Assembly (NCBI RefSeq): GCF_015223065.1
Contig: NZ_JADFBY010000001.1
Location: 62,001 to 126,000, forward strand
Reading direction: 5' to 3'
From: Mucilaginibacter sp. JRF
GTDB lineage: Bacteria; Bacteroidota; Bacteroidia; Sphingobacteriales; Sphingobacteriaceae
Length of the DNA: 64,000 nucleotides
Shown: one piece after another, positions 1 to 64,000 of the stretch
How the letters are laid out: each line of letters starts with the position of its first letter
How positions within the stretch are numbered: the stretch's first letter is position 1
Notes under the pieces: generated by a model
The model's input: only the letters and a program-made list of their open reading frames with translations
Told to the model about the DNA's origin: nothing
Databases searched by the model: none
Made by a program: the position numbers and the translations under genes

Positions 1-33
1 GGTACAGACGGTTATCAAAAGCAAATAAAATAA
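1..33 (+). CDS. Possible 3' end of an upstream gene (partial)
   Basis: Only a few codons precede stop codons here: frame 1 ends at 31-33 and frame 2 at 26-28. A rightward gene ending just before the hairpin at 36-66 would fit the layout, since that hairpin would then serve two convergent genes. There is too little sequence to name a product, and it may simply be intergenic. Confidence 0.2.
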   Translation, partial: GTDGYQKQIK

Positions 34-35
34 AG

Positions 36-66
36 AAAGCTCCCGCTTATGTGCAGGAGCTTTCTC
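36..66. terminator. Bidirectional intrinsic terminator downstream of ndh
   Basis: A hairpin with arms GAAAGCTCC / GGAGCTTTC lies just beyond the ndh stop codon. Leftward it is followed by a T-rich run (TTTATTTTATT on the minus strand), which fits Rho-independent termination of ndh. It could also stop a rightward gene entering from the left edge. Confidence 0.7.
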
Positions 67-89
67 GTTTTAGCTATATCAGTAAAATA

Positions 90-1403
90 TTATTGATCGG
101 CTTTGGTAACGGCATTAAGCTGCGCGTCCGATTTTTCTTTGATGAATTTACGGATGATCAGCCTGTTACCGCCGTTGTAGCTTACGTAGCTGGCAACCCA
201 GTTAATAAACACAACCCAACGGTTACGGCCACCCATCAGCGATATTAAGTGGATGAACATCCAGGTCATCCAGGCAAAAAAGCCGCTCATTTTTATCTTA
301 CCAATATCGGCAACGGCTTTGTTACGGCCAATTGTCGCCATCGAGCCTTTATCAAAATAGCTGAACTGCTCGGTTGGCTTATTTTCAATAATATTCAGTA
401 TGTTTTCGGCAACCTTAACACCTTGCTGCATGGCCACTTGCGCAACGCCCGGGTGCCCGTTAGGTGTAGCCTCGGTAATGCTGGCCGCAACGTCGCCAAT
501 GGCGAATATGTTGGTGCTACCTTCAATTTGGCTAATGCCGTTTGTTTTGATGCGGTTACCGCGTACAATGTTATCTTTATCAATACCTGCCGGTACCTGG
601 CCCATTACACCGGCCGACCATATAACGCTCTTGGTTTTGATGCTTTTGCCACCCTCAAAGTTGATCACCTCGCCATCGTAGCTTTCAACCTTAGTGCCTA
701 ATAACAGTTCAACACCCATACCGCGTAATGATTTTTCGGCCGCTTTTGATGACTCTGCTGACATTGGGCCTAATACCCTCGGCAAAAAGTCGACCAGGTA
801 AACCTTCATTTCCTCTTTGCGCAGCTCAGGGTAATCCTTGGTCAGTATGTGGTTACGTATCTCGGCTAATGATCCGGCAAGCTCCACACCGGTTGGGCCC
901 GCGCCTACCAGTACAAAGTTCAGATATGGCTCACGCGCCTCTTTTGATGGCTGCAATACAGCGGCCTCCAAATTTTGTAATATCAGGTAACGAATGTTAA
1001 GCGCCTCGGGGATGGTTTTCATTGGCATGGCAAAACGCTCGATATCCTTATTACCAAAGAAGTTGGTGGTTGAGCCTGTAGCAATTACCAGGTAATCGTA
1101 GTTGATATCGCCAATGCTGGTTTCAACGTAATTAGCCTCTTTGTTTATTGATTTTACTTCGGCTATACGGAAGCGGAAGTTTTTTTGATCGTCAAATTTT
1201 TTACGGATAGAGAAGGCTATGGATTCACACTCCAAACTGCCCATAGCAACCTGATATAACAGGGGCCAAAAGCCATGGTAGTTGTTTTTATCGAGCATTA
1301 ATACATTAACCGGCTTGTTCTTTAGCTTTTTGGCTACCTCAATGCCGCCAAAGCCTCCGCCTACAATTACTACTAATGGAAATTTTGAATTTTCGAAATC
1401 CAT
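90..1403 (-). CDS. ndh: Type II NADH:quinone oxidoreductase (NDH-2)
   Basis: A membrane-associated flavoprotein that passes electrons from NADH to quinone without pumping protons. The 437-residue length is normal for the family. An N-terminal FAD-binding Rossmann motif (VIVGGGFGGIEVAKKL, residues 11-26) is followed by the second dinucleotide motif VGAGPTGVELAG near residues 165-176, and by the late FAD-contact segment IFAIGDVAA near residue 305. A hydrophobic stretch near residues 373-390 (FFAWMTWMFIHLISLMGG) fits the C-terminal membrane-anchoring region. The gene is monocistronic: it has its own terminator downstream and the secDF terminator upstream. The exact quinone is not visible. Confidence 0.93.
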   Translation of the reverse strand: MDFENSKFPLVVIVGGGFGGIEVAKKLKNKPVNVLMLDKNNYHGFWPLLYQVAMGSLECESIAFSIRKKFDDQKNFRFRIAEVKSINKEANYVETSIGDINYDYLVIATGSTTNFFGNKDIERFAMPMKTIPEALNIRYLILQNLEAAVLQPSKEAREPYLNFVLVGAGPTGVELAGSLAEIRNHILTKDYPELRKEEMKVYLVDFLPRVLGPMSAESSKAAEKSLRGMGVELLLGTKVESYDGEVINFEGGKSIKTKSVIWSAGVMGQVPAGIDKDNIVRGNRIKTNGISQIEGSTNIFAIGDVAASITEATPNGHPGVAQVAMQQGVKVAENILNIIENKPTEQFSYFDKGSMATIGRNKAVADIGKIKMSGFFAWMTWMFIHLISLMGGRNRWVVFINWVASYVSYNGGNRLIIRKFIKEKSDAQLNAVTKADQ

Positions 1404-1453
1404 GTGTTATGGTATATATTTATGTTAAAAGTTTGATGTATGTATAAAGCAAA

Positions 1454-1480
1454 AAAGCCCCAAATGTTCTTTGGGGCTTT
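1454..1480 (-). terminator. Intrinsic terminator of secDF
   Basis: A perfect 11-bp stem (AAAGCCCCAAA / TTTGGGGCTTT) with a 5-nt loop lies 20 nt past the secDF stop. A T-run follows in the leftward direction. Confidence 0.85.
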
Positions 1481-1499
1481 CTTAAATTTTTGTCAAATT

Positions 1500-4463
1500 T
1501 TATTTAAGACCTTTTTTCCCAAAGTCGATGATTACCGGTGTTGCCACACAGATGGACGAGTATGTACCAAATGTGATACCGATAAGCAGGGCGAAAGAGA
1601 ACCCTCTGATCACGTCGCCGCCAAAGATAAACAATACGATCAAAACAAACAGTACCGTAAGTGAAGTAATTATTGTACGGCTTAAAGTGCTGTTGATTGC
1701 GTTATTGATAACTACCTCGGTAGTTTCACCTTTATTGTTATGGAATTTCAGGTACTCACGTATACGGTCAAACACAACCACGGTATCGTTAATTGAGTAA
1801 CCAATAACGGTAAGGATAGCCGCGATAAACGCCTGGTCAATATCAAGCGAGAATGGCAGGGCATCCTTAAACAGTGAGAAGAATGACATTACCAGCAAGG
1901 CATCGTGCACGGTAGCAACCAATGCACCAAGGCTGTACTGCCACTTACGGAACCTAATCAGGATGTATGCCGCGATAACCAATATAGCGAATACTACGGT
2001 CAGCGTAGCCGAAGTTTTTAAGTCGTTTGATATGGTAGGGTCAACCTTGGTACGGCCAACTATGGTATAGTTTGGCGATACTTCCTGTAAACCTTTTGTT
2101 AAAGCGCTTTCAACCTTAGCGTCAGCATCTTCTGATTTATCTTCAAGCAAGTAGTTGGTAGTGATGCTCAGTTTATCTTCACCAAAGGTTTTAACCTCAG
2201 CCTTACCAACACCCAGGTATTTGGTAACAGCCTCACGGGTTTGCTCAGCATCGATCTTTGAATCTTTAAACTGAACAATGTAGTTATGGCCACCCTGGAA
2301 ATCCACACCGTAGTTAAAGCCACGGGTTACGATAGATACGATACCTGCCGCGATGAATATACCTGAGAATGCGTAGAATTTGAAACGGTTTTTAACGAAC
2401 GCGAAGTTGGCATTTTTAAAGGTATGCGCGCTCCATGCGTGCGAGAATTTAACATCCCAGCCTTTTTCAAGCATCCATTCAAATATCAACCTTGAGATCA
2501 ATAGTGAACAGAACAATGAGGTTACGATACCGATCATCAACGTGCTGGCGAAACCTTTGATAGGGCCTGAACCGAAGATCAATAGGATAGTAGCTGTTAA
2601 GAAGGTACTGATGTTAGCATCCAGAATTGATGACAGGGCGTGTTTAAAACCATCAGCAACTGATTGTTTTAATGATTTACCCAAGGCCATCTCCTCACGT
2701 ACACGTTCATATACCAGTACGTTGGCATCAACCGCTATACCCAGGGTTAGCACGATACCGGCTATACCAGGCAGGGTTAATACCGCGCCGAAGCTGATCA
2801 ATACACCCATCAGGAACACTACGTTGATCAATACCGCAACTACCGCTACGCTACCTGCACGGTTGTAGTAAACAACCATGAACACCAATACTACCACAAA
2901 GCCAAGCACACATGATAATAAACCGGCACTGATAGCTTCCTGACCTAATGACGGACCTACAACAGCATCGTTAACAATGCGTGCAGGGGCAGGCAAACGA
3001 CCTGCTTTTAACACGTTGGCTAAATCCTTAGTATCTTCAACAGTAAAGTTACCTGATATTGATGATACACCGCCTGAGATCTCGTTTTGCACGTTAGGGG
3101 CAGAGTATACGTTATCATCAAGGACTATGGCGATAGCTGCTTTTGATGGGGCCGCTTCGGCAGTAATATTTTTCCATGATTGGGCACCGCTTGAGTTCAT
3201 GATCATTTGAACATCAGGGCGGCCTTTCTCGTCAACGTCAGCTTTCGCGTCGGTTATCACGTCGCCGGTTAATACAGGGCCGTTTTCAGCACCCGATAGT
3301 TTGATGGCGTATAGTGTAAATGCTTTTTCTTTAGCATCAGTACGTGGCTTAACATCCCACAGGAATTTAATATTGCTTGGAGTAGCGCTTTTTGCTTCGG
3401 CGCTTCTCAGCATATCATTAACCTTGGCGGTATCCTGTAAACGAGCTATACCAACCGCAGGACCAGGCTGCAATTGCATGCCGTTTTGGCCCTGGTATAC
3501 AGCCGGAGTAAGCACTGCGAATAACGGGTTAGCGTTTTGCTGTTTTAACTTGTTGTTGGCAGCGGCGCTGTCTTTACCTGCGCCTTTACCCAGTTTGCCT
3601 AATAACGAGGCATCGCCTTTGGCTGTATCTTTAGCAGCAGCAGCAGCAGTAGTAGTAGTGGCTTTAGCGGTATCGGCAGTTTTGGCTGCTGTTTTGTTTT
3701 TGGCCGCAATCAGCTTATCAATATTGGTCAGGATAGGGTATACCTCCTGATTATCGAAAGTTTTGTAGAACTCCAGTTTAGCGGTACCCTGTAAAAGCTT
3801 GCGTACACGTTCAGGGTCTTTTACACCCGGTAGCTCGATCAGGATACGGTTTGTACCTTGTTGCAATTGGATGTTAGGCTGAGCAACGCCAAACTGATCG
3901 ATACGGGTATTCAATACCGTGTACGATTGTTTAACGGCAGCATTAGCCTGATCTTGCAGGTAAGTTTTTACCTGATCATTGCTGGCGTTGAATTTAAGGT
4001 TAGCCTGATTATCCTGAGTTGAGAAGATGGTGGCCAGCTTACCGCTTGGGTTAAGCTTTTCATATTCGTCAACAAAAAGGGTAATGTAATCTTTTTGGCT
4101 GTTTACCTGTGCTTTCTCTGCATTCAGCAAAGCCTGGTTAAAAGCAGCATCAGGATTGTTGTTGCCTAATTTTTTTACCAGCTCGCGCAGTGATACCTGC
4201 ATGGTAACGTTCATGCCGCCTTTCAGGTCCAAACCCAAAGCCAATTCATGACTTTTACAATACTGATAAGTATGGTTTAAAACAGGGTAAACAGGCAGTT
4301 GCTCTACCGAGTCGAGGTAAGCTTTCTCTTTTTCGGGGTTGCCCTTAGCGTACTCGCTGGCGTCGCCTTCAACCTTCTGAACAACCCATGTTAGCGAAAA
4401 ATAATAGAAGCTGAGCAAAGCCAGCACTATTGCAAAAAATTTGATGATCCCTTTACCTTGCAT
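1500..4463 (-). CDS. secDF: Protein translocase SecDF (fused SecD-SecF)
   Basis: RND-type membrane protein that uses the proton gradient to help SecYEG export proteins. The 987 residues hold both halves: SecD with one N-terminal membrane segment (residues 7-27) and the GLDLKGG motif near residue 78, and SecF beginning near residue 690 with GVDFQGG near 717. Each half ends in a bundle of hydrophobic helices. SecD-SecF fusion is common in Bacteroidota. Residues about 248-304 form an Ala/Thr/Lys/Gly-rich insert in the periplasmic part of SecD, encoded partly by runs of GCN and ACN triplets (plus strand about 3630-3660). Such a run could change length by slippage. The gene has its own terminator and no close partner. 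Confidence 0.96.
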   Translation of the reverse strand: MQGKGIIKFFAIVLALLSFYYFSLTWVVQKVEGDASEYAKGNPEKEKAYLDSVEQLPVYPVLNHTYQYCKSHELALGLDLKGGMNVTMQVSLRELVKKLGNNNPDAAFNQALLNAEKAQVNSQKDYITLFVDEYEKLNPSGKLATIFSTQDNQANLKFNASNDQVKTYLQDQANAAVKQSYTVLNTRIDQFGVAQPNIQLQQGTNRILIELPGVKDPERVRKLLQGTAKLEFYKTFDNQEVYPILTNIDKLIAAKNKTAAKTADTAKATTTTAAAAAKDTAKGDASLLGKLGKGAGKDSAAANNKLKQQNANPLFAVLTPAVYQGQNGMQLQPGPAVGIARLQDTAKVNDMLRSAEAKSATPSNIKFLWDVKPRTDAKEKAFTLYAIKLSGAENGPVLTGDVITDAKADVDEKGRPDVQMIMNSSGAQSWKNITAEAAPSKAAIAIVLDDNVYSAPNVQNEISGGVSSISGNFTVEDTKDLANVLKAGRLPAPARIVNDAVVGPSLGQEAISAGLLSCVLGFVVVLVFMVVYYNRAGSVAVVAVLINVVFLMGVLISFGAVLTLPGIAGIVLTLGIAVDANVLVYERVREEMALGKSLKQSVADGFKHALSSILDANISTFLTATILLIFGSGPIKGFASTLMIGIVTSLFCSLLISRLIFEWMLEKGWDVKFSHAWSAHTFKNANFAFVKNRFKFYAFSGIFIAAGIVSIVTRGFNYGVDFQGGHNYIVQFKDSKIDAEQTREAVTKYLGVGKAEVKTFGEDKLSITTNYLLEDKSEDADAKVESALTKGLQEVSPNYTIVGRTKVDPTISNDLKTSATLTVVFAILVIAAYILIRFRKWQYSLGALVATVHDALLVMSFFSLFKDALPFSLDIDQAFIAAILTVIGYSINDTVVVFDRIREYLKFHNNKGETTEVVINNAINSTLSRTIITSLTVLFVLIVLFIFGGDVIRGFSFALLIGITFGTYSSICVATPVIIDFGKKGLK

Positions 4464-4587
4464 CGTGAAGTGTAACTATTGAATATATTATAATTTAGTC
4501 TTTACAGCGTTTTTTTATAAGACGGCAAATCTAATAAAATTTCTACAGCAAGAAATTTTAAATTAAAACAAAATAAAATGCACTTTG

Positions 4588-5070
4588 TTAGCGCCTTTCA
4601 AGCGTGATGATGGAGTATGTGTAAGCATGCTTTTCGTCAGCCTCATAATCGGTACGCGCGGTTTCGTTCCATTGGCTGTAATCTATCTGCGGAAAATAGG
4701 TATCCCCCTCAAAATCGTGGTGAACAATGGTTAAGTAGATCTTATCAGTAAGCGGCATGGCCAGCTTGTAAATTTCGGCACCACCAACAATAAACACCTC
4801 ATCTTCATCGGCACATAAAGCCAATGCAGCCTCAACACTGTTAACCACCTCGCAGCCTTCAATGCTGATGTTTTGGCGGGTGATAACAATATTACGGCGC
4901 TTAGGCAACGGCTTACCCACCGAGTCAAAGGTCTTTCGCCCCATAATAACCGTATGGCCGCTGGTGGTGTTCTTAAAATGTTTCAGATCATTAGGCAGAT
5001 GCCAGAGTAACTGGTTGTTAATGCCGATAGCGTTGTTTTGCGCTATGGCTACTATGATGGATGTGGTCAT
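4588..5070 (-). CDS. folA: Dihydrofolate reductase
   Basis: Reduces dihydrofolate to tetrahydrofolate with NADPH, regenerating the cofactor consumed by thymidylate synthase. The 160 residues match the usual length. Visible family features are the N-terminal strand SIIVAIAQNNAIG, LLWHLPNDLKHFK (with the substrate-binding Asp), GRKTFDSVGKPLPKR, and FIVGGAEIYKLA, the NADPH-binding glycine turn. Its ATG lies immediately after the doc stop codon, so it is probably co-transcribed with, and perhaps translationally coupled to, the toxin gene. thyA lies further upstream in the same run. Confidence 0.95.
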   Translation of the reverse strand: MTTSIIVAIAQNNAIGINNQLLWHLPNDLKHFKNTTSGHTVIMGRKTFDSVGKPLPKRRNIVITRQNISIEGCEVVNSVEAALALCADEDEVFIVGGAEIYKLAMPLTDKIYLTIVHHDFEGDTYFPQIDYSQWNETARTDYEADEKHAYTYSIITLERR

Positions 5071-5454
5071 TTATTTGGAAATAGGTTTTATATTGGCTTT
5101 TATCCATTCCTTGATCTCGTCAAACCGGATGTCGCCTGTACTCGCGCTGATCACGAATTGATATTTTTCGCTCTCAGGTGCATGAATATATAAACCATCT
5201 GTGCGGAGTAATATCTCCAGCATCATATAAGCAATACGTTTGTTGCCATCCATAAAAGGATGATTGATGATGAGGCTTTCAAAAATAGCTGAGGCTTTGT
5301 CAATGGCAGTAGGATAGAGGTCGGTGCCATCAAATGTTGCGAACGGGCGGCTTAATGCCGATTCAAGTAAAATATCTTCACGAACACCTTTGCTTCCGCC
5401 AAATTCATCAATCAATCTATTATGAATGCGGACAGCGGATTGAAAACTGATCAT
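5071..5454 (-). CDS. doc: Doc/Fic-family toxin
   Basis: A 127-residue Fic-fold protein with the Doc-type active-site loop HPFMDGNKR (residues about 63-71). Known Doc proteins arrest translation by phosphorylating EF-Tu. The N-terminal LIDEFGGSKGVREDILLESALSRP segment matches the phage P1 Doc group. The Lys in the GNKR loop, where AMP-transferring Fic proteins have Gly, favours the Doc group. Its ATG overlaps the TGA of the small upstream gene by 4 nt (ATGA), the classic coupling of an antitoxin-toxin pair. It sits between thyA and folA, an odd place for such a module. Activity is inferred from the intact motif. Confidence 0.88.
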   Translation of the reverse strand: MISFQSAVRIHNRLIDEFGGSKGVREDILLESALSRPFATFDGTDLYPTAIDKASAIFESLIINHPFMDGNKRIAYMMLEILLRTDGLYIHAPESEKYQFVISASTGDIRFDEIKEWIKANIKPISK

Positions 5455-5633
5455 TGCGCTAATTTTTGGAGCAATTCCTTGTTTTCTGAAATTATTGCGT
5501 CCACATGGGCATCAAGGGCAGCATCATCCCAATATTGCTTTTTATTGATCAAGTCAAGCAATTCCTTTAAATCGCGCTCCGGCATTTTTTCAACCGCCTT
5601 GTGTATCTCGTCTTTTAATTCGGCAATGCTCAT
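5451..5633 (-). CDS. Putative antitoxin partner of Doc
   Basis: A 60-residue acidic, helical protein immediately upstream of doc, overlapping it by 4 nt. An ATG at 5633 is preferred over an in-frame TTG at 5651. I recognise no Phd/YefM DNA-binding signature in the N-terminal half, which reads as an amphipathic helix (ELKDEIHKAVEKMPERDLKE). The C-terminal segment (ALDAHVDAIISENKELLQKL) would be the natural toxin-neutralising helix by analogy with Phd. The assignment rests on size, charge and position rather than on a clear family match. Whether it autoregulates is unknown. Confidence 0.7.
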   Translation of the reverse strand: MSIAELKDEIHKAVEKMPERDLKELLDLINKKQYWDDAALDAHVDAIISENKELLQKLAQ

Positions 5634-5660
5634 AATGTCAAATTTACGCAAATCTATTCA

Positions 5661-6455
5661 TTAAACGGCCACTATGCCTTTTATATGCGGATGCGGGTCA
5701 TAATTCTCCAGGCTGAAGTCCTCGTACTTAAAATCAAAAATATTGGTTACATCGGGGTTTATGCGCATGGTTGGTAGTGGCCTCGGTTCGCGGCTTAGTT
5801 GCAGGTTTACCTGCTCCAGGTGATTGTTGTAAATATGGGCATCGCCAAAGGTGTGGATAAAATCGCCGGGTTGCAGGCCGCACACCTGTGCTACCATCAG
5901 GGTAAGCAGCGCGTACGATGCAATGTTGAACGGCACCCCCAAAAATATATCGGCACTGCGCTGATATAATTGGCATGATAGCTTACCATCGGCCACATAA
6001 AATTGGAAAAGGCTGTGGCATGGCGGCAGCGCCATTTTATTTACCTCGGCCACGTTCCATGCCGAAACCATGATGCGGCGCGAATCAGGGTTGTTTTTGA
6101 TCTGATCAATGATCTGGCTGATCTGATCGATGTGCCCGCCATCAGGTGTAGGCCATGAGCGCCATTGGTGCCCGTATACCGGCCCCAGGTCGCCATTGGC
6201 ATCGGCCCACTCATCCCAAATGCGCACGCCGTTATCTTTTAAATATTTAATGTTGGTATCGCCCTGCAAAAACCATATCAACTCATGAATTATCGATTTT
6301 AGGTGCAGCTTCTTGGTGGTTACCATCGGGAAGCCATCCTGTAAATTAAAACGCATCTGGTAGCCAAAAACGCTGATAGTGCCCGTGCCTGTGCGGTCGT
6401 GCTTCTGGGTTCCGTTCTCAATCACATGGCGCATCAGGTCTAAATACTGTTTCAT
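5661..6455 (-). CDS. thyA: Thymidylate synthase
   Basis: Converts dUMP and methylene-tetrahydrofolate to dTMP and dihydrofolate. The 264-residue length is that of E. coli ThyA. Visible motifs are the N-terminal DRTGTGT phosphate-binding segment, [10 protein letters not shown], the catalytic Cys in [12 protein letters not shown] (near residue 146), [20 protein letters not shown], and HIYNNHLEQ. It is the first gene of the leftward run thyA - antitoxin - doc - folA, with only about 27 nt to the antitoxin ATG. It is divergent from ispE. Confidence 0.97.
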
Positions 6456-6484
6456 CGTTTTATGGGTTGTTGGCCTTTACGGCG

Positions 6485-6514
6485 TTTGCTGCAAATAAAA
6501 ATAATCTATTTTTG
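6485..6514 (+). promoter_or_regulatory. Bacteroidota-type promoter for ispE
   Basis: TTTG (6485-6488), an 18-nt spacer, then TATTTTTG (6507-6514) match the TTTG / TAnnTTTG consensus recognised by the primary sigma factor of Bacteroidota. A start site near 6521 would leave a leader of about 40 nt before the ispE ATG at 6563. Confidence 0.6.
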
Positions 6515-6562
6515 GAAACCTACGATTGTGAATAAAACCATGGTTGTTGTTAATCTTTTTCT

Positions 6563-7363
6563 ATGATCAATTTTCCGAATGCAAAAATAAACATTGGCCT
6601 CAACATTACCGAACGCCGTGCCGATGGTTACCACAACCTCGAAACCGTTTTTTACCCTATCGGGATAAAGGACGTGCTGGAAATTGCGGAGGCCGGTGAA
6701 TTAACGTTCGAGGTATCGGGCATCGGCATACCCGGCAGGGTGGAGGATAACCTTTGCGTAAAGGGCTACCACCTCATCAAAAAAGATCATGACCTGCCGC
6801 CTGTGAGCATTCATCTGCATAAACATATTCCAATAGGCGCAGGCCTTGGCGGCGGCTCGGCAGATGCTGCTTTTTTCATCAAATTACTCGATCAACAGTT
6901 TGGTCTGAACTTAACTATTGAGCAAATGGAAGGCTATGCCCGGCAGCTCGGTGCCGACTGTGCTTTCTTCATCCAAAACAAGCCGGTATACGCGCACGAG
7001 AAGGGCGACGTTTTTAAACCAGTTCAGCTCGATCTAACGGCCTATAAAATTGTTTTGGTGATGCCACCCGCCCACGTATCAACCGGTGAGGCCTACCGTG
7101 GCGTGCGACCAAAACGCTCGGAGGCATCATTACAGGAGCTGGTGCAATTGCCGGTAGCCGAATGGCGCCGCCACATCAAAAATGATTTTGAGGAATCGGT
7201 ATTTAAAAATCATCCCGTTATACGTGGCGTAAAAGCAAGCCTGTACGAAGCCGGCGCATTATACGCCAGTATGAGCGGCAGTGGAGCATCAGTTTTCGGC
7301 ATATTTGAGAGCCTGCCGGAGCTGGGGATGTTGGAGAAGGATAACCAGGTGTTTTATCTTTAA
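6563..7363 (+). CDS. ispE: 4-diphosphocytidyl-2-C-methyl-D-erythritol kinase
   Basis: GHMP-family kinase of the MEP isoprenoid pathway that phosphorylates CDP-methylerythritol with ATP. The 266 residues include NAKINIGLNI near the N-terminus (conserved Lys/Asn), the GHMP glycine-rich ATP loop PIGAGLGGGSADAA (residues about 91-104), the catalytic LGADCAFFI segment, and the C-terminal MSGSGASVFGIF motif (residues about 237-248). It is transcribed alone to the right from a recognisable promoter. A large inverted repeat follows the stop codon. Confidence 0.95.
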   Translation: MINFPNAKINIGLNITERRADGYHNLETVFYPIGIKDVLEIAEAGELTFEVSGIGIPGRVEDNLCVKGYHLIKKDHDLPPVSIHLHKHIPIGAGLGGGSADAAFFIKLLDQQFGLNLTIEQMEGYARQLGADCAFFIQNKPVYAHEKGDVFKPVQLDLTAYKIVLVMPPAHVSTGEAYRGVRPKRSEASLQELVQLPVAEWRRHIKNDFEESVFKNHPVIRGVKASLYEAGALYASMSGSGASVFGIFESLPELGMLEKDNQVFYL

Positions 7364-7372
7364 AAAATGCTA

Positions 7373-7461
7373 AACCCCTCCCTGCCCTCCCCAGGGAGGG
7401 AATTTTGCATATTGTAATTTAGAATTTTTAATTCCCTCCTCGGGGAGGGCAGGGAGGGGTT
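7373..7461. repeat. Inverted pair of A repeats, probable bidirectional terminator
   Basis: Two copies of the G/C-rich A block (CCCTCCCTGCCCTCCCC type) face each other across about 25 nt of AT-rich sequence. They form a near-perfect long inverted repeat between the convergent ispE and dehydrogenase genes. The same block recurs around 30.4-31.2, 34.9-36.4 and 61.7-62.4 kb. As RNA it would fold into a very stable hairpin from either strand. Confidence 0.8.
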
Positions 7462-7475
7462 ATTCTTGCAAATTT

Positions 7476-8366
7476 CTATACCCCCGCATCCTCCGACACC
7501 CCTTCACCAAACGCCGCTATCCAATCACTGCTGTCGCCTTTGCCTTTGGCCACCTGGGTGAGCAGGCGGGTATTTACCAGCGATACCAACGGTGCCGGAA
7601 CCTCGCTTTTTTGCGTTAACGCCAGTGCCAGTCGCGCATCCTTATAACCCAGTTTTGCCTTGAATGCAACGGGCTCATAATTTTTGGCGGCGATGAATTT
7701 TCCGTAATTCTGAAATATAGGGCAGGCAAAAAGTGTGGAGCTAAAAAAGTCGGCCACCTGCTGGCGATCGAGCCCGTTCTTTTCGGCCAGGGTGTAGGCC
7801 TCGGCCATCATCTCCAGCGATGCCATGATCATGAAATTGCCCGTCAGTTTTACAACATTGGCACCACCTGTGGTTTCGCCAAAATCAATGATTCCCTGAC
7901 CCATCGCGTTCAGGATATCCTCGGCCGGTTTTTTAGCCTCCGCATCGCCCGAAACACATATCCATAACTTCTTTGCCGCGGCTGCTTCCGGCCTGCCAAA
8001 AACAGGGGCGGCAAGGTAGCCCGTTCCGGCCTCTTGGTGGGCTGCTAAAAGCTCCTCAGATGTTTGTGGCGAAATGGTACTCATGGAGATGTGCAGCGCA
8101 CTTTTTTGCATGGTTTTTAAAATGCCATTGGCGCCGGTTGTTACCTCTGTTAAAACCGCGTCGTCGGCCAAAATGGTAATGACAAATTCTACCTCTGCGG
8201 CAGCCTCGGCAGGGGTGCTGCAAACGGTTATAGATGCCTGGTCAAGCTCCTGCGCTTTTGACGCCGTGCGGTTGTAAACCTGCAAATGGTAACCGGCGGC
8301 AATAAGGTTTTTCGCCATCGGGATACCTAAGTTTCCGAGGCCTATAAATGCGATCTTTTTGTTCAT
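7476..8366 (-). CDS. 3-hydroxyisobutyrate dehydrogenase-family oxidoreductase
   Basis: A 296-residue NAD(P)-dependent beta-hydroxyacid dehydrogenase. The N-terminal IAFIGLGNLGIPMAKNL is the dinucleotide-binding and family signature. The catalytic Lys lies in GGANVVKLTGNFMI (residues about 166-179), the substrate loop in STISPQTSEEL. The family includes 3-hydroxyisobutyrate dehydrogenase, tartronate semialdehyde reductase and glyoxylate/succinic semialdehyde reductase. The substrate cannot be chosen from this sequence, and no valine- or glycerate-pathway neighbour helps. The LapA-like gene lies 6 nt upstream of its start, so the two are probably one transcript. Confidence 0.88.
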   Translation of the reverse strand: MNKKIAFIGLGNLGIPMAKNLIAAGYHLQVYNRTASKAQELDQASITVCSTPAEAAAEVEFVITILADDAVLTEVTTGANGILKTMQKSALHISMSTISPQTSEELLAAHQEAGTGYLAAPVFGRPEAAAAKKLWICVSGDAEAKKPAEDILNAMGQGIIDFGETTGGANVVKLTGNFMIMASLEMMAEAYTLAEKNGLDRQQVADFFSSTLFACPIFQNYGKFIAAKNYEPVAFKAKLGYKDARLALALTQKSEVPAPLVSLVNTRLLTQVAKGKGDSSDWIAAFGEGVSEDAGV

Positions 8367-8372
8367 GATAAT

Positions 8373-8651
8373 TTAGCTGATGTAATCGCGATCTTCATCG
8401 CTTAGTGTATCGGGTTTGTTTTTGTTGTACATGGTGTCGTGATACTGTTCAATATCGTACTTCTGTTTTTTAGGCCTGCCAACTATCAGGCCCAGGATGA
8501 ACGCGAACACCGCCACCCCGGCCATTACCACCAGTTTTGACGCGTACATAGAAGTGAACAAAATGGTGAACGGAACCTCGTCGCGGTTTTGCATAATGAC
8601 GACGGTAAGCAGTACAGCGATGATGATCGCCACGATAGTTTTAAAGCTCAT
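8373..8651 (-). CDS. LapA/DUF1049-like small membrane protein
   Basis: A 92-residue protein with two membrane helices (about residues 4-20 and 36-60) joined by a short loop NRDEVPFTILF, then a charged cytoplasmic tail. The NxxxVxFxxxF pattern between the helices and the basic GRPKKQK after the second match the LapA (DUF1049) family, whose E. coli member acts in LPS homeostasis. It lies just upstream of the dehydrogenase gene on the same strand. Its function here is unproven. Confidence 0.72.
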   Translation of the reverse strand: MSFKTIVAIIIAVLLTVVIMQNRDEVPFTILFTSMYASKLVVMAGVAVFAFILGLIVGRPKKQKYDIEQYHDTMYNKNKPDTLSDEDRDYIS

Positions 8652-10301
8652 GTTGTGCCTGGTTTATGTATATAACCAATATCCGCATTTTATGTGTTTT
8701 TATAAAAAGTGATCGGTGGTGTTGGTCGTCATTATCCTGGCGTGTTTCGTCATCCTCATAATTTGACTACCCTGTCGCGCGGTGGTATCTGCGCATCATA
8801 TTCTTCCATATTTAAGGTCATTTAAAATCATCCCGATGGAGGAGGAGCGGAGTAGTATTGCGTCAGATTCATCAGCGGCTTTTTTGGAAAAATCACTCTT
8901 GTTTTGCATCGAAAATCCCGCGCGAATTCTTGTCAAAATCTTCGTGCCTGTATACAAACAGCAGTACTGAGCCAAATTATTTCAATTCCTGAAAATGGTG
9001 TTCATTACACTATCAAAAAATAGCTCTCAAATAATTGTATTCGTAATTTTTGTTTAAATAGAGTAGCTTAAATATCTGATAAATAATTTATTAAGTATAC
9101 ATATATAAATCTATAATTATTAATGCTAATTTATTTAGTATTTGACAATATAGGATTATTGATATTTGTTGTATTGATTGTTTATGTAAATATCATAAGT
9201 ATCTGATTTTAATACTTATACTTTATTTATTTTAAGTACGTATATCAAAATTAATATTTAGATGGAAATGTTTTTTGAAGCTTTTAATCAGCTTTTAGTT
9301 TGAGATTGATGTTACACTAACTGAATTTTTGAATTTTGGTGTGCGAGCGCGAAATGCATTTTAAGCATGCAGATTATGTCTAAAAATCAGAATGGCTCAG
9401 AGGGCTTAAAAATGGCCTTAAATTGAATGGTGTAAATCAGCCTATCCGATGTTTTTCAAGGTGCCGGATTTTCAAAAATAACACCCTCTAAATGGCAGGT
9501 CTGATTGTTAATTTTTATCGCCGGGAGAAGAATTATATCCGGCAAAAAATTATTGCGATGCTCTGATTTTCGACAGTGATTTTTATGACGAGCCGGCCAA
9601 TATTATATGCCGTTTTTTTATCCGGGCATAAGGTTGGTGGTGTTTTCAAAATTGATTGCTCGTCAATTTGGGTGGCGATAGTTGGATGTTTACATCAGGT
9701 TTGAATGAATGCTGGGCCAGATAGAGAGCCTTGTCTATCGCCAAAAATGAATGCTGATGCTATCACGAAAATTGAAAAAATGTATGGAAGTGAACTATCA
9801 AAAAATAGTAAAATCTGCGATGTGGACCTCCGTTTTTTCTTGGCTGATAAGAGCTGTTCTGTGACTTTTTTTGTAGGAATTGTGTGCGGTTTGAAATCCT
9901 GATGGATTGCTTAGTGTAATGAAATTGTATTTTTTTTATTATGGGTTTTTTGATTTAGATAAATGTTTCCCTTAAATGCTCAAAGGCTTTCAGAGAGTAT
10001 TTCGTGTTATCTCACGAAAGGTGTAATTAACCATAAAACGCGATAGTATTTGGGATCATTCAAAAGATCACCCAAATCAAACTACGTTCTACTCCAAAAA
10101 AACTGATTCATTCATGTTGCTATTGGGTCGATCAAATTGACAAAAATCGCCTCGGTTTTCTTTGATATTTTCATCAGTAATTTGATGTAAACAGGTGATC
10201 GATCCATCAATGTTTTGGCCTCATGTCACAGCGATTTTTATACAGATTACGTGCCTTTATCTACTTGGAAATTTTCCTCAGAAATTGATAAAGTAAGGGC
10301 A
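8652..10301. other. 1.65-kb AT-rich stretch without a convincing gene
   Basis: No reading frame here has recognisable protein character. The two longest small frames (8782-8970 and 9705-9902) have biased, unstructured sequences and no family resemblance. About 8990-9290 is very AT-rich. Internal features are a 9-bp inverted repeat TGGCGATAG (9673-9681) / CTATCGCCA (9735-9743) and a short hairpin TTTCGTG / CACGAAA at 10000-10019. It may be decayed genes, a regulatory RNA locus or the scar of an excised element. Compared with the tight packing around it, the gap stands out. Confidence 0.5.
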
Positions 10302-10308
10302 AAAAAAT

Positions 10309-10336
10309 AGCGTCAAAATATGATGATTTTGACGCT
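10309..10336 (-). terminator. Intrinsic terminator of lptG
   Basis: An 11-bp perfect stem AGCGTCAAAAT / ATTTTGACGCT with a 6-nt loop lies 36 nt beyond the lptG stop. It is followed leftward by a run of seven T. Confidence 0.85.
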
Positions 10337-10371
10337 GTTTTTTGAAGTATTTTGTTCTGTTTTTACGGCGA

Positions 10372-11478
10372 TTATTTGGGTGCTTTTAGCAATAAATAAT
10401 AGCCCAAAACACCGAATAAAGCATTTGGTATAAACACCGAAATTAGCGGCGGAACGCCGCCCTGGATAGCAAAAACGGTGGCGAATTTATCAACCACAAT
10501 GTAGGCGAAGCACAGAAAAATGCCTATCCCCAATGGCAAACCAATACCCCCGCGAACCTTGCGCGAGGATAGCGCCACGCCTATTAAAGTGAGCACGTAG
10601 GTGGACAGCGGGTATACAAATCGGCGATATTTTTCGTAGTAAATAGCGGGTAAAACTTCGGGCCTGCGCAGCTTTTCTTTGTCTATAGTAACGTTCAAAT
10701 CGTGCATCGGCATGGCCGTATATTCGTTGTCAATCTTAATAAAATCGGTAGGGTGCATATCAAGCACGGTGTCCTTTTGGGGGCCGCGTATCACCATGCT
10801 TTCCTTAAGGCCATCCACGTATCTAATGTCAGGACTCATGATGCTCCATTTGCGTTTCAGCGAGTCGTACACAATACGGTCTGATGTGAGTTTTTCGCGC
10901 AGTTTATCACCGTCGTACTTCTCCAAAATAAAGGTGTAACCGGTGTTAATGGTCTTATCAAAATTTTGCAGATACACGTAGGTATTCTTGTCTATCTGCA
11001 TGTGTACATCGCTACGGGTAGGGTCGCCGCTGCCGTTAAAACCGTTCTCATTCTCAAAGGTAATTTTGAGCTTGTTGGTATAAGGTATAAGGTAAACGTT
11101 GGCGTATAATGATACAATGAACACTATGGTAGCCGATATAAAATAGGGCCTTAAAAAGCGGTTAAAACTCGCGCGGCTGCTCAGTATCGGCACGATCTCG
11201 GTCTGGTTGGCCATCTTGGCGGTGAAGAAAATTACGGCCAAAAAGTTGATCAGCGGCGAGAGCATGTTCATGTAAAACGGAATAAAGCCGCCGTAATAAT
11301 CGGTAGCTATCTCGTACACCGAACTGCCCGATTGCAGGAAGTTATCAATGTGTTCAGATATATCAAACACTACCGTTATCACGATAAATATCATCAGCGT
11401 AAAAGTAAATGTACCTAAGTATTTACCGATGATATACCGGTCAATAACCGGCAAATATTTCCTGATGATTTTCTTCAC
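10372..11478 (-). CDS. lptG: LPS export permease LptG/LptF family (YjgP/YjgQ)
   Basis: Inner-membrane subunit of the Lpt ABC exporter that moves LPS to the outer membrane. The 368 residues show the family layout: N-terminal helices (YLGTFTFTLMIFIVITVVF, then FYMNMLSPLINFLAVIFF and a third near residue 105), a periplasmic beta-rich domain of about 150 residues, and three C-terminal helices ending YYLLLKAPK. The conserved TEIVPILSSRASFNRFLRP cytoplasmic segment is present. LptF and LptG are hard to separate; LptG is the likelier label. It starts 3 nt after tgt ends, so the two form one operon. Confidence 0.88.
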   Translation of the reverse strand: MKKIIRKYLPVIDRYIIGKYLGTFTFTLMIFIVITVVFDISEHIDNFLQSGSSVYEIATDYYGGFIPFYMNMLSPLINFLAVIFFTAKMANQTEIVPILSSRASFNRFLRPYFISATIVFIVSLYANVYLIPYTNKLKITFENENGFNGSGDPTRSDVHMQIDKNTYVYLQNFDKTINTGYTFILEKYDGDKLREKLTSDRIVYDSLKRKWSIMSPDIRYVDGLKESMVIRGPQKDTVLDMHPTDFIKIDNEYTAMPMHDLNVTIDKEKLRRPEVLPAIYYEKYRRFVYPLSTYVLTLIGVALSSRKVRGGIGLPLGIGIFLCFAYIVVDKFATVFAIQGGVPPLISVFIPNALFGVLGYYLLLKAPK

Positions 11479-11481
11479 AGT

Positions 11482-12612
11482 TTATAAACGTTGCCCCAGA
11501 GTTTTGACCATTTTATTCTTCCAATCATAAAAATCGCCTGCAATTATGCGTTCACGGGCCTGCTCAACCAGCCATAAATAAAAGTGCAGGTTGTGCAGCG
11601 TGGCTATCTGCGCGCCCAGCATTTCGCCCGAGTGGATGAGGTGCCTTAAGTAGGCCTTGCTGTAAGCCTTATCGGCATACAGATCGCTATCCGCCTCAAT
11701 GGGCGAAAAGTCGTTCTTCCACTTCTCGTTCTTAATGTTGATGATGCCGTTTTTTGTGAAAAGCATGCCATTGCGGGCATTACGCGTAGGCATTACACAA
11801 TCAAACATATCTATACCAAGGGCAATGTTTTCGAGTATGTTAACCGGTGTGCCTACACCCATTAAATAACGTGGTTTTTGCTCCGGTAATATGTCGCACA
11901 CAATTTCTGTCATGGCATACATTTCTTCGGCCGGTTCACCTACCGACAGGCCGCCTATAGCGTTGCCCTCACGCTCAAAAGAGGCGATAACTTCGGCCGA
12001 ACGTACCCGCAGATCCTTATATACCGAACCCTGCACAATAGGGAACAGCGTTTGGCTGTAACCATACTTAGGCTCAGTACTATCAAAACGATCACAGCAG
12101 CGTTTAAGCCAGCGGTGCGTCATCTCAATAGAGTGTTTGGCATATTTATAATCGCAAGGGTAGGGCGTGCATTCATCAAACGCCATAATAATATCGGCGC
12201 CAATGGTGCGCTGTATATCCATCACATTCTCGGGCGTAAACAGGTGTTTTGAGCCATCAATATGCGAGCGAAAGGTTACACCCTCCTCCTTTATTTTGCG
12301 TACCTCGGTAAGCGAGTACACCTGGTAGCCACCGCTATCAGTTAAAATAGGCTTTTCCCAACCATTAAATTTATGCAAACCGCCGGCTTGCTCAATGGTG
12401 TTAAGGCCCGGCCGCAGGTATAAATGGTAAGTATTACCTAATATAATCTGTGCTTTAATATCATCAACCAATTCGCGCTGATGTACGGCTTTTACAGTTC
12501 CCGCGGTGCCTACAGGCATAAAAATGGGGGTTTGTATAGTGCCGTGATCGGTAGTTATCTCGCCCGCCCGGGCTTTCGAAAACTTATCTTGTGCTGCTAA
12601 AGTAAATTTCAT
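11482..12612 (-). CDS. tgt: tRNA-guanine transglycosylase (queuine tRNA-ribosyltransferase)
   Basis: Exchanges guanine-34 in GUN-anticodon tRNAs for the queuosine precursor. The 376 residues carry the family core: IFMPVGTAGTVKAV, LGNTYHL, the nucleophile region LTDSGGYQVYSL, IIMAFDECTPYP, GGLSVGE and YLMGVGTP. In the C-terminal zinc site the usual Cys-x-Cys-x-x-Cys is replaced: the aligned segment reads DSDLYADKAYSKAYLRHL (about residues 305-322), with only the later His (LHNL) kept. The fold is otherwise complete, so the enzyme probably works without structural zinc. It is the first gene of the tgt-lptG operon. Confidence 0.93.
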   Translation of the reverse strand: MKFTLAAQDKFSKARAGEITTDHGTIQTPIFMPVGTAGTVKAVHQRELVDDIKAQIILGNTYHLYLRPGLNTIEQAGGLHKFNGWEKPILTDSGGYQVYSLTEVRKIKEEGVTFRSHIDGSKHLFTPENVMDIQRTIGADIIMAFDECTPYPCDYKYAKHSIEMTHRWLKRCCDRFDSTEPKYGYSQTLFPIVQGSVYKDLRVRSAEVIASFEREGNAIGGLSVGEPAEEMYAMTEIVCDILPEQKPRYLMGVGTPVNILENIALGIDMFDCVMPTRNARNGMLFTKNGIINIKNEKWKNDFSPIEADSDLYADKAYSKAYLRHLIHSGEMLGAQIATLHNLHFYLWLVEQARERIIAGDFYDWKNKMVKTLGQRL

Positions 12613-12725
12613 TATGAGAATGCAAAATTAACAAATAACTGTATACTAAATATTTGTTTATTTTTAGTGGGATATAGGCCTTATATCGGCTGATTTTAAC
12701 AACTTTGCAGTTATAATTTTTTCAG

Positions 12726-13844
12726 TTGGAAACATATTTACTCGACGCGCTGCTCCTGTTTTTTCAGATCTGCTTTATCAGTCAGCTTTATTATTTAGTT
12801 AATTATCACAGCAAACTTGCCGGTTATAAACCTTTGGAAGCCTTACCGCAGGTAAACATCCCGATTTCTGTTATCATTAGCGCACGTAACGAGTACGATA
12901 ATTTAAAGTATAACCTGCCGCTTATCCTCGAACAACAATACCCGGATTTTGAAGTAGTGGTAGTTAATGATTGCTCGGTTGATGAGTCGGATCTGCTACT
13001 GCTCGAGCTGCAAAACACTTATAAACACCTGCGTGTAGTTACCATAACCGAGCATGCCCGCTTTAAAACCGGCAAAAAATTCGCCCTTACTCTGGGTATA
13101 AAGGCCGCCAAAAACGAACATTTATTATTTACTGATGCCGATTGCACTTCATCGTCAGACAATTGGATAACCCGCATGGCCGCGAACTTTACTACCGGCG
13201 CGCAAATAGTTTTAGGCTACTCGCCCTACAATAAAACCGGTGGACTGATCAATACCTTTACCCGTTTTGAAACCGTGAAAACAGCCATCAGCTACCTATC
13301 GGCAGCTTTGCGCGGCGATGCTTATATGGGCATAGGGCGTAACCTGGCTTATACCAAAACCTTGTTTTTTAGTAACAAAGGCTTCGCGGCGCACATGCAC
13401 GTTTTGCCGGGCGATGATGATCTGTTTGTGAACCAGAACGCTACTGCCGATAATACCATCATCGAAATAAACCCAGAAACGTTTATGTATACCACCTCAA
13501 AAACTACATTTGGTGGCTGGTACAGGCAAAAAAAGCGACACATGGGCGTGGGTAAACTATACAAAAACAAACACCGCCGCATGTTAAGCTGGGATGCCAT
13601 GAGTGGATTTTTATTTTATATTGCTTTGGCATTGTGTTTGGTATTTAAAGTTGAGCCCGTTTTAGTGCTTAGTTTATACGTTTTAGGAATTTTAACGAAA
13701 ATTTTAATTTATAATAAAATCCTAAAAACCTTACGCGCGAAAGATTTGTTAATGTATTTACCAATCCTTGACCTCATTTATTACGTATATTTGAATGTGT
13801 TTGGCCTGATTGGGACCTTTATAAAAACTACCCAATGGAAGTGA
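12726..13844 (+). CDS. Family 2 glycosyltransferase with C-terminal membrane helices
   Basis: The 372-residue protein has an N-terminal hydrophobic segment (LLDALLLFFQICFISQLYYLV), then a GT-A fold: VIISARNEYDNL, FEVVVVNDCSVDES, the DxD-type motif TDADCTSS, a second acidic motif GDDDLFVNQ, and QxxRH-like QKKRHMGVGK. Two or three membrane helices follow (about residues 290-350). This is the layout of processive or lipid-linked GT2 enzymes, but the sugar and acceptor are not evident. The start is taken as TTG at 12726 because no upstream ATG is in frame. The last codons overlap the sigma-factor start by 10 nt. Confidence 0.85.
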   Translation: METYLLDALLLFFQICFISQLYYLVNYHSKLAGYKPLEALPQVNIPISVIISARNEYDNLKYNLPLILEQQYPDFEVVVVNDCSVDESDLLLLELQNTYKHLRVVTITEHARFKTGKKFALTLGIKAAKNEHLLFTDADCTSSSDNWITRMAANFTTGAQIVLGYSPYNKTGGLINTFTRFETVKTAISYLSAALRGDAYMGIGRNLAYTKTLFFSNKGFAAHMHVLPGDDDLFVNQNATADNTIIEINPETFMYTTSKTTFGGWYRQKKRHMGVGKLYKNKHRRMLSWDAMSGFLFYIALALCLVFKVEPVLVLSLYVLGILTKILIYNKILKTLRAKDLLMYLPILDLIYYVYLNVFGLIGTFIKTTQWK

Positions 13845-14440
13845 ATACCAACTTTACCGAAAACGCTAAGAACGATTTTCACCTGGTTGTAAAAGCAAGA
13901 CAGGGTGATCAAAAGGCGTATGCTGACCTTATGGTGCGCTATAAGGATTCCATTTATTTTATGATACTTAAGATGGTGAATAACAAGGAAGATGCCATGG
14001 ACCTCATGGTTGAAACCTTTGCCAAAGCCTTTGAAAAGCTGGAAAAATACCAACCCGACTATGCCTTTAGTACCTGGTTGTTTAGGGTAGCTACCAATAA
14101 TTGTATCGATTTTATCCGTAAAAAGAAGCTCAATACCATGTCGATACACGGCATGCTGGATGAGGAGGGCGAAGAAAAACCGCTGCAAATTAAGGCCGAT
14201 ACACTAAACCCGGAAGAATCATCCATAAAAAAACAGCAAACAACCGAGCTGAAACAATTGATTGAAGGCTTGCCTGTGCGTTATCGTAACCTGATTACGT
14301 TGCGGTATTTTGATGAACTATCGTACGAGGAGATAGCCCAAAACCTCGACCTGCCTTTGGGTACGGTTAAGGCACAGCTATTTAGGGCCCGCTACCTGCT
14401 GGGCAATATTATTAACCGTTATAACCGGGATGACATCTGA
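13835..14440 (+). CDS. ECF-type RNA polymerase sigma factor
   Basis: A 201-residue sigma-70 family protein. Region 2 includes QKAYADLMVRYKDSIYFMILKMV, the DAMDLMVETFAKAFEKLEKY segment and FSTWLFRVATNNCIDFIRK (promoter -10 recognition). Region 4 is the C-terminal helix-turn-helix LPVRYRNLITLRYFDELSYEEIAQNLDLPLGTVK. No anti-sigma factor is adjacent, unlike the usual FecI/FecR arrangement in this phylum. It overlaps the glycosyltransferase gene before it and rsmG after it, so all three are one transcript. It may serve a housekeeping role rather than nutrient sensing. Confidence 0.92.
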   Translation: MEVNTNFTENAKNDFHLVVKARQGDQKAYADLMVRYKDSIYFMILKMVNNKEDAMDLMVETFAKAFEKLEKYQPDYAFSTWLFRVATNNCIDFIRKKKLNTMSIHGMLDEEGEEKPLQIKADTLNPEESSIKKQQTTELKQLIEGLPVRYRNLITLRYFDELSYEEIAQNLDLPLGTVKAQLFRARYLLGNIINRYNRDDI

Positions 14441-15056
14441 AATTCTACTGAAATATTTTCCTGAAATTACCCCTGAGCAGTTACAACAATTTGAACAACT
14501 GCCCGATCTGTATACACATTGGAATAACCAGATCAACGTAATATCCCGAAAGGATATTGATCAGTTGTATGAGCGCCACGTGCTGCACTCGTTAGGTATA
14601 GCCAAGGTAATGACCTTTAAACCCGGCGAAAAGGTGCTTGATGTAGGTACCGGCGGCGGCTTTCCGGGTGTGCCGCTGGCTATTATGTTTCCGCAAACGC
14701 AGTTTCATTTGGTTGATTCTATCGGCAAAAAAATTAAGGTAGTAACCGAGGTTGCCAGCGCTTTAGGTCTGCAAAATTTACAGGCTACCCATGCCCGTGC
14801 CGAGCAGATCAATGATAAGTTTGACTTTGTGGTATCGCGCGCGGTAACGCGGTTAAAGGAGTTTTACCCTTGGGTTAAGGATAAATTTAATAAGCAATCA
14901 GCCAATGTATTACCTAACGGCATACTCTACTTAAAGGGGGGCGACCTAAACGAAGAAATTGCCGAGTCGGGCTTAGCCGTTCAGCAATTCTATCTCAAAA
15001 ACTACTTTGATGAGGAGTTTTTTGAAACTAAGCAGGTGATATATGTTAAGGTTTAG
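14430..15056 (+). CDS. rsmG: 16S rRNA (guanine-527-N7)-methyltransferase
   Basis: Methylates G527 in the 530 loop of 16S rRNA using SAM. The 208 residues include the conserved N-terminal WNNQINVISRKD segment, the RHVLHSLGIA motif, SAM motif I LDVGTGGGFPGVPLAI (about residues 70-85), FHLVDSIGKKI and FDFVVSRAV. The start overlaps the sigma-factor gene by 11 nt. It ends 3 nt from the convergent M56 gene. Confidence 0.95.
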   Translation: MTSEILLKYFPEITPEQLQQFEQLPDLYTHWNNQINVISRKDIDQLYERHVLHSLGIAKVMTFKPGEKVLDVGTGGGFPGVPLAIMFPQTQFHLVDSIGKKIKVVTEVASALGLQNLQATHARAEQINDKFDFVVSRAVTRLKEFYPWVKDKFNKQSANVLPNGILYLKGGDLNEEIAESGLAVQQFYLKNYFDEEFFETKQVIYVKV

Positions 15057-15059
15057 TTT

Positions 15060-16940
15060 TTAGAGAAAACCTACAATAACAACTTCGTCAAGCATATAAC
15101 TTACTTTACCGGCTGCATTGTTGTTTTTTGGAGCTTCTTTTTGCGAATTTTTGTTTTCATTTTTATTTGTTGATACGGCATCTACGGATAATACCTTACC
15201 ATCTTTTTCCTCTAAGCGAAAAGATATAGGAATTGTATAATTAGCATGGTCGCTTTTAACAACATGAAGCTTGCCTTTGTAGAATTTGATAGCCCTTGCA
15301 ACTTCGTTTTCAAGAGTTTTGCTTGGTGCCCTTAATATTTTCACGTCTTTTATCGTATTATCATCATTCAAATCTAATTCAGCAAATACCCTTCCGGTAA
15401 CTTTATTATCGCGATCAGCAGCTGGATAGCGAACATTACGACTAAGGTGCATGTTAAATGCTTTTATGTCAGGATTATCTGTTTTAGGCATTTTAATCTG
15501 CTCAATTTTGGGCTCTGGTACTTTAGCAGATAGTTTTTGCGTATTTTGTTTTTTAGCATTAGCAGGTTCAGATTGCTCTTTGAGTTTTTGTTCCTGCTTG
15601 GCATCTAAACCTAAAACGGTAACGGTGCCTATAAAGTTGGCGTTTTTAGTTATTGATGGCTCCGGAAAACGCACATAGTTTTTAGCAAGGGTAACAAAAT
15701 TTACCCCAACTATATAAGTGCCGGGTTTAACATTCAACTTACCCGAAAATGTATTAAAAGCACTTACGGCAGCGTTACCCAAAACATTTTTTGCCGGTGC
15801 TAACAATCTCACATCACCCACCTCGCCGGTTTTATCTACATCAAAACTTACATGTAAACCTGCAAATTTAGTATTGTTAATTTCTGATGAAGGGAACTTA
15901 ATGTGATTGCTTAGGTAGGTGGTTAAGGTAGTAAAGTCGTTTTTCACCACATCCGGCGCCGGTAACTTAAAGCCGGTATCGGGTTGGCTAACTTTGGCTT
16001 GAGGGGCCGGAAGCTCGAATGCTGTACTGCTCTCTTTTGCCAACAGATCGAACGTTTTGTAACTTTTACTAAATGCTAATGTGGATAGGCATAACATACC
16101 GGTTGTAAGCGGCATGATCATCAGGTACTTCAGCCTTGCTGCGTTACCTGAACGTGGTTTGTTTAACATAACTATACGGTTTTTTAATAGATTATAGTTG
16201 AAAAACGAGTTGGTAGCCGCCGGGCCCTGCAAGCCATAGGCATTGCTCAGCAAAAAGGATGAATAGGTTAGGCTATCGGTTTCGGTAGCGGCGGTATGCT
16301 CGTCGGCAATGTATTCGTGCACGGTTTTAAGGCTGTTTTGCAACATATAAACCAGCGGATTAAACCAGTTAACTATCTTCAGCAGCTCCACAAAAACAAT
16401 ATCAGCCGAATGTTTTTGCCTGATGTGCACCATCTCGTGCGTAATAATGGTATCTCTTTCGGCCAGGTTTTTACCGATAAACAGGTAGTTGAAGAACGAA
16501 AAACCCGTGTTTTGCTCATCAAGCTCTATGAGTTTATACTGATCAATATCCGTTTTTAAACTTTTGCCGATAAGCCTGTAAAGCTTTGTAAGTTTAATAG
16601 TAAACAGTATGATAGTTAGGGTAATACCAAGTGCATACATCATCAACACCGCATCGGCCCAATCAATATCTATAGCGGGGGAGGGCATGTTTATCTTGGT
16701 GATAGCGTTGGCTGAGTCAGGGTTTTGGTTGGGTACTATGGTGATCACCTGTGTAATGGCCTCAATCGGTTTTAGCCAGCCTATCTGTACAACCGGCAAC
16801 ACAAAAGCAAGTACACTGGTGATAATCAGGTACCAGCGGTTGGCGGTGTAAAAGGTTTCGTTACGTAGTATAAGCAGGTAAACCGCGTAAAATATAGCCA
16901 GGTACAAGTTGGCTTCTAACAGGTAATACAGCCAGTTCAT
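15060..16940 (-). CDS. M56 (BlaR1-type) metallopeptidase with two TonB-C-like domains
   Basis: A 626-residue membrane protease and sensor. Three N-terminal helices (about residues 3-24, 36-56, 95-117) are followed by the zinc motif HEMVHIRQKHSAD in the cytoplasmic M56 domain and a fourth helix near 268-290. Instead of a BlaR1 penicillin-binding sensor, the periplasmic part has two TonB-C-like repeats (around residues 330-420 and 490-590), joined by a Gln/Lys/Glu-rich linker. The last residues read YMLDEVVIVGFL, resembling the LDEVVVVGYG segment of SusC-type receptors. It overlaps the BlaI gene by 4 nt (ATGA), so protease and repressor are co-translated. The inducing signal is unknown. Confidence 0.88.
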   Translation of the reverse strand: MNWLYYLLEANLYLAIFYAVYLLILRNETFYTANRWYLIITSVLAFVLPVVQIGWLKPIEAITQVITIVPNQNPDSANAITKINMPSPAIDIDWADAVLMMYALGITLTIILFTIKLTKLYRLIGKSLKTDIDQYKLIELDEQNTGFSFFNYLFIGKNLAERDTIITHEMVHIRQKHSADIVFVELLKIVNWFNPLVYMLQNSLKTVHEYIADEHTAATETDSLTYSSFLLSNAYGLQGPAATNSFFNYNLLKNRIVMLNKPRSGNAARLKYLMIMPLTTGMLCLSTLAFSKSYKTFDLLAKESSTAFELPAPQAKVSQPDTGFKLPAPDVVKNDFTTLTTYLSNHIKFPSSEINNTKFAGLHVSFDVDKTGEVGDVRLLAPAKNVLGNAAVSAFNTFSGKLNVKPGTYIVGVNFVTLAKNYVRFPEPSITKNANFIGTVTVLGLDAKQEQKLKEQSEPANAKKQNTQKLSAKVPEPKIEQIKMPKTDNPDIKAFNMHLSRNVRYPAADRDNKVTGRVFAELDLNDDNTIKDVKILRAPSKTLENEVARAIKFYKGKLHVVKSDHANYTIPISFRLEEKDGKVLSVDAVSTNKNENKNSQKEAPKNNNAAGKVSYMLDEVVIVGFL

Positions 16941-17308
16941 TTTTTTTGTTGTTTAAGTTTTTCAATAAGTTCGGCCAGTTCATCTAACTCCTTTACACCC
17001 AGTTTTTTTTCATCGGCGATGAATGATACCAGGCTTTTGTAGGAGTTATCAAAATAGTTGTTCATTATTTTATTGAGGCTGAATTTTTTATACTCATCCT
17101 CACTCATCAGCGGAAAGTACACATGCGAGTTTCCATACGCCTTATGGTCAACAAGTCCTTTGCCCTCCAGCACACGCACCACGGTTGATACAGTGTTGTA
17201 AGCAGGCTTAGGCTCGGGCATGCGCTCAATAATATCCTTTACAATACCCTCATTTAATTGCCACAGTATCTGCATTATCTGTTCTTCGGCCTTGGTTAAT
17301 TCTTTCAT
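16937..17308 (-). CDS. BlaI/MecI/CopY-family transcriptional repressor
   Basis: A winged-helix repressor. The in-frame frame extends to 17347, but the ATG at 17308 (MKELTKAEEQIMQILWQL) begins exactly where BlaI proteins do, giving 123 residues. Family features are the start KAEEQIMQILW, PAYNTVSTVVRVLEGKGLVDHK (recognition helix and wing) and a C-terminal dimerisation helix bundle ending in a Lys/Gln-rich tail. In the BlaR1/BlaI system the M56 protease triggers cleavage of the repressor, and the overlapping M56 gene fits that. Three palindromic ACTA-N6-TAGT sites lie upstream of the start. Confidence 0.92.
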   Translation of the reverse strand: MKELTKAEEQIMQILWQLNEGIVKDIIERMPEPKPAYNTVSTVVRVLEGKGLVDHKAYGNSHVYFPLMSEDEYKKFSLNKIMNNYFDNSYKSLVSFIADEKKLGVKELDELAELIEKLKQQKK

Positions 17309-17320
17309 CTTTAAAAGTAA

Positions 17321-17381
17321 ACTACATTTATAGTTACAAACATACAACTATAAAAATAGTTTGCAAACTATTTTTATAGTT
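17321..17381. promoter_or_regulatory. Triple BlaI-type operator
   Basis: Three copies of ACTA-N6-TAGT occur at 17321-17334, 17347-17360 and 17367-17380. The second and third also lie in a perfect 36-bp palindrome (17346-17381, centre TTTGCAAA). The half-sites match the known staphylococcal mec operator, which also contains ACTA-N6-TAGT. The sites sit 13-73 nt upstream of the BlaI ATG and about 70-130 nt before dprA on the other side, so both genes might be controlled. Confidence 0.75.
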
Positions 17382-17448
17382 TTTTTATAAATGCTAAAAT
17401 TATTAGGAGGATGGCGGTCAAATAATTATTTTCGGGCACTTAATAACC

Positions 17449-18543
17449 ATGTCGCTACTACATCAAATTGCCCTTACCAATTTAAAAAATATTGGTGCCA
17501 CATTATCAAAAACTATAGTTGCTTACTTTGGCGATGCCGAAAGGGTATTTGCCGGCAATGAACAACGCTTGAAGAAAGTACCCGGCATCGGCGAAAAAAC
17601 GGTAGCCCAACTTAACTTTACCGAGGCTCTGCACAAGGCCGAAACTGAACTTAAGTTTATTGAAAAGCATGGGGTTGATGTGCTTTTATATACCGATCCG
17701 CGGTATCCTAAAAGGTTGAAGAATTGCCATGATGCACCTTTGTTATTGTATAGCAAGGGTAATACCAACCTGAATACCCAGCATGTTATCAGCATTGTAG
17801 GTACCCGAAACGCTACCGATTATGGCAGGCAGTTATGCAAACAACTGATAGAAGAATTGCAGCAATACAACGTGCTGATAGTTAGCGGACTTGCTTTAGG
17901 TATTGACGTTGCCGCCCACAAGGAATGCCTGCGCCTTAATGTACCAACTATAGGCGTTTTAGGCCACGGGCACGACAGGCTTTACCCGAGCCAAAATCGC
18001 CAGGTAGCCGAAAAAATGTTAGAGCAGGGCGGCATCCTGACCGAATATCCGTCGGGTACACGGCCGGATAGGGAGAAATTCCCGGCGCGCAACCGTATTG
18101 TTGCCGGCATGGCCGATGCTACTATAGTGGTTGAGGCCAGTATAAAAGGTGGCGCGCTGATCACCGCCGAGATAGCTAACTCTTACAACCGGGATGTTTT
18201 CGCTTTTCCGGGCAGGCTGGGGGATGAGTTTTCGGAAGGGTGTAACTTTTTGATACGCAACAATAAAGCCGCTTTGATAAGCTGCATGGCCGATGTTGCT
18301 TTTAGCCTGGGTTGGGAGAAGAATGGCAGCACCAAACCAAAACGACAATTAGCCATACCTATTGATGTGCCTGATGATGAACGCCTGATATTAAATATAT
18401 TGCAGGAGCATAAAACCCTGGCCATTGATGAACTGACCATCAAAACCAATATGCCCATGAGTCAACTGGCTATGGCGCTGTTAAATATGGAAATGCAGGG
18501 TTATATTACCTCGTTGCCGGGTAAGGTTTACCGGCTGGGTTAG
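17449..18543 (+). CDS. dprA: DNA-processing protein DprA
   Basis: Binds incoming single-stranded DNA and loads RecA during natural transformation. The 364 residues show an N-terminal helix-hairpin-helix region (KKVPGIGEKTVAQL, about residues 43-56), the Rossmann-like DprA core (ISIVGTRNATDYGRQLC, VSGLALGIDVAAH, GILTEYPSGTRPDREKFPARNRIVAG, FAFPGRLGDEFSEGCNFLI) and a C-terminal winged-helix domain. It lies alone, divergent from the BlaI-M56 pair, and overlaps the convergent phosphatase gene by 4 nt. No other competence gene lies nearby. Confidence 0.95.
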   Translation: MSLLHQIALTNLKNIGATLSKTIVAYFGDAERVFAGNEQRLKKVPGIGEKTVAQLNFTEALHKAETELKFIEKHGVDVLLYTDPRYPKRLKNCHDAPLLLYSKGNTNLNTQHVISIVGTRNATDYGRQLCKQLIEELQQYNVLIVSGLALGIDVAAHKECLRLNVPTIGVLGHGHDRLYPSQNRQVAEKMLEQGGILTEYPSGTRPDREKFPARNRIVAGMADATIVVEASIKGGALITAEIANSYNRDVFAFPGRLGDEFSEGCNFLIRNNKAALISCMADVAFSLGWEKNGSTKPKRQLAIPIDVPDDERLILNILQEHKTLAIDELTIKTNMPMSQLAMALLNMEMQGYITSLPGKVYRLG

Positions 18544-19010
18544 GGAGCATCGTATAGCAACAGCTTACCGGCATCCTCGGTAATTTCGGCCCAGCTTTCA
18601 ATATCAAGTTCAATCAAGGCTACGCCCGATGTATCCATTTGTTGCGGTGAGCCGGTGAGGTAATACAATATTTCGCTAATACCGGGATTGTGCCCTACCA
18701 AGGCAATAAAATCGGCCACGTCTGCAAACTGGCTTACTATTTTTAGCAATGTTTTCGGGCTGGCATCATAAATATCCTTATTGGTAAGTGGTTTATTTAC
18801 AGGTAAATGCTGTGTGAAAATATCAGCCGTACCCATAGTGCGTAACGCCGAACTCGATACCAGTAACTGCGGCAAAATGCCTTTCGCCTTTATGCGCTCG
18901 GCCATAGTGGTAGCCTCGCGGATGCCTTTAGGGGTTAGCGGGCGTTCAAAATCAGTAAAGCCGCCCTCATGGGTAGCTTGCGCGTGGCGTATAAGTAGCA
19001 GTTTTTTCAT
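18540..19010 (-). CDS. SixA-like histidine phosphatase
   Basis: A 156-residue protein of the histidine-phosphatase (phosphoglycerate-mutase-like) superfamily. The N-terminal LLIRHAQATHE holds the catalytic RH, and LVGHNPGISEIL near residue 124 holds the second His. Length and pattern match SixA, which removes phosphate from HPt-type phosphohistidines in E. coli. An orphan HPt protein is encoded at 26.3 kb, but a link is speculative. The stop codon overlaps the end of dprA on the opposite strand. Confidence 0.85.
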   Translation of the reverse strand: MKKLLLIRHAQATHEGGFTDFERPLTPKGIREATTMAERIKAKGILPQLLVSSSALRTMGTADIFTQHLPVNKPLTNKDIYDASPKTLLKIVSQFADVADFIALVGHNPGISEILYYLTGSPQQMDTSGVALIELDIESWAEITEDAGKLLLYDAP

Positions 19011-19092
19011 GGCTTAATAGCTTGGTATGTTGATTTTAACTACCAATAATTGCTTTTGTTTTGTTGAGATCAATTATTAACGCCGGGCATGA

Positions 19093-20058
19093 TCAGGCGT
19101 TAACGAAATCAACAATCGATGCTTCGGGCATATCATTCATGCACTTAAAATGGCCAAGCGGGCATTTGGGTAAGCCGAATTTTGAGCATGGCCGGCAGGA
19201 GAGATCAACCCCGGCTATCAGGGTTTTATCAACCTGGTAAGGTTGCACTCCAAGCAGATCGGGTGTGGTACCTCCCCAAACTGAGGCAATAGGTTTATTG
19301 AAAGCCTCGGCAATATGGGTCAGTCCGGTATCAAAACCTATGATGCTGTTAGCATTAGATACCAGGAAAACAGATTCATCAAGCGAGGTTTTGCCGCAAA
19401 GGTTAATAACACGCTCGCCAACAGCCACGCTTATTTCATCGCCATTGGCAGCTACATCACTGCCGCCCAGTAATATAATGGGTTGATCTATCTGCTTACA
19501 AAGGCTGATTATCTTATGATTAGGCATCCGTTTAGTAAAATGTGTTGCGCCAATTACAAATGCTACGTAGCCATTTTGATGCGATGCAGGCAGCAGATCA
19601 GTTAGATTATATTGCCCGTTGATGTAATAATTAATGGACTCACCATCGTTAACCACACCTAAAAACTTTACGGTTTTTAAATACCTGTCAACCAAATGCA
19701 CATGCGGAACCAAATCAAGCTTAAACTTAAGGCTCAGCCACTTACGGAGGCGTTGCTTTTTATAGGTTGATGCCGGTATACCCGTGCGCAACTTGATGAT
19801 AGAGGTACGCAGGTTATTGTGCAGATCAATAATATGATCGTACTTTTCGGCCTTTATATCCTGTATGGTTTCGCTCAGGGTGCTCTTTAATAACAGTAGC
19901 TTATCTAAATAAGGGTTGTTATTATAGATGTATTTGAAGGCGGGTTTGGTTAAAAAATGAATTTCGGCGTCCGGCAGTTGCTTTTTGAGGCAGCGCACAA
20001 CAGGCGTGGTATAAATAATATCGCCCATTGAGCTAAAGCGGATCACCAGTATCTTCAT
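19093..20058 (-). CDS. Glycosyltransferase family 9 (heptosyltransferase-like)
   Basis: A 321-residue GT-B enzyme of the ADP-heptose:LPS heptosyltransferase family. Visible features are the N-terminal ILVIRFSSMGDIIYTTPVVRCLK, the central YDHIIDLHNNLRTSII, and the C-terminal nucleotide-sugar site IIGFDTGLTHIAEAFNKPIASVWGGTTP. The C-terminal CRPCSKFGLPKCPLGHFKCM is Cys-rich, as in some WaaF/WaaQ-like members. It is the last gene of the heptose operon, 2 nt after hldE2, so it probably adds heptose to the LPS core. Confidence 0.88.
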   Translation of the reverse strand: MKILVIRFSSMGDIIYTTPVVRCLKKQLPDAEIHFLTKPAFKYIYNNNPYLDKLLLLKSTLSETIQDIKAEKYDHIIDLHNNLRTSIIKLRTGIPASTYKKQRLRKWLSLKFKLDLVPHVHLVDRYLKTVKFLGVVNDGESINYYINGQYNLTDLLPASHQNGYVAFVIGATHFTKRMPNHKIISLCKQIDQPIILLGGSDVAANGDEISVAVGERVINLCGKTSLDESVFLVSNANSIIGFDTGLTHIAEAFNKPIASVWGGTTPDLLGVQPYQVDKTLIAGVDLSCRPCSKFGLPKCPLGHFKCMNDMPEASIVDFVNA

Positions 20059-20060
20059 AC

Positions 20061-20573
20061 TTAACCGGCCTTGTTTTGGTCTTTTATCCTGTTAATGATA
20101 GAGGTTGACGAGTAGCCTTCAACAAAGGTAATAGTGCGCACTTCGCCACCATTGGCTATCACTTCCTTAGCGCCAACAATGTTCTCAACCGAGTAATCGG
20201 CACCTTTAATAAGTACATCGGGCAGTAGGGTACTGATCAGGTTAAGCGGGGTATCTTCGTTAAAAATAATAATGGCATCCACAAAAAACAATGCGGCAAG
20301 CAGCGCGGCACGGCTGTTTTGATCGTTAATGGGGCGGCTTTCGCCTTTTATACGTTTTACCGAGCTATCACTGTTCAAGCCGATAATCAATTTATCGCCC
20401 TGATCGGCAGCTTTAGCCATATAAGTGAGGTGGCCAATGTGCAGCAAATCGAACACGCCGTTAGTAAAAACCACCTTGTTACCATCGGCCTGCCAGCCTG
20501 CAACAAGTGTTTTGGCAGCGTTAATATCGCTGCATATTTTGTTTACCAGTGTTTTTTCAAGATCGATACGCAT
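20061..20573 (-). CDS. rfaE2: D-glycero-beta-D-manno-heptose 1-phosphate adenylyltransferase
   Basis: Transfers AMP from ATP to heptose 1-phosphate, giving ADP-heptose. The 170 residues are a nucleotidyltransferase domain with VFTNGVFDLLHIGHLTYM (HxGH motif, about residues 34-51), LIIGLNSDSSVKRIKGESRPI, and the late VEGYSSTSIINRI segment that contacts the nucleotide. E. coli fuses this domain to the kinase (HldE); here the two are separate genes with gmhA between them. Confidence 0.93.
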   Translation of the reverse strand: MRIDLEKTLVNKICSDINAAKTLVAGWQADGNKVVFTNGVFDLLHIGHLTYMAKAADQGDKLIIGLNSDSSVKRIKGESRPINDQNSRAALLAALFFVDAIIIFNEDTPLNLISTLLPDVLIKGADYSVENIVGAKEVIANGGEVRTITFVEGYSSTSIINRIKDQNKAG

Positions 20574-20594
20574 AGTATTTTGTATGTGTTTGGG

Positions 20595-21149
20595 TTAAAA
20601 GGCATCATCAATGGCCGTACATATTATATGGCCTATAAGTATATGCATTTCCTGTATACGGGCGGTAACATTTGATGGTACAATGATGTTCACATCACAC
20701 TTTCCGTTCATTTTTCCTCCATCACGACCTGACAGACCAAGCGTTTTTATGCCTTTTTGTTTAGCCATTTCAAAGGCCTGCAAAATACTCTCGCTGTTAC
20801 CGCTGGTTGATATACCGATAAACAAATCGCCGGGCTGACCAAGGCCTTCCAGCTGGCGGGCGAAAACACGGTCGTAACCATAATCATTACCTATGGCCGT
20901 AAGTGCCGATGTATCAACAGTTAAGGCTATTCCCGGCAGGGATATGCGCTCCTTTACAAACCTGCCGGTTAATTCGGCAGCTATATGCTGGGCATCGCCG
21001 GCGCTGCCGCCATTGCCCGCGAGTAATATTTTTTTGCCGCTGGTTAAGGTGGCCACAGCCATTTGGCAGGCTGCATTTATATCATTCTCCAGCGTATCAA
21101 TAACCTTTTGTACGGTTTGCTGGTGTTCTAATAGTTCCTTTATCACCAT
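20595..21149 (-). CDS. gmhA: Phosphoheptose isomerase
   Basis: SIS-domain enzyme converting sedoheptulose 7-phosphate to D-glycero-D-manno-heptose 7-phosphate, the first step to ADP-heptose. The 184 residues carry the GmhA motifs LLAGNGGSAGDAQHIAAELTG (residues about 41-61), GISTSGNSESILQA and the C-terminal RIQEMHILIGHIIC helix with the catalytic His. It starts 3 nt after hldA ends and is followed 21 nt later by rfaE2. Confidence 0.94.
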   Translation of the reverse strand: MVIKELLEHQQTVQKVIDTLENDINAACQMAVATLTSGKKILLAGNGGSAGDAQHIAAELTGRFVKERISLPGIALTVDTSALTAIGNDYGYDRVFARQLEGLGQPGDLFIGISTSGNSESILQAFEMAKQKGIKTLGLSGRDGGKMNGKCDVNIIVPSNVTARIQEMHILIGHIICTAIDDAF

Positions 21150-21152
21150 AAA

Positions 21153-22136
21153 TTATTGGCGTAAAATTAAATGGTCTTTTATTTGTTCAACTGTAGTAGT
21201 GGCGCTGCCAATTTCCTTTATAACGATGGCCGCTGCATGGTTGCCCAGCTCGCAAGCCTCATCAATTTCAAAGCCTGAAGCCATAAAATAAGCTATGGTT
21301 GCCAGCACCGTATCGCCCGCGCCGGTAACATCAAATACCGATGTAGCCTTAACAGGGAGCAGTTTATGTGCTAATTCGCTCAGTATCATCATACCTTCTT
21401 CGGATAAGGTAACTACCAGGTACTCAGCATCGGTTTGATTGAAGATAACCTTGGCCGCGGCCTTTACATCATCCAGGGTACTGATTTTCTCGGTACGCGC
21501 GGCCTCGCCAAGCTCCTTACGGTTAGGCTTGATCATGAAAGCGCCTTTGTATTTGCTGTAATCCAACCCTTTAGGATCGATGATCACCTTTTTGCCGAGG
21601 GTATTAGCCAGCGCGATTATTTTCTGGGTAAGATCGTACGAGAATAAACCCTTGCTGTAATCGCTCAGTATAACTATATCTGCTTCGCTAATAAGTGGCT
21701 CAAGGCGGGTAATAACCTCACTTTCAAGCTCGGGCGGTAAATGGTAGGTTATCTCACGGTCAATACGCAACAGTTGGTGGCCACCGGCCAAAACACGGGT
21801 TTTAACCGTGGTGGTACGGCCTTTATCAACCACTAAAGCATCGGTGGTAACACCATCATTATGCAAAATTTTGGTGAGTTGCTCGCCATAAATATCATTG
21901 CCGATAATACCGCAAACCATTACCCCGGCACCCAGCGCTATCAGGTTTTGTACCACATTGCCCGCGCCACCCAAAGTGGTGCTTTCGCCCTTCAGGTTAA
22001 CAATAGGCACAGGTGCTTCCGGCGATAGGCGACTGGCGCTGCCTGTAATATAATGGTCAACCATCAGGTCGCCCACTACTAATATGTTGGGTTTACTGCC
22101 TGTTTGCTGTAGTTGTGTTATTTTATCGATCAACAT
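21153..22136 (-). CDS. rfaE1: D-glycero-beta-D-manno-heptose-7-phosphate kinase
   Basis: PfkB-family sugar kinase phosphorylating heptose 7-phosphate at C1. The 327 residues include VVGDLMVDHYITGSASRLSPEAPVPIV (the HldA-type substrate motif), GGAGNVVQNLIALGA, and the PfkB ATP/anion-hole motif FDVTGAGDTVLATIAY (residues about 262-277). It lies between polX and gmhA in the leftward operon. The phosphatase GmhB, needed between this step and RfaE2, is not in the window. Confidence 0.94.
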   Translation of the reverse strand: MLIDKITQLQQTGSKPNILVVGDLMVDHYITGSASRLSPEAPVPIVNLKGESTTLGGAGNVVQNLIALGAGVMVCGIIGNDIYGEQLTKILHNDGVTTDALVVDKGRTTTVKTRVLAGGHQLLRIDREITYHLPPELESEVITRLEPLISEADIVILSDYSKGLFSYDLTQKIIALANTLGKKVIIDPKGLDYSKYKGAFMIKPNRKELGEAARTEKISTLDDVKAAAKVIFNQTDAEYLVVTLSEEGMMILSELAHKLLPVKATSVFDVTGAGDTVLATIAYFMASGFEIDEACELGNHAAAIVIKEIGSATTTVEQIKDHLILRQ

Positions 22137-22153
22137 GGGCTCGTAGGGTAATA

Positions 22154-23827
22154 TCAGGCTCGTTTTTGTTTAAACACCTCCTGAATTTGTTGCAATGATA
22201 AAGCATTTAAACATCTTTCTTTATATAAACCGCCTTTGCGGGCAGCATATACACCAAATTGCATATCATGATGGCCTTCCTTGCGGTGCGCATCGGGGTT
22301 TATTGATAGCCAAACGCCTTTATCCAGCGCGTACTGCTGCCAGCGCCAATCAAGGTCGAGCCTCAGTGGGTTGGCATTGATCTCTATAACCACGTTGTTT
22401 GCCGCGCAGGCATCTATCACTTTTTTATGATCTATCTGGTAACCGTTACGGCTCAGCAAAAGCCTGCCGGTAGGGTGGCCCAATATGGTAGTGTATGGGT
22501 TTTCAATAGCTTTGATGAGGCGTGTAGTTGCCTTATCAATATCCATTTTTAAGTTGGAGTGTACTGATGCCACTATAAAATCAAACCGTTGCAGTATCTC
22601 CTCCGGATAATCTAATGATCCATCATTCAATATATCCGATTCAATACCCTTAAATATATGGAAACCATCCAGCTTTTTATTCAGATGGTCAATTTCTTCA
22701 TGTTGTTGTAATACCCGCTCAATATTCAGCCCCTTGGCGTAAACCGCTGTACGGCTGTGATCGCACATACCCAAATATTCCAGCTTCATTACATCACGGC
22801 AGTATAAAGCCATTTCTTCAACCGTATGCACCCCATCGCTCCAGGTACTGTGGTTATGCAGCGAACCTTTCAAATCAGTAAGGGTTATCAGCTTAGGCAA
22901 AGCATCCTGAGCGGCTTTTTCAATATAGGTGTCGCCTTCGCGCAGTTCAGGTTGTATCCACTGTAAACCGGCCTTTTTGTAGATCATCTCCTCGCTTTCA
23001 GGCTGATCCAAAGGTTCAGATAATCGGTCGAGCACCGCTTGTACATGCTCGTCGGTACCGGTGTTTAAGAAAAGCGTTTTAAAATATTCGCCCTTTTCAA
23101 CGCAGGTAATATCAACCAGCAGACCATTCTCCAGTTCGCCGGTAACATGGTTATCTATCATCTTTACCGATTTAAGCAGGTCAGATTGTTCGAGTGTATC
23201 CAAAGCCATCTCGCGGTTATTGTTACCTATAACAATACTTAACTCGCTGATCACCTCGTTATAACGCCTGAATTCGCCTGCTATATGTTTCAACGCTTCA
23301 GGAAAAACAGCCTTTAGCTGACCCATAAAATCATGCGCTTGCTGCTCAACCTGTGCAAACAGGAATTTGCCGTTGCTGGCCATCCTGAATTCAATGGCCT
23401 TAATTATTTCGGCCTGAGTTTTAGCGCCAAAGCCCTTTAATTCAATCAGGCGGTTTTCGTTACAGGCATAGAGTAGTTCGCCGGTATTTTCAATGCCCAT
23501 TTCGCGCCATATAACACCCACCTTTTTGGGGCCGATGCCTTTGATGGCCATCATCTCCATAACACCTTCGGGCGTTTTTTCAATAAGGGTTTGCAGCTCT
23601 TTTATAGTGCCTGTTTGCAGCAATTCGGTTATTTTGCTTGCCGTGCTTTTGCCAATGCCATCAACCGTTTCAAGCTCGGCCGGGGTTTTATCGGCCACGT
23701 TAAAAGGCAGTTTATCAACCTTGAAGGATGCATTCGCTACAGAACGTATCTTGAAACTGTTTTCTTCGTGCAGTTCCATCAGTTGCGACAGCAGGCGCAG
23801 GGTACGGGCAATTGGTTTATTTTCCAT
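22154..23827 (-). CDS. polX: PolX-type protein: degenerate Pol-beta domain plus PHP nuclease domain
   Basis: A 557-residue protein with the PolX layout: N-terminal helix-hairpin-helix 8-kDa domain (VDGIGKSTASKI, IKGIGPKKV), a Pol-beta-like nucleotidyltransferase domain, and a C-terminal PHP domain (HNHSTWSDG, GMCDHS, GIESDIL, GHPTGR, NPDAH) with all metal ligands in place. In the polymerase palm the usual GS...DxD is altered: GEFRR stands for GSxRR, and ELS (about residues 195-197) for DID, so polymerase activity is doubtful while the exonuclease looks intact. The ATG at 23827 is chosen over an upstream start because MENKPIARTLRLLSQLMELH matches family N-termini. It lies between sppA and rfaE1. 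Confidence 0.9.
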   Translation of the reverse strand: MENKPIARTLRLLSQLMELHEENSFKIRSVANASFKVDKLPFNVADKTPAELETVDGIGKSTASKITELLQTGTIKELQTLIEKTPEGVMEMMAIKGIGPKKVGVIWREMGIENTGELLYACNENRLIELKGFGAKTQAEIIKAIEFRMASNGKFLFAQVEQQAHDFMGQLKAVFPEALKHIAGEFRRYNEVISELSIVIGNNNREMALDTLEQSDLLKSVKMIDNHVTGELENGLLVDITCVEKGEYFKTLFLNTGTDEHVQAVLDRLSEPLDQPESEEMIYKKAGLQWIQPELREGDTYIEKAAQDALPKLITLTDLKGSLHNHSTWSDGVHTVEEMALYCRDVMKLEYLGMCDHSRTAVYAKGLNIERVLQQHEEIDHLNKKLDGFHIFKGIESDILNDGSLDYPEEILQRFDFIVASVHSNLKMDIDKATTRLIKAIENPYTTILGHPTGRLLLSRNGYQIDHKKVIDACAANNVVIEINANPLRLDLDWRWQQYALDKGVWLSINPDAHRKEGHHDMQFGVYAARKGGLYKERCLNALSLQQIQEVFKQKRA

Positions 23828-23854
23828 GTAGAAATTACAGCTGTAAAAATACAA

Positions 23855-23879
23855 AAGCCGCCCTGTAACAAGGCGGCTT
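23855..23879 (-). terminator. Intrinsic terminator after sppA
   Basis: Arms AAGCCGCC / GGCGGCTT form a strong stem 22 nt past the sppA stop, with a T-rich stretch (TTTTGTATTTTTA) in the leftward direction. It separates sppA from the polX-heptose operon. Confidence 0.75.
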
Positions 23880-23900
23880 GCACAAAAAATGTTTTCAGTT

Positions 23901-25691
23901 TTATTTTATAACCACGTTAAAAGGCATACGGGCCTGCGGCACACGCATAATGCTTTTTACTTGTTTTATCTGATCGTAGTAATGATAATCATCGCCCAGT
24001 TCTGATTTTATCAGGCGGGTTTTAACCTCGGCGCTAAATGTCGAACCAAATTTTTTCAGTTCGCTTTCCTGCTCAGGATAGGCTATCACCTTATAGTTTT
24101 TGATCTTAGCCTTTTTAGCTGCCGATTTTACGGCATCATCAATATTACCTAAACGGTCAACCAAGCCTATTTTAAGGGCTTGTTTACCTGTCCATACACG
24201 GCCCTGGCCAATGCTGTCAATATAACGTTGCGATTTTTTACGACCCTTGGCCACCACGCCGGTAAATACATCGTAACCATGGTTAACCTGGTTTTGCAGT
24301 ATCTCGCGCTCGGCAGGGGTGAGGGGGCGTGATATATCGCCTAAGTCGGCGTATTTGCTGGTTTTTACATTGTCGAACGTCATGCCCAGCTTATCATTAA
24401 AGAATTTTTGCATGTTGGGTAACACCGCGAATATGCCTATTGAACCGGTGATGGTATTAGGCTCAGCAAAAATAGAATCGGCCGCGCACGATATGTAGTA
24501 ACCGCCTGATGCCGCAACATCACCCATTGATACGATAATAGGCTTGGCTTTTTTGGTCAGCGCAACCTCGCGCCAAATCACATCTGATGCTAATGAGCTG
24601 CCACCCGGTGAGTTAACACGTAAAACCACGGCCTTGATCTTTTCGTCCATACGGGCCTTACGTAAAGCTTTTGATATTCTTTCGGAACCGATGGTATTAT
24701 CGTCACCATCACCGCCGGTTATCTCGCCTGATGCATAGATCATGGCGATACGGTTGCGTGACGAGCCTGATTCTTCTTCATCCTTATCGGCACCGCCGTT
24801 GGTAGCCGCGCCGTTGTACTCGTTCATGGTTACGGCGTTCAGGTCATCCTTAAGATCGGTTTTGGTGCGTTTTTTCAGATCATCCAATACCTCATCCTTA
24901 TATTTTACACCATCAACCAATTTCAGGCGAACGGCATCTTCCGGGTAACGAATGCGCATGTTATCGGCATAAGTGAACAGCGAATCGCGGTTAACCTTTC
25001 TGCTTTTGCTGATGCCATCCAAAAAATGCCCGAACATTGAGTTTAGGTACGAGGTAACCTGCAAGCGGTTAGCATCGCTCATTTTGGTAAGCACAAACGG
25101 CTCAACAGCGCTTTTATAGGTACCTACCTTTATAACCTGCGCCTCAATACCCAGCTTATCAAGCGTTCCCTTTAAAAAAGTAACCTCTGAGCTAAAGCCG
25201 CTAAACTCAAAATACCCTTGCGGGTTGATGTATACCTTATCGGCAACTGATGCCAGATAGTAGAACGATTGTGTGTACACCTCGCCATAGGCCACAATGA
25301 ATTTGCCTGACTTTTTAAAATCGATCAGCGCGTTGCGGATCTCCTCGGTAGTGGCCTGGCCCGACATCAGGTAGCTCTCGTTTAAAAAGATGCCTTTAAT
25401 ATTATCATCAGTTTTGGCTTTTTTAATGTTGGCCAAAATATCGTTCAAACCAAGGTTTTTATCCTCAAAGCCTAAAAAGTTAAATTCGGCTAACGGGTTG
25501 TATGGTGTACGCTCGGCTATGGGTTTCCTGAATTCGAGGGTGAGTATTGAATTTGCTTCAACAGGAGTTTTATTTTCAGATGCTGAAGATATTATTCCAA
25601 CAAAGAATATTACCGACAGAACGCCTAAAATTATAGTGGCCGCGAAAATACCAACCACCGTAGCGAGCACAAATTTGAAGAATTGTTTCAT
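23901..25691 (-). CDS. sppA: Signal peptide peptidase SppA, 67-kDa type
   Basis: Inner-membrane serine protease (family S49) that degrades cleaved signal peptides. The 596 residues carry one N-terminal membrane helix (residues 5-35) and two S49 domains. The catalytic Lys lies in the first half (VGTYKSAVEPF, near residue 189) and the nucleophile Ser in the second (SMGDVAASGGYYIS, near residue 395), the arrangement known for E. coli SppA. The segment between the domains is low-complexity and acidic (GADKDEEESGSS). It is monocistronic, with its own terminator. Confidence 0.94.
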   Translation of the reverse strand: MKQFFKFVLATVVGIFAATIILGVLSVIFFVGIISSASENKTPVEANSILTLEFRKPIAERTPYNPLAEFNFLGFEDKNLGLNDILANIKKAKTDDNIKGIFLNESYLMSGQATTEEIRNALIDFKKSGKFIVAYGEVYTQSFYYLASVADKVYINPQGYFEFSGFSSEVTFLKGTLDKLGIEAQVIKVGTYKSAVEPFVLTKMSDANRLQVTSYLNSMFGHFLDGISKSRKVNRDSLFTYADNMRIRYPEDAVRLKLVDGVKYKDEVLDDLKKRTKTDLKDDLNAVTMNEYNGAATNGGADKDEEESGSSRNRIAMIYASGEITGGDGDDNTIGSERISKALRKARMDEKIKAVVLRVNSPGGSSLASDVIWREVALTKKAKPIIVSMGDVAASGGYYISCAADSIFAEPNTITGSIGIFAVLPNMQKFFNDKLGMTFDNVKTSKYADLGDISRPLTPAEREILQNQVNHGYDVFTGVVAKGRKKSQRYIDSIGQGRVWTGKQALKIGLVDRLGNIDDAVKSAAKKAKIKNYKVIAYPEQESELKKFGSTFSAEVKTRLIKSELGDDYHYYDQIKQVKSIMRVPQARMPFNVVIK

Positions 25692-25776
25692 TAAATACGC
25701 TTAATCTTTTTATCTATGCAAACTTAATAATTCGGTGCATATAACATTAAGAGCTATCGGGTTATATTTTGTTACA

Positions 25777-26256
25777 ATGACACAGGTATTTTTATTGCTG
25801 GGAAGTAATTTGGGCGACCGCGAGGCGCTTTTAGCACAAACCATACAACTTATTGAGCAGCGTGTTGGCCCGCTTACGGCGGCATCGGCTGTTTATGAAA
25901 CACAATCGTGGGGAAAAACGGATGAGCCTGATTATTTGAACCAGGTAATTATGCTGTATACTAATGAAGTGCCTGAAAAATTATTAGATAACCTGCTGAA
26001 TATTGAACACGAGATGGGGCGGGAGCGACGCGAACGCTGGGGCGCACGGGTTATTGATGTAGATATTTTGTTTTATGGCGATGAGGTGATTAACACCCCG
26101 AAACTGCAAATACCGCACCCGCGCCTGCACGAACGCCGTTTTACCCTTGAACCCCTTGCTGAGATTGCGCCCGGCTTTATACACCCGGTATTAAATAAAG
26201 ATGTTTTGCAGTTACTAAATGAGCTGCATGACAACTTGATAGTTAAAAAATTATAA
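25777..26256 (+). CDS. folK: 2-amino-4-hydroxy-6-hydroxymethyldihydropteridine pyrophosphokinase
   Basis: Transfers pyrophosphate from ATP to hydroxymethyldihydropterin in folate synthesis. From the ATG at 25777 the protein is 159 residues and begins MTQVFLLLGSNLGDRE, as HPPK proteins do; the longer upstream extension is rejected. Conserved segments are SAVYETQSWG, YLNQVIML, MGRERRERWGARVIDVDILFYGD (ATP and metal binding) and IPHPRLHERRFTLEPLAEI. The HPt gene follows 24 nt downstream. Confidence 0.95.
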   Translation: MTQVFLLLGSNLGDREALLAQTIQLIEQRVGPLTAASAVYETQSWGKTDEPDYLNQVIMLYTNEVPEKLLDNLLNIEHEMGRERRERWGARVIDVDILFYGDEVINTPKLQIPHPRLHERRFTLEPLAEIAPGFIHPVLNKDVLQLLNELHDNLIVKKL

Positions 26257-26280
26257 ATTTGTGAATTAGAATTTAGTTGT

Positions 26281-26649
26281 ATGCCAGTTGATCAAGACCT
26301 TGACCTTTCATTCCTGTACGAGATTGCTGATGGAAGTGATGAATTTATTGTTGAATCTGTAGGGATGTTCTTACAGCAAACCCCCGAACTGCTTGAAAAT
26401 ATAAGCATTGCCATAGCTGCCGCCGATTGGCCTAATGCCGCGAGCGCTGCCCATAAGTTAAAGCCTAATCTTGGTTTTTTTGGAATGCTTAACAGCCAGG
26501 CACTATTGCAGGACATTGAATTGCAATGCAAAACAGGCACGCCTGATGCTGCCGATGTGTTACAAAAATTTAAAACCGTTAGCGATACACTTACAGTAAA
26601 CCTTGTTGAGCTTGAAAGGGTAAAACAGGAAAAAGAAGCAGGGCTTTAA
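26281..26649 (+). CDS. Orphan HPt-domain phosphotransfer protein
   Basis: A 122-residue all-helical protein. AASAAHKLKPNLGFFGM (residues about 57-73) is the phospho-accepting motif of histidine-containing phosphotransfer domains, with the His followed by KxKxxxxxxG. The first helix LDLSFLYEIADGSDEFIVESVGMFLQQTPELL also matches. No kinase or response regulator lies beside it; the only kinase in the window is at 45.4 kb. It is probably co-transcribed with folK and convergent with purS. Confidence 0.85.
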   Translation: MPVDQDLDLSFLYEIADGSDEFIVESVGMFLQQTPELLENISIAIAAADWPNAASAAHKLKPNLGFFGMLNSQALLQDIELQCKTGTPDAADVLQKFKTVSDTLTVNLVELERVKQEKEAGL

Positions 26650-26904
26650 TTAAGCCTGGCGCAATGTGAACGAGTAGCTTTCCATAATAAGGTTGGCCAG
26701 CAGGTTTTTGCATGCTTCGTCAACCTTAGCGGTAGCTGCTGCTTCGCTTTCAGCCTCGATCTCTAAAGTAATGTGTTTGCCAATGCGCACGTTCTGAATT
26801 TCGGCCAAACCAAGGTTTTTCATGCTGCCGGTTACGGCTTTACCTTGAGGGTCCAATATTTCTTTTTTTGGCATTACATCGATCTCAGCCTGAAACTTTA
26901 TCAT
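26650..26904 (-). CDS. purS: Phosphoribosylformylglycinamidine synthase subunit PurS
   Basis: The small subunit of the three-part FGAM synthase (PurS-PurQ-PurL) of purine synthesis. The 84 residues show the family pattern: FQAEIDVMPKKEILDPQGKAV, GLAEIQNVRIGKHI and the C-terminal CKNLLANLIMESY. purQ and purL are not in the window. It overlaps the start of pssA's downstream end by 20 nt on the same strand. Some Bacteroidota instead use a single long PurL, so this gene points to the multi-subunit form. Confidence 0.88.
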   Translation of the reverse strand: MIKFQAEIDVMPKKEILDPQGKAVTGSMKNLGLAEIQNVRIGKHITLEIEAESEAAATAKVDEACKNLLANLIMESYSFTLRQA

Positions 26905-27610
26905 TTGCTAATTTGAATTGAATTAATGATAGGGTGATATAAAATATGATAACCACCGGAACAGCGGCAAATTTAAAAAATAGTATCAATATTGCCGAAA
27001 GCAGCAACAGTAAATAGCGGTAAATATTTTTATTGAAGTCGCGATTCTTGAATTTTAACGACATCAGAGGCAGCTCGGCCACCAGTAAAGCGCACATAAC
27101 CAGTATAAATACAGTTAAAGCGTAGGGGTTAAATAATATTTCGCTAACCTCGGGTATTTGTTGTAAAATAAGCGGGAACGAGGCTATCAATATGGCGTTT
27201 GCCGGTGTTGGCAGCCCAATAAAGCTTTCGGCCTGGCGGGTATCGTTGTTAAACTTGGCCAAACGCAACGCCGAAAATACCGGTATCAGGAAAGCAACGA
27301 ACGGCAGGTAATCACTCACCACACCCATTTGCGGGCCTTGTTGAAAAAATTCGTATAAAATTACCGATGGCAATACGCCAAAGCTCACCATATCGGCCAG
27401 CGAATCCAGATCCTTACCTATCCCTGAATAGGATTGAAGCACACGTGAGGCCAGGCCGTCAAAAAAATCAAATATGGCCGATAGGAATATAGCGTACGAT
27501 GCAAATATCAGATTATCAGCCGTAAAGGTTAATACTATCCCTATACAGCCACTAAACAGGTTAGCACAGGTAATAAAATTCGGAAGGTGTTTTCTGACGC
27601 TTTGCTTCAT
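26885..27610 (-). CDS. pssA: CDP-diacylglycerol-serine O-phosphatidyltransferase
   Basis: Membrane enzyme making phosphatidylserine, the precursor of phosphatidylethanolamine. From the ATG at 27610 the 241 residues begin MKQSVRKHLPNFITCANLFSGC, a typical start. The CDP-alcohol phosphotransferase motif reads DGLASR-x7-GIGKDLDSLADMVSFG (residues about 50-80), with Ser where Ala is usual before the Arg. About seven hydrophobic helices follow. Its 3' end overlaps purS by 20 nt. Confidence 0.92.
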   Translation of the reverse strand: MKQSVRKHLPNFITCANLFSGCIGIVLTFTADNLIFASYAIFLSAIFDFFDGLASRVLQSYSGIGKDLDSLADMVSFGVLPSVILYEFFQQGPQMGVVSDYLPFVAFLIPVFSALRLAKFNNDTRQAESFIGLPTPANAILIASFPLILQQIPEVSEILFNPYALTVFILVMCALLVAELPLMSLKFKNRDFNKNIYRYLLLLLSAILILFFKFAAVPVVIIFYITLSLIQFKLANDKVSG

Positions 27611-27701
27611 TTCAAGCCATGAAGGTATCAATAAATCAATAATCACGAAGTTACAAGTTAATTTTTGCTAACTTATAAACTTCGCGATTATTAAATTATT
27701 A

Positions 27702-29324
27702 TTAGGAATTCATTGAGATCAGGAATTCTTCGTTGGTTCTTGTGCCACGTATCTGGCTTTGCAAAAACTCCATTGATTCCTGCGAATTCATATCAGCAAG
27801 GTGATTACGCAGTATCCATATACGCTGCAACGCGTCGCGGTCAAGCAACAGATCGTCGCGGCGGGTGCTTGATGCGGTAATATCAATAGCCGGAAATATG
27901 CGTTTGTTTGATAGCTTACGATCCAACTGAAGCTCCATGTTACCGGTACCTTTAAATTCTTCAAAGATAACCTCGTCCATTTTCGAGCCTGTTTCGGTAA
28001 GCGCTGTAGCTATAATGGTAAGCGAGCCGCCATCCTCAATGTTACGGGCCGCGCCAAAAAAGCGCTTAGGCTTGTGCAACGCGTTAGCATCCACACCACC
28101 AGAAAGTATTTTACCTGATGCCGGGGCAACGGTGTTGTAAGCACGGGCAAGGCGGGTAATTGAGTCGAGCAGTATAACTACGTCATGACCGCACTCAACC
28201 ATACGCTTAGCTTTTTCTAATACAATGTTGGCGATTTTTACGTGTCTTTCGGCAGGCTCATCAAATGTTGATGATACCACTTCGGCACGTACGCTGCGGG
28301 CCATATCGGTAACCTCCTCGGGGCGTTCGTCAATCAACAGGATGATCAGGTATACCTCCGGGTGGTTTTTGGCGATGGCGTTAGCAACATCCTTTAATAA
28401 CATGGTTTTACCCGTTTTTGGCTGAGCTACGATCAAACCACGCTGACCTTTACCAATAGGCGAGAAAAGGTCCATTATACGGGTTGAGTAGTTGTTAGCG
28501 TCAGTAAACAGGTTCAATCTTTCCGACGGGAAAAGCGGCGTTAAGTGATCAAACGGAACACGGTCGCGCACTTCGGCAGGTATACGGCCGTTAATGGCCT
28601 CTACACGTACCAGCGGGAAGTATTTTTCACCCTCTTTTGGCGGGCGTATGCTACCACGCACAGTATCACCGGTTTTTAAGCCGAATAGTTTTATTTGCGA
28701 TTGCGATACATAAATATCATCAGGCGAAGTCAGGTAGTTATAGTCTGACGAGCGAAGGAAACCGTAACCATCAGGCATTATCTCCAATACACCCTCGTTA
28801 ATAATAACGTTATCAAAATCAAGGTTGATGGCTTCCTGCTGTTTTTGTTGATTAGGGTTAATGCGGCGCTCAAATTTTTGCGGGCGTGGCTCGGCAGGGG
28901 CTTCTTGTCTAACAACAGGGGCTTCGGCCTGTACCGGGGCGGCGGCTTCTACAGGTGCTTCCTCAGTTTCTTCGGTAGCAGGTGTTTCATCTTCCGGTAA
29001 ATCAAACAAGTTGGTATCATTAAGCGGCACCTCTTGCCTGCGGGCAGGCGATGGGTTGGCTGTTTTTACAGTACGTGTTCTTTTACGGGGCCTTTCGGCA
29101 GTATCGGCATCAGCTTCCGCCTGGGGTGCTGCATTTTTTTCAGTATAGTTTTGTTCAACAATACTTTGCTGAGCTTTGGCCACTTCAATAAGTTGCTGCT
29201 GCTCTTTTATACGTGTTACAAGCTGGGCTTTTCTAAGTTCATCGGCTTCGCCTATACCTAAGCTCTTTGCGATCTCACGCAGCTCAGATACGAGCTTGTC
29301 GTTCAATTCAATCTTATCAGACAT
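27702..29324 (-). CDS. rho: Transcription termination factor Rho
   Basis: Hexameric RNA helicase ending transcription. The 540 residues are longer than E. coli Rho (419). An N-terminal Rho_N helical domain (residues about 8-45) is followed by a Glu/Ala/Pro/Gln-rich disordered insert (about 70-160), then the RNA-binding cold-shock-like domain ([21 protein letters not shown]) and the ATPase with Walker [12 protein letters not shown], Walker [17 protein letters not shown] and the Q/R-loop region [29 protein letters not shown] 250-nt AT-rich gap separates it from divergent pyrF. Confidence 0.97.
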
Positions 29325-29593
29325 GATTTGGATTATAGTTCAAAAGAATTATTTTGTTTGACAGGTTATCCCCGCATCCCTACGCAGCACTTTCGTAACT
29401 TATGCAACTGTTATAATATTATTAAATAACCCGGAATTTTAAATTGTTTCTTTAGTGCAAGAAAAATTCAAAGAGGAAAACAGTGCAATGTTACTTAAAT
29501 ATTTTCAAATAGCAAATTCTCAAAAATATTTATCGTGTTTAAGGCTAACAGTTTTATTAATTTTTAGTTTTTTTGACCCTTAAATTATTTTGC

Positions 29594-30427
29594 ATGATTT
29601 CGAGAGAACAGCTTATTGAACAAATAAAATTAAAGCGCAGCTTTTTATGCGTTGGCCTTGATACGGATATTAACAAGATCCCCGAATTTTTAAAGGAATA
29701 CCCCGACCCGATATTTGAGTTCAACAAGCGTATAATTGATGCTACTAAGGACCATTGTATATCCTACAAACCCAACGCTGCCTTTTACGAAAGCCGTGGC
29801 GTTAAGGGCCTGCAAAGCCTGATAGACACCTATAAATATATACCCAAGGATACCCTGAGTATTATTGACGCCAAGCGTGGCGACATCGGCAATACATCTG
29901 ACATGTATGCCCGTGCCTTTTTTGATGAGGCCGAAACCGAAATGGGTTTTGATGCCATCACCGTTACCCCATACATGGGTAATGACAGTGTTACGCCTTA
30001 TTTAAAGTATGATGGCAAGTGGATAATTCTGCTGGCGCTTACCTCATCGGTAGGTAGTAAGGATTTTCAGTATCTGGAAACACCGGACGGTCATTTATTT
30101 GAAACCGTAATTAAAAAGGCTAACACTTGGGCCGGTGCCGACAGGCTGATGTTTGTGGTAGGGGCAACCAAAAGCACCGAGTTTACCAACATACGCCAAT
30201 ACGCGCCCGACAACTTTTTGCTAGTACCGGGAGTAGGCGCCCAGGGTGGCAGCCTGGAAGATGTTTGTAAATACGGCATCACCAAAGATTGCGGCCTGAT
30301 CGTTAACGCGTCACGCTCTATCATCTACGCCTCCAACGGTCATGACTTCGCCGAAGCCGCCCGCGCCGAAGCCCAGAACTTGCAAAAGCAAATGGAAGTT
30401 GAGTTGGAGAAGGCAGGGATTATATAA
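29594..30427 (+). CDS. pyrF: Orotidine 5'-phosphate decarboxylase (type 2)
   Basis: Decarboxylates OMP to UMP. From the ATG at 29594 the 277 residues begin [25 protein letters not shown]. The catalytic segment [22 protein letters not shown] identifies the longer mycobacterial/Myxococcus-type enzyme. [15 protein letters not shown] and [12 protein letters not shown] are the phosphate-gripper segments. The stop codon TAA (30425-30427) overlaps the first two bases of an A repeat, so the gene ends exactly at the repeat boundary. Confidence 0.94.
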
Positions 30428-30463
30428 CCCCTCCTAAATCCTCCCCGATAGGGGAGGACTTTT
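30426..30463. repeat. A repeat abutting the pyrF stop
   Basis: G/C-rich block with CCTCCCC / GGGGAGG arms, the same family as at 7373. Its first bases form part of the pyrF stop codon. Confidence 0.8.
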
Positions 30464-30483
30464 AACAATCAATTTTAAAATAT

Positions 30484-30563
30484 TGTCATTTCGACCGAGG
30501 TACGAGGAGAAATCTGTCGCTTGGTTATGAACGCGTACAGATTTCTCCTACGTCGAAATGACA
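30484..30563. repeat. B element (80-nt inverted-repeat element)
   Basis: Complete copy with ends TGTCATTTCGA and TCGAAATGACA. The interior holds AGGAGAAATCTG on the left and CAGATTTCTCCT on the right, around a variable 20-nt centre. Confidence 0.85.
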
Positions 30564-30588
30564 TGATTTTTTTAATTAATAGTCGGCG

Positions 30589-30624
30589 AAACCCCTCCCT
30601 AACCCTCCCGTGGGGAGGGAATTA
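30589..30624. repeat. A repeat, variant form
   Basis: CCCTCCCTAACCCTCCC-type variant that bounds one end of every C element in the window. Confidence 0.8.
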
Positions 30625-30987
30625 ATAGTATCTTATAAAAAGCCAACCATATTAAAAGCACAAACCGTAAATAACCTCTATTACCGGCATCAGAAATGCC
30701 CGGAGCAGCATAAGCCTTGCCAAAGCATAACCTTTCATCGGGCAGGGCGTAGCCGGCAGTTTTTGCTTCTTTTGTCTGCACAAAAGAAGTTAAGGACAGG
30801 TAATGAAGCGATTTTGAGAAGTGCTTTGATTAAGGGTTGTTTTTTAATCATCGTTAGTCTGCTCTTGGGCGCAGGGCCCAGTTACTTTGTCTTAGACACA
30901 AAGTAACCAAAAGTCAAGGTAGAAAAAAACTTCCGCCCACAAGGCCATATTCCCTGGCCCGGTTTTCTGCCAGGCTTACGCGCTTTT
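30625..30987 (-). repeat. C element, copy 1 (inverted)
   Basis: About 360 nt that align, as the reverse complement, with 35112-35493 and 62006-62348 over nearly their whole length. Conserved hairpins include CCTGGC / GCCAGG, GTTACTTTGT / ACAAAGTAAC (30881-30890 with 30898-30907), TGGGC / GCCCA and GGCAT / ATGCC. No frame stays open through all three copies, so it is not a conserved gene. It may be a miniature transposable element or a transcribed structured RNA. Confidence 0.8.
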
Positions 30988-31022
30988 AACCCCTCCTAAA
31001 TCCTCCCCATTGGGAGGACTTA
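30988..31022. repeat. A repeat
   Basis: CCCCTCCTAAATCCTCCCC-type block at the other end of C copy 1. Confidence 0.8.
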
Positions 31023-31031
31023 AAAAACTCT

Positions 31032-31112
31032 TGTCATTTCGAACGAGGTACGAGGAGAAATCTATCGCCAGATTAATAAACGTGTACAGATTTCTCCTTC
31101 GTCGAAATGACA
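31032..31112. repeat. B element
   Basis: Complete 81-nt copy with TGTCATTTCGA / TCGAAATGACA termini. Confidence 0.85.
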
Positions 31113-31131
31113 TAATTATTAAGTAGTATTC

Positions 31132-31166
31132 AAGTCCTCCCCCTCGGGGAGGATTTAGGAGGGGTT
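31132..31166. repeat. A repeat, inverted orientation
   Basis: Reverse-complement copy of the A block, facing the one at 30988. Confidence 0.8.
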
Positions 31167-31183
31167 GTACAAGGGGTAATCTG

Positions 31184-31234
31184 CACATGTTCATTAGCAA
31201 AGCGACAGATTTCTCGCTATCTCTCGAAATGACA
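31184..31234. repeat. B element, right half only
   Basis: Ends in TCGAAATGACA but lacks the left terminus: a truncated or rearranged copy. Confidence 0.7.
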
Positions 31235-31254
31235 ATAATACATTTAAAAACAAA

Positions 31255-31283
31255 AAAGCCCCTCTCCATCAGGAGAAGGGCTT
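31255..31283 (-). terminator. Intrinsic terminator of yidC
   Basis: The stem AAGCCCCTCTCC / GGAGAAGGGCTT (one mismatch, 4-nt loop), followed leftward by six T, lies about 27 nt past the yidC stop. Confidence 0.8.
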
Positions 31284-31309
31284 TGTGAGATAGTTAAGCT
31301 CACGTTTTT

Positions 31310-33115
31310 TTATTTCTTTTTCTGTTGCGCTTGTTGTTGCTGGCGCATCATCTCTTCCAAACGGGCAGAGAAGCCTGATTTTTTCTTTTTGGCATCCTCG
31401 GGCTTGGCTTTATTCTCCTGAATTTTGGCGTGGATCTTTTTATCGTCAACCATTAAACGGATAAGGTATTGCTGACCGAATGTTAACATGTTGGCAAGGA
31501 AGTAATAGTAATTCAAACCTGCCGGGTAGCTGTTCAGCATACCGAAAAAGATAAGCGGTGTAATATAACCGATATACTTCATTTGGCCGGTAGCACCTGA
31601 AAGTTGGTTGTTAAAGTAGGTGTAGATCAGCGTAGAGATGGTCATCAGCAAACACATTAAGCTGATGTGCGTCCAACCGATCAACGGCAGTGGCGAAAAT
31701 GATAGCACTGCATCATAAGTCGATAGATCCTTCATCCACAGGAAGCTCTCGCCACGCAGTTCAAACAAGCTCGGGAAAAAGCGGAAGAACGCGATAACGA
31801 TAGGCATTTGCAGCAATAGCGGCAAACAACCACCCAGCGGATTAACACCTGCCTTTTTGTAAAGCTTTAAATATTCCTGTTGTAATAGCGTAGGGTTATC
31901 TTCACCAACTTTTGTTTTAATCTCATCCATCTCAGGCTTAAGCACACGCATTTTAGCCATTGATAGGTATGATTTATAAGTAAGTGGCGACAATACCACC
32001 TTCAACAAAATGGTAAGGGCCAATATAATTATACCGTAATTCCAGTTAAAGGTGTTAAGCAGGTTAAATATTGGTAATACCGCGAAACGGTTAATGTATT
32101 TAAGCGGTCCCCAGCCCATATCAACCTGATCCTGCAAATCATAACCCTGATCTTTAAGGGTGCTGAAACGGTTAGGGCCAAAGTAGAATTCTAATGGGTA
32201 AACACCGCTTGCATCCTTAGCAACTGCCAAATCGGCCTTCATTTGCTTAACATCGGTTTGGGTATTTACATCGGTATTTACCGCTAATGTAGCCTTATCA
32301 AAACCGGTTTTGCTGATAAGTACGTTCGAGAAAAAGTGTTGCTTGAACGATACCCACTGTACTTTTTTATTATCCTCAATAACGTTCTTCTGCTCATCTT
32401 CACTAACACTCAGGTTGTTAACATTGGCATCAACAAATTTATAGTACACGGTAGAGTACTGGCGCTCCTGCTTCATGTCCTTCTCCTGCTTGTGCAGGCT
32501 GGCCGTCCAGTTAAGGTTTAGCAAACCGTTGTTACCTATCAGGGCATCCATACCGGTAGGCTTAATGCTTAGGTCAAGCTTAAAGCCTTTGTCGGCAAGG
32601 GTGTAAGTGTAGTCAATGTACTGTGTTGGGCTGTAGCTTAAACGCAGGGTTACATTGTTTTTTGAAGCTTGTACCGGTGCAAAGTAAAGCGTAGCCGTGT
32701 TAAAACCACGACCGGCAGCATTTATCGTAGTACCAAAGCTGTTGCCATCGCCATCAAATAAAACAAGGGCCTTTTTATCAAAGGTTTTGTAGCCTTTAAG
32801 CTCTACCGATTCAACTTTACCACCAAGGGTGCTTAAGTCAACTTTAACATCGCTGTTTTCCAGAACAATTTGCTGGGCTTTGCCGGCTATCGCGGCACCG
32901 AACGGGCCTTTCATAGCAGCAGAATCAACAGCCGGTGTTGCAACTGGTGCTGTGCTTTTGGCAACAGCCGATTTTTTGCCGCTTTTTGCTGCCGAGGCAG
33001 CTTCGGTGCGCTCTTTTTCTTTCTTTATTTCTTCTGGCGATGGTTTGATCAGGTAAAACCCGCCAACCATTATCAGCATGATCAGGAATAATCCTGTGAA
33101 TGTATTTCTATCCAT
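31310..33115 (-). CDS. yidC: Membrane protein insertase YidC
   Basis: Inserts and folds inner-membrane proteins with or without SecYEG. The 601 residues match the long Gram-negative type: an N-terminal membrane anchor (residues 5-24), an Ala/Lys-rich linker, a large periplasmic beta domain (about 70-340), and five C-terminal helices beginning near YGIIILALTILLKVVLSPLTYKSY. The tail is rich in Lys and Gln (RQQQQAQQKKK), as expected for ribosome contact. pyrG lies 20 nt upstream on the same strand, so they probably share a transcript. Confidence 0.96.
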   Translation of the reverse strand: MDRNTFTGLFLIMLIMVGGFYLIKPSPEEIKKEKERTEAASAAKSGKKSAVAKSTAPVATPAVDSAAMKGPFGAAIAGKAQQIVLENSDVKVDLSTLGGKVESVELKGYKTFDKKALVLFDGDGNSFGTTINAAGRGFNTATLYFAPVQASKNNVTLRLSYSPTQYIDYTYTLADKGFKLDLSIKPTGMDALIGNNGLLNLNWTASLHKQEKDMKQERQYSTVYYKFVDANVNNLSVSEDEQKNVIEDNKKVQWVSFKQHFFSNVLISKTGFDKATLAVNTDVNTQTDVKQMKADLAVAKDASGVYPLEFYFGPNRFSTLKDQGYDLQDQVDMGWGPLKYINRFAVLPIFNLLNTFNWNYGIIILALTILLKVVLSPLTYKSYLSMAKMRVLKPEMDEIKTKVGEDNPTLLQQEYLKLYKKAGVNPLGGCLPLLLQMPIVIAFFRFFPSLFELRGESFLWMKDLSTYDAVLSFSPLPLIGWTHISLMCLLMTISTLIYTYFNNQLSGATGQMKYIGYITPLIFFGMLNSYPAGLNYYYFLANMLTFGQQYLIRLMVDDKKIHAKIQENKAKPEDAKKKKSGFSARLEEMMRQQQQAQQKKK

Positions 33116-33135
33116 TATTTAAAATCGAACAATAA

Positions 33136-34746
33136 TTAATTCTTGCGGGCATAGGCCAGCGAAGCGGCGACAAAGTTAATAAAAAGTGGGTGCGGATTAG
33201 CAACTGTTGATTTTAATTCGGGGTGAAACTGCGCGCCTACAAAGTATGGGTGATTTTTAAGTTCAACTATCTCAACCAAACCGTTTTCAGGGTTGATGCC
33301 TGATGGTATCATACCCGCTTCTTCGTACTTTTTAAGGTACTCGTTATTGAACTCGTAACGGTGACGATGGCGCTCGCTGATATGTGTTTTTCCGTAGATG
33401 GTTGCCGCTCTTGAGCCCTTTTTCAAATCGCAAGGGTAGGCGCCCAAACGCATGGTACCACCTTTGGCGGTAATGTTTTTCTGCTCCTCCATCATGCTGA
33501 TCACCGGATATTTAGTATCAGGGTTCATTTCGGTACTGTTGGCGCTTTCAAGCTTAAGCACGTTACGGCCAAACTCAACAACCGAACATTGCATACCCAG
33601 ACATATACCGAAGAAAGGTATATTGTTTTCGCGTACGTAACGGATGGCTTCTATCTTACCTTCGAAACCACGCTCGCCAAAGCCCGGTGCAACAAGTACG
33701 CCATGCAGGCCTTTAAGGCGCTCAACGGCATTGCCGGGAGTTAATTGTTCTGAGTGAATGTACTCAACCTTAACCTTACATTCGTTTTTAGCACCGGCAT
33801 GTATAAAGGCTTCGGTAATTGATTTGTAAGCATCTGGAAGTTCAACGTATTTACCTACCAGGCCAATACGCACTTCAGATGTAGGGTTTTTAAGGCGACC
33901 TAAAAAGTCTTTCCAGCTTTCAAGGGCAGGCTCGTTTTTATGCGGAAGTTTGAATTTTGTCAGTACCGTTTTGTCCAGCTGCTCTTTAAGCATCAGCAAA
34001 GGCACGTCATAAATGGTTGATGCATCTATTGATTCAATAACCGCGTTGATGTTCACGTTACAGAACAGGGCTATCTTTTTACGCAGCTCCTGGGTTAAGT
34101 GATGTTCGGTACGGCAAACCAATATATCAGGCTGAATACCATACTCCAGCAACATTTTAACAGAGTGTTGTGTCGGTTTGGTTTTCAGTTCGCCCGCGGC
34201 AGCCAAAAACGGCACCAGGGTAAGGTGAATAACCAGTGAGTTGCTTGAGCCAACTTCCCAGCGGAACTGGCGCACAGCCTCCACAAACGGCAACGATTCA
34301 ATATCGCCAACGGTACCACCAATTTCGGTGATCACGATATCATAATCGCCGCTCTCGCCCAAAATGCGGAAGTTGCGTTTTATCTCGTCGGTTATGTGTG
34401 GTACCACCTGTACGGTTTTGCCCAAAAAGGCACCTTCACGCTCTTTGTTAATAACGTTTTGGTAGATACGGCCGGTAGTGATGTTGTTTGATTGCGAGGT
34501 TGGGGTATTCAAAAAACGCTCGTAATGGCCAAGGTCAAGGTCGGTTTCGGCACCATCCTCGGTAACGTAACATTCGCCGTGCTCATAAGGGTTCAGCGTA
34601 CCCGGATCGACGTTAATATAAGGGTCGAACTTTTGGATAGTTACGCGGTAACCACGTGCCTGTAAGAGTTTAGCTAATGATGCGGAAATAATACCTTTCC
34701 CTAACGACGAAGTAACGCCGCCCGTAACAAAAATATACTTGGTCAT
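33136..34746 (-). CDS. pyrG: CTP synthase
   Basis: Aminates UTP to CTP using glutamine. The 536 residues have the N-terminal synthetase domain ([24 protein letters not shown] with the ATP loop; [18 protein letters not shown]) and the C-terminal class I glutaminase with nucleophile Cys in [15 protein letters not shown] and the His/Glu pair in QFHPELKS. A possible -7 element TACCTTTG on the minus strand (34808-34815) lies about 60 nt upstream, but no clear -33 partner was seen. It is the first gene of the pyrG-yidC pair. Confidence 0.97.
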
Positions 34747-34922
34747 GTTGTTTTTTGAATTTTAGCGACAGTTTTAACCTGCCACCAAATTGTTTGTGTA
34801 CGGGATACAAAGGTAAGAAATTTTAACAGTTTTTTGTGGTTGTTGAGAAATTGGGTGATGTTGAAATGTGCAGGTGTATAATTTATTGGTTGATAGTGGA
34901 GTGGGAATGATTTTTTCAACTT

Positions 34923-34966
34923 TGTCATTCGAGAAATCTGTACGCGTTTATTGTATGGTATAGATT
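34923..34966. repeat. B element, partial
   Basis: Left-half-like fragment (TGTCATTCGAGAAATCTG) that breaks off at the following A repeat. Confidence 0.6.
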
Positions 34967-35002
34967 AACCCCTTCTAAATCCTCCCCGAGGGGAGGACTT
35001 TT
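34967..35002. repeat. A repeat
   Basis: TCCTCCCCGAGGGGAGGA-type palindromic block, the same family as at 30426. Confidence 0.8.
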
Positions 35003-35020
35003 ATGGAACTTTATCAATTT

Positions 35021-35100
35021 TGTCATTTCGACAAAGCAGAAATCTACACGAGTTCATGCTAAGCGAGAGATTTCTCTCTCGTACCTCGTTCGAAATGACA
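35021..35100. repeat. B element
   Basis: Complete 80-nt copy, separated by about a dozen bases from C copy 2. Confidence 0.85.
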
Positions 35101-35111
35101 AAAAGTATAAT

Positions 35112-35493
35112 AAAAAAGCGCGGTGGCCTGGCAGAAAACCGGGCCAGGGAGTATGGCCTTGCGGGTGGAAGGTTTTTTCTGCCTTGATGTTTGGTTACTT
35201 TGCATCTAAGGTAAAGTAACTGGGCTCTGCGCCCAAGAGCAGGCTAACGATAATAAAATACAGCATCTTCATTAAAGCACTTTCACTGCTAATGAGCACA
35301 AGGATGTGCTTTATTGATCGATAGTGGTTGTCACTTTCTTTTTTGCAGAAAAAAGAAAGTAACCAAAGAAAAACTGCCGGCTACGCCCTGCCCGGTGAAA
35401 GTTTGTGCTCTGGCAGGGCTTGTGCTGCTCCGGGCATTTCTGATGCCGGTAATAGAGGTTATTTGCGGTTTGTGCTTTTGGTGCTTAGATATT
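35112..35493 (+). repeat. C element, copy 2
   Basis: Aligns with C copies 1 and 3. The long stem here is GTTACTTTGC / GTAAAGTAAC (35194-35203 with 35211-35220). Bounded left by a B element and right by a variant A repeat. The middle segment (about 35240-35350) differs most between copies. Confidence 0.8.
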
Positions 35494-35527
35494 AATACCC
35501 TCCCCATGGGAGGGTTAGGGAGGGGTT
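35494..35527. repeat. A repeat, variant form
   Basis: Variant A block closing C copy 2, as in copies 1 and 3. Confidence 0.8.
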
Positions 35528-35592
35528 TAGCGAACTATTATTTCCTCTCTATGTCAGTATGCTTTTACTTTTTTAAAGAAACGACACCAATC

Positions 35593-36360
35593 TTACAAAT
35601 TCAACAACTTCAAATCTTCCGGCGTATCAATAGCATGAGTTTCCAGCTCTGTTTCGGCAACTTGTATGCGGTAGCCATTCTCTATCCAGCGGAGTTGTTC
35701 AAGTTTTTCGGCGGTTTCGAGTGATGATACCGGGAGTTTGGTTATTTGCTGCAATACATCGGCACGATAGCCATAGATGCCTATGTGTTTAAAATAGGTG
35801 TGGAATTCCAGCCAGTTCTCAGGTTCTTCGCCGCGCAGATGGGGCAGGGGCGAGCGTGAAAAATATATAGCCTCAGATAGTTTATTGATCACCACTTTGG
35901 GCGAGTTGGTATTCAGCAGCTCCTGCTCGTTTTTTATGCGTTTAACGAGGGTGGCTATTTCGGTTTGGGCATTATCAAAGCAATTCGCCAGCTTGCTAAT
36001 TTGCTCCGGGTCAATATACGGTTCATCACCCTGAATGTTGATGATCACCTGGTACTGCGGGTGTTGTAAGGCTACTTCGGCACAACGGTCGGTGCCACTT
36101 TGGTGGTCACTGCCCGTCATTACGGCGAGGCCGCCAAAGTTGGTAACGTGGTCAAATATGCGCTCATCATCCGTAGCTACCATTATGGCGGCAAGGTCGG
36201 CACATTTGGATGCCTGCTCGTAAACACGCTGTATCATGCTCTTGCCCGCGATGTCAACCAATGGCTTGCCCGGAAATCGGCTCGACGCGTAGCGTGCAGG
36301 TATAATACCAAGAACAGAGCCCCTCCCGGCCTCCCCTGAAGGGGAGGTGATGTTTTGCAT
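35593..36360 (-). CDS. kdsB: 3-deoxy-manno-octulosonate cytidylyltransferase
   Basis: Activates Kdo as CMP-Kdo for LPS synthesis. The conserved protein begins LGIIPARYASSRFPGKPL, and normally a start codon directly precedes it. Here no ATG, GTG or TTG lies in that position: the codons just upstream, reading ITSPSGEAGRGSV, come from an A repeat (36318-36350). The nearest usable start is ATG at 36360, with another at 36378. Other motifs are VATDDERI, TGSDHQSGTDRCAEV, INIQGDEPYIDP and YKHIGIYGYR-like FKHIGIYGYR. A second A repeat fills the gap to the upstream kinase gene. Confidence 0.92.
   Translation of the reverse strand: MQNITSPSGEAGRGSVLGIIPARYASSRFPGKPLVDIAGKSMIQRVYEQASKCADLAAIMVATDDERIFDHVTNFGGLAVMTGSDHQSGTDRCAEVALQHPQYQVIINIQGDEPYIDPEQISKLANCFDNAQTEIATLVKRIKNEQELLNTNSPKVVINKLSEAIYFSRSPLPHLRGEEPENWLEFHTYFKHIGIYGYRADVLQQITKLPVSSLETAEKLEQLRWIENGYRIQVAETELETHAIDTPEDLKLLNL
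36318..36350. repeat. A repeat inside the kdsB 5' coding region
   Basis: CCCCTCCCGGCCTCCCC / GGGGAGG block read in frame as part of KdsB. This is the only A copy within a gene in this window. Confidence 0.8.
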
Positions 36361-36396
36361 ATTTGATATATCGGACATATTTAACAAGATATTATT

Positions 36397-36427
36397 AAGT
36401 CCCCCTTCGGGGGGATTTAGGGGGCCA
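36397..36427. repeat. A repeat touching the kinase stop codon
   Basis: AGTCCCCCTTCGGGGGGA-type block, ending at the base next to the stop of the deoxynucleoside kinase gene (36428). Confidence 0.8.
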
Positions 36428-37042
36428 CTAAAACAACCCGTGTATCTCCCTCTCTATCATCTGCACAATGGTGGCCATATCCTCAGTATTATTGGCAAAG
36501 TCGAGGTTATCCTTATCCAGCACCAGTAGCTTACCGAGTTCATAACCGGTTATCCATTTCTGGTATTTTTCATTCAGTTTTGATAGGTAATCGAGCCTGA
36601 TGCCGCTTTCGTATTCACGGCCACGGCGCTGTATGTTGTTTACCAGCGTGGGTACCGATGCCTTAAGGTAAATCAGCAGATCGGGCGGTTTGATGAACGA
36701 GGTTATATTGTCGAAAATAGAGCGGTAGTTCTCATAATCGCGCGTGGTCATGAGGCCCATATCGTGCAGGTTTTCGGCAAAAATAAAGGCATCCTCGTAA
36801 ATGGTACGATCCTGTATCACATTACGACCGCTCTTTTGTATTTCCAGTATCTGGCGGTAGCGGCTGTTCAAAAAGTATATTTGCAGGTTAAAGCTCCAGC
36901 GTTTCATGTCGCTGTAAAAATCCTCAAGGTAAGGGTTGTTATCAACGGCCTCAAAAAGCGGCTCAAAGCCGTAATTTTTAGCCAGCATTTCGGTGAGGGT
37001 AGTTTTACCGGCTCCTATGTTTCCTACAATAGCAATGTGCAT
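36428..37042 (-). CDS. Deoxynucleoside kinase
   Basis: A 204-residue P-loop kinase of the dCK/dGK (deoxynucleoside salvage) family. The Walker A motif is IVGNIGAGKTTLTEML (residues 4-19). FEAVDNNPYLEDFYSDMKRWSFNLQIYFL contains the catalytic Glu and substrate pocket; QDRTIYEDAFIFA holds the DRS/DRT-type motif. PPDLLIYLKASVPTLVNNIQRRGREYE contains the lid Arg residues. Whether it prefers dA, dC or dG is not clear. It lies between trpS and kdsB on the same strand. Confidence 0.88.
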   Translation of the reverse strand: MHIAIVGNIGAGKTTLTEMLAKNYGFEPLFEAVDNNPYLEDFYSDMKRWSFNLQIYFLNSRYRQILEIQKSGRNVIQDRTIYEDAFIFAENLHDMGLMTTRDYENYRSIFDNITSFIKPPDLLIYLKASVPTLVNNIQRRGREYESGIRLDYLSKLNEKYQKWITGYELGKLLVLDKDNLDFANNTEDMATIVQMIEREIHGLF

Positions 37043-37062
37043 GTGCGTTTGGTGTAGTTAAA

Positions 37063-37155
37063 AGTTCATGGTTGATAGCTCATAGTTCATGAATGATATT
37101 TAAGGCTAAGTTCAAATGCTTAAGGCCATAAGCCATCAACCATTAACTATGAACC
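37063..37155. repeat. Imperfect inverted repeat between the kinase gene and trpS
   Basis: The left arm (AGTTCATGGTTGATAGCTCA) and right arm (CCATCAACCATTAACTATGA) are near complements, about 50 nt apart. It could be a dispersed palindromic element of a different family from A-D. No second copy was noticed in the window. Confidence 0.55.
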
Positions 37156-37233
37156 AATAAATATACACCAACAACCACTAAGTGTCAAAAAAGTTGTAAG
37201 GTATTGCTGTTTAGCAGCGTAACTGGCTTGCCG

Positions 37234-38229
37234 CTAAAACTTACGGAAGCCTATTATTTCGCGTACTTCACGTATGGTTTTAGTGGCGCTTTCGCGCGCC
37301 TTTTCGGCACCAAGACTGGCCACACGGCTCAGGTAGGCCGAGTCATTGGCTATTTCATTAATACGGTCGCGAATAGGGGCGGTGGCGTTCACCATATCCT
37401 CGGCAAGTTGTTTCTTGAGGTCGCCGTAGCGCACCTGCATGGTGTTGTACAGGTTATCAAAGTGCTGGTAAGTATCTTCGGTTGATACTACTTTCATCAA
37501 ATCGAACAGGTTTTGTATCTCCTGCGGTTTTTCCTGGTTCTCAACGGTAGGGCCGCTGTCGGTAACGGCACGCATTACCTTTTTGCGGATAATCTCCGGC
37601 GCGTCAGACAGGTAAACGGCATTGGCCTCACCCTCTGATTTGCCCATTTTGCCCTTACCATCCAATCCCGGAATTTTTACCAGGTTGCTCCCATAGCTAA
37701 AGGCATACGGCTCTGGGAAGTAATCGTTATTATAAAGCCTGTTAAAGCGGTTGCCAAAGGTGCGTGCCATTTCAAGGTGCTGCTCCTGATCTTTACCCAC
37801 CGGCACCTTAGTAGCTTTATGGATGATAATATCCGCCGCCATTAAAACCGGGTAGGTTAATAAACCGGCATTAACATTATCGGGCTGTGCGCGTACCTTA
37901 TCTTTAAATGATGTACTGCGTTCCAGCTCGCCTAAATAAGCGTTCATGTTCAGGTACAGGTATAGCTCAGCAACCTCGGGCACGTCCGACTGTACATATA
38001 TGGTGGCCTTCTCCGGGTCAATGCCCGCGGCAAGGTACTCTACCAAAACATGTTTTACATTGCTGTGCAGGTTGGCGGGGGTAGGGTGTGTGGTTAGTGA
38101 ATGCAGATCGGCAATGAAAAAGTAGCAGTTATATTCGTGCTGCATCTTTATAAAATTCTGTATTGCACCGTAATAATTGCCCAAATGCAAATTTCCGGTC
38201 GACCGTATTCCACTAACAACTGTTTCCAT
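37234..38229 (-). CDS. trpS: Tryptophan-tRNA ligase
   Basis: Class I aminoacyl-tRNA synthetase charging tRNA-Trp. The 331 residues carry the HIGH-type motif STGNLHLGNYYGAI (about residues 9-22) and the KMSKS-type motif KGKMGKSEGEA near residue 197, with the dimer and tryptophan-binding region YPVLMAADIIIHKATKVPVGKDQEQHLEM between. It is divergent from the acyltransferase gene, 37 nt apart. Confidence 0.96.
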   Translation of the reverse strand: METVVSGIRSTGNLHLGNYYGAIQNFIKMQHEYNCYFFIADLHSLTTHPTPANLHSNVKHVLVEYLAAGIDPEKATIYVQSDVPEVAELYLYLNMNAYLGELERSTSFKDKVRAQPDNVNAGLLTYPVLMAADIIIHKATKVPVGKDQEQHLEMARTFGNRFNRLYNNDYFPEPYAFSYGSNLVKIPGLDGKGKMGKSEGEANAVYLSDAPEIIRKKVMRAVTDSGPTVENQEKPQEIQNLFDLMKVVSTEDTYQHFDNLYNTMQVRYGDLKKQLAEDMVNATAPIRDRINEIANDSAYLSRVASLGAEKARESATKTIREVREIIGFRKF

Positions 38230-38266
38230 AGGGGCGAAAGTAAGAATTTTTATATTTTTGGCATCG

Positions 38267-39001
38267 ATGAAAATGTTTTTGAGAAAGGCCCATGCCCGAT
38301 TGTACAGGTACAGTGTAGGCTTTTTTTACTTCGTTTTCTGGCCCCTGCTATACTATTTTTCCCGAAAGCCCGAGCGTTATGCCAGCATGAATAAAGTGCG
38401 CCGCGCATGGGGTTTTGTTAGCTCGCTGGTAGCGGGTATTACCTACAATATCGATATTGAACAAAAGATAGACTGGAGCCGCACCTACATCATTTGCCCC
38501 AATCATACCTCCAACCTCGATATTACGGCCATGAGCATCGCCATAAAAAACAACATTTGTTTTATGGGTAAGGATGAATTGCTTGATGGGCTGGTTACCG
38601 GCTTATTTTTCCGTACGGTTGATATTCCGGTTAATCGCGAAAGCAAAATGTCATCATTCCGGGCATTTAAAGCCACTGCCGAGCGTTTGCAGAAAGGTGT
38701 TACCATGATCATCTTCCCCGAAGGTACCATTCCTGATATTTATCCGCCCGAGTTGATCTCGTTCAAGAATGGTCCATTCAGGCTGGCCATTGAGCATAAA
38801 ATACCTATCATTCCGGTAACATCACTTAATACCTGGCAAATTTTATGGGATGATGGCCTTAAATATGGCAGCAAACCGGGTGTTTGTAATATATTTGTAC
38901 ATAAGCCCATTGAAACGGCTCATTTAACAGTTGATGATACCGATGCCCTGCGCGATCAGGTTCACAGCATCATCCAGCAAAAACTAAATACCGCATCATG
39001 A
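38267..39001 (+). CDS. 1-acyl-sn-glycerol-3-phosphate acyltransferase-like protein
   Basis: PlsC-type membrane acyltransferase of phospholipid synthesis. From the ATG at 38267 it has 244 residues, an N-terminal hydrophobic helix (VGFFYFVFWPLLYYF), the catalytic HTSNLD (Hx4D, in CPNHTSNLDI), the substrate motif FPEGTIPD, and the PVTSLNT segment. The upstream extension from 38177 overlaps trpS and is rejected. TATTTTTG at 38253-38260 fits a -7 element but is so close that the mRNA would have almost no leader. Its stop overlaps the gatC start by 4 nt. Confidence 0.88.
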   Translation: MKMFLRKAHARLYRYSVGFFYFVFWPLLYYFSRKPERYASMNKVRRAWGFVSSLVAGITYNIDIEQKIDWSRTYIICPNHTSNLDITAMSIAIKNNICFMGKDELLDGLVTGLFFRTVDIPVNRESKMSSFRAFKATAERLQKGVTMIIFPEGTIPDIYPPELISFKNGPFRLAIEHKIPIIPVTSLNTWQILWDDGLKYGSKPGVCNIFVHKPIETAHLTVDDTDALRDQVHSIIQQKLNTAS

Positions 39002-39288
39002 CCATTGATAAAGAAACCGTTGATAAGATAGCTCACCTTGCCCGCCTTGAACTGGCCGATACCGAAAAGCAGGAGCTAATGAAGGACATGAGCCAGATAC
39101 TCGACTTTATGGCCAAACTTAACGAGGTTGATACATCGGGCGTTGAGCCCCTGGTATACATGACCAACGAAGACAACGCCCTACGCGAGGACATAGTAAA
39201 ACAAGAAATAACCACCGAGCAAGGTTTACTAAACGCGCCCAAACACGATGAAAGCCACTTTTTGGTGGCTAAGGTGATTGACCGTTGA
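38998..39288 (+). CDS. gatC: Aspartyl/glutamyl-tRNA amidotransferase subunit C
   Basis: Small stabilising subunit of GatCAB, which amidates mischarged Glu-tRNA-Gln or Asp-tRNA-Asn. The 96 residues match the family: VDKIAHLARLELADTEKQELMKDMSQILDFMAKLNEVDTSGVEPL, then LREDIVKQE. gatA and gatB are elsewhere. It overlaps the acyltransferase gene by 4 nt, so the two are translationally coupled. Confidence 0.93.
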   Translation: MTIDKETVDKIAHLARLELADTEKQELMKDMSQILDFMAKLNEVDTSGVEPLVYMTNEDNALREDIVKQEITTEQGLLNAPKHDESHFLVAKVIDR

Positions 39289-39293
39289 TACCT

Positions 39294-39535
39294 TTTCTTA
39301 ACCTTGATTTACTTGATTTGAGGATTTCTTGATTCTTTTGTCTTTGACAGTTGATTAGATTTTGATTTCACTGATGACGTTGATTTTAACAATCAGTATC
39401 ATTCAATCACGGTAATCCTCAAATCCCTAAAATCATGGTACAGAAAAAAATCAAGTCCATCCCAAAACCCCTAAAATCAAGGTCAAGACAATCATCAGCG
39501 GAATCCACGAAATCAAAATCCAATCAGCGGTGTAA
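39294..39535. repeat. Degenerate inverted-repeat element between gatC and the ABC ATPase gene
   Basis: The two halves are imperfect reverse complements: GATTAGATTTTGATTTC near 39352 corresponds to GATTGGATTTTGATTTC on the other strand near 39508, and GATTTGAGGATT near 39316 recurs inverted near 39415. It is built of GATTT/AAATC words. No gene is visible in the 285-nt gap. Confidence 0.55.
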
Positions 39536-39573
39536 CAATTACCCACTAACCATAGTCAAACCAATAAAAGCGC

Positions 39574-40296
39574 ATGCAGCCACTTATTAGTATTAAAGAT
39601 ATAGGCCGTAAATATGTTATTGGTACCGAGGTTATCCACGCGCTAAAATCGGTGTCGTTGAGTATAAATAAGGGCGAGTTTGTGGCATTGATGGGGCCTT
39701 CGGGTTCAGGTAAATCAACCCTGATGAATATTTTGGGTTGTTTGGATACGCCTACCAAGGGCGAATATATATTGAACGGCATCAACGTAAGTCACATGAC
39801 GGATGATGACCTGGCCGAAGTGCGTAACGCCGAGATAGGTTTCGTTTTTCAAACATTCAACTTATTGCCCCGTAATACTTCGCTGGAGAATGTGGCCCTG
39901 CCGCTGGTGTATGCCGGTATCAGTAAAACCGACCGACTGGCACGTGCGCACAAGGCCTTAGAAAATGTTGGTTTAGGTAACAGAACAGATCACCGCCCAA
40001 ACGAACTTTCGGGCGGGCAGAGGCAGCGTGTAGCGGTAGCCCGTGCGCTAATTAACAATCCATCCATCATATTGGCTGATGAGCCTACCGGTAACCTGGA
40101 TACTAAAACCTCCATCGAAATAATGGGATTGATAGAGGATATACATTCCAAAGGCAACACCATTATATTGGTTACGCACGAGGAGGATATAGCCCAGCAT
40201 GCGCACCGCATTGTGCGTATGCGCGATGGTTTGATAGAGAAGGATTATCAAAACCCCGATATACACACCGTATCAAAACAAAAGGAAATGTTATAA
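39574..40296 (+). CDS. ABC transporter ATP-binding protein (LolD/MacB type)
   Basis: A 240-residue ATPase. Walker A is [15 protein letters not shown] (about residues 41-55), the signature [15 protein letters not shown], Walker [13 protein letters not shown], and the switch His lies in ILVTHEED. The [23 protein letters not shown] start is typical of LolD, MacB and FtsE. No permease is adjacent, so lipoprotein export (LolCDE) or an efflux/division role cannot be separated. A terminator follows directly, so it is transcribed alone. Confidence 0.9.
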
Positions 40297-40302
40297 CAAA
40301 AG

Positions 40303-40327
40303 AGCCGCTGTTAAAGCGGCTTTTTTT
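40303..40327 (+). terminator. Intrinsic terminator of the ABC ATPase gene
   Basis: The stem AGCCGCT / AGCGGCT with a 5-nt loop, followed by seven T, starts 6 nt after the stop codon. Confidence 0.9.
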
Positions 40328-40356
40328 GGTTTTTAGTAAATTTTCTCCATACATAC

Positions 40357-40542
40357 TTATACCCGGTGATACTTTCGTGCTGCTTTTGCGGGTAGCCATA
40401 CATAACAATCTTTTAAGCAATGCGCGCAAAAAAAGCGGCGGATAGGCAAAAAGAACAATAGCGCACCGAGAGGATTTGACTTACTCTCGAAATGATAAGG
40501 CGCTCCACAACCGCACCTTAACGTTGATTTTTCGGTTTTCAT
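40357..40542 (-). CDS. Small Cys-rich (zinc-ribbon-like) hypothetical protein
   Basis: From ATG at 40542 the frame encodes 61 residues with two Cys pairs (CGCG near residue 10 and CAHC near residue 39), separated by a hydrophobic, Phe-rich stretch, then a basic end. Paired Cys at this spacing suggest a metal-binding ribbon. The segment RRFFCAHCLKDCYVWL looks protein-like, but no homologue family is named with confidence. It is antisense to no gene and convergent with the ABC ATPase gene. Confidence 0.45.
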   Translation of the reverse strand: MKTEKSTLRCGCGAPYHFESKSNPLGALLFFLPIRRFFCAHCLKDCYVWLPAKAARKYHRV

Positions 40543-40933
40543 AAAATGTAAATAATAACACGGCTTAATTAGCATAGCTGCTATCAAGCTTTCTTGATCA
40601 CAAATATTCCTCAGTTAAATTCAGGTTTATGTATCTTGGTGAATACACAATTACAGCGTATAGACCAAATAATCCGCCAAAGGTTTTGCCTGTTGTTTTA
40701 AATTATTGATAAATTATTGATAAATTATTGATTTTCAGTTAAAAATATTATTATTAATAAGCCGTAAACAAGAGATGATATTTACACTGTTGTTTGAATA
40801 ATAACGATGGTTACTTATTCAATCTGAATTTAATGCGGCTAAAAGCGCCTATAACTGCTTAAAAATCCTATTTTTAGCGCCGCAAAAATTGGTGCAGCAA
40901 GATCAGTTTTTCAGTTAAATCAATTTACGTAAG
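40543..40933 (+). promoter_or_regulatory. lysC upstream region with hairpin and tandem 11-mers
   Basis: Three exact tandem copies of AAATTATTGAT lie at 40700-40732. An imperfect hairpin lies at 40835-40883: GCGGC-TAAAA on the left pairs with TTTTA-GCGCCGC on the right, with a 2-nt bulge. The hairpin ends about 50 nt before the lysC ATG and lacks a T-run, so it is not a plain terminator. It could be a leader control element for the lysine genes. No known lysine riboswitch core was recognised. Confidence 0.4.
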
Positions 40934-42244
40934 ATGAAGGTTTTAAAATTCGGAGGCACATCAGTAGGCAGTCCTGAAAGGATGAAAAAGCTGCTTGATA
41001 TTGTTGATGTTTCTCAACGTCAGATCGTGGTGCTATCGGCCGTATCGGGCACTACAAACAGTTTAGTTGAAATAAGTCAGGCATACCTTGTTGGCGATAA
41101 GCCCAAGGCCGCCACATTAATTGCTGCATTAAAAAATAAGTACGAAGTTTTTATAACAGAGCTTTTTGCCAGCGAACAATACCTGGCGCAAGGTAAAGAG
41201 GTAATCGATTATCATTTTAACCTGCTTAGCGGTTTCGCTAATGATCTGTTCACCAATATTGAGGATAAAGTAATACTGGCGCAGGGCGAGTTGCTGTCAA
41301 CCACGCTATACCATGTTTATTTGAAGGATATTGGCGTTCCATCGGTATTACTGCCCGCGCTCGATTTTATGAAGATAGATGAGGATAACGAGCCGGTGGT
41401 TGATTATATCACCTCGCACTTAACCCCGCTGTTGGATAAACACCCGGACAATAACCTGTTCATCACCCAGGGCTATATTTGCCGCAACAGCTTTGGCGAA
41501 ATAGATAACCTGCGCCGTGGCGGCAGCGATTATACCGCATCACTAATAGGGGCGGGCATACGCAGCGAGGAAGTGCAGATATGGACAGATATTGACGGCA
41601 TGCACAATAATGATCCGCGTATAGTTAAAGGTACGCAGCCTATAGCACAGCTATCATTTGATGAGGCTGCCGAGCTGGCTTATTTTGGCGCCAAAATATT
41701 GCATCCGCAAAGCGTGTTCCCGGCGCAAAAGTATAAAATACCGGTACGCCTGCTTAACACTATGGATCCACAGGCGCAAGGCACCCTGATCACCATAGAG
41801 AGCGAAAAAAACAAAATAAAATCAATAGCCGCTAAGGATGATATTACCGCCATTCGCGTACAATCAAGCCGTATGTTGCTGGCTTATGGTTTTTTAAGGC
41901 GCATATTCGAGGTATTTGAGCGTTACAAAACTTCTATCGATATGATCACCACATCAGAAGTTGCCGTATCATTAACCATTGATGATACCCGCTACCTGAA
42001 GGAGATAGAAGCCGAGCTGAATACCTTTGGTACCGTAGAGATAGAAACACACCAAACCATTATTTGTGTAGTGGGCGATTTTGGTACCGATAAACATGGC
42101 TATGCCGCCCGCGTGCTGGAGGCTGTAAAGCATATCCCGTTAAGGATGATATCATACGGTGGCAGCGAGCACAACCTATCGTTACTGTTAAAAACCGACG
42201 AAAAAACAGAGGCGCTGCGCAGTTTGCACAGTCGCTTATTTTAA
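40934..42244 (+). CDS. lysC: Aspartate kinase
   Basis: Phosphorylates aspartate, the first step toward lysine, DAP, threonine and methionine. The 436 residues open with VLKFGGTSVGSPERM, the family signature. RRGGSDYTASLIGAGI and QIWTDIDGMHNNDPRIV are the catalytic and ATP-site segments. The last 130 residues form ACT-type regulatory domains (AIRVQSSRMLLAYGFLRRIFEVFERY). It is a stand-alone kinase, not fused to homoserine dehydrogenase. The next gene lysA suggests a lysine/DAP-dedicated isoform. Confidence 0.94.
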   Translation: MKVLKFGGTSVGSPERMKKLLDIVDVSQRQIVVLSAVSGTTNSLVEISQAYLVGDKPKAATLIAALKNKYEVFITELFASEQYLAQGKEVIDYHFNLLSGFANDLFTNIEDKVILAQGELLSTTLYHVYLKDIGVPSVLLPALDFMKIDEDNEPVVDYITSHLTPLLDKHPDNNLFITQGYICRNSFGEIDNLRRGGSDYTASLIGAGIRSEEVQIWTDIDGMHNNDPRIVKGTQPIAQLSFDEAAELAYFGAKILHPQSVFPAQKYKIPVRLLNTMDPQAQGTLITIESEKNKIKSIAAKDDITAIRVQSSRMLLAYGFLRRIFEVFERYKTSIDMITTSEVAVSLTIDDTRYLKEIEAELNTFGTVEIETHQTIICVVGDFGTDKHGYAARVLEAVKHIPLRMISYGGSEHNLSLLLKTDEKTEALRSLHSRLF

Positions 42245-42283
42245 TATACCATACTGTTGGGTATTTAAATTTTGATAAAAGAG

Positions 42284-43444
42284 ATGTTCAATAATAAAGT
42301 TATAGATCGTTTCCAAAACCTGGAAACACCTTTTTACTACTACGATCTTGATTTGCTGCGTAGCACATTGGCCGCATGCAGCGAGGCATCGGGTAAATAT
42401 GGTTTCCATGTGCATTACGCCATGAAGGCCAATTTTGACAGCAAAGTGGTAAGTGCCATACAATCATACGGTTTTGGTGCCGATTGCGTGAGCGGTAACG
42501 AAGTACTATCAGCCATAAAACATGGCTTTAGTAAGGATAAGGTTGTTTTTGCAGGCGTAGGTAAATCGGATAAAGAAATAAACGCCGCTTTAGATGCCGA
42601 TATCTTCTGCTTCAATGTAGAATCGGTACAGGAGTTGGAGGTGATCAACGAGCTGGCAGCAGCCCGCGGTAAAAAAGCGCGTGTGGCTATCCGCATAAAC
42701 CCAAATGTTGATGCACATACCCATCATTACATCACTACCGGTTTGGATGAAAACAAGTTCGGTATAAATACCTGGCAGCTAAATGATGTGGCCGAAAAGC
42801 TACGTAGCAGCGCCAACCTGGAATTCATCGGTATACACTTTCACGTAGGTTCGCAAATTACGGATATGGAGGTTTTCAAAAGCCTATGCATCCGCATTAA
42901 CGAAATGCAGGAGTGGTTTGAAGATCGTGGCTTCCAAATCAAGGTGCTTAACGCCGGTGGCGGTTTAGGTGTTGATTATTACAGCCCTGACAATAACAAC
43001 GTAGCCGATTTTGAAAGCTACTTCAAAGTGTTTCACGACTTTTTGAACATTAAACCCGGTCAGGAAGTGCATTTTGAACTGGGCAGGGTATTGGTAGCGC
43101 AATCATCGGCATTAATATCCCGAGTGTTGTATGTTAAAAACGGCCAGCGCAAGAATTTTTTGGTGCTTGATGCCGGCATGACCGAGCTGATACGCCCCAT
43201 GTTGTATCAGGCCTATCACCAGATAGATAACCTGAGCCGCACGCCCGAAAATGTGATAGACGCGGTTAAGTACGATGTTGTTGGCCCGATATGTGAAAGC
43301 ACGGATTGTTTCCGTAAGGATGTGGAGATGCCGCAATCATACCGTGGCGATATTATAGCTGTACGTACTGCCGGTGCCTATGGACAGGTAATGGCATCGG
43401 GCTATAATTTAAGGGATACCATACAGAGTGTATACTCTGAATAG
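42284..43444 (+). CDS. lysA: Diaminopimelate decarboxylase
   Basis: PLP enzyme making lysine from meso-diaminopimelate. The ATG at 42284 is preferred to the in-frame TTG at 42272, giving 386 residues. Motifs are VHYAMKANFDSKVV (the PLP Lys, about residue 48), GADCVSGNEV, GIHFHVGSQI, NAGGGLGVDY, ELGRVLVAQS, and the C-terminal GPICESTDCF (the catalytic Cys region) with AGAYGQVMASGYN. It begins 39 nt after lysC ends on the same strand. Confidence 0.95.
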   Translation: MFNNKVIDRFQNLETPFYYYDLDLLRSTLAACSEASGKYGFHVHYAMKANFDSKVVSAIQSYGFGADCVSGNEVLSAIKHGFSKDKVVFAGVGKSDKEINAALDADIFCFNVESVQELEVINELAAARGKKARVAIRINPNVDAHTHHYITTGLDENKFGINTWQLNDVAEKLRSSANLEFIGIHFHVGSQITDMEVFKSLCIRINEMQEWFEDRGFQIKVLNAGGGLGVDYYSPDNNNVADFESYFKVFHDFLNIKPGQEVHFELGRVLVAQSSALISRVLYVKNGQRKNFLVLDAGMTELIRPMLYQAYHQIDNLSRTPENVIDAVKYDVVGPICESTDCFRKDVEMPQSYRGDIIAVRTAGAYGQVMASGYNLRDTIQSVYSE

Positions 43445-43552
43445 GAATATATCACAGTAAAGTGGTTGTAATGTCAGCTAATGGGCGTGGCTTTAAATAG
43501 TTTGCGCATTGCCGATTATTATACCTACCTTGCGCGCTTTAATAACAATACA

Positions 43553-43747
43553 ATGCAAAAACAAGGAACAGTAAAATTCTTCAATGTTACAAAAGGTTTC
43601 GGCTTTATAGTGCCTGATAGCGGCGAGCAAGAAATTTTTGTACACTCAACCGGCCTTATCGATGAGATACAGGAGAACGACAAAGTGGAGTTCGAGGTTG
43701 AGAACGGCCGTAAAGGTCTGAATGCGGTAAAAGTAAAAGTTATATAA
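43553..43747 (+). CDS. Cold-shock-domain protein
   Basis: From ATG at 43553 the 64 residues form a single cold-shock domain with RNP1-like KGFGFIV and RNP2-like IFVHSTGL, which bind single-stranded RNA or DNA. The upstream extension from 43481 is unlike the family and is taken as leader. The 108-nt gap after lysA would hold such a leader. A terminator follows at once. Confidence 0.93.
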   Translation: MQKQGTVKFFNVTKGFGFIVPDSGEQEIFVHSTGLIDEIQENDKVEFEVENGRKGLNAVKVKVI

Positions 43748-43773
43748 TAATATACCCTTTATTGATCGTTTAC

Positions 43774-43806
43774 AAAAGCACTGGTATTATACCGGTGCTT
43801 TTTTTA
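43774..43806. terminator. Bidirectional intrinsic terminator
   Basis: The stem AAAGCACTGGTA / TACCGGTGCTTT (one G-T wobble, 3-nt loop) has T-rich sequence on both strands. It serves the convergent cold-shock and DUF92 genes. Confidence 0.85.
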
Positions 43807-44508
43807 TGCCATTAACCCGGCAGCTACAGCACCAATAAGCGTAGCTAAAAAGTTAACCATATTGTTGCCAAGATAGTGCTTACGTTCAAGCACGGCACCT
43901 AATATCGAATCGGCTAAATTACCGGTAAGTCCGCCCATGGTAATTGCCGCGAAAGCCCATCCCCAGCCAAAATATAAGCAGTAGATAGCGGCTATCAGCA
44001 TACTACCTGCAACACCTAATAAAGTGCCCTCAAGGCTGATCACCCCATCAAGTCCGCGAATATCTTTCTTCAGGCTGATGATGTTGTAAAAGCGCTTGCC
44101 ATACACCATCCCCAATTCACTCGATGCTGTATCGCCCGTGGCGGTGGCGAAAGCGGCGGCTATCATCAGCATAAATAGAGCTTTATATTCAGGCATCAAC
44201 AGTATCATTAGGGCTAATAAGGTGGCCATACCGCTATTGGCCAATACCTGCCGGGCATCACGCGGAGCGGCATCGGTTTGCTCAATTTTTTGTTTCAATG
44301 CCTTTTTATGCGATGTAGCTAAGGTGCCGATGATGAAAAAGGCCGTCATCAATATCACCCCGATAAAGCCCGTCGCCATGTAGAGCAGTAAAGCCGTAAC
44401 CACACCGGTAATGGCAGCCAATGGCGTAAGCTTGCGTTTGTACAGGGCAAATACTACACCCAATGTTAGCAGTAAAGCCAGTAAAATGTATTGTGTGGTG
44501 TTGCTCAT
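43804..44508 (-). CDS. DUF92 (TMEM19-like) membrane protein
   Basis: A 234-residue protein with about six hydrophobic helices. The central ATATGDTASSELGMVYGKR and the later GLTGNLADSILGAVLERK match the DUF92 family, which includes plant phytyl-phosphate kinase VTE6 and uncharacterised bacterial members. A cytidylyltransferase or kinase role with isoprenoid phosphates has been proposed for relatives; nothing here proves it. It is divergent from the methyltransferase gene. Confidence 0.82.
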   Translation of the reverse strand: MSNTTQYILLALLLTLGVVFALYKRKLTPLAAITGVVTALLLYMATGFIGVILMTAFFIIGTLATSHKKALKQKIEQTDAAPRDARQVLANSGMATLLALMILLMPEYKALFMLMIAAAFATATGDTASSELGMVYGKRFYNIISLKKDIRGLDGVISLEGTLLGVAGSMLIAAIYCLYFGWGWAFAAITMGGLTGNLADSILGAVLERKHYLGNNMVNFLATLIGAVAAGLMA

Positions 44509-44548
44509 GGTTCGGCATCAAATATAAATTATTTACTTTGTGGTATAT

Positions 44549-45244
44549 ATGAGCGATATTTTAGGGCAGGCCATTCACGATCATCATCAGGGCGATAAAG
44601 GCAGTAAACTTTGGATATACAACCGCTACGGCCCAAGGGAGGAGATGCCGGTGCGTACCTATTTTAGGGACGAGGATGGTATGCCCGACCTGGAGTGGGG
44701 CGCCCTTAACCATTGCCGCGGCACCGTGCTTGATGTTGGTGCCGGCGCGGGCAGCCACAGCCTTATTTTACAGCAATGGGGCCGGGAAGTAACCGCGATG
44801 GATATATCGCCATTAGCGGTTGATGTGATGACCGCCCGCGGTGTGCAGAATGCAATACAGGCTGATATTTTTACCTATGCCGATAAAAAGTTTGATACAC
44901 TGCTGCTGTTGATGAACGGCATTGGCCTTGCCGGAGATCTGGATGGGATGCGCCGCTTTTTACGCCATGCCAAAACCCTGTTAAATGATGACGGGCAGCT
45001 GCTTTTTGATTCGTCGGACGTTAGCTATTTATACCCCGACGGCACTCCCGAAGGTGATTATTATGGCCAGATATGGTATCAATATGCCTATAAAGGGCAA
45101 CGTACTGACTGGTTTAGCTGGCTGTATGTTGACGAGCAAACCATGCTGAAAATTGCCGCCGAAGAAGGCTGGAACGCCGAGGTTATTTTTGAGGATGAGT
45201 ACGGGCAGTACCTGGCACAACTTACTCTTAAAAGCTCTTTGTAA
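44549..45244 (+). CDS. Class I SAM-dependent methyltransferase
   Basis: A 231-residue methyltransferase starting at ATG 44549. SAM motif I is VLDVGAGAGSHSLIL (about residues 56-70), followed by VTAMDISPLAVDVM (the acidic residue that binds the ribose) and FDTLLLLMNGIGLAGD. The substrate is not evident. The N-terminus ILGQAIHDHHQGDKGSKLWIYNRYG is conserved-looking but unassigned. It is monocistronic, with a 140-nt gap before the kinase gene. Confidence 0.85.
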   Translation: MSDILGQAIHDHHQGDKGSKLWIYNRYGPREEMPVRTYFRDEDGMPDLEWGALNHCRGTVLDVGAGAGSHSLILQQWGREVTAMDISPLAVDVMTARGVQNAIQADIFTYADKKFDTLLLLMNGIGLAGDLDGMRRFLRHAKTLLNDDGQLLFDSSDVSYLYPDGTPEGDYYGQIWYQYAYKGQRTDWFSWLYVDEQTMLKIAAEEGWNAEVIFEDEYGQYLAQLTLKSSL

Positions 45245-45384
45245 GTAAATGGCAAGTTTATTTAACGTTAACATAAAAAAATGTCACTATTAATTAAAAT
45301 GTATTTTTTTTATGGTTGTTTAATGTAAAGCCGATTACCTTCACGTAAGCGTCCCCACATTAATACTACTACTATTGCCGCGTT

Positions 45385-46716
45385 ATGCCGAATAAACTAC
45401 CTGATTTAATCAAAAAATTGATCGGCGAGCCTGCGGAGTTCATTCTGGAGCAGCGTATTTTTCATACCGTGTGTGTGGTAACCATGTTCGCGCTGTTTCT
45501 TAACGTCATCTTCAACTTTTTGCTGGATATGCCATACCTGGCCGTTTTTATGATGGTTAGCATCGTGCTGGTGTGGGTAGCATATTATTTGTCGAGGTTC
45601 AGCAGGCATTTTGGTGTCAGCATAGTGATGTACAATATTTTGAGTAATTGTCTGCTCATATTTAACTACTTCAATAATTCGGGCAGCCAGGGGCCAACGG
45701 TGCTTATATTTTTGCTGGCCTGCTTTATCAATATATCGGTAGTGCCCAAAAAACAATACTGGTTTTGGATAAGCCTCAATATACTGATAGTACTCACCCT
45801 AACCGGTATTGAGTATTTTGATGAAGATGCCATACCAATAACCTATCCCGACAGGGAAAGCCGGTATATCGATCTGATGTACTCGTACCTGGTAGTGGCG
45901 GTTATTACCTCCATTGTTACCACTTACATACGGCGGAGTTATTACTTTGAGCGTTTACAGGTTGAACATAAGGCCGAGGAGCTGGAGCAATCAAACGTTA
46001 CCAAGAACAAGCTTTACGCTATACTGGCGCACGATCTGAGGGCGCCGTTGAGTTCTATCCAAAACTACCTGGAGATACTGTCGCAATTTAAGCTGGAGGA
46101 GGATGAGCGCATGTCCATCAAAAAGGAATTGCTCAACGCCACGCAGAATACGCAGAAGATGCTGTCTAACTTACTGACCTGGACAAAATCGCAAATGGAA
46201 GGCGTGAACGTTAACTTAGCTACCATACAACTGACCGACGTTTTGCAAACCACCCTGCAAATACAAAAGAATGAGGCGCAGCGTAAAGGTATAACCCTGA
46301 TCAATAACCTGGAAGATATAGCCCCCGTGGTAGCCGACCCGGATATGTTGCAGCTTATTGTGCGCAACCTTATTAACAACGCCATCAAATTCAGTAATTC
46401 GGGCGATACTATCGAGATTAATTCAGCTTATGATGAGCAGGAGTGCTGCATCAGCATTATTGATACCGGCATAGGTATTCCGCCCGATCAGCAAACCGAA
46501 ATGTTCTCGCTAAAGGCACGCTCAACCTACGGCACACGTAACGAAAAGGGGGTAGGCCTTGGCTTGCTGCTGTGCAAGGAATTTACCGAGCTACAGGGCG
46601 GCAAAATATGGTTTTCGAGTGAGCCGGGCAAAGGTACTACCTTTTGCCTCGGCCTTAAAATACATACCGGCGACAGCTTTGTAAAAAACGAGCTTGAAGC
46701 CGCTACCCTCAGCTAA
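45385..46716 (+). CDS. Orphan membrane sensor histidine kinase
   Basis: A 443-residue kinase. About six N-terminal membrane helices (residues 25-185) have no large periplasmic domain, so it probably senses within the membrane. A coiled-coil linker (EHKAEELEQSNVTKNKL) leads to the HisKA domain with LAHDLRAPLSSIQNYLEIL (phospho-His near residue 214). The ATPase has the N box NLINNAIKFSNSG, G1 DTGIGIPPDQ and G2 GVGLGLLLCKEF. No response regulator is adjacent; the partner must be encoded elsewhere. Confidence 0.92.
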   Translation: MPNKLPDLIKKLIGEPAEFILEQRIFHTVCVVTMFALFLNVIFNFLLDMPYLAVFMMVSIVLVWVAYYLSRFSRHFGVSIVMYNILSNCLLIFNYFNNSGSQGPTVLIFLLACFINISVVPKKQYWFWISLNILIVLTLTGIEYFDEDAIPITYPDRESRYIDLMYSYLVVAVITSIVTTYIRRSYYFERLQVEHKAEELEQSNVTKNKLYAILAHDLRAPLSSIQNYLEILSQFKLEEDERMSIKKELLNATQNTQKMLSNLLTWTKSQMEGVNVNLATIQLTDVLQTTLQIQKNEAQRKGITLINNLEDIAPVVADPDMLQLIVRNLINNAIKFSNSGDTIEINSAYDEQECCISIIDTGIGIPPDQQTEMFSLKARSTYGTRNEKGVGLGLLLCKEFTELQGGKIWFSSEPGKGTTFCLGLKIHTGDSFVKNELEAATLS

Positions 46717-46720
46717 ACCG

Positions 46721-47674
46721 CTATTTCAAAATGGCCTTGGTTGCGCCATAACCAAATTTCTCTTTACGGGCATCCATAAAGGTTTGTACCTTGTTATTGC
46801 GGCCTAATGCCTTATGCAACTCGTGGCGCAATATGCCGTTGCCCGCGCCGTGAATAAAAACTATCTCGGGCAGTTGGTGTACAATGGCGGCATCAAGCTT
46901 TTTGTTGAAATGATCTAACTGTATCTTCAATATTTCGGCGCTGCCTAAAAAGTGGTGATCATCGCGCAGCTTTTCAATATGCAGGTCAACCTCGGTGGCG
47001 GGTTTGCCAACAACCTCAGTTTTTTCTTCGGCAGATTTAAAAAAGCTTTCCTTTAGTTTGTTGGCATCAATTACCAGTTCATCCTCATCCAGCCTGAACA
47101 TCCAGCCTTGCTCACCGGTTACAGGCAGCTTTTGTTTGGCTCCGGCAAAATCCTTCGCCTTAAATTTTTCAGTGTATACAAACGGGGCAGGGGGCTGCAC
47201 GTTTTGCGTGGTATGGTAAATAATGCTGAAACTCAGCTTAGGCCAAACCTGTAAGTCGGCTAATTGAGCCGAATATACCAGTACGCTTGATTTGGGTTGG
47301 ATGATACCCGCGTACTCGCCCCTGAATTTTTTATCCTGCTCGCCATAAACCGATACCAGCAGTTGAAACGATGTAGTATTGATCAAATGAAAATGCGCTA
47401 CCGAACTGGCACGTGAATCGGGCACGGCGGCAAGGTAAATACCCCGGCTAATGAATTCACCGGCAGGTATCAAAACAGGCGCGGCCGCTTTCGGAATGTC
47501 CTTATCGTCAGTGTCCATATGTCCGTATACTGATGTTACCTTGCTGGCTAAAACCGGTATCTCAAAACCATCCTCGCCGGTAACGCCGATCATCTGCTCA
47601 TCAATAATACGGGTAACATAGCCTTCCAGCTTCTCATCAATAAACCTTACAAAATCGCCTAACTTGTGCTTCAT
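46721..47674 (-). CDS. DUF2027 protein with C-terminal Smr domain
   Basis: A 317-residue protein of a family typical of Bacteroidota. The N-terminal segment LGDFVRFIDEKLEGYVTRII and GEDGFEIPVLASKVT match DUF2027. The C-terminal EVDLHIEKL and FIHGAGNGILRHELHKAL are the Smr domain also found at the end of MutS2, a nuclease or nucleic-acid-binding fold. There is no MutS ATPase. Its role is unproven; nucleic-acid binding is likely. It is convergent with the kinase gene. Confidence 0.82.
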   Translation of the reverse strand: MKHKLGDFVRFIDEKLEGYVTRIIDEQMIGVTGEDGFEIPVLASKVTSVYGHMDTDDKDIPKAAAPVLIPAGEFISRGIYLAAVPDSRASSVAHFHLINTTSFQLLVSVYGEQDKKFRGEYAGIIQPKSSVLVYSAQLADLQVWPKLSFSIIYHTTQNVQPPAPFVYTEKFKAKDFAGAKQKLPVTGEQGWMFRLDEDELVIDANKLKESFFKSAEEKTEVVGKPATEVDLHIEKLRDDHHFLGSAEILKIQLDHFNKKLDAAIVHQLPEIVFIHGAGNGILRHELHKALGRNNKVQTFMDARKEKFGYGATKAILK

Positions 47675-47890
47675 GCCGCAAAGTTAAGGCAATAGCAGCC
47701 AATAAGTAACATGGTGAGGTAATTTACTATGTATATTTAATCTGCTGTTTTTTACAGAGATTATATTACCTTAACTAAAAATATAAAAGCTGTTTTTGTT
47801 GTTGCACCATCATTTTTTTGCGGTTTTTAAATACAATTTGGCCGTTGGTGTGTTAAGTTCAATATTAAACTATTTGAAAAAAAAACAATC

Positions 47891-48388
47891 ATGCTCGCTA
47901 CTCAACCTAATATGGCCCAATTCAACAAACTGTTTTTGCATAACCTTAACAGATTGTATTTTGGTAAAACTTATCTTGCCGGTAAAATAAAAGACCTTGT
48001 TGAACTGGCCTCCTTTAACTCACTTAAGTTAGCGCTGGAAGAATTTGCCGACGACCTGAAAAAGCAAACGGACAGGATGGAGTTGATATACACCATCATC
48101 AACGAAAAACCATCAGACGCTAATTGCAACCCGATCAAAGCTATTGTTCGCGATAATTTTTGTTTGGATGAAAAGCAGGATATGCCGGTGCTTGTTGACA
48201 GCGACATTATGCTGTACCTGCAAATGCTGGAGCATATTAATATTACCGCCTGCCACATGCTTAAATTACTGGCCGATAAGTTGGAGCATCCCGAAGTAAA
48301 GCAACTGCTTATTGAATGTTTTGACGAGGCTGTTGATAACGATGGCCTGTTCGCGCTGATAGCTAAAGAATACCTTGGGGTTGAATAA
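47891..48388 (+). CDS. DUF892 (YciE-like, ferritin-like) protein
   Basis: A 165-residue helical protein. The start FNKLFLHNLNRLYFGKTYLAGKI and the later ALEEFADDLKKQTDRMELIYTII resemble the DUF892 four-helix bundles (YciE/YciF), some of which bind di-iron centres and are stress-linked. I could not identify a full set of metal-ligand Glu/His residues. The preceding 216 nt hold only an AT-rich leader. The gene stands alone. Confidence 0.7.
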   Translation: MLATQPNMAQFNKLFLHNLNRLYFGKTYLAGKIKDLVELASFNSLKLALEEFADDLKKQTDRMELIYTIINEKPSDANCNPIKAIVRDNFCLDEKQDMPVLVDSDIMLYLQMLEHINITACHMLKLLADKLEHPEVKQLLIECFDEAVDNDGLFALIAKEYLGVE

Positions 48389-48447
48389 TTAAGCATATTA
48401 GCATAGCTTTACAGCAATTACATAAATTAACTTGCTGACCTCACACT

Positions 48448-50319
48448 ATGCTTAAAAAATTACTCATCACTACATTGCTTGGTGCCGCAGTTTACCAAAC
48501 CCAGGCACAAAGCCTTTACATGCCGCGCGATATTAAGGCGGCTTTCGCCAAACAAACCCGCTCGCCTAATGGTAAGCCGGGTAAAAACTACTGGCAAAAC
48601 CGCGGTCGTTACAATATTACCGTAACGGTTGATCCGGCCACGCGCAATGTTAAGGGTACCGAGCAGATCACCTATATTAATAACAGCCCGGACACGTTGC
48701 GTTTGCTTAACCTCAAGTTTATACTGAATACGCACCGCCCGGGGGCAGCCCGCTTTTCATCAACACAACAGGATTACCTTACCGAAGGCATACAGATTGA
48801 TAAGATGCAGGTTAACGGCGATACCCAGAAGTGGAACAACGAGCCATCGGGCACTAACCGTGGTTTAAGGCTTAGCAAACCGCTTATGCCCGGCGATTCA
48901 CTGAAATTGGATATCGACTGGCATTTCCTGGCATCGGTACAAAGCGGCAGGGAGGGGATGCTTAACCCATCAACCATGTTTCTGGCGTATTTTTACCCGC
49001 GTGTAGCCGTATACGATGATTACAATGGTTGGGATACCCTCGAATTTTTAGATGCGCAGGAGTTTTATAACGATTTTAACGACTATACCCTTAACGTAAA
49101 AGCGCCTAAAAACTTTATAGTTTGGGCAACCGGTACGCTGCAAAATGCCAAGCAGGTATTACAGCCTGAGTATTACAAGCGTCTGCAAAAATCATTCACC
49201 AGCGATTCAACCATACACGTTGCCACTGCCGATGATATTGCCAAGAAAAAGGTTACTGCGCAAAACGATCTGAATACCTGGACATGGACAAGCACCAACA
49301 TTAGCGACGTGGCCCTGGCCGTGAGCGATAATTATGTGTGGGATGCCGCCAGTGTGATAGTAGACCCGAAAACAAAGCGCCGCGCCAGTATGCAGGCCGC
49401 CTTTGCCGATTCGGCTGCCGATTTTCATAAGGTAGTGCAGTTTGGCAGGCACAGCCTGGGTTGGTTATCGCAAAACTGGCCGGGTGTACCTTATCCGTTC
49501 CCTAAAATGACATCAGTAATGGGCTTTGCCGATATGGAGTACCCCATGATGTGTAATGATAGCCATACCGAGAGCTTTGACTTTACACAATTTGTACAGG
49601 ATCATGAGATAGCGCACACCTGGATGCCGTTTTACATGGGTATAAACGAAAGCCGTTATGCCTTTATGGATGAGGGCTGGGCAACCACCTTTGAATTGCT
49701 GATAGGCACTGCCGAGTTTGGCAAGCAAAAAGCCGAAAGCCTGTTCAAGCAATTCCGTGTAGCGGGTTGGATCAATAGTAAATCAACCGTTCAGGATCTG
49801 CCGATCATTACCCCATCAAGCGAGTTGCGTGGCGGTTACGGTAACAATGCCTACGGCAAACCGGCCTTAAGTCACTTAGCGTTGAAGGATATGCTGGGCG
49901 ATGAATTGTTTAAAAAAGCGCTGCATGGCTATATGGATCGCTGGAATGGTAAACACCCTATTCCGTGGGATTATTTTAACTCGATGAGCAATGTATCAGG
50001 TCAGGATCTGAACTGGTTTTTCAATAACTGGTATTTTACTAATTACTACATTGACCTGGCCGTACAAGGCGTTAACAAGGCCGATGGAGGTTACAGTGTA
50101 GCCGTACAAAACGTAGGCGGCTTTGTAGTTCCGTTTGATGTTAAGGTTACTTATGCTGATGGCAGTACTGAAAGCGTACACCAAACCGCCGCTGTTTGGA
50201 AAGCTGATCAAAAGCAGACATCTATCGCCATAAAAACTACCAAAACCATACAAAGCGTAACGCTTGATGGAGGCATATTTATGGATGCTACCGTAAAGGA
50301 TAATACTTTTAAATTATAA
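48448..50319 (+). CDS. Secreted M1-family metallopeptidase
   Basis: A 623-residue aminopeptidase-like protein with an N-terminal signal peptide (LLITTLLGAAVYQTQA, cleavage near residue 20). The N-terminal beta domain is followed by the gluzincin motif HEIAHTW (about residue 388) and the third zinc ligand Glu in FMDEGWATTFELL. The PMMCNDSH segment stands where the exopeptidase GxMEN motif is usually found, so its specificity may be atypical. It is probably periplasmic or secreted and acts on peptides. It is monocistronic, with a terminator. Confidence 0.9.
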   Translation: MLKKLLITTLLGAAVYQTQAQSLYMPRDIKAAFAKQTRSPNGKPGKNYWQNRGRYNITVTVDPATRNVKGTEQITYINNSPDTLRLLNLKFILNTHRPGAARFSSTQQDYLTEGIQIDKMQVNGDTQKWNNEPSGTNRGLRLSKPLMPGDSLKLDIDWHFLASVQSGREGMLNPSTMFLAYFYPRVAVYDDYNGWDTLEFLDAQEFYNDFNDYTLNVKAPKNFIVWATGTLQNAKQVLQPEYYKRLQKSFTSDSTIHVATADDIAKKKVTAQNDLNTWTWTSTNISDVALAVSDNYVWDAASVIVDPKTKRRASMQAAFADSAADFHKVVQFGRHSLGWLSQNWPGVPYPFPKMTSVMGFADMEYPMMCNDSHTESFDFTQFVQDHEIAHTWMPFYMGINESRYAFMDEGWATTFELLIGTAEFGKQKAESLFKQFRVAGWINSKSTVQDLPIITPSSELRGGYGNNAYGKPALSHLALKDMLGDELFKKALHGYMDRWNGKHPIPWDYFNSMSNVSGQDLNWFFNNWYFTNYYIDLAVQGVNKADGGYSVAVQNVGGFVVPFDVKVTYADGSTESVHQTAAVWKADQKQTSIAIKTTKTIQSVTLDGGIFMDATVKDNTFKL

Positions 50320-50340
50320 TAGCATCAGCCCTGAAAAAGA

Positions 50341-50375
50341 AAAACCCCGGCCATCAAATGGTCGGGGTTTTTCTT
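50341..50375. terminator. Intrinsic terminator of the M1 peptidase gene
   Basis: The stem CCCCGGCCAT / ATGGTCGGGG (one mismatch, 3-nt loop) is followed by TTTTTCTTTTT rightward and lies 22 nt past the stop. The leftward YtxH gene ends 16 nt further on and may share it. Confidence 0.85.
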
Positions 50376-50390
50376 TTTATATGGTTAACT

Positions 50391-50756
50391 TTATGAGTTC
50401 TGAACTGCGTTGTTCCAGTTGTTGGCTGTGTCTTTTACAGCGCCTTTGGCTTCGCCTACATATTCGCTGCCTTTAGCTTTGGCGGTATCAACCAGGGTAT
50501 CGGTATAGTCGGATACGTTTTCGCTAGCATGCTGAAATTTAGCTTTAGCTTTATCAACAACACTGTTGCTGTAATCTTTAACGGTTGAAGCCGCTTTGTT
50601 TGCTTTCTCTTTAGTGGCATCAAGCAGGTCGCCAAAATAATCGGCAATATCTTCGCGGGTTGCTTTACCACTATCCGGTGCCAGCAGTAAGGCTGCTGCC
50701 GCACCTGCCGCCGCGCCAATTAATAACGCGGCAAGTAATTTTGATTGATCTTTCAT
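50391..50756 (-). CDS. YtxH-domain protein
   Basis: A 121-residue protein with an N-terminal glycine/alanine-rich hydrophobic helix (LLAALLIGAAAGAAAALLLAPDSGKATRE), the hallmark of YtxH proteins. An extended helical tail of Ala/Lys/Asp repeats follows (KEKANKAASTVKDYSNSVVDKAKAKF), resembling LEA-like or apolipoprotein-like repeats. The family is stress-associated in Firmicutes; the function is not established. Confidence 0.85.
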   Translation of the reverse strand: MKDQSKLLAALLIGAAAGAAAALLLAPDSGKATREDIADYFGDLLDATKEKANKAASTVKDYSNSVVDKAKAKFQHASENVSDYTDTLVDTAKAKGSEYVGEAKGAVKDTANNWNNAVQNS

Positions 50757-50900
50757 GTCTTTCTTTTTTATAGATGATTCTAAGTTTTAACAAAATAGGA
50801 TAGCCCTGGTTTAGATTATTTTATAAAAAGTTAGATGCACAATTGTTAAACGTTATTTTTATAGGTGTATTGTAACTGAAGGATCTATATCGACCAAGCA

Positions 50901-51431
50901 ATGAAATTATACCTTATCAGCACCTGTTTATTGCTAATATGTTTTACAAGTCATACGCAAAAGCTAAAAGTTGAAAAGCGTGTTACCGATTACTCAGTTT
51001 ATGTAATAGGTGATGGGTTTGAGGGCGTGATATTTGATGGAACATTCAAATCAGGTTCGAAATTTAACAATTTTACGCGGTTTACTCCGAAGGGAAAAGA
51101 TGTGTTATCAGCTGAAAACATATTGAAGAATTTTATATATGACAAAAAGAAACTGAACAACAGCGATGATCAGTTTATACGTAATAACTTACAAAAGTAT
51201 TTACGTCAGTACACAGGATACATCAATGAAAAAGGTGAAAAGGTAATTCATATTAATGCTTTATGGAAGGAGAGTGTGTTGTATTTTGAACAACCAATTG
51301 CAGGGTATAAAACAATAAAGTGGACCGAGGCTTATAGTTATGTAAATGATGGTGGACACCATTATTGGCAAGTGAAAGTTAATTTAAGCACTGGGGAAGT
51401 ATTTAATTATTGGGTAAACGGTATTGGTTAA
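50901..51431 (+). CDS. Secreted hypothetical protein
   Basis: A 176-residue protein with a signal peptide (LYLISTCLLLICFTSHTQ). The mature part is rich in Lys, Asn, Tyr and aromatic residues and ends in YHYWQVKVNLSTGEVFNYWVNGIG-like beta strands; no family was recognised. Codon use is noticeably more AT-rich than that of the flanking M1 peptidase and trxB genes, hinting at later acquisition. No partner gene is adjacent. Confidence 0.75.
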   Translation: MKLYLISTCLLLICFTSHTQKLKVEKRVTDYSVYVIGDGFEGVIFDGTFKSGSKFNNFTRFTPKGKDVLSAENILKNFIYDKKKLNNSDDQFIRNNLQKYLRQYTGYINEKGEKVIHINALWKESVLYFEQPIAGYKTIKWTEAYSYVNDGGHHYWQVKVNLSTGEVFNYWVNGIG

Positions 51432-51468
51432 CCCCATTAGCTAATTGCACTGCGTTGACCATACCATA

Positions 51469-51499
51469 TTGACCCTGTCAGCCTTTAATTGTACATTTG
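51469..51499 (+). promoter_or_regulatory. Bacteroidota-type promoter for trxB
   Basis: TTG (51469-51471), a 20-nt spacer and TACATTTG (51492-51499) fit the TTTG / TAnnTTTG consensus. A start near 51506 leaves about 16 nt before the trxB ATG. Confidence 0.6.
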
Positions 51500-51521
51500 T
51501 ATATTAATTCAATATAGATTG

Positions 51522-52478
51522 ATGTCTGAAGAACTTGAACACGTAAAGTGCCTTATTATAGGCTCTGGTCCGGCGGGTTATACTGCCGCAATATATGCCG
51601 CCCGTGCCGATCTGAAACCTGTTTTATACACAGGTATGCTTGCCGGCGGCCAGCTTACCCAAACTACCGAGGTTGAGAACTATCCCGGTTATCCCGAAGG
51701 TATATTAGGCCCTGAAATGATGCAGAACTTTGAAAAGCAAGCATCACGCCTGGGTACCGATATTCGCTTTGGTTACGTAAGCTCAGTTGATTTTGCAAGC
51801 CTGCCGCACAAGGTGGTTGTTGACGAAAGCAAGACCATCCTGGCCGATACGGTGATCATTTCAACCGGTGCTTCGGCAAAATGGCTGGGTTTGGAGTCTG
51901 AGCAAAAATATAATGGCTTTGGCGTATCGGCATGTGCCGTGTGCGACGGTTTTTTTTTCCGCGGACAGGATGTGGCCATAGTAGGCGCCGGTGATACCGC
52001 TGCCGAAGAAGCTACCTACCTGGCCAAGCTTTGCCGCAAGGTATACATGATCGTTCGTCGCGATGAGTTCCGTGCCTCAAAGGCTATGGTTCACCGCGTA
52101 TTGAACACGCCTAACATTGAGGTATTATACAATACCGAAACCAAAGAGATAATGGGCGATGGCCAAGTGGTTAACTCGGTTAAGGTAATCAACAACCAAA
52201 CCAATGAGGAAACTAACCTTGATGTTTCAGGCTTCTTTGTAGCCATTGGTCACCACCCGAATACCGAGATATTCCGTGGTTGGATCAATATGGACGAAAC
52301 AGGCTACATCATCACCAAACCCGATTCATCTGAAACCAATATTGAAGGTGTATTTGCTTGTGGCGATGCGCAGGATCATATTTACCGCCAGGCTATCACG
52401 GCGGCAGGTTCGGGCTGTATGGCAGCTATTGATGCCGAGCGTTACCTGGCCGCTAAAGAGCACGTTGTTACAGCGTAA
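51522..52478 (+). CDS. trxB: Thioredoxin-disulfide reductase
   Basis: NADPH-dependent flavoenzyme that reduces thioredoxin. From ATG at 51522 the 318 residues begin SEELEHVKCLIIGSGPAGYTAAIYAARADL (FAD site). The redox-active pair is CAVCDG (about residues 136-141), the NADPH site VAIVGAGDTAAEEATYLA, and the late FAD segment GVFACGDAQD. The in-frame TTG at 51489 would place the start inside the promoter and is rejected. Confidence 0.96.
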   Translation: MSEELEHVKCLIIGSGPAGYTAAIYAARADLKPVLYTGMLAGGQLTQTTEVENYPGYPEGILGPEMMQNFEKQASRLGTDIRFGYVSSVDFASLPHKVVVDESKTILADTVIISTGASAKWLGLESEQKYNGFGVSACAVCDGFFFRGQDVAIVGAGDTAAEEATYLAKLCRKVYMIVRRDEFRASKAMVHRVLNTPNIEVLYNTETKEIMGDGQVVNSVKVINNQTNEETNLDVSGFFVAIGHHPNTEIFRGWINMDETGYIITKPDSSETNIEGVFACGDAQDHIYRQAITAAGSGCMAAIDAERYLAAKEHVVTA

Positions 52479-52534
52479 TTATCATCTTATAAAAATATAA
52501 ATGCCCTGCTTGAAAAACAGTGGGTCATCACAAA

Positions 52535-52568
52535 AAATCCCTCAGCAGCTAATGCTTGAGGGATTTTT
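52535..52568 (+). terminator. Intrinsic terminator of trxB
   Basis: The stem AAATCCCTCA / TGAGGGATTT, with a further GCA / TGC inside, is followed by TTTTTGTTT and lies about 57 nt past the trxB stop. Confidence 0.85.
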
Positions 52569-52625
52569 GTTTATCAGGAAATATATTGGTGATTTTAAAT
52601 TCCTGTATTATCCTGTTAGGTATAT

Positions 52626-52979
52626 CTATCTCATAGGCACACTCATATCAGACAATAAAAGGTTGTATCTTTCAAGCAGATCAATGTATTTATCCTTCCA
52701 TTCGGTAGTTTGATTATTGGCAACAAGGCTATTAGAATGCCTTACTTTATCATTGCTGAAATCTTCACTTGTAAAGTACTGAGGAAATTCAGCTGAAAAA
52801 TCATGGTTGATTGTAAGGCCGATACGGTACATGATAGCCTTTTTAAGAAATGGCGATTCAAACCAATTGTAGATTGTCCTTCTGTTTACATTTAATTCAT
52901 TAGCAAGGTCGGTAAGGCTGATGCCCCGGCTGCGAACAGCATGTTCCAATAATTCTCCGTGGTGCGATTTATTTGTCAT
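52626..52979 (-). CDS. Helix-turn-helix DNA-binding protein
   Basis: A 117-residue protein with an N-terminal helix-turn-helix (HAVRSRGISLTDLANELNVNRRTIYNWFE, about residues 13-41), of the XRE/Fis-like kind common in Bacteroidota. The rest is unassigned, with a C-terminal amphipathic helix (WKDKYIDLLERYNLLLSDM) that could mediate dimerisation. A perfect 8-bp inverted repeat lies 32-54 nt upstream of its ATG and is a candidate operator. No functional partner is adjacent. Confidence 0.8.
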   Translation of the reverse strand: MTNKSHHGELLEHAVRSRGISLTDLANELNVNRRTIYNWFESPFLKKAIMYRIGLTINHDFSAEFPQYFTSEDFSNDKVRHSNSLVANNQTTEWKDKYIDLLERYNLLLSDMSVPMR

Positions 52980-53010
52980 TTTTATAAATATTCATATTGT
53001 GTTAAAAAAA

Positions 53011-53033
53011 GTGCAAACCTTTTTCGTTTGCAC
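53011..53033. promoter_or_regulatory. Palindrome upstream of the HTH gene (candidate operator)
   Basis: GTGCAAAC-N7-GTTTGCAC, a perfect 8-bp inverted repeat in the promoter region of the leftward HTH gene. The minus strand shows TTTG within the right arm, which could be part of a -33 element. The palindrome is centred about 43 nt upstream of the ATG. Confidence 0.5.
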
Positions 53034-53470
53034 GAATTCGGATCACATTTGAACAACTATAGCACCACAATTTTTAACATCTAATATGAGTTATTAACAA
53101 ATCTTTGGCACCTAAAAAGCTTGAAGTGCCGGATTAATTTATTCGAAATATTAAAAATTGATTTAATTGCAATAGAAAGCAATTTTATAAATAAATAAGA
53201 GCTTATTATCTATAAACGAAATGTTGATAAATCTTATCTGGAATCGTTATAAATTTTATTGTTTGTAGTTTAAGCATTATGATTTTTAGTTATCAATATT
53301 CATTATTAATTAAATAACGCATGTGTATACTTGAATTGTCCTAAATGTGTGCATATGTGTACTTATTGCAGTACATCAAAATTTACTAATTATTATTTTT
53401 CTTGAAACATTAAGGATGTGTTTTGCGTAAAAGGCCGGATTCAAGATTATAGATTCATCTATTTTTTGTT

Positions 53471-53508
53471 ATCCCCGGATAGTGGGTATCCAGGGATTTC
53501 TTTTTTTA
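53471..53508 (+). terminator. Intrinsic terminator without an obvious gene
   Basis: An 11-bp stem ATCCCCGGATA / TATCCAGGGAT (one mismatch, 5-nt loop) is followed by TTCTTTTTTT on the plus strand. Reverse orientation lacks a T-run. The trxB terminator is nearly 1 kb upstream, so this one may end a small RNA. Confidence 0.75.
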
Positions 53509-53674
53509 ATGCCCCTCTGTTATAACTTATGAATTTCGATATCTATTTATCGCTTTCTGTGATATAAAGGCTTTTTTGCTCAAATTTTCTCAATAGTCAA
53601 TAATTTAAAACAGGGTATGGAATACACTGTTCTGAAATCGATTGAGTGAGGTTAGTACTGCTATTCAGATCTAC

Positions 53675-53696
53675 GCCCTGTTATGCAGGGCTGTTT
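53675..53696 (+). terminator. Weak terminator-like hairpin
   Basis: The stem GCCCTG / CAGGGC with a 5-nt loop is followed by TGTTTTAT. An alternative partner for CCCTGTT lies upstream at 53609-53615, so it could be switchable. Confidence 0.4.
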
Positions 53697-53771
53697 TATA
53701 AACGTTGAGGTATATAAAGCTGATTTTAATGCACAGTACCCCCTTGGTTAATAAAATACAGTTTTTTAACT

Positions 53772-53810
53772 AAGGCTTTTAAGCAGCGAGTGCTTGGAGC
53801 CTTTTTTATT
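53772..53810 (+). terminator. Strong terminator 60 nt before the hexosaminidase gene
   Basis: A two-part stem AAGGCT...AAGCA / TGCTT...AGCCTT, with loop GCGAG, is followed by seven T. It would end any transcript coming from the left, or attenuate the GH20 leader if the promoter lies further upstream. Confidence 0.75.
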
Positions 53811-53869
53811 TTAAAAATCTACTATATTCACCACATCATAATTATTTAAACAAGTCGTTTTCAAAATTG

Positions 53870-56179
53870 ATGTATAAAAAAATATCGTTACTGCTGCCCC
53901 TTGCCTTTTGTGCTTTTGTAAACCCGATATCTGCCCAAACAACAACCAATACCGATATTAATATTATTCCCGCGCCGGTTTCGGTACGTAAAACTGCCGG
54001 GGAGTTTGTGCTGAGCAGGCAAACCACGCTGCTGGCCGATACTGTAAACAATAAAGCCGTGCAGTTTCTGGCCGATTTTTTAAAGAATCGCGCCATGCTG
54101 AGCATCCAGCCACAGCAAAATAAAGGCAATAATGTAAGCAACAGCATAGTACTTACTTCCGCCGGGACAGAAAACATTCCCGCTGAGGGATACCGCCTCA
54201 CCATCACGCCCGAAAAGGTGACCATAGCCGGTAAAGGGGCCGGGTTGTTTTACGGTATACAATCATTCATCCAGTTGTTCCCTAATGATAGGGCAGGGTC
54301 GGTAAAGCTGCCATCGGTAGTGGTTGATGATTATCCGCGCTTTGGTTATCGTGGCTTTATGCTGGATGTATGCCGCCATTTTTTTACGGTAGAAGCGGTT
54401 AAGAAATACATTGACGTACTGGCTTACTATAAGCTGAACAACTTTCACTGGCATTTAACGGATGATCAGGGTTGGCGCATCGAGATCAAGAAATACCCGA
54501 AGTTAACGCAGGTTGGCAGCCGCAGGGCGCAAACGGTTATAGGCAATTTTCACGACCGTACACCCCAGCAATATGATAACACCCCGCACGGCGGTTATTA
54601 CACGCAGGATGAGATACGCGAGGTGGTTAAATACGCTGCCGACCGTTACATTAATGTAGTGCCCGAAATTGAAATGCCTGGCCATGCCCTGGCCGCCCTG
54701 GCTGCATACCCCGAGTTAAGCTGCGACCCTAATAAAACCTACCAGGTTGCCGAAACATGGGGCGTGTTTGATAATGTTTTTTGCCCGAGTGAAAAAACGT
54801 TTTCCTTTTTACAGGATGTACTTTCGGAGGTTATAGAGCTTTTTCCGAGCAAGTATATTCATGTTGGGGGCGATGAGGTGCCGAAGGAGGCCTGGAAAAG
54901 ATCGGCATTTTGCCAAAAACTTATCCGCGACCTTAAACTGAAGGATGAGCATGGGCTGCAAAGCTACTTTGTACAGCGTATGGAAAAGTTTGTGAACACC
55001 AAAGGCCGCAGCATTATTGGTTGGGATGAAATATTAGAGGGCGGCCTTGCGCCAAACGCTACCGTTATGAGCTGGCGAGGTGAATCGGGCGGTATTGAGG
55101 CGGCGCAGCAAAAGCATAATGTGATCATGACGCCGGGTACCAATGGCCTGTATCTCGATCACGCGCAGGATAAACTTTACCGCGAACCATTCGGCATTGG
55201 CGGTTATGCGCCGCTGGCCAAAACATATAACTATAACCCAACACCGGGCGCGTTAACGCCTGAGCAGCAAAAATATATTATAGGCGTGCAAGCCAACTTA
55301 TGGACGGAGTACATCGGCACCGAAAATAAACTGGAATACATGATGTTCCCGAGGCTGATCGCTCTGTCGGAAGTCGCGTGGTCGCAGTTGGCTAATAAGA
55401 ATTTCATTAACTTTTCGCAGCAGCGCCTGCCGCATCACCTGGCACGACTGGATGAGTTGAAGTACAATTACCGTGTACCCCCGGCAATAGGCGCTACCGA
55501 TACCATTATGTTTGGCTCGCAGCTTTCGGTTAACCTGAAAGCTCCGGTTGCGGGTGCCAAGGTATATTATAATATTGATAGCTATGCTGTGTCTGATAAG
55601 GATATATTGTACACCACGCCCATAACGTACACTGTGCCGCCGGGTCAGTACCGCGATCTGCAAACTATTGTGATTTCGCCATCGGGCAAAAGCAGCAGGG
55701 TTACTAAAGCAACGGTTTACAATATTGGCGCGTTGCCTGCGGTGCCGTTTCAGGGTACGGCAAAAGGCTTAAAGTACCAGGTTTACGCGGGCGCGTTCGG
55801 CAACACCGGGCGTATTGAAAGCGGTGGCTTGTTAGATACCGGCATGGTAAAAACATTTAGTCCGTTATTTTTCAAAAAAGAGAACATCAATTTTGGTGTA
55901 ATTTACAGCGGTTATATTAAAATTGATAACGACGGCGTTTATGGTTTTGCCACCGCAAGCGATGACGGCTCGGTATTATTGATAGATGATCAGCCGGTGG
56001 TTGATAACGATGGCCGCCATAACCTGTATGAACAGGGTGGGGCAGTGGCCTTACAAAAGGGATTTCATAAAATAACGGTGAAGTATTTTAATATCAACCC
56101 ATCGGCTATACTCAGGGTGTACATGACCATTCCGGGTAAACCAAAGGGTGAACTTTCGCCCGAATCAATATTAAACTGA
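53870..56179 (+). CDS. GH20 beta-N-acetylhexosaminidase with PA14 domain
   Basis: Secreted enzyme releasing terminal N-acetylhexosamines. From ATG 53870 (769 residues) a signal peptide (SLLLPLAFCAFVNPISA) leads to a GH20b N-terminal domain, then the GH20 barrel (GYRGFMLDVCRHFF, NNFHWHLTDDQGWRIEI) and the catalytic Asp-Glu pair in HVGGDEVPKEAW (about residues 335-346). The active-site Trp lies in IIGWDEILEGG. A chitobiase-type C-terminal beta segment and a PA14 carbohydrate-binding domain (about 625-760) follow. Likely roles are chitin, glycoprotein or peptidoglycan amino-sugar scavenging. Confidence 0.94.
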   Translation: MYKKISLLLPLAFCAFVNPISAQTTTNTDINIIPAPVSVRKTAGEFVLSRQTTLLADTVNNKAVQFLADFLKNRAMLSIQPQQNKGNNVSNSIVLTSAGTENIPAEGYRLTITPEKVTIAGKGAGLFYGIQSFIQLFPNDRAGSVKLPSVVVDDYPRFGYRGFMLDVCRHFFTVEAVKKYIDVLAYYKLNNFHWHLTDDQGWRIEIKKYPKLTQVGSRRAQTVIGNFHDRTPQQYDNTPHGGYYTQDEIREVVKYAADRYINVVPEIEMPGHALAALAAYPELSCDPNKTYQVAETWGVFDNVFCPSEKTFSFLQDVLSEVIELFPSKYIHVGGDEVPKEAWKRSAFCQKLIRDLKLKDEHGLQSYFVQRMEKFVNTKGRSIIGWDEILEGGLAPNATVMSWRGESGGIEAAQQKHNVIMTPGTNGLYLDHAQDKLYREPFGIGGYAPLAKTYNYNPTPGALTPEQQKYIIGVQANLWTEYIGTENKLEYMMFPRLIALSEVAWSQLANKNFINFSQQRLPHHLARLDELKYNYRVPPAIGATDTIMFGSQLSVNLKAPVAGAKVYYNIDSYAVSDKDILYTTPITYTVPPGQYRDLQTIVISPSGKSSRVTKATVYNIGALPAVPFQGTAKGLKYQVYAGAFGNTGRIESGGLLDTGMVKTFSPLFFKKENINFGVIYSGYIKIDNDGVYGFATASDDGSVLLIDDQPVVDNDGRHNLYEQGGAVALQKGFHKITVKYFNINPSAILRVYMTIPGKPKGELSPESILN

Positions 56180-56203
56180 TTTAAAAAAAACATTGATACA
56201 GCC

Positions 56204-56956
56204 ATGAGCATAAAAACTTATTTGGCCATGCTGCCCTGCCTCGCTATACTTTGCGGCTGTGGCGGCGACGATAAAAAAGCGGAAACAACCGTAAAAAAAA
56301 CCGCTAAACCGGCAATGCCGGCGCCTTTCAGGTACCATAAGCATGTGGAGGTAGCGCCGGGGAATGATTTTGATGTTTACAGCTGGGGCCGCGGGGCTAA
56401 GGATGTAGGCGCGTTGCTCATCCTGCATTCTGATTCGGCGGGTATGAAGTATACCACCACAACCGGCGATCTGGAAGGCTCCATTGTGGATGTTTACAAT
56501 GCCGATATGGATTCCGACGGTAACCCCGAACTGCTGGTTCAGGCCGATGCGAAGGATACCACCAACTTTGTGAACATCTACTCGTTTGAGTTTAATGGCA
56601 ATGACGCCCGCAAGCTCGACTTCCCGAAATTGACCAAAAAGCAACGGCGAGGATATCAGGGTAAGGATAACTTTTATATTAAGGAGGGTAAGTTTATCCG
56701 CGAGTTCCCTATTTACGAGAGTGATAGCATAGGCGCCAAGGCAACAGGTGCCAAGCGGGTGTTTGAGTACGGTTTGCGTGGTAACAGCTTTACCGTTGAT
56801 CAGCTAAGTAAGGATTCCACCGATAAATCGGAACCGGTAGCTGCCGTAAGCCAACCCACGCAGCAGGAAAAGAAAGCATCGGTAAGTAAATCATCTAAAA
56901 AGAAAAGATCGTCGTCATCATCACGCAGAAAAAAGCGCCGCAGGCATCGTAATTAA
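56204..56956 (+). CDS. Putative lipoprotein with basic Ser/Lys/Arg tail
   Basis: A 250-residue protein with a lipoprotein signal (LAMLPCLAILCGCGGDDKK; the lipidated Cys near residue 19 or 21). The middle holds VDVYNADMDSDGNPELLVQADA, an FG-GAP or calcium-loop-like acidic stretch. The last 30 residues are very rich in Ser, Lys and Arg (KKKRSSSSSRRKKRRRHRN), unusual for a lipoprotein and suited to binding polyanions such as LPS or nucleic acid. No family was recognised. It follows the GH20 gene by 24 nt and may be co-transcribed. Confidence 0.7.
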   Translation: MSIKTYLAMLPCLAILCGCGGDDKKAETTVKKTAKPAMPAPFRYHKHVEVAPGNDFDVYSWGRGAKDVGALLILHSDSAGMKYTTTTGDLEGSIVDVYNADMDSDGNPELLVQADAKDTTNFVNIYSFEFNGNDARKLDFPKLTKKQRRGYQGKDNFYIKEGKFIREFPIYESDSIGAKATGAKRVFEYGLRGNSFTVDQLSKDSTDKSEPVAAVSQPTQQEKKASVSKSSKKKRSSSSSRRKKRRRHRN

Positions 56957-57018
56957 GCGCTACGGGCAATATACGGGTTTGTATGGCAGTTTATAATTTG
57001 CACATTTGTAAGTAACAT

Positions 57019-59088
57019 ATGCACTTTATATATCCCGCGTTTTTGTTTGCCTTAGCCTCGCTTGCCATACCGGTTATAGTGCATTTGTACAATTTCAGGC
57101 GGTACCAAAAGGTGCAGTTCAGCAATGTGCAGTTCCTAAAACAATTGCAGGAGCAGCAAGCCTCGCGCCGCAATATTAAGGAGCGTTTAATATTAGCTTC
57201 GCGTTTGTTGGCTTTATTATTCCTGGTGCTGGCTTTTGCAAGGCCATACATCAGCAGGCAGGATGGCGCGGTAGCCGGGCAGCAGCGTAACGTAAGCATA
57301 TTTGTTGATAACTCATACTCCATGCAAACCCTCAACAGCGAGGGCAACCTGCTCGATCAGGCCAAGCAAAAGGCAAAGGAGATAGCCGCCCAATATGGCA
57401 TGAATGATCGTTTTCAGTTGCTCACCCACAATTTTGAGGGCAAACACCAGCGCTTACTTAGTCGCGATGAGTTTTTTGACGCAGTTGATGAGGTAAAGGT
57501 GAGCGGCCAGAACCGTGATCTCAGTCAGATAGTAGCGCGCCAGCAGCAATTACTAAAAAGCAATGCGCCGGGTGGTGGCGATGTTTATATAGTATCTGAT
57601 TTTCAGCGAAATTCATCCATTAATAAAATAATAGGAGCCGATAAAAGCATCAACATTAACCTGATACCGCTAAAGGCCAATAACCTGCCCAACGTAGCGG
57701 TTGATTCCGTATGGTTACTAAGCGCCGTACACAAACCCGGCGACGAAGAAAAGCTGGTGGTAAAGCTCCATAATTATGCGGATCGTGAGGCTACGGGCAT
57801 CCCGCTAAAATTATTCATTAATAAAGAGCAAAAAGCGCTGGCCAGCTTTACCATTGCGCCGCGTGCCACACTTACCGATACACTTACCTTTTCGGGTCTT
57901 AAAGCAGGTTGGCAGCAGGGCGAACTGCAATTGCAGGATAACCCTATCACCTTTGATAACAGCTTTTATTTAGCCTTCAATGTAAGCCCGCAGATGCCGG
58001 TACTCATTATTGATAACGGTACCGAAAATCTATTCATAAAAGCCGCTTTAGGGGCTGATAAATTTTTTAAGGCCGACCGTGTGCCCGAGGGTAATGTTGA
58101 TTATACCGGCCTCAATAAATACGGACTGGTTGTACTTACCGATGTAAAAAGCATATCGGCAGGCCTGGCAAGGGAGTTAGGTGCTTATGTGAAAAAGGGA
58201 AACACCTTAGCCATATTCCCGGCGGTGGATGCAGATGTGGCGAGCTATAAAATATTACTACAACCTTTAGGTGCGGCCTGGCCACAGCGTGTAATAACTA
58301 ACGAGGTAAAGGCATCAAAATTGAACCTGCAAAACCCGTTATTCAGGGAGGTGTTTGATGCCATGCCGCAAAACCCTGATCTGCCATCGGCTAAAAAATA
58401 TTATGATCTGAGTGGTGCAGGGCGGGGCGAAGGTATTATTTCATTACCCGGTGGTGAGGCCTTTTGGTCGGGGTATAAAAATGGTGGAGGTACGGTCTAC
58501 GTATCTGCCGTGCCTTTAAATGATGATTTTAGTAACCTGCAACGCCACGGGCTGTTTGTGCCTGTTTTGTATCGTATAGCTTTGCTTAGCGGTCATGATC
58601 TGCCATTGTTCAACACTTTAGGTAGTGGCGAATCGGTAGAAACGGTACCGTTACGCTCAACAGAAAAAGAAGTATTGAAACTCAGTCGTGATGGTTATGA
58701 GATAATCCCTGATGTTCGCCAGCAGGATGGAAGCACCCGTCTTTACGTGGCCGACCAATTGCAGCAGCCCGGTTTGTACAATCTTAAAAAAGGCGATAGC
58801 ACAGCCGCTATACTGGCCTTTAATGATAACCGTCGTGAATCGGATCTGAGTTATTTTACCCCTGCCGAACTGCAAAAGTTACTGCCATCAAATAGCGGAA
58901 AGGTAATTGGCGCTAACAAGCCGATAGCTTCTGTAATTAATGAGGCAAATTATGATACACAATTATGGAAACTTTGTATAATTTTGGCGTTGATATTTCT
59001 GGCCGCCGAGATCGCGCTCATCAGGTTCTATAAAACCGGTGGTAGCATTGCAGCAAGCCAGGTAACATCAACCCAAACTACTCAATAA
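57019..59088 (+). CDS. BatA-like protein (aerotolerance N-terminal plus VWA-like domain)
   Basis: A 689-residue membrane protein. The N-terminus MHFIYPAFLFALASLAIPVIVHLYNFRRYQKVQFSNVQFL with a second helix (LLALLFLVLAFARPYI) is the two-helix domain of BatA-type proteins. A VWA-like domain follows with the metal-site start IFVDNSYSMQ (DxSxS). A large extracytoplasmic region and a final helix (LCIILALIFLAAEIALIRFY) complete it. No BatB-E or MoxR genes are adjacent, so it is not a classic bat operon. pyrC-like follows 10 nt later. Confidence 0.85.
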   Translation: MHFIYPAFLFALASLAIPVIVHLYNFRRYQKVQFSNVQFLKQLQEQQASRRNIKERLILASRLLALLFLVLAFARPYISRQDGAVAGQQRNVSIFVDNSYSMQTLNSEGNLLDQAKQKAKEIAAQYGMNDRFQLLTHNFEGKHQRLLSRDEFFDAVDEVKVSGQNRDLSQIVARQQQLLKSNAPGGGDVYIVSDFQRNSSINKIIGADKSININLIPLKANNLPNVAVDSVWLLSAVHKPGDEEKLVVKLHNYADREATGIPLKLFINKEQKALASFTIAPRATLTDTLTFSGLKAGWQQGELQLQDNPITFDNSFYLAFNVSPQMPVLIIDNGTENLFIKAALGADKFFKADRVPEGNVDYTGLNKYGLVVLTDVKSISAGLARELGAYVKKGNTLAIFPAVDADVASYKILLQPLGAAWPQRVITNEVKASKLNLQNPLFREVFDAMPQNPDLPSAKKYYDLSGAGRGEGIISLPGGEAFWSGYKNGGGTVYVSAVPLNDDFSNLQRHGLFVPVLYRIALLSGHDLPLFNTLGSGESVETVPLRSTEKEVLKLSRDGYEIIPDVRQQDGSTRLYVADQLQQPGLYNLKKGDSTAAILAFNDNRRESDLSYFTPAELQKLLPSNSGKVIGANKPIASVINEANYDTQLWKLCIILALIFLAAEIALIRFYKTGGSIAASQVTSTQTTQ

Positions 59089-59098
59089 AGCAACGCTG

Positions 59099-60358
59099 AT
59101 GAATTTGCTTATAAAATCTGCCCTCGTATTATATCCCGAATCTGCATTTCATAAAAAAACTGTCGACATTTTAGTTGCCGGTGGCATTATCAAACAAATA
59201 GCCGAAACCATTACCGATGATTCGGCCGAGGTATTTGATGCCAAAGGGGCCGTTATAGCGCCCGGTTTTTTAGATCTTAACTGTAAAATAGGCGAGCCCG
59301 GCCTCGAAACCAAGGAGGATATCAGTACCGGAACGGCCGCGGCCGCAGCCGGTGGTTTTACCGCCCTTGCCCTGATGCCGGCCACACAACCGCCCGTACA
59401 TTCAAAAACGGAGGTTGAATACCTGATCAATCGTGCCAAAGGTAATTTGGTTGATATCTATCCGCTGGGTACCATATCGCACAAGCGTGAGGGTAAAGAC
59501 CTTGCCGAGATGTACGATATGTTTAAAAGCGGCGCAAAAGCCTTTACCGATGCTACCCGCCCCGTGCAGGATGCCGGTTTAATGGAGCGCGCCATGCTTT
59601 ACGCCCACGGTTTTGGCGCCAAAGTATTCTCGTACCCCGAGGATGCCGCTATTGCGGGCAAAGCCAAGGTTAACGAGGGCCACATTAGCACACTGCTGGG
59701 CATGAAGGGCATACCACCCCTTGCCGAGGAGCTGATGATAGCCCGCGATATTTATTTGGCTGAATACACCGATTCAAGCATACATTTTAGCACCATATCT
59801 GCCGGTAGTTCGGTAAAGCTTATCCGCGAAGCAAAAGCGAAAGGCCTTAACGTAACCTGCGATGTAACCGCGCATCACCTGGTATTAACAGACGAGGTAT
59901 TGTTAGGCTTTGATAGCCTGTACAAAGTTAAACCGCCGCTGCGTACCCAAAAAGATATTGACGCACTGCTGGAGGGGCTGGCCGATGGTACCATTGATGC
60001 CATTGTATCGCAACATACCCCGCACGAGATCGAGTTTAAGGATGTAGAGTTTGAAATAGCCGAGTTCGGTATCATCGGTTTGCAGACAGCATTGCCTTTA
60101 GCTGTAAAAGCGGGTTTGTCTGCCGAGGCGATAGTAGAGAAACTGTCCATCAACCCGCGCAAGGTATTATCGGTTGATCTGCCTGTATTAGCCGAGGGCG
60201 AAGCCGCGAACTTTGTGGTGTTTGATACCGAAGCCGAGTGGGAGTATAGCCGTGCTAATAACTACTCAAAAGCGGCCAATTCGCCGTTCATTGGGCAAAC
60301 ATTAAAAGGCAAAGTGTTATTAACCTGTAACAATAACCAATTTTATAAATCAAAATAG
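59099..60358 (+). CDS. Dihydroorotase homologue lacking metal ligands (pseudo-DHOase)
   Basis: A 419-residue amidohydrolase-fold protein of the class I dihydroorotase family, full length and well conserved overall. Metal and catalytic positions are replaced: the HxH after PGFxDL reads LNCK, the metal His before ED reads SYPED, the HVS-type His reads FSTIS, and the TDHAPH catalytic Asp segment reads SQHTPH. Such non-catalytic homologues act as structural partners of aspartate transcarbamoylase in Pseudomonas (PyrC'). A similar role is possible; dihydroorotase activity is unlikely. It belongs to a run with the BatA-like gene and the two genes after it. Confidence 0.85.
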   Translation: MNLLIKSALVLYPESAFHKKTVDILVAGGIIKQIAETITDDSAEVFDAKGAVIAPGFLDLNCKIGEPGLETKEDISTGTAAAAAGGFTALALMPATQPPVHSKTEVEYLINRAKGNLVDIYPLGTISHKREGKDLAEMYDMFKSGAKAFTDATRPVQDAGLMERAMLYAHGFGAKVFSYPEDAAIAGKAKVNEGHISTLLGMKGIPPLAEELMIARDIYLAEYTDSSIHFSTISAGSSVKLIREAKAKGLNVTCDVTAHHLVLTDEVLLGFDSLYKVKPPLRTQKDIDALLEGLADGTIDAIVSQHTPHEIEFKDVEFEIAEFGIIGLQTALPLAVKAGLSAEAIVEKLSINPRKVLSVDLPVLAEGEAANFVVFDTEAEWEYSRANNYSKAANSPFIGQTLKGKVLLTCNNNQFYKSK

Positions 60359-60362
60359 CAAT

Positions 60363-61031
60363 ATGATAGCTCCAAAAGTACAGTCGGCCATTGATGCGGC
60401 TTTAAAGGCATTTAAGCAACATGGCGGTTTTGATGCCACCACGCTTTCGGGCGAGTTTGCAACGGTGTTTTCATCCGACAAAGATTTTTTAGGCAAGGTT
60501 GAATTGTTAGACGGCGTGTTTGACGACAATGCACAGCTTGAACCCCTGCGTGAGGTTTTCTTTGACCTGTTGCTGATCAACTTTTTTAGCGCCGACGTTA
60601 AAAAGCTGGAAGAAGATTACCTTGACAGCCCCGAATGGGCCAAAATTGAGGACGAAACTCTTGACCGTGGTACCGAACTGCTGAATGTACTGTTATACCT
60701 TAACGAGTGTGCCGACGAAGATATTGAACCGGGTTTAGAGGACTACCTGAAAGAGTTTTTGCTGGTTGATGAGGACGAGTTTCAGGACGAGCACCGCATT
60801 TACGAGCCGATAATAGCCAACCAGATATTGGTAGAAGCACCATTTGACGAGATAAAAAAGGTAGCTGAAAAATTGCCTGCCGATTCGGAATTGAAAGAGT
60901 TGTTTTACCCGGTACTTGCCTTTTTTCAGGATATTGAACCATCAGACAGTGTGCGCGAAGCCGTAGCCAAAAGCGCTGTTGATGCCGAATTTGATGTGCC
61001 TGTTTACGAGATATTAATCAACTTTAAATAA
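60363..61031 (+). CDS. Acidic hypothetical protein
   Basis: A 222-residue, strongly acidic (many Asp/Glu), helical, soluble-looking protein with no signal peptide or membrane segment. No family recognised. Repeated Leu/Glu patterns (LEEDYLDSPEWAKIEDE, LNECADEDIEPGLEDYLKEFL) suggest a helical-repeat fold. It starts 4 nt after the dihydroorotase homologue and 19 nt before the DUF4199 gene, so it is part of that operon. Confidence 0.75.
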   Translation: MIAPKVQSAIDAALKAFKQHGGFDATTLSGEFATVFSSDKDFLGKVELLDGVFDDNAQLEPLREVFFDLLLINFFSADVKKLEEDYLDSPEWAKIEDETLDRGTELLNVLLYLNECADEDIEPGLEDYLKEFLLVDEDEFQDEHRIYEPIIANQILVEAPFDEIKKVAEKLPADSELKELFYPVLAFFQDIEPSDSVREAVAKSAVDAEFDVPVYEILINFK

Positions 61032-61050
61032 ACCTTAAACTATTATAATT

Positions 61051-61611
61051 ATGGCAGATCAGGTAAAATCGCCAACCTCGGTAGCTACCAAGTGGGCGTT
61101 AATCTACACTTTATTCTCAGTTATCCTTACTTATGCTTTTGATGCGATGGGATTGGCGCAAGAATCGCCGGTACGTTATTTAAGCATGGCTTTATTGATC
61201 GCGTTCATCTTGTTAACGCAAAAGGAATATCGTGATGTACAAGGTGGTTTTATAACTTTCGGTAAGGCCTTCTCTGTAGGTTTCCGTTTTGCTGTATTTG
61301 CAGGTTTGTTGGGTGCATTATTTGTATTTCTTTACACCAAAGTATTAGCTCCGGATGTTTTTGCACGATCACTTGATAAAGCTGAAAGTGATATGATAGA
61401 AAAAGGTATGACCGATGAGCAAGTTGAAACTGCTATGAACATCACCCGTAACTACGGCCAAATTATAGGCGCTTTCTTCGCTGCCATTGGTACAGCGGTA
61501 ATAGGTGCGATTGTAAGTTTAATAGGTGCAGCCATCTTCAAAAAAGAACGTTCACCATACGATTTTGATGATGCGGTAGTAGCTACCGATAAAATTGATC
61601 CAACAGCATAA
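61051..61611 (+). CDS. DUF4199 membrane protein
   Basis: A 186-residue protein with four membrane helices (about residues 14-30, 42-58, 75-96 and 134-158), the DUF4199 layout common in Bacteroidota. The short loop QKEYRDVQGGFITFGKAFSVG between helices two and three is characteristic. Function unknown; the family often sits next to glycosyltransferase or dihydroorotase-like genes. It is the last gene of this run and is followed by a terminator. Confidence 0.85.
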   Translation: MADQVKSPTSVATKWALIYTLFSVILTYAFDAMGLAQESPVRYLSMALLIAFILLTQKEYRDVQGGFITFGKAFSVGFRFAVFAGLLGALFVFLYTKVLAPDVFARSLDKAESDMIEKGMTDEQVETAMNITRNYGQIIGAFFAAIGTAVIGAIVSLIGAAIFKKERSPYDFDDAVVATDKIDPTA

Positions 61612-61631
61612 TTATTTAACGATATTATATT

Positions 61632-61658
61632 AAGCGCTCAATTGGGCGCTTTTTTTAT
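61632..61658 (+). terminator. Intrinsic terminator of the DUF4199 gene
   Basis: The stem AAGCGC / GCGCTT around CAATTG-like sequence is followed by TTTTTTT, about 20 nt after the stop codon. Confidence 0.8.
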
Positions 61659-61692
61659 GGAGTTAAGATTGGTTTAAACGATACCGAAAACT

Positions 61693-61760
61693 TGTCATTT
61701 CGAGCGGTAGCGAGAAATCTGGTCGCGTTCAATTGCAAGGCGAGAGATTTCTCCTCGTAG
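61693..61760. repeat. B element interrupted by an A repeat
   Basis: The left TGTCATTTCGA end is intact. The right end stops at CTCCTCGTAG, where an A block begins, so the terminal repeat is missing. Confidence 0.7.
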
Positions 61761-61797
61761 AACCCCTCCTAAATCCTCCCCGAGGGGAGGACTTTTA
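61761..61797. repeat. A repeat
   Basis: CTCCCCGAGGGGAGG-type block inside or replacing the right end of a B element. Confidence 0.8.
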
Positions 61798-61802
61798 ATA
61801 AT

Positions 61803-61884
61803 CACGTCATTGAGGTACGAAGCAATCCCCGAGCGTCTTGTCTTAAAGTATATCCTAAAGAGATTGCTTCGTACCAATGACGTG
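61803..61884. repeat. D element hairpin
   Basis: 82 nt with arms CACGTCATTG-x-GGTACGAAGC and the matching GCTTCGTACC-x-ATGACGTG around a 35-nt centre. It resembles B in size and plan but not in terminal sequence. Only one copy was seen. Confidence 0.7.
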
Positions 61885-61899
61885 TTTTTTATTCTTTTT

Positions 61900-61980
61900 T
61901 GTCATTTCGACGAAGGAGAAATCTGTACGCATTCATTAATCAAGCGATAGATTTCTCCTCGTACCTCGTTCGAAATGACA
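61900..61980. repeat. B element
   Basis: Complete 81-nt copy 25 nt before C copy 3. The same B-then-C order occurs at 35 kb. Confidence 0.85.
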
Positions 61981-62005
61981 ATTTTTATTTTTAGGAGGAT
62001 TTGAA

Positions 62006-62348
62006 AAAAAGCGCGTCGGCCTGGCAGAAAACCGGGCCAGGGAGTATGGCCTGTGCGGATGAAGGTTTTTTCTGCCTTGATGTTTGGTTACTTTGCATCT
62101 AAGGTAAAGTAACTGGGCTCTGCGCCCAAGAGCAGACTGACGATAATAAAAATACAAACGCTCAATAAAGCAAAGTTCATTACCTGTCCTTAACTTCTTT
62201 TGAGCGATCAAAAGAAACAAAAATCGCCGGCTACGCCCTGCCCGGTGAAAGTTTGTGCTTTGGCAAGTCTTGTGCTACTCCGGGCATTTCTGATGCCGGG
62301 AGGATAGGTTATTTATGGTTTGTGCTTTTGTTTTGTGGATTAATACTA
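62006..62348 (+). repeat. C element, copy 3
   Basis: Aligns with copies 1 and 2. The long stem is GTTACTTTGC / GTAAAGTAAC (62087-62096 with 62104-62113). It shares a CATTACCTGTCCTTAACTTC segment with copy 1 that copy 2 has lost. A remnant of an A block (TTAGGAGGATTTG) precedes it. Confidence 0.8.
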
Positions 62349-62382
62349 ATTCCCTCCCTACGGGAGGGTTAGGGAGGGGTTT
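62349..62382. repeat. A repeat, variant form
   Basis: Variant A block closing C copy 3, as in copies 1 and 2. Confidence 0.8.
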
Positions 62383-62406
62383 CGCAGACTATTAATTTAA
62401 AAATCC

Positions 62407-62489
62407 TGTCATTTCGAGCGCCAGCGAGAAATCTTTACACGTTCATCACAAAGCGACAGATTTCTCCTCGTACCTCGTTCGAAATGACA
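62407..62489. repeat. B element
   Basis: Complete 83-nt copy. Its left interior reads GAGCGCCAGCGAGAAATC rather than the usual GAAGGAGAAATC, so left arms vary more than right arms. Confidence 0.85.
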
Positions 62490-62586
62490 AGCTCTCGCTT
62501 TATGTATGGGGTTGCTACTAAATATTTAGTTTGAAAGGTACTTTCCCTCCAACCTCAACGTTATCCATTCATAAATCTAATCACTA

Positions 62587-63342
62587 ATGCTACGCCTTGC
62601 CTTTATTATTGCCGCTGTATTTGCCCTTACGGTGTCGACTTCGTTTATTGATGATGTCGCTTTTATGCGCGATCAGAAAAAGAGCCTGCGGGTTAAACAG
62701 GCTTATGCCGACAAGGAAAAACTGCTCGCCCAAAAGTTGAAACCCCTCAAATTATCGCTCAGTAAGATCAATATTTTAATAACCGCTTTTAAAACCGAGC
62801 AGGAGCTTACCGTTTACATTAAAGCGCCAACCGAGGCCAAGTACCGCAGGTTTGCCACTTATAATATTTGCTCCATGTCGGGTTTGTTGGGGCCAAAACG
62901 CTGCTCGGGCGACAGGCAGGTGCCGGAGGGGTTTTATTATATAGATAGGTTTAATCCGGCGAGCACTTATTATTTGTCATTAGGGGTGAATTATCCTAAT
63001 CAAGCTGATAAGATCAAAAGCGGTGCTGCCGACCCCGGAAACGACATATTTATCCACGGTAAATGTGTTACCATAGGCTGCATGCCCCTAACCGACAATT
63101 ATATAAAAGAGGTATACCTGCTGGCCCTGCAAGCCTACCAAAGCGGACAGCGCAACATACCTGTATATATTTTTCCGTACAAATTCAACAGTATTTCGGC
63201 TGATATATTCGCGGCGCCTTACGCTAATGATAAGGCCACCATCGCCTTTTGGGCCAAACTGAAAAAAGGTTATGATCAATTCACCACCCGCCAGCAGGAA
63301 ATCGCCATAAAAGTAAATGCCGCCGGCGATTACGTTTTTTAG
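62587..63342 (+). CDS. L,D-transpeptidase (YkuD family)
   Basis: A 251-residue exported enzyme that links or modifies peptidoglycan through L,D bonds. A hydrophobic N-terminus (LRLAFIIAAVFALTVSTSF) is the signal or anchor. The catalytic motif is IFIHGKCVTIGCMPLTD (about residues 156-172), with the HG and the nucleophilic Cys in IGC. The N-terminal part (about 45-90) probably packs against the catalytic domain. Related Bacteroidota proteins are long murein L,D-transpeptidases; cross-linking versus lipoprotein attachment is not distinguishable. It is monocistronic. Confidence 0.88.
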   Translation: MLRLAFIIAAVFALTVSTSFIDDVAFMRDQKKSLRVKQAYADKEKLLAQKLKPLKLSLSKINILITAFKTEQELTVYIKAPTEAKYRRFATYNICSMSGLLGPKRCSGDRQVPEGFYYIDRFNPASTYYLSLGVNYPNQADKIKSGAADPGNDIFIHGKCVTIGCMPLTDNYIKEVYLLALQAYQSGQRNIPVYIFPYKFNSISADIFAAPYANDKATIAFWAKLKKGYDQFTTRQQEIAIKVNAAGDYVF

Positions 63343-63358
63343 ATCGACCCCCATAACA

Positions 63359-63391
63359 AAAAACGCCCTGCTATTAACAGGGCGTTTTTTT
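63359..63391. terminator. Bidirectional intrinsic terminator
   Basis: Arms AACGCCCTG / CAGGGCGTT with a 6-nt loop, A-rich upstream and T-rich downstream. It lies between the convergent L,D-transpeptidase and the cytochrome-like gene. Confidence 0.9.
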
Positions 63392-63408
63392 ATAACCAAT
63401 GGTTCGGC

Positions 63409-64000
63409 TTATAAGGGCACAAACCGTATAGATTTTAGCAGTGGCGGGTTTTTGCCCGCCGTGGTTTGTTTTACTTCAATGTGGTAGTCGCGCAGGGCTG
63501 GGGTGGTTGCTTTCACCAGCGGTATGCTTGCCGTAGCAGTTTCTTTCCCCGCTGCAAAGCTAATGGTACCGCCGCCTACTTTAACACCGCCTTTGCCGTT
63601 GTAAACGGTTATGGTATAGCTTGCGGCTGCGCCGTTGCCTACACCATTAAACTCAAGCGAGGCGACGCCTGTAGGGTCGAATTTACCGGCCTTAAAGCTG
63701 CCCGCACTAGCAGGGAACACCAGGTATTTAGTCCCGGCAGAATCCTTAGCCGCAAAGCCGTTAACAGCTGTCAATTCATTGGCTTCAATAATGTTGCTGC
63801 GTAATGTTGCAGCACCTGAGCCTGATAATGGCCTGATGCCGTTGCTTCCCTCGTCGGTATAGTTGGCTTGTATGGTGTATACCATGTTTTGCTTGCCGGC
63901 GTCCTCAGCCTTTGGTGTTACCGCGCCGCTTGCCGGTAGTGATTTAGGCTTGTTATCATCCGCTAACGAGCGTATCCAGCCTACTATCAGCTTGGCATCA
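63409..64000 (-). CDS. C-terminus of a probable cytochrome c / carbohydrate-binding protein (partial)
   Basis: The reading frame stays open to the right edge, so the first ATG in view (63885) is internal. The 197 visible residues start DAKLIVGWIRSLADDNKP, typical of the last helix of a class I cytochrome c domain. A Pro/Ala linker and a beta-rich domain (YTIQANYTDEGSNGIRPLSGSG, then LEFNGVGNGAASYTITVY-like strands) resembling a CBM6-like carbohydrate-binding module follow. This order is known at the end of Bacteroidota ThuA or PQQ-type sugar dehydrogenase proteins, but the catalytic part lies outside the window. Confidence 0.7.
   Translation of the reverse strand, partial: DAKLIVGWIRSLADDNKPKSLPASGAVTPKAEDAGKQNMVYTIQANYTDEGSNGIRPLSGSGAATLRSNIIEANELTAVNGFAAKDSAGTKYLVFPASAGSFKAGKFDPTGVASLEFNGVGNGAAASYTITVYNGKGGVKVGGGTISFAAGKETATASIPLVKATTPALRDYHIEVKQTTAGKNPPLLKSIRFVPL

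Follow-up and report, generated by a model that had tools for sequence, protein, structure and literature searches.

Element copies in the window

The window, i.e. the whole stretch of 64,000 nucleotides from Mucilaginibacter sp. JRF that was analysed, contains three copies of an element composed of two inverted versions (D1 and D2) of one module. Copy 1 has as neighbours the OMP decarboxylase gene (pyrF) and a second gene, which we take to be yidC; copy 2 lies in the gap between a cytidylyltransferase gene and one that is presumably pyrG; and copy 3 is flanked by a DUF4199 gene and a YkuD gene.

30654..30987, (-) strand: element copy 1, with D1 at 30856-30984
35112..35480, (+) strand: element copy 2, with D1 at ~35112-35258, a variable linker and D2 at ~35330-35480
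62005..62330, (+) strand: element copy 3, with D1 at 62010-62138

An earlier note on this DNA had reported three copies aligning almost end to end; the three do align in this way, and 29 further copies align with them. All three are real and correctly placed, but their outer limits had been drawn 13-29 bases too long and the family is larger, with 41 matches in the 4.9-Mb genome (two partly different match lists were used for the own-genome copies, one of which covers D1 only). The proposal that an A block bounds each copy on one side holds in part, since some copies are adjoined by CCTCCC blocks of the B type as well. Nothing supports the copies being remnants of a decayed protein-coding gene: the three mechanical ORFs over the copies and the one adjoining them gave no Pfam match at E<=0.1.

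The arms of the module's hairpin read GTTACTTT/AAAGTAAC; besides the hairpin, the module has a linker rich in CCAAA and a strand pairing with the hairpin loop (an H-type pseudoknot), after which a further variable stem follows. The predicted pairings in copy 2 are:

35131-35138 with 35175-35182, (+) strand: D1 helix P1, GCAGAAAA with TTTTCTGC
35183..35220, (+) strand: D1 pseudoknot, CTTGAT (35183-35188) with the hairpin loop ATC(T)AAG (35204-35210)
35194-35203 / 35211-35220, (+) strand: arms of the D1 pseudoknot hairpin
35222-35225/35231-35234, (+) strand: D1 hairpin P5, GGGC/GCCC or GGCC/GGCC
35227-35230 with 35239-35242, (+) strand: D1 P5 loop CTGC with GCAG
35330-35344/35349-35363, (+) strand: D2 hairpin
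35345-35348 with 35374-35377, (+) strand: D2 loop pairing, GCAG with CTGC
35352-35372, (+) strand: pan-phylum 21-mer, inside the D2 hairpin region (35330..35377)
35377..35449, (+) strand: D2 helices P7 (CCGGC/GCCGG) and P8
35389-35395 with 35430-35436, (+) strand: D2 P8, TGCCCGG with CCGGGCA

Downstream matches at a distance of 93-94 are the hairpin's own arm.

Covariation of paired strands

Among 39 own copies, the two variable pairs of D1 helix P1 are matched in every copy (five have the variant arms CCGGAAAA/TTTTCCGG), the variable outer/loop pair of the D1 pseudoknot is kept in 36 and the variable P5 pair in 38; all four combinations of variants occur, with the partners still matched. Five type-Y copies at other places in the genome have TTTAATTTTC/GAAAATTAA instead of helix P8 of D2. 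The stem in which T-A/C-G and G-C/G-T changes had been noticed is as described across the 39 copies, its inner dinucleotides being GC/GT in 19, GT/AC in 16, the intermediate GT/GC in two and the broken CG/GG in two. As to the other hairpins of the earlier note, TGGGC/GCCCA covaries, but CCTGGC/GCCAGG is broken in five own copies, which read CCTGCCGG, and GGCAT/ATGCC hardly varies.

The D1 alignment holds 56 of 71 rows extracted by BLAST extension (three trimmed; 15 with a non-standard 5' part, truncated or duplicate were dropped), and 16 of its 38 pairs have changes on both sides, compared with a shuffle mean of 7.2 and 1-9 in slid versions. The best-supported covariation lies mostly outside the earlier hairpin list, in GGCAGAAAA/TTTTCTGCC, CTTGAY with the hairpin loop, CTGC/GCAG and GCGAY/RTCGC. 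For D2 (41 of 42 rows, with a pattern that excludes type-Y copies, copies with a 53-nt insert and L031), both sides change in 13 of 25 pairs, beyond the controls. Across phyla, 88 places with the exact 21-mer were parsed among the matches listed; D2 loop pairing of at least 4 bp is present in 51 of these (mean 11.3 and maximum 22 in 500 shuffles), with 27 loop words, some contained in others. In a larger alignment, covariation is present within the genus, beyond shuffled and slid controls, and also between phyla. These alignments show base pairs of the predicted fold to be kept through compensatory change within the genome, within the genus and between phyla.

Distribution in the genome, the genus and other phyla

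The search of the genome and its relatives gave matches to the element in 58 of the 61 genus genomes sampled (this one among them), and tandem arrays of it were seen. The D2 core occurs in several phyla (exact 21-mer scan, among the matches listed), but patchily: of 395 Bacteroidota genomes, this one counted, seven have the exact core. A D1 model built from the genus only scores E<=0.01 at 13 of 23 chosen loci; Thiobacillus (on both strands in L195), Niastella and Filimonas reach E<=0.001, and Segetibacter and Lysobacter score more weakly than this group. A viral origin was rejected: the 21-mer is present in 24 viral-contig stretches, but among those listed the hairpin could be made out by eye in just two, L305 and L306.

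Both flanks of seven own sites are present in the relative G109. Three of these sites lack the element there and two share it, one with the order permuted; neither group includes the L022 and L007 sites. The copy 1 site is element-free in G109, measuring 115 nt vs 783. Of 37 own copies, 19 lie between convergent ORFs, whereas 10 of the window's 53 pairs of neighbouring ORFs are convergent; copies in tandem gene settings have no clear orientation preference (8 same, 5 opposite). In this count the midpoints of 9 of 39 copies lie under a mechanical ORF of at least 90 aa, taken as spurious, and two copies are without a flanking ORF on one side.

Inverted pairs and their cargo

In ten other genomes (eight named Proteobacteria), all 29 neighbouring listed matches less than 3 kb apart are inverted ('+-'), with the hairpins outermost; this typing covers 85 of 92 matches, six lying outside the listing and one, a second piece of an end, being omitted. 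Sixteen of the pairs are short units, and 13, spread over six genomes, are units of 1.1-2.2 kb with one or two ORFs, i.e. a passenger gene between inverted repeats without a transposase. Cargo proteins include RelA/SpoT (PDC-S33), TIR (PDC-S35) and GmrSD/HNH, and cargo GC is 0.42-0.54 (14 ORFs) vs 0.58-0.68 in eight flanking genes. At E<=0.01, 8 of 14 cargo ORFs are without a Pfam match and 10 of 14 without a match to a PADLOC model; none of 15 scanned with Pfam has a transposase domain. A genus example, L044, has a 179-aa ORF with a GC of 0.34; the long genus pairs L061 and L126 hold no clear cargo.

Two polA-side units have their right-hand flank in common, and their left flanks do not align. 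One locus, L109, has a 36-bp perfect inverted end, and 2 of 18 '+-' pairs compared have no BLAST similarity between their two ends. Among the matches listed at GTDB loci, 16 of 20 neighbours less than 700 nt apart are inverted; an orientation other than '+-' is seen in 13 of 32 neighbour pairs, namely 7 of the 20 below 700 nt and 6 of the 12 that lie 0.7-6 kb apart. In eight further genomes, the listed rows contain, by eye, one same-contig pair below 3 kb (G608:C213); it is on the same strand and reads as two pieces of one end. The second L148 match lies among apparently chromosomal genes and is probably due to chance. No cargo-bearing unit was found in the Mucilaginibacter sp. JRF genome and the window copies hold no gene; their ends are in the permuted order D1-D2, with the hairpins inside, and most paired relatives have the order D2-D1, with the hairpins outside.

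Searches for a mobilizing enzyme and for known families

The Y1 transposase (PF01797) is absent from this genome and from its three closest sampled relatives, which carry many element copies, and no module was found at the 12 Y1 loci examined of 34 matches in other genus and family members. Nor did the top 15 clusters of 526 neighbouring ORFs in the GTDB loci reveal a clear recurrent partner gene; a fixed partner was rejected, the largest cross-locus clusters consisting of junk frames that overlie the module and of one cluster from nine loci. An example from the latter is, by eye, an ABC-transporter ATPase. Target-site duplications, proposed earlier as a check, gave no signal in 32 copies, the boundaries of which are uncertain (longest shared flank word, mean 3.81 vs 3.71 shuffled, max 4.09). 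No Rfam family reached its gathering score in the whole window, and one window stretch and two loci gave matches far below gathering scores only. Literature searches, including core sequence words, the matches to which were judged by title, found no description of the element among the papers listed: three papers with the longer core words had unrelated titles, and of 298 with shorter words the 30 listed included no title on bacterial repeats. An integron cassette was provisionally set aside on the basis of the attC consensus.

Discussion

The copy number, the weak orientation preference, the element-free sites in a relative, the tandem arrays and the gene-carrying relatives favour a mobile DNA element over a host RNA. 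We infer from sequence comparisons that the element moves: the repeat is probably a mobile DNA element or gene cassette that is non-autonomous, has ends able to form pseudoknots and depends for its movement on a putative enzyme acting in trans. The earlier preference for an RNA or DNA structure over junk is supported by covariation, both in the genus alignment and across phyla, but its functional RNA option is not favoured. In the proposed mechanism, a trans-acting recombinase or transposase would recognize the folded end, most likely as one DNA strand and less likely as RNA, and would move the unit with or without cargo; such recognition would select for intact folds. Recombination in tandem arrays would be the simplest origin of the permuted D1-D2 order of the window copies.

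A chromosomal functional RNA kept for a host function, e.g. a 3'-UTR element blocking exonucleases or terminating transcription, is unlikely. The covariation in D1 and D2, the excess of G-U over A-C cells in D1 (90 vs 14, although two column pairs give 70 of the 90) and the enrichment between convergent ORFs are in its favour, but the indifferent orientation in tandem settings, the three orthologous sites without the element in G109, the patchy occurrence in Bacteroidota and the lack of an Rfam match at gathering score argue against it. We regard REPIN-like repeats, in which a RAYT (Y1) transposase spreads inverted doublets, as quite improbable: the inverted doublets with a variable spacer and the preference for convergent gaps fit, REPs being reported as mostly between unidirectional and convergent ORFs (PMC3733652), but four genomes with many copies lack PF01797, which contradicts this reading for them, no module accompanies the 12 Y1 loci examined and some units carry genes. 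Neutral palindromes are very improbable: template-switch (quasipalindrome) repair can create paired changes by matching arms, with no selection on the fold, but pairings between a loop and a strand outside it do not consist of palindrome arms and nevertheless show covariation, both between phyla and in D1 helices 3 and 6; D2, moreover, has whole-helix X/Y replacement.

The probable mobile element shares features with several known systems. In mobile insertion cassettes, a passenger gene lies between inverted ends, which are short repeats of known transposon families, and the cassette has no transposase of its own. The units of the relatives (the window copies being gene-free) have the same arrangement, but their similar end regions measure ~100-230 bp, contain pseudoknots that covary and have no known link to an established transposon family; mobile insertion cassettes are mentioned in, e.g., PMC5444012. 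Like REPINs/BIMEs with RAYT, the element forms inverted, intergenic doublets of a palindromic module with a variable spacer, many per genome, but its module is larger, with loop-outside pairing, there is no Y1 transposase in this genome, and its relatives have cargo ORFs. Like MITEs, it is short, ORF-less and multi-copy with terminal inverted repeats (permuted in the window copies), but its ends covary structurally, no target-site duplication signal was obtained at its uncertain boundaries and no parent transposon was found among the neighbouring ORF clusters and cargo ORFs examined. Hairpin ends and pseudoknots also occur in mobile elements with IS200/IS605-type ends and omega/HEARO RNAs; the element resembles these in both features, but has no Rfam gathering match and no Y1 transposase beside its modules. 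The MRSC-65-2 motif, regarded as selfish, is likewise a structured repeat, found in diverse phyla at dozens of copies per genome, but is described as having one long stem and a UYCCGG repeat (PMC11109978); the passages describing it mention no pseudoknot, which by description sets it apart from the element reported here.

A wider, and much more tentative, proposal is that the units represent a pan-bacterial class of gene cassettes not described before, in which single, partly defence-type genes lie between inverted ends that form folded single-stranded pseudoknots, are moved in trans via a circular or single-stranded intermediate and may be exchanged between like ends. Such an intermediate would also explain the tandem arrays and the circularly permuted copies. 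Because the pseudoknots covary, paired mutations would provide a direct test of the structural hypothesis. Such repeats can easily be dismissed as intergenic junk; if their ends are recognized as a fold, they would constitute a widespread mobile system spreading single genes, including some candidates for anti-phage functions, and the sequence of the ends could be used to find further genes of this sort.

Copies and fold of the element

The three copies that the earlier note had described in the window were recovered by our own sequence comparison (copy 1, 30654-30987, reverse strand; copy 2, 35112-35480, and copy 3, 62005-62330, forward strand), and its end-to-end alignment extends to 32 copies that align over their full length. 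The whole-genome search it proposed gave 41 DNA matches to copy 2, two of them from one copy (L038) and one, L007, consisting of D2 only. R1, a covariance model of D1 (the 5' half of the element) built from alignment A1 of own-genus sequences only, likewise gave 41 matches, one at a place absent from the DNA-search list. Thirty-seven own copies are flanked by an ORF at each end, and the setting is convergent for 19, tandem for 13 (eight in the same direction, five opposite) and divergent for five; for comparison, the window has 53 pairs of adjacent ORFs, 10 of them convergent. The three window copies have predicted RNA folds of higher stability than shuffled sequences (z -4.1, -3.7 and -2.3), and the same holds for the other strand of copy 2 (z -4.5).

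The D1 alignment joins 39 own copies to 17 further copies of the genus, with six helices written, three of them pairings of a loop with outside bases; 97.0% of cells in the written pairs can pair over the 56 rows. The compensatory change that the earlier note saw in three copies recurs in the larger alignments, with both sides changed in 16 of 38 D1 pairs (shuffled mean 7.2) and 13 of 25 D2 pairs (shuffled 6.4). The D1 covariation score is 0.196, against 0.086 for shuffles and at most 0.054 for slid versions, a control biased toward structures derived from the same sequences. One pair of helix P1 occurs as GC 35, AU 12, CG 6 and UA 3 times. Helix 1 (GGCCTG/CGGGCC) crosses P1 and has no double changes, so that the case for a pseudoknot between the two is carried by P1. 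Among the 39 own copies the variable pairs are matched in 39 (P1), 36 (outer/loop) and 38 (inner P5), and the main variants of the latter two occur in all four combinations, which therefore do not reflect one inherited event. The D1 stem is broken in own copies L013 and L025. On the D1 strand there are 90 G-U cells against 14 A-C cells; two column pairs supply most of this excess, which hints at a strand preference.

Loop pairing in D2 is weaker, with 80% of cells pairing and further pair types barely exceeding shuffles (29 of 500 reach that number); it is lost through an insertion in L008, and copy 3 has a single mismatch in the D2 stem. In four own copies (L027, L030, L033, L034) an inserted module of about 53 nt (ACCTTAGCGATAGC...) separates the D2 hairpin from its loop partner.

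The window also holds other short repeats:

30484-30563, 31032-31112, 35021-35100, 61693, 61900-61980, 62407-62489: A-type palindromic repeats (TGTCATTTCGA ... TCGAAATGACA)
30433, 30593, 30995, 31146, 35508, 61768, 62362: B-type blocks (CCTAAATCCTCCCC and CCCTCCCTAACCCTCCC) adjoining element copies
61815-61874: another palindromic repeat (GTACGAAGCAATC), which we take to be of a kind common in many bacteria

An A-type repeat lies near each of the three copies. Outside the window, at L028, an A-type-like block is split by a B block, which suggests nested insertions.

One inverted module across phyla

Judged from their sequences, D1 and D2 are one module in inverted orientation: D1, once reverse-complemented, shows the D2 layout of hairpin, CCAAA linker, loop partner and further stem, and copy 2 contains a 12-base inverted repeat, TTTGGTTACTTT / AAAGTAACCAAA. 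An exact scan for the D2 21-mer AAAGAAAGTAACCAAAGAAAA found at least 119 stretches of GTDB genomes, the matches listed including Bacteroidota, Proteobacteria, Selenomonadales, Ignavibacteriae and others, with a matching hairpin, judged by eye, at most of the stretches inspected. Of the 88 places parsed with a full tail, 51 have a loop that pairs over at least four bases with the sequence directly following the 21-mer (mean 11.3 and maximum 22 in 500 shuffles); 27 loop words occur, some contained within others. Allowing pairing anywhere in the first 14 bases gave at least four in 63 and at least five in 40, compared with 19 and one for the next 14 bases, which served as a control.

With E<=0.01 as the threshold, R1 matched 13 of the 23 loci chosen. 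The matches are strong (E<=3e-12) in L181, L197 and L224 (M. conchicola) and L206 (Mucilaginibacter sp.), which makes Mucilaginibacter the probable genus; others are in Thiobacillus (about 1e-5), Niastella (7e-5), Filimonas (0.001), and Segetibacter and Lysobacter (0.004-0.009). The ten without a match include three Mucilaginibacter loci and those of Selenomonas, Selenomonadales, Silvimonas and Methylobacter. By R1, D1 is present in 58 of 61 genomes of the genus and, at E<=1e-4, in 91 of 151 of the order, own genome included in both.

Sites were compared with 1.2 Mb of the relative G109, about 85.6% identical across the pyrG-yidC region. Both flanks of seven own sites were found: the element is common to both genomes at two (L005, by R1; L030, by sequence) and absent from G109 at three (L018, L026, L028), and two had no clear outcome. 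At L030 the end order is D2-D1 in G109 and D1-D2 in the own genome. Among 45 D1 copies of other genus or family members, a partner lies upstream (D2-D1 order) in 17 and clearly downstream in one, and none was found within 600 nt in 26. In genome G093 a tandem array adjoins yidC on the same side as copy 1, but oriented the other way; the stretch examined around it showed no pyrF.

Paired ends and cargo genes

At the GTDB loci, 16 of 20 module neighbours less than 700 nt apart are inverted, 13 with hairpins outermost ('+-'); at 0.7-6 kb six are '+-', five '-+' and one '--', and because of these mixed orientations single long pairs are weak evidence. Over both ranges 13 of 32 pairs are other than '+-'. 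A 167-bp end from L190 was found in all 18 genomes searched, which were reached via the loci. Pair typing covered 85 of 92 matches in ten of them (eight named Proteobacteria), and every one of the 29 neighbour pairs below 3 kb is '+-', 16 spanning 458-680 bp and 13 spanning 1,092-2,233 bp.

All 13 long units (six genomes) carry ORFs between the ends, and the 14 cargo ORFs lack mutual similarity (BLASTP, E<=0.01). Pfam cut-offs are exceeded by four (RelA_SpoT; CAP12/PCTIR TIR; GmrSD_N with HNH; CoiA_N), and eight have no Pfam match; PADLOC at E<=1e-5 matched three (PDC-S33, PDC-S35 and NsnA, the last over a 60-residue stretch only), and a further ORF matched PDC-S32 at 0.003. Of the ten flanking genes, nine exceed Pfam cut-offs, e.g. 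DNA polymerase A, and cargo GC is 0.42-0.54 against 0.58-0.68 in the eight flanking genes measured. Two polA-adjoining units, L428 (G600:C79) and L430 (G601:C316), align at the right end and across the flank beyond it (76% over 1,032 bp), with unrelated cargo and no alignment of left flanks; the polA side is a possible exchange site. The own-genus '+-' unit L044, whose right end is D1, holds a 179-aa ORF (GC 0.34) with no Pfam hit above cut-off and no PADLOC match. At L424 (1014-2203) a unit holds ORFs of 186 and 210 aa that overlap and may form a two-gene cargo; neither has a Pfam, PADLOC or NCBIfam match.

Interpretation

Rfam gave no match at gathering score over the whole window, and longer core words retrieved only papers unrelated by title from the open-access literature; the element may already have a name, for instance in IS databases or preprints. 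PMC11109978 and PMC3733652 concern another structured mobile repeat and GTAG/CGTC repeats, respectively.

A Y1/RAYT route is contradicted for the own genome and three close relatives. We regard the element as probably a mobile element or cassette with pseudoknot-forming ends; the mixed orientations count against this reading. A mobile cassette that would be recognised through its folded end fits the covariation in the folds, the inverted ends and the units that carry genes.
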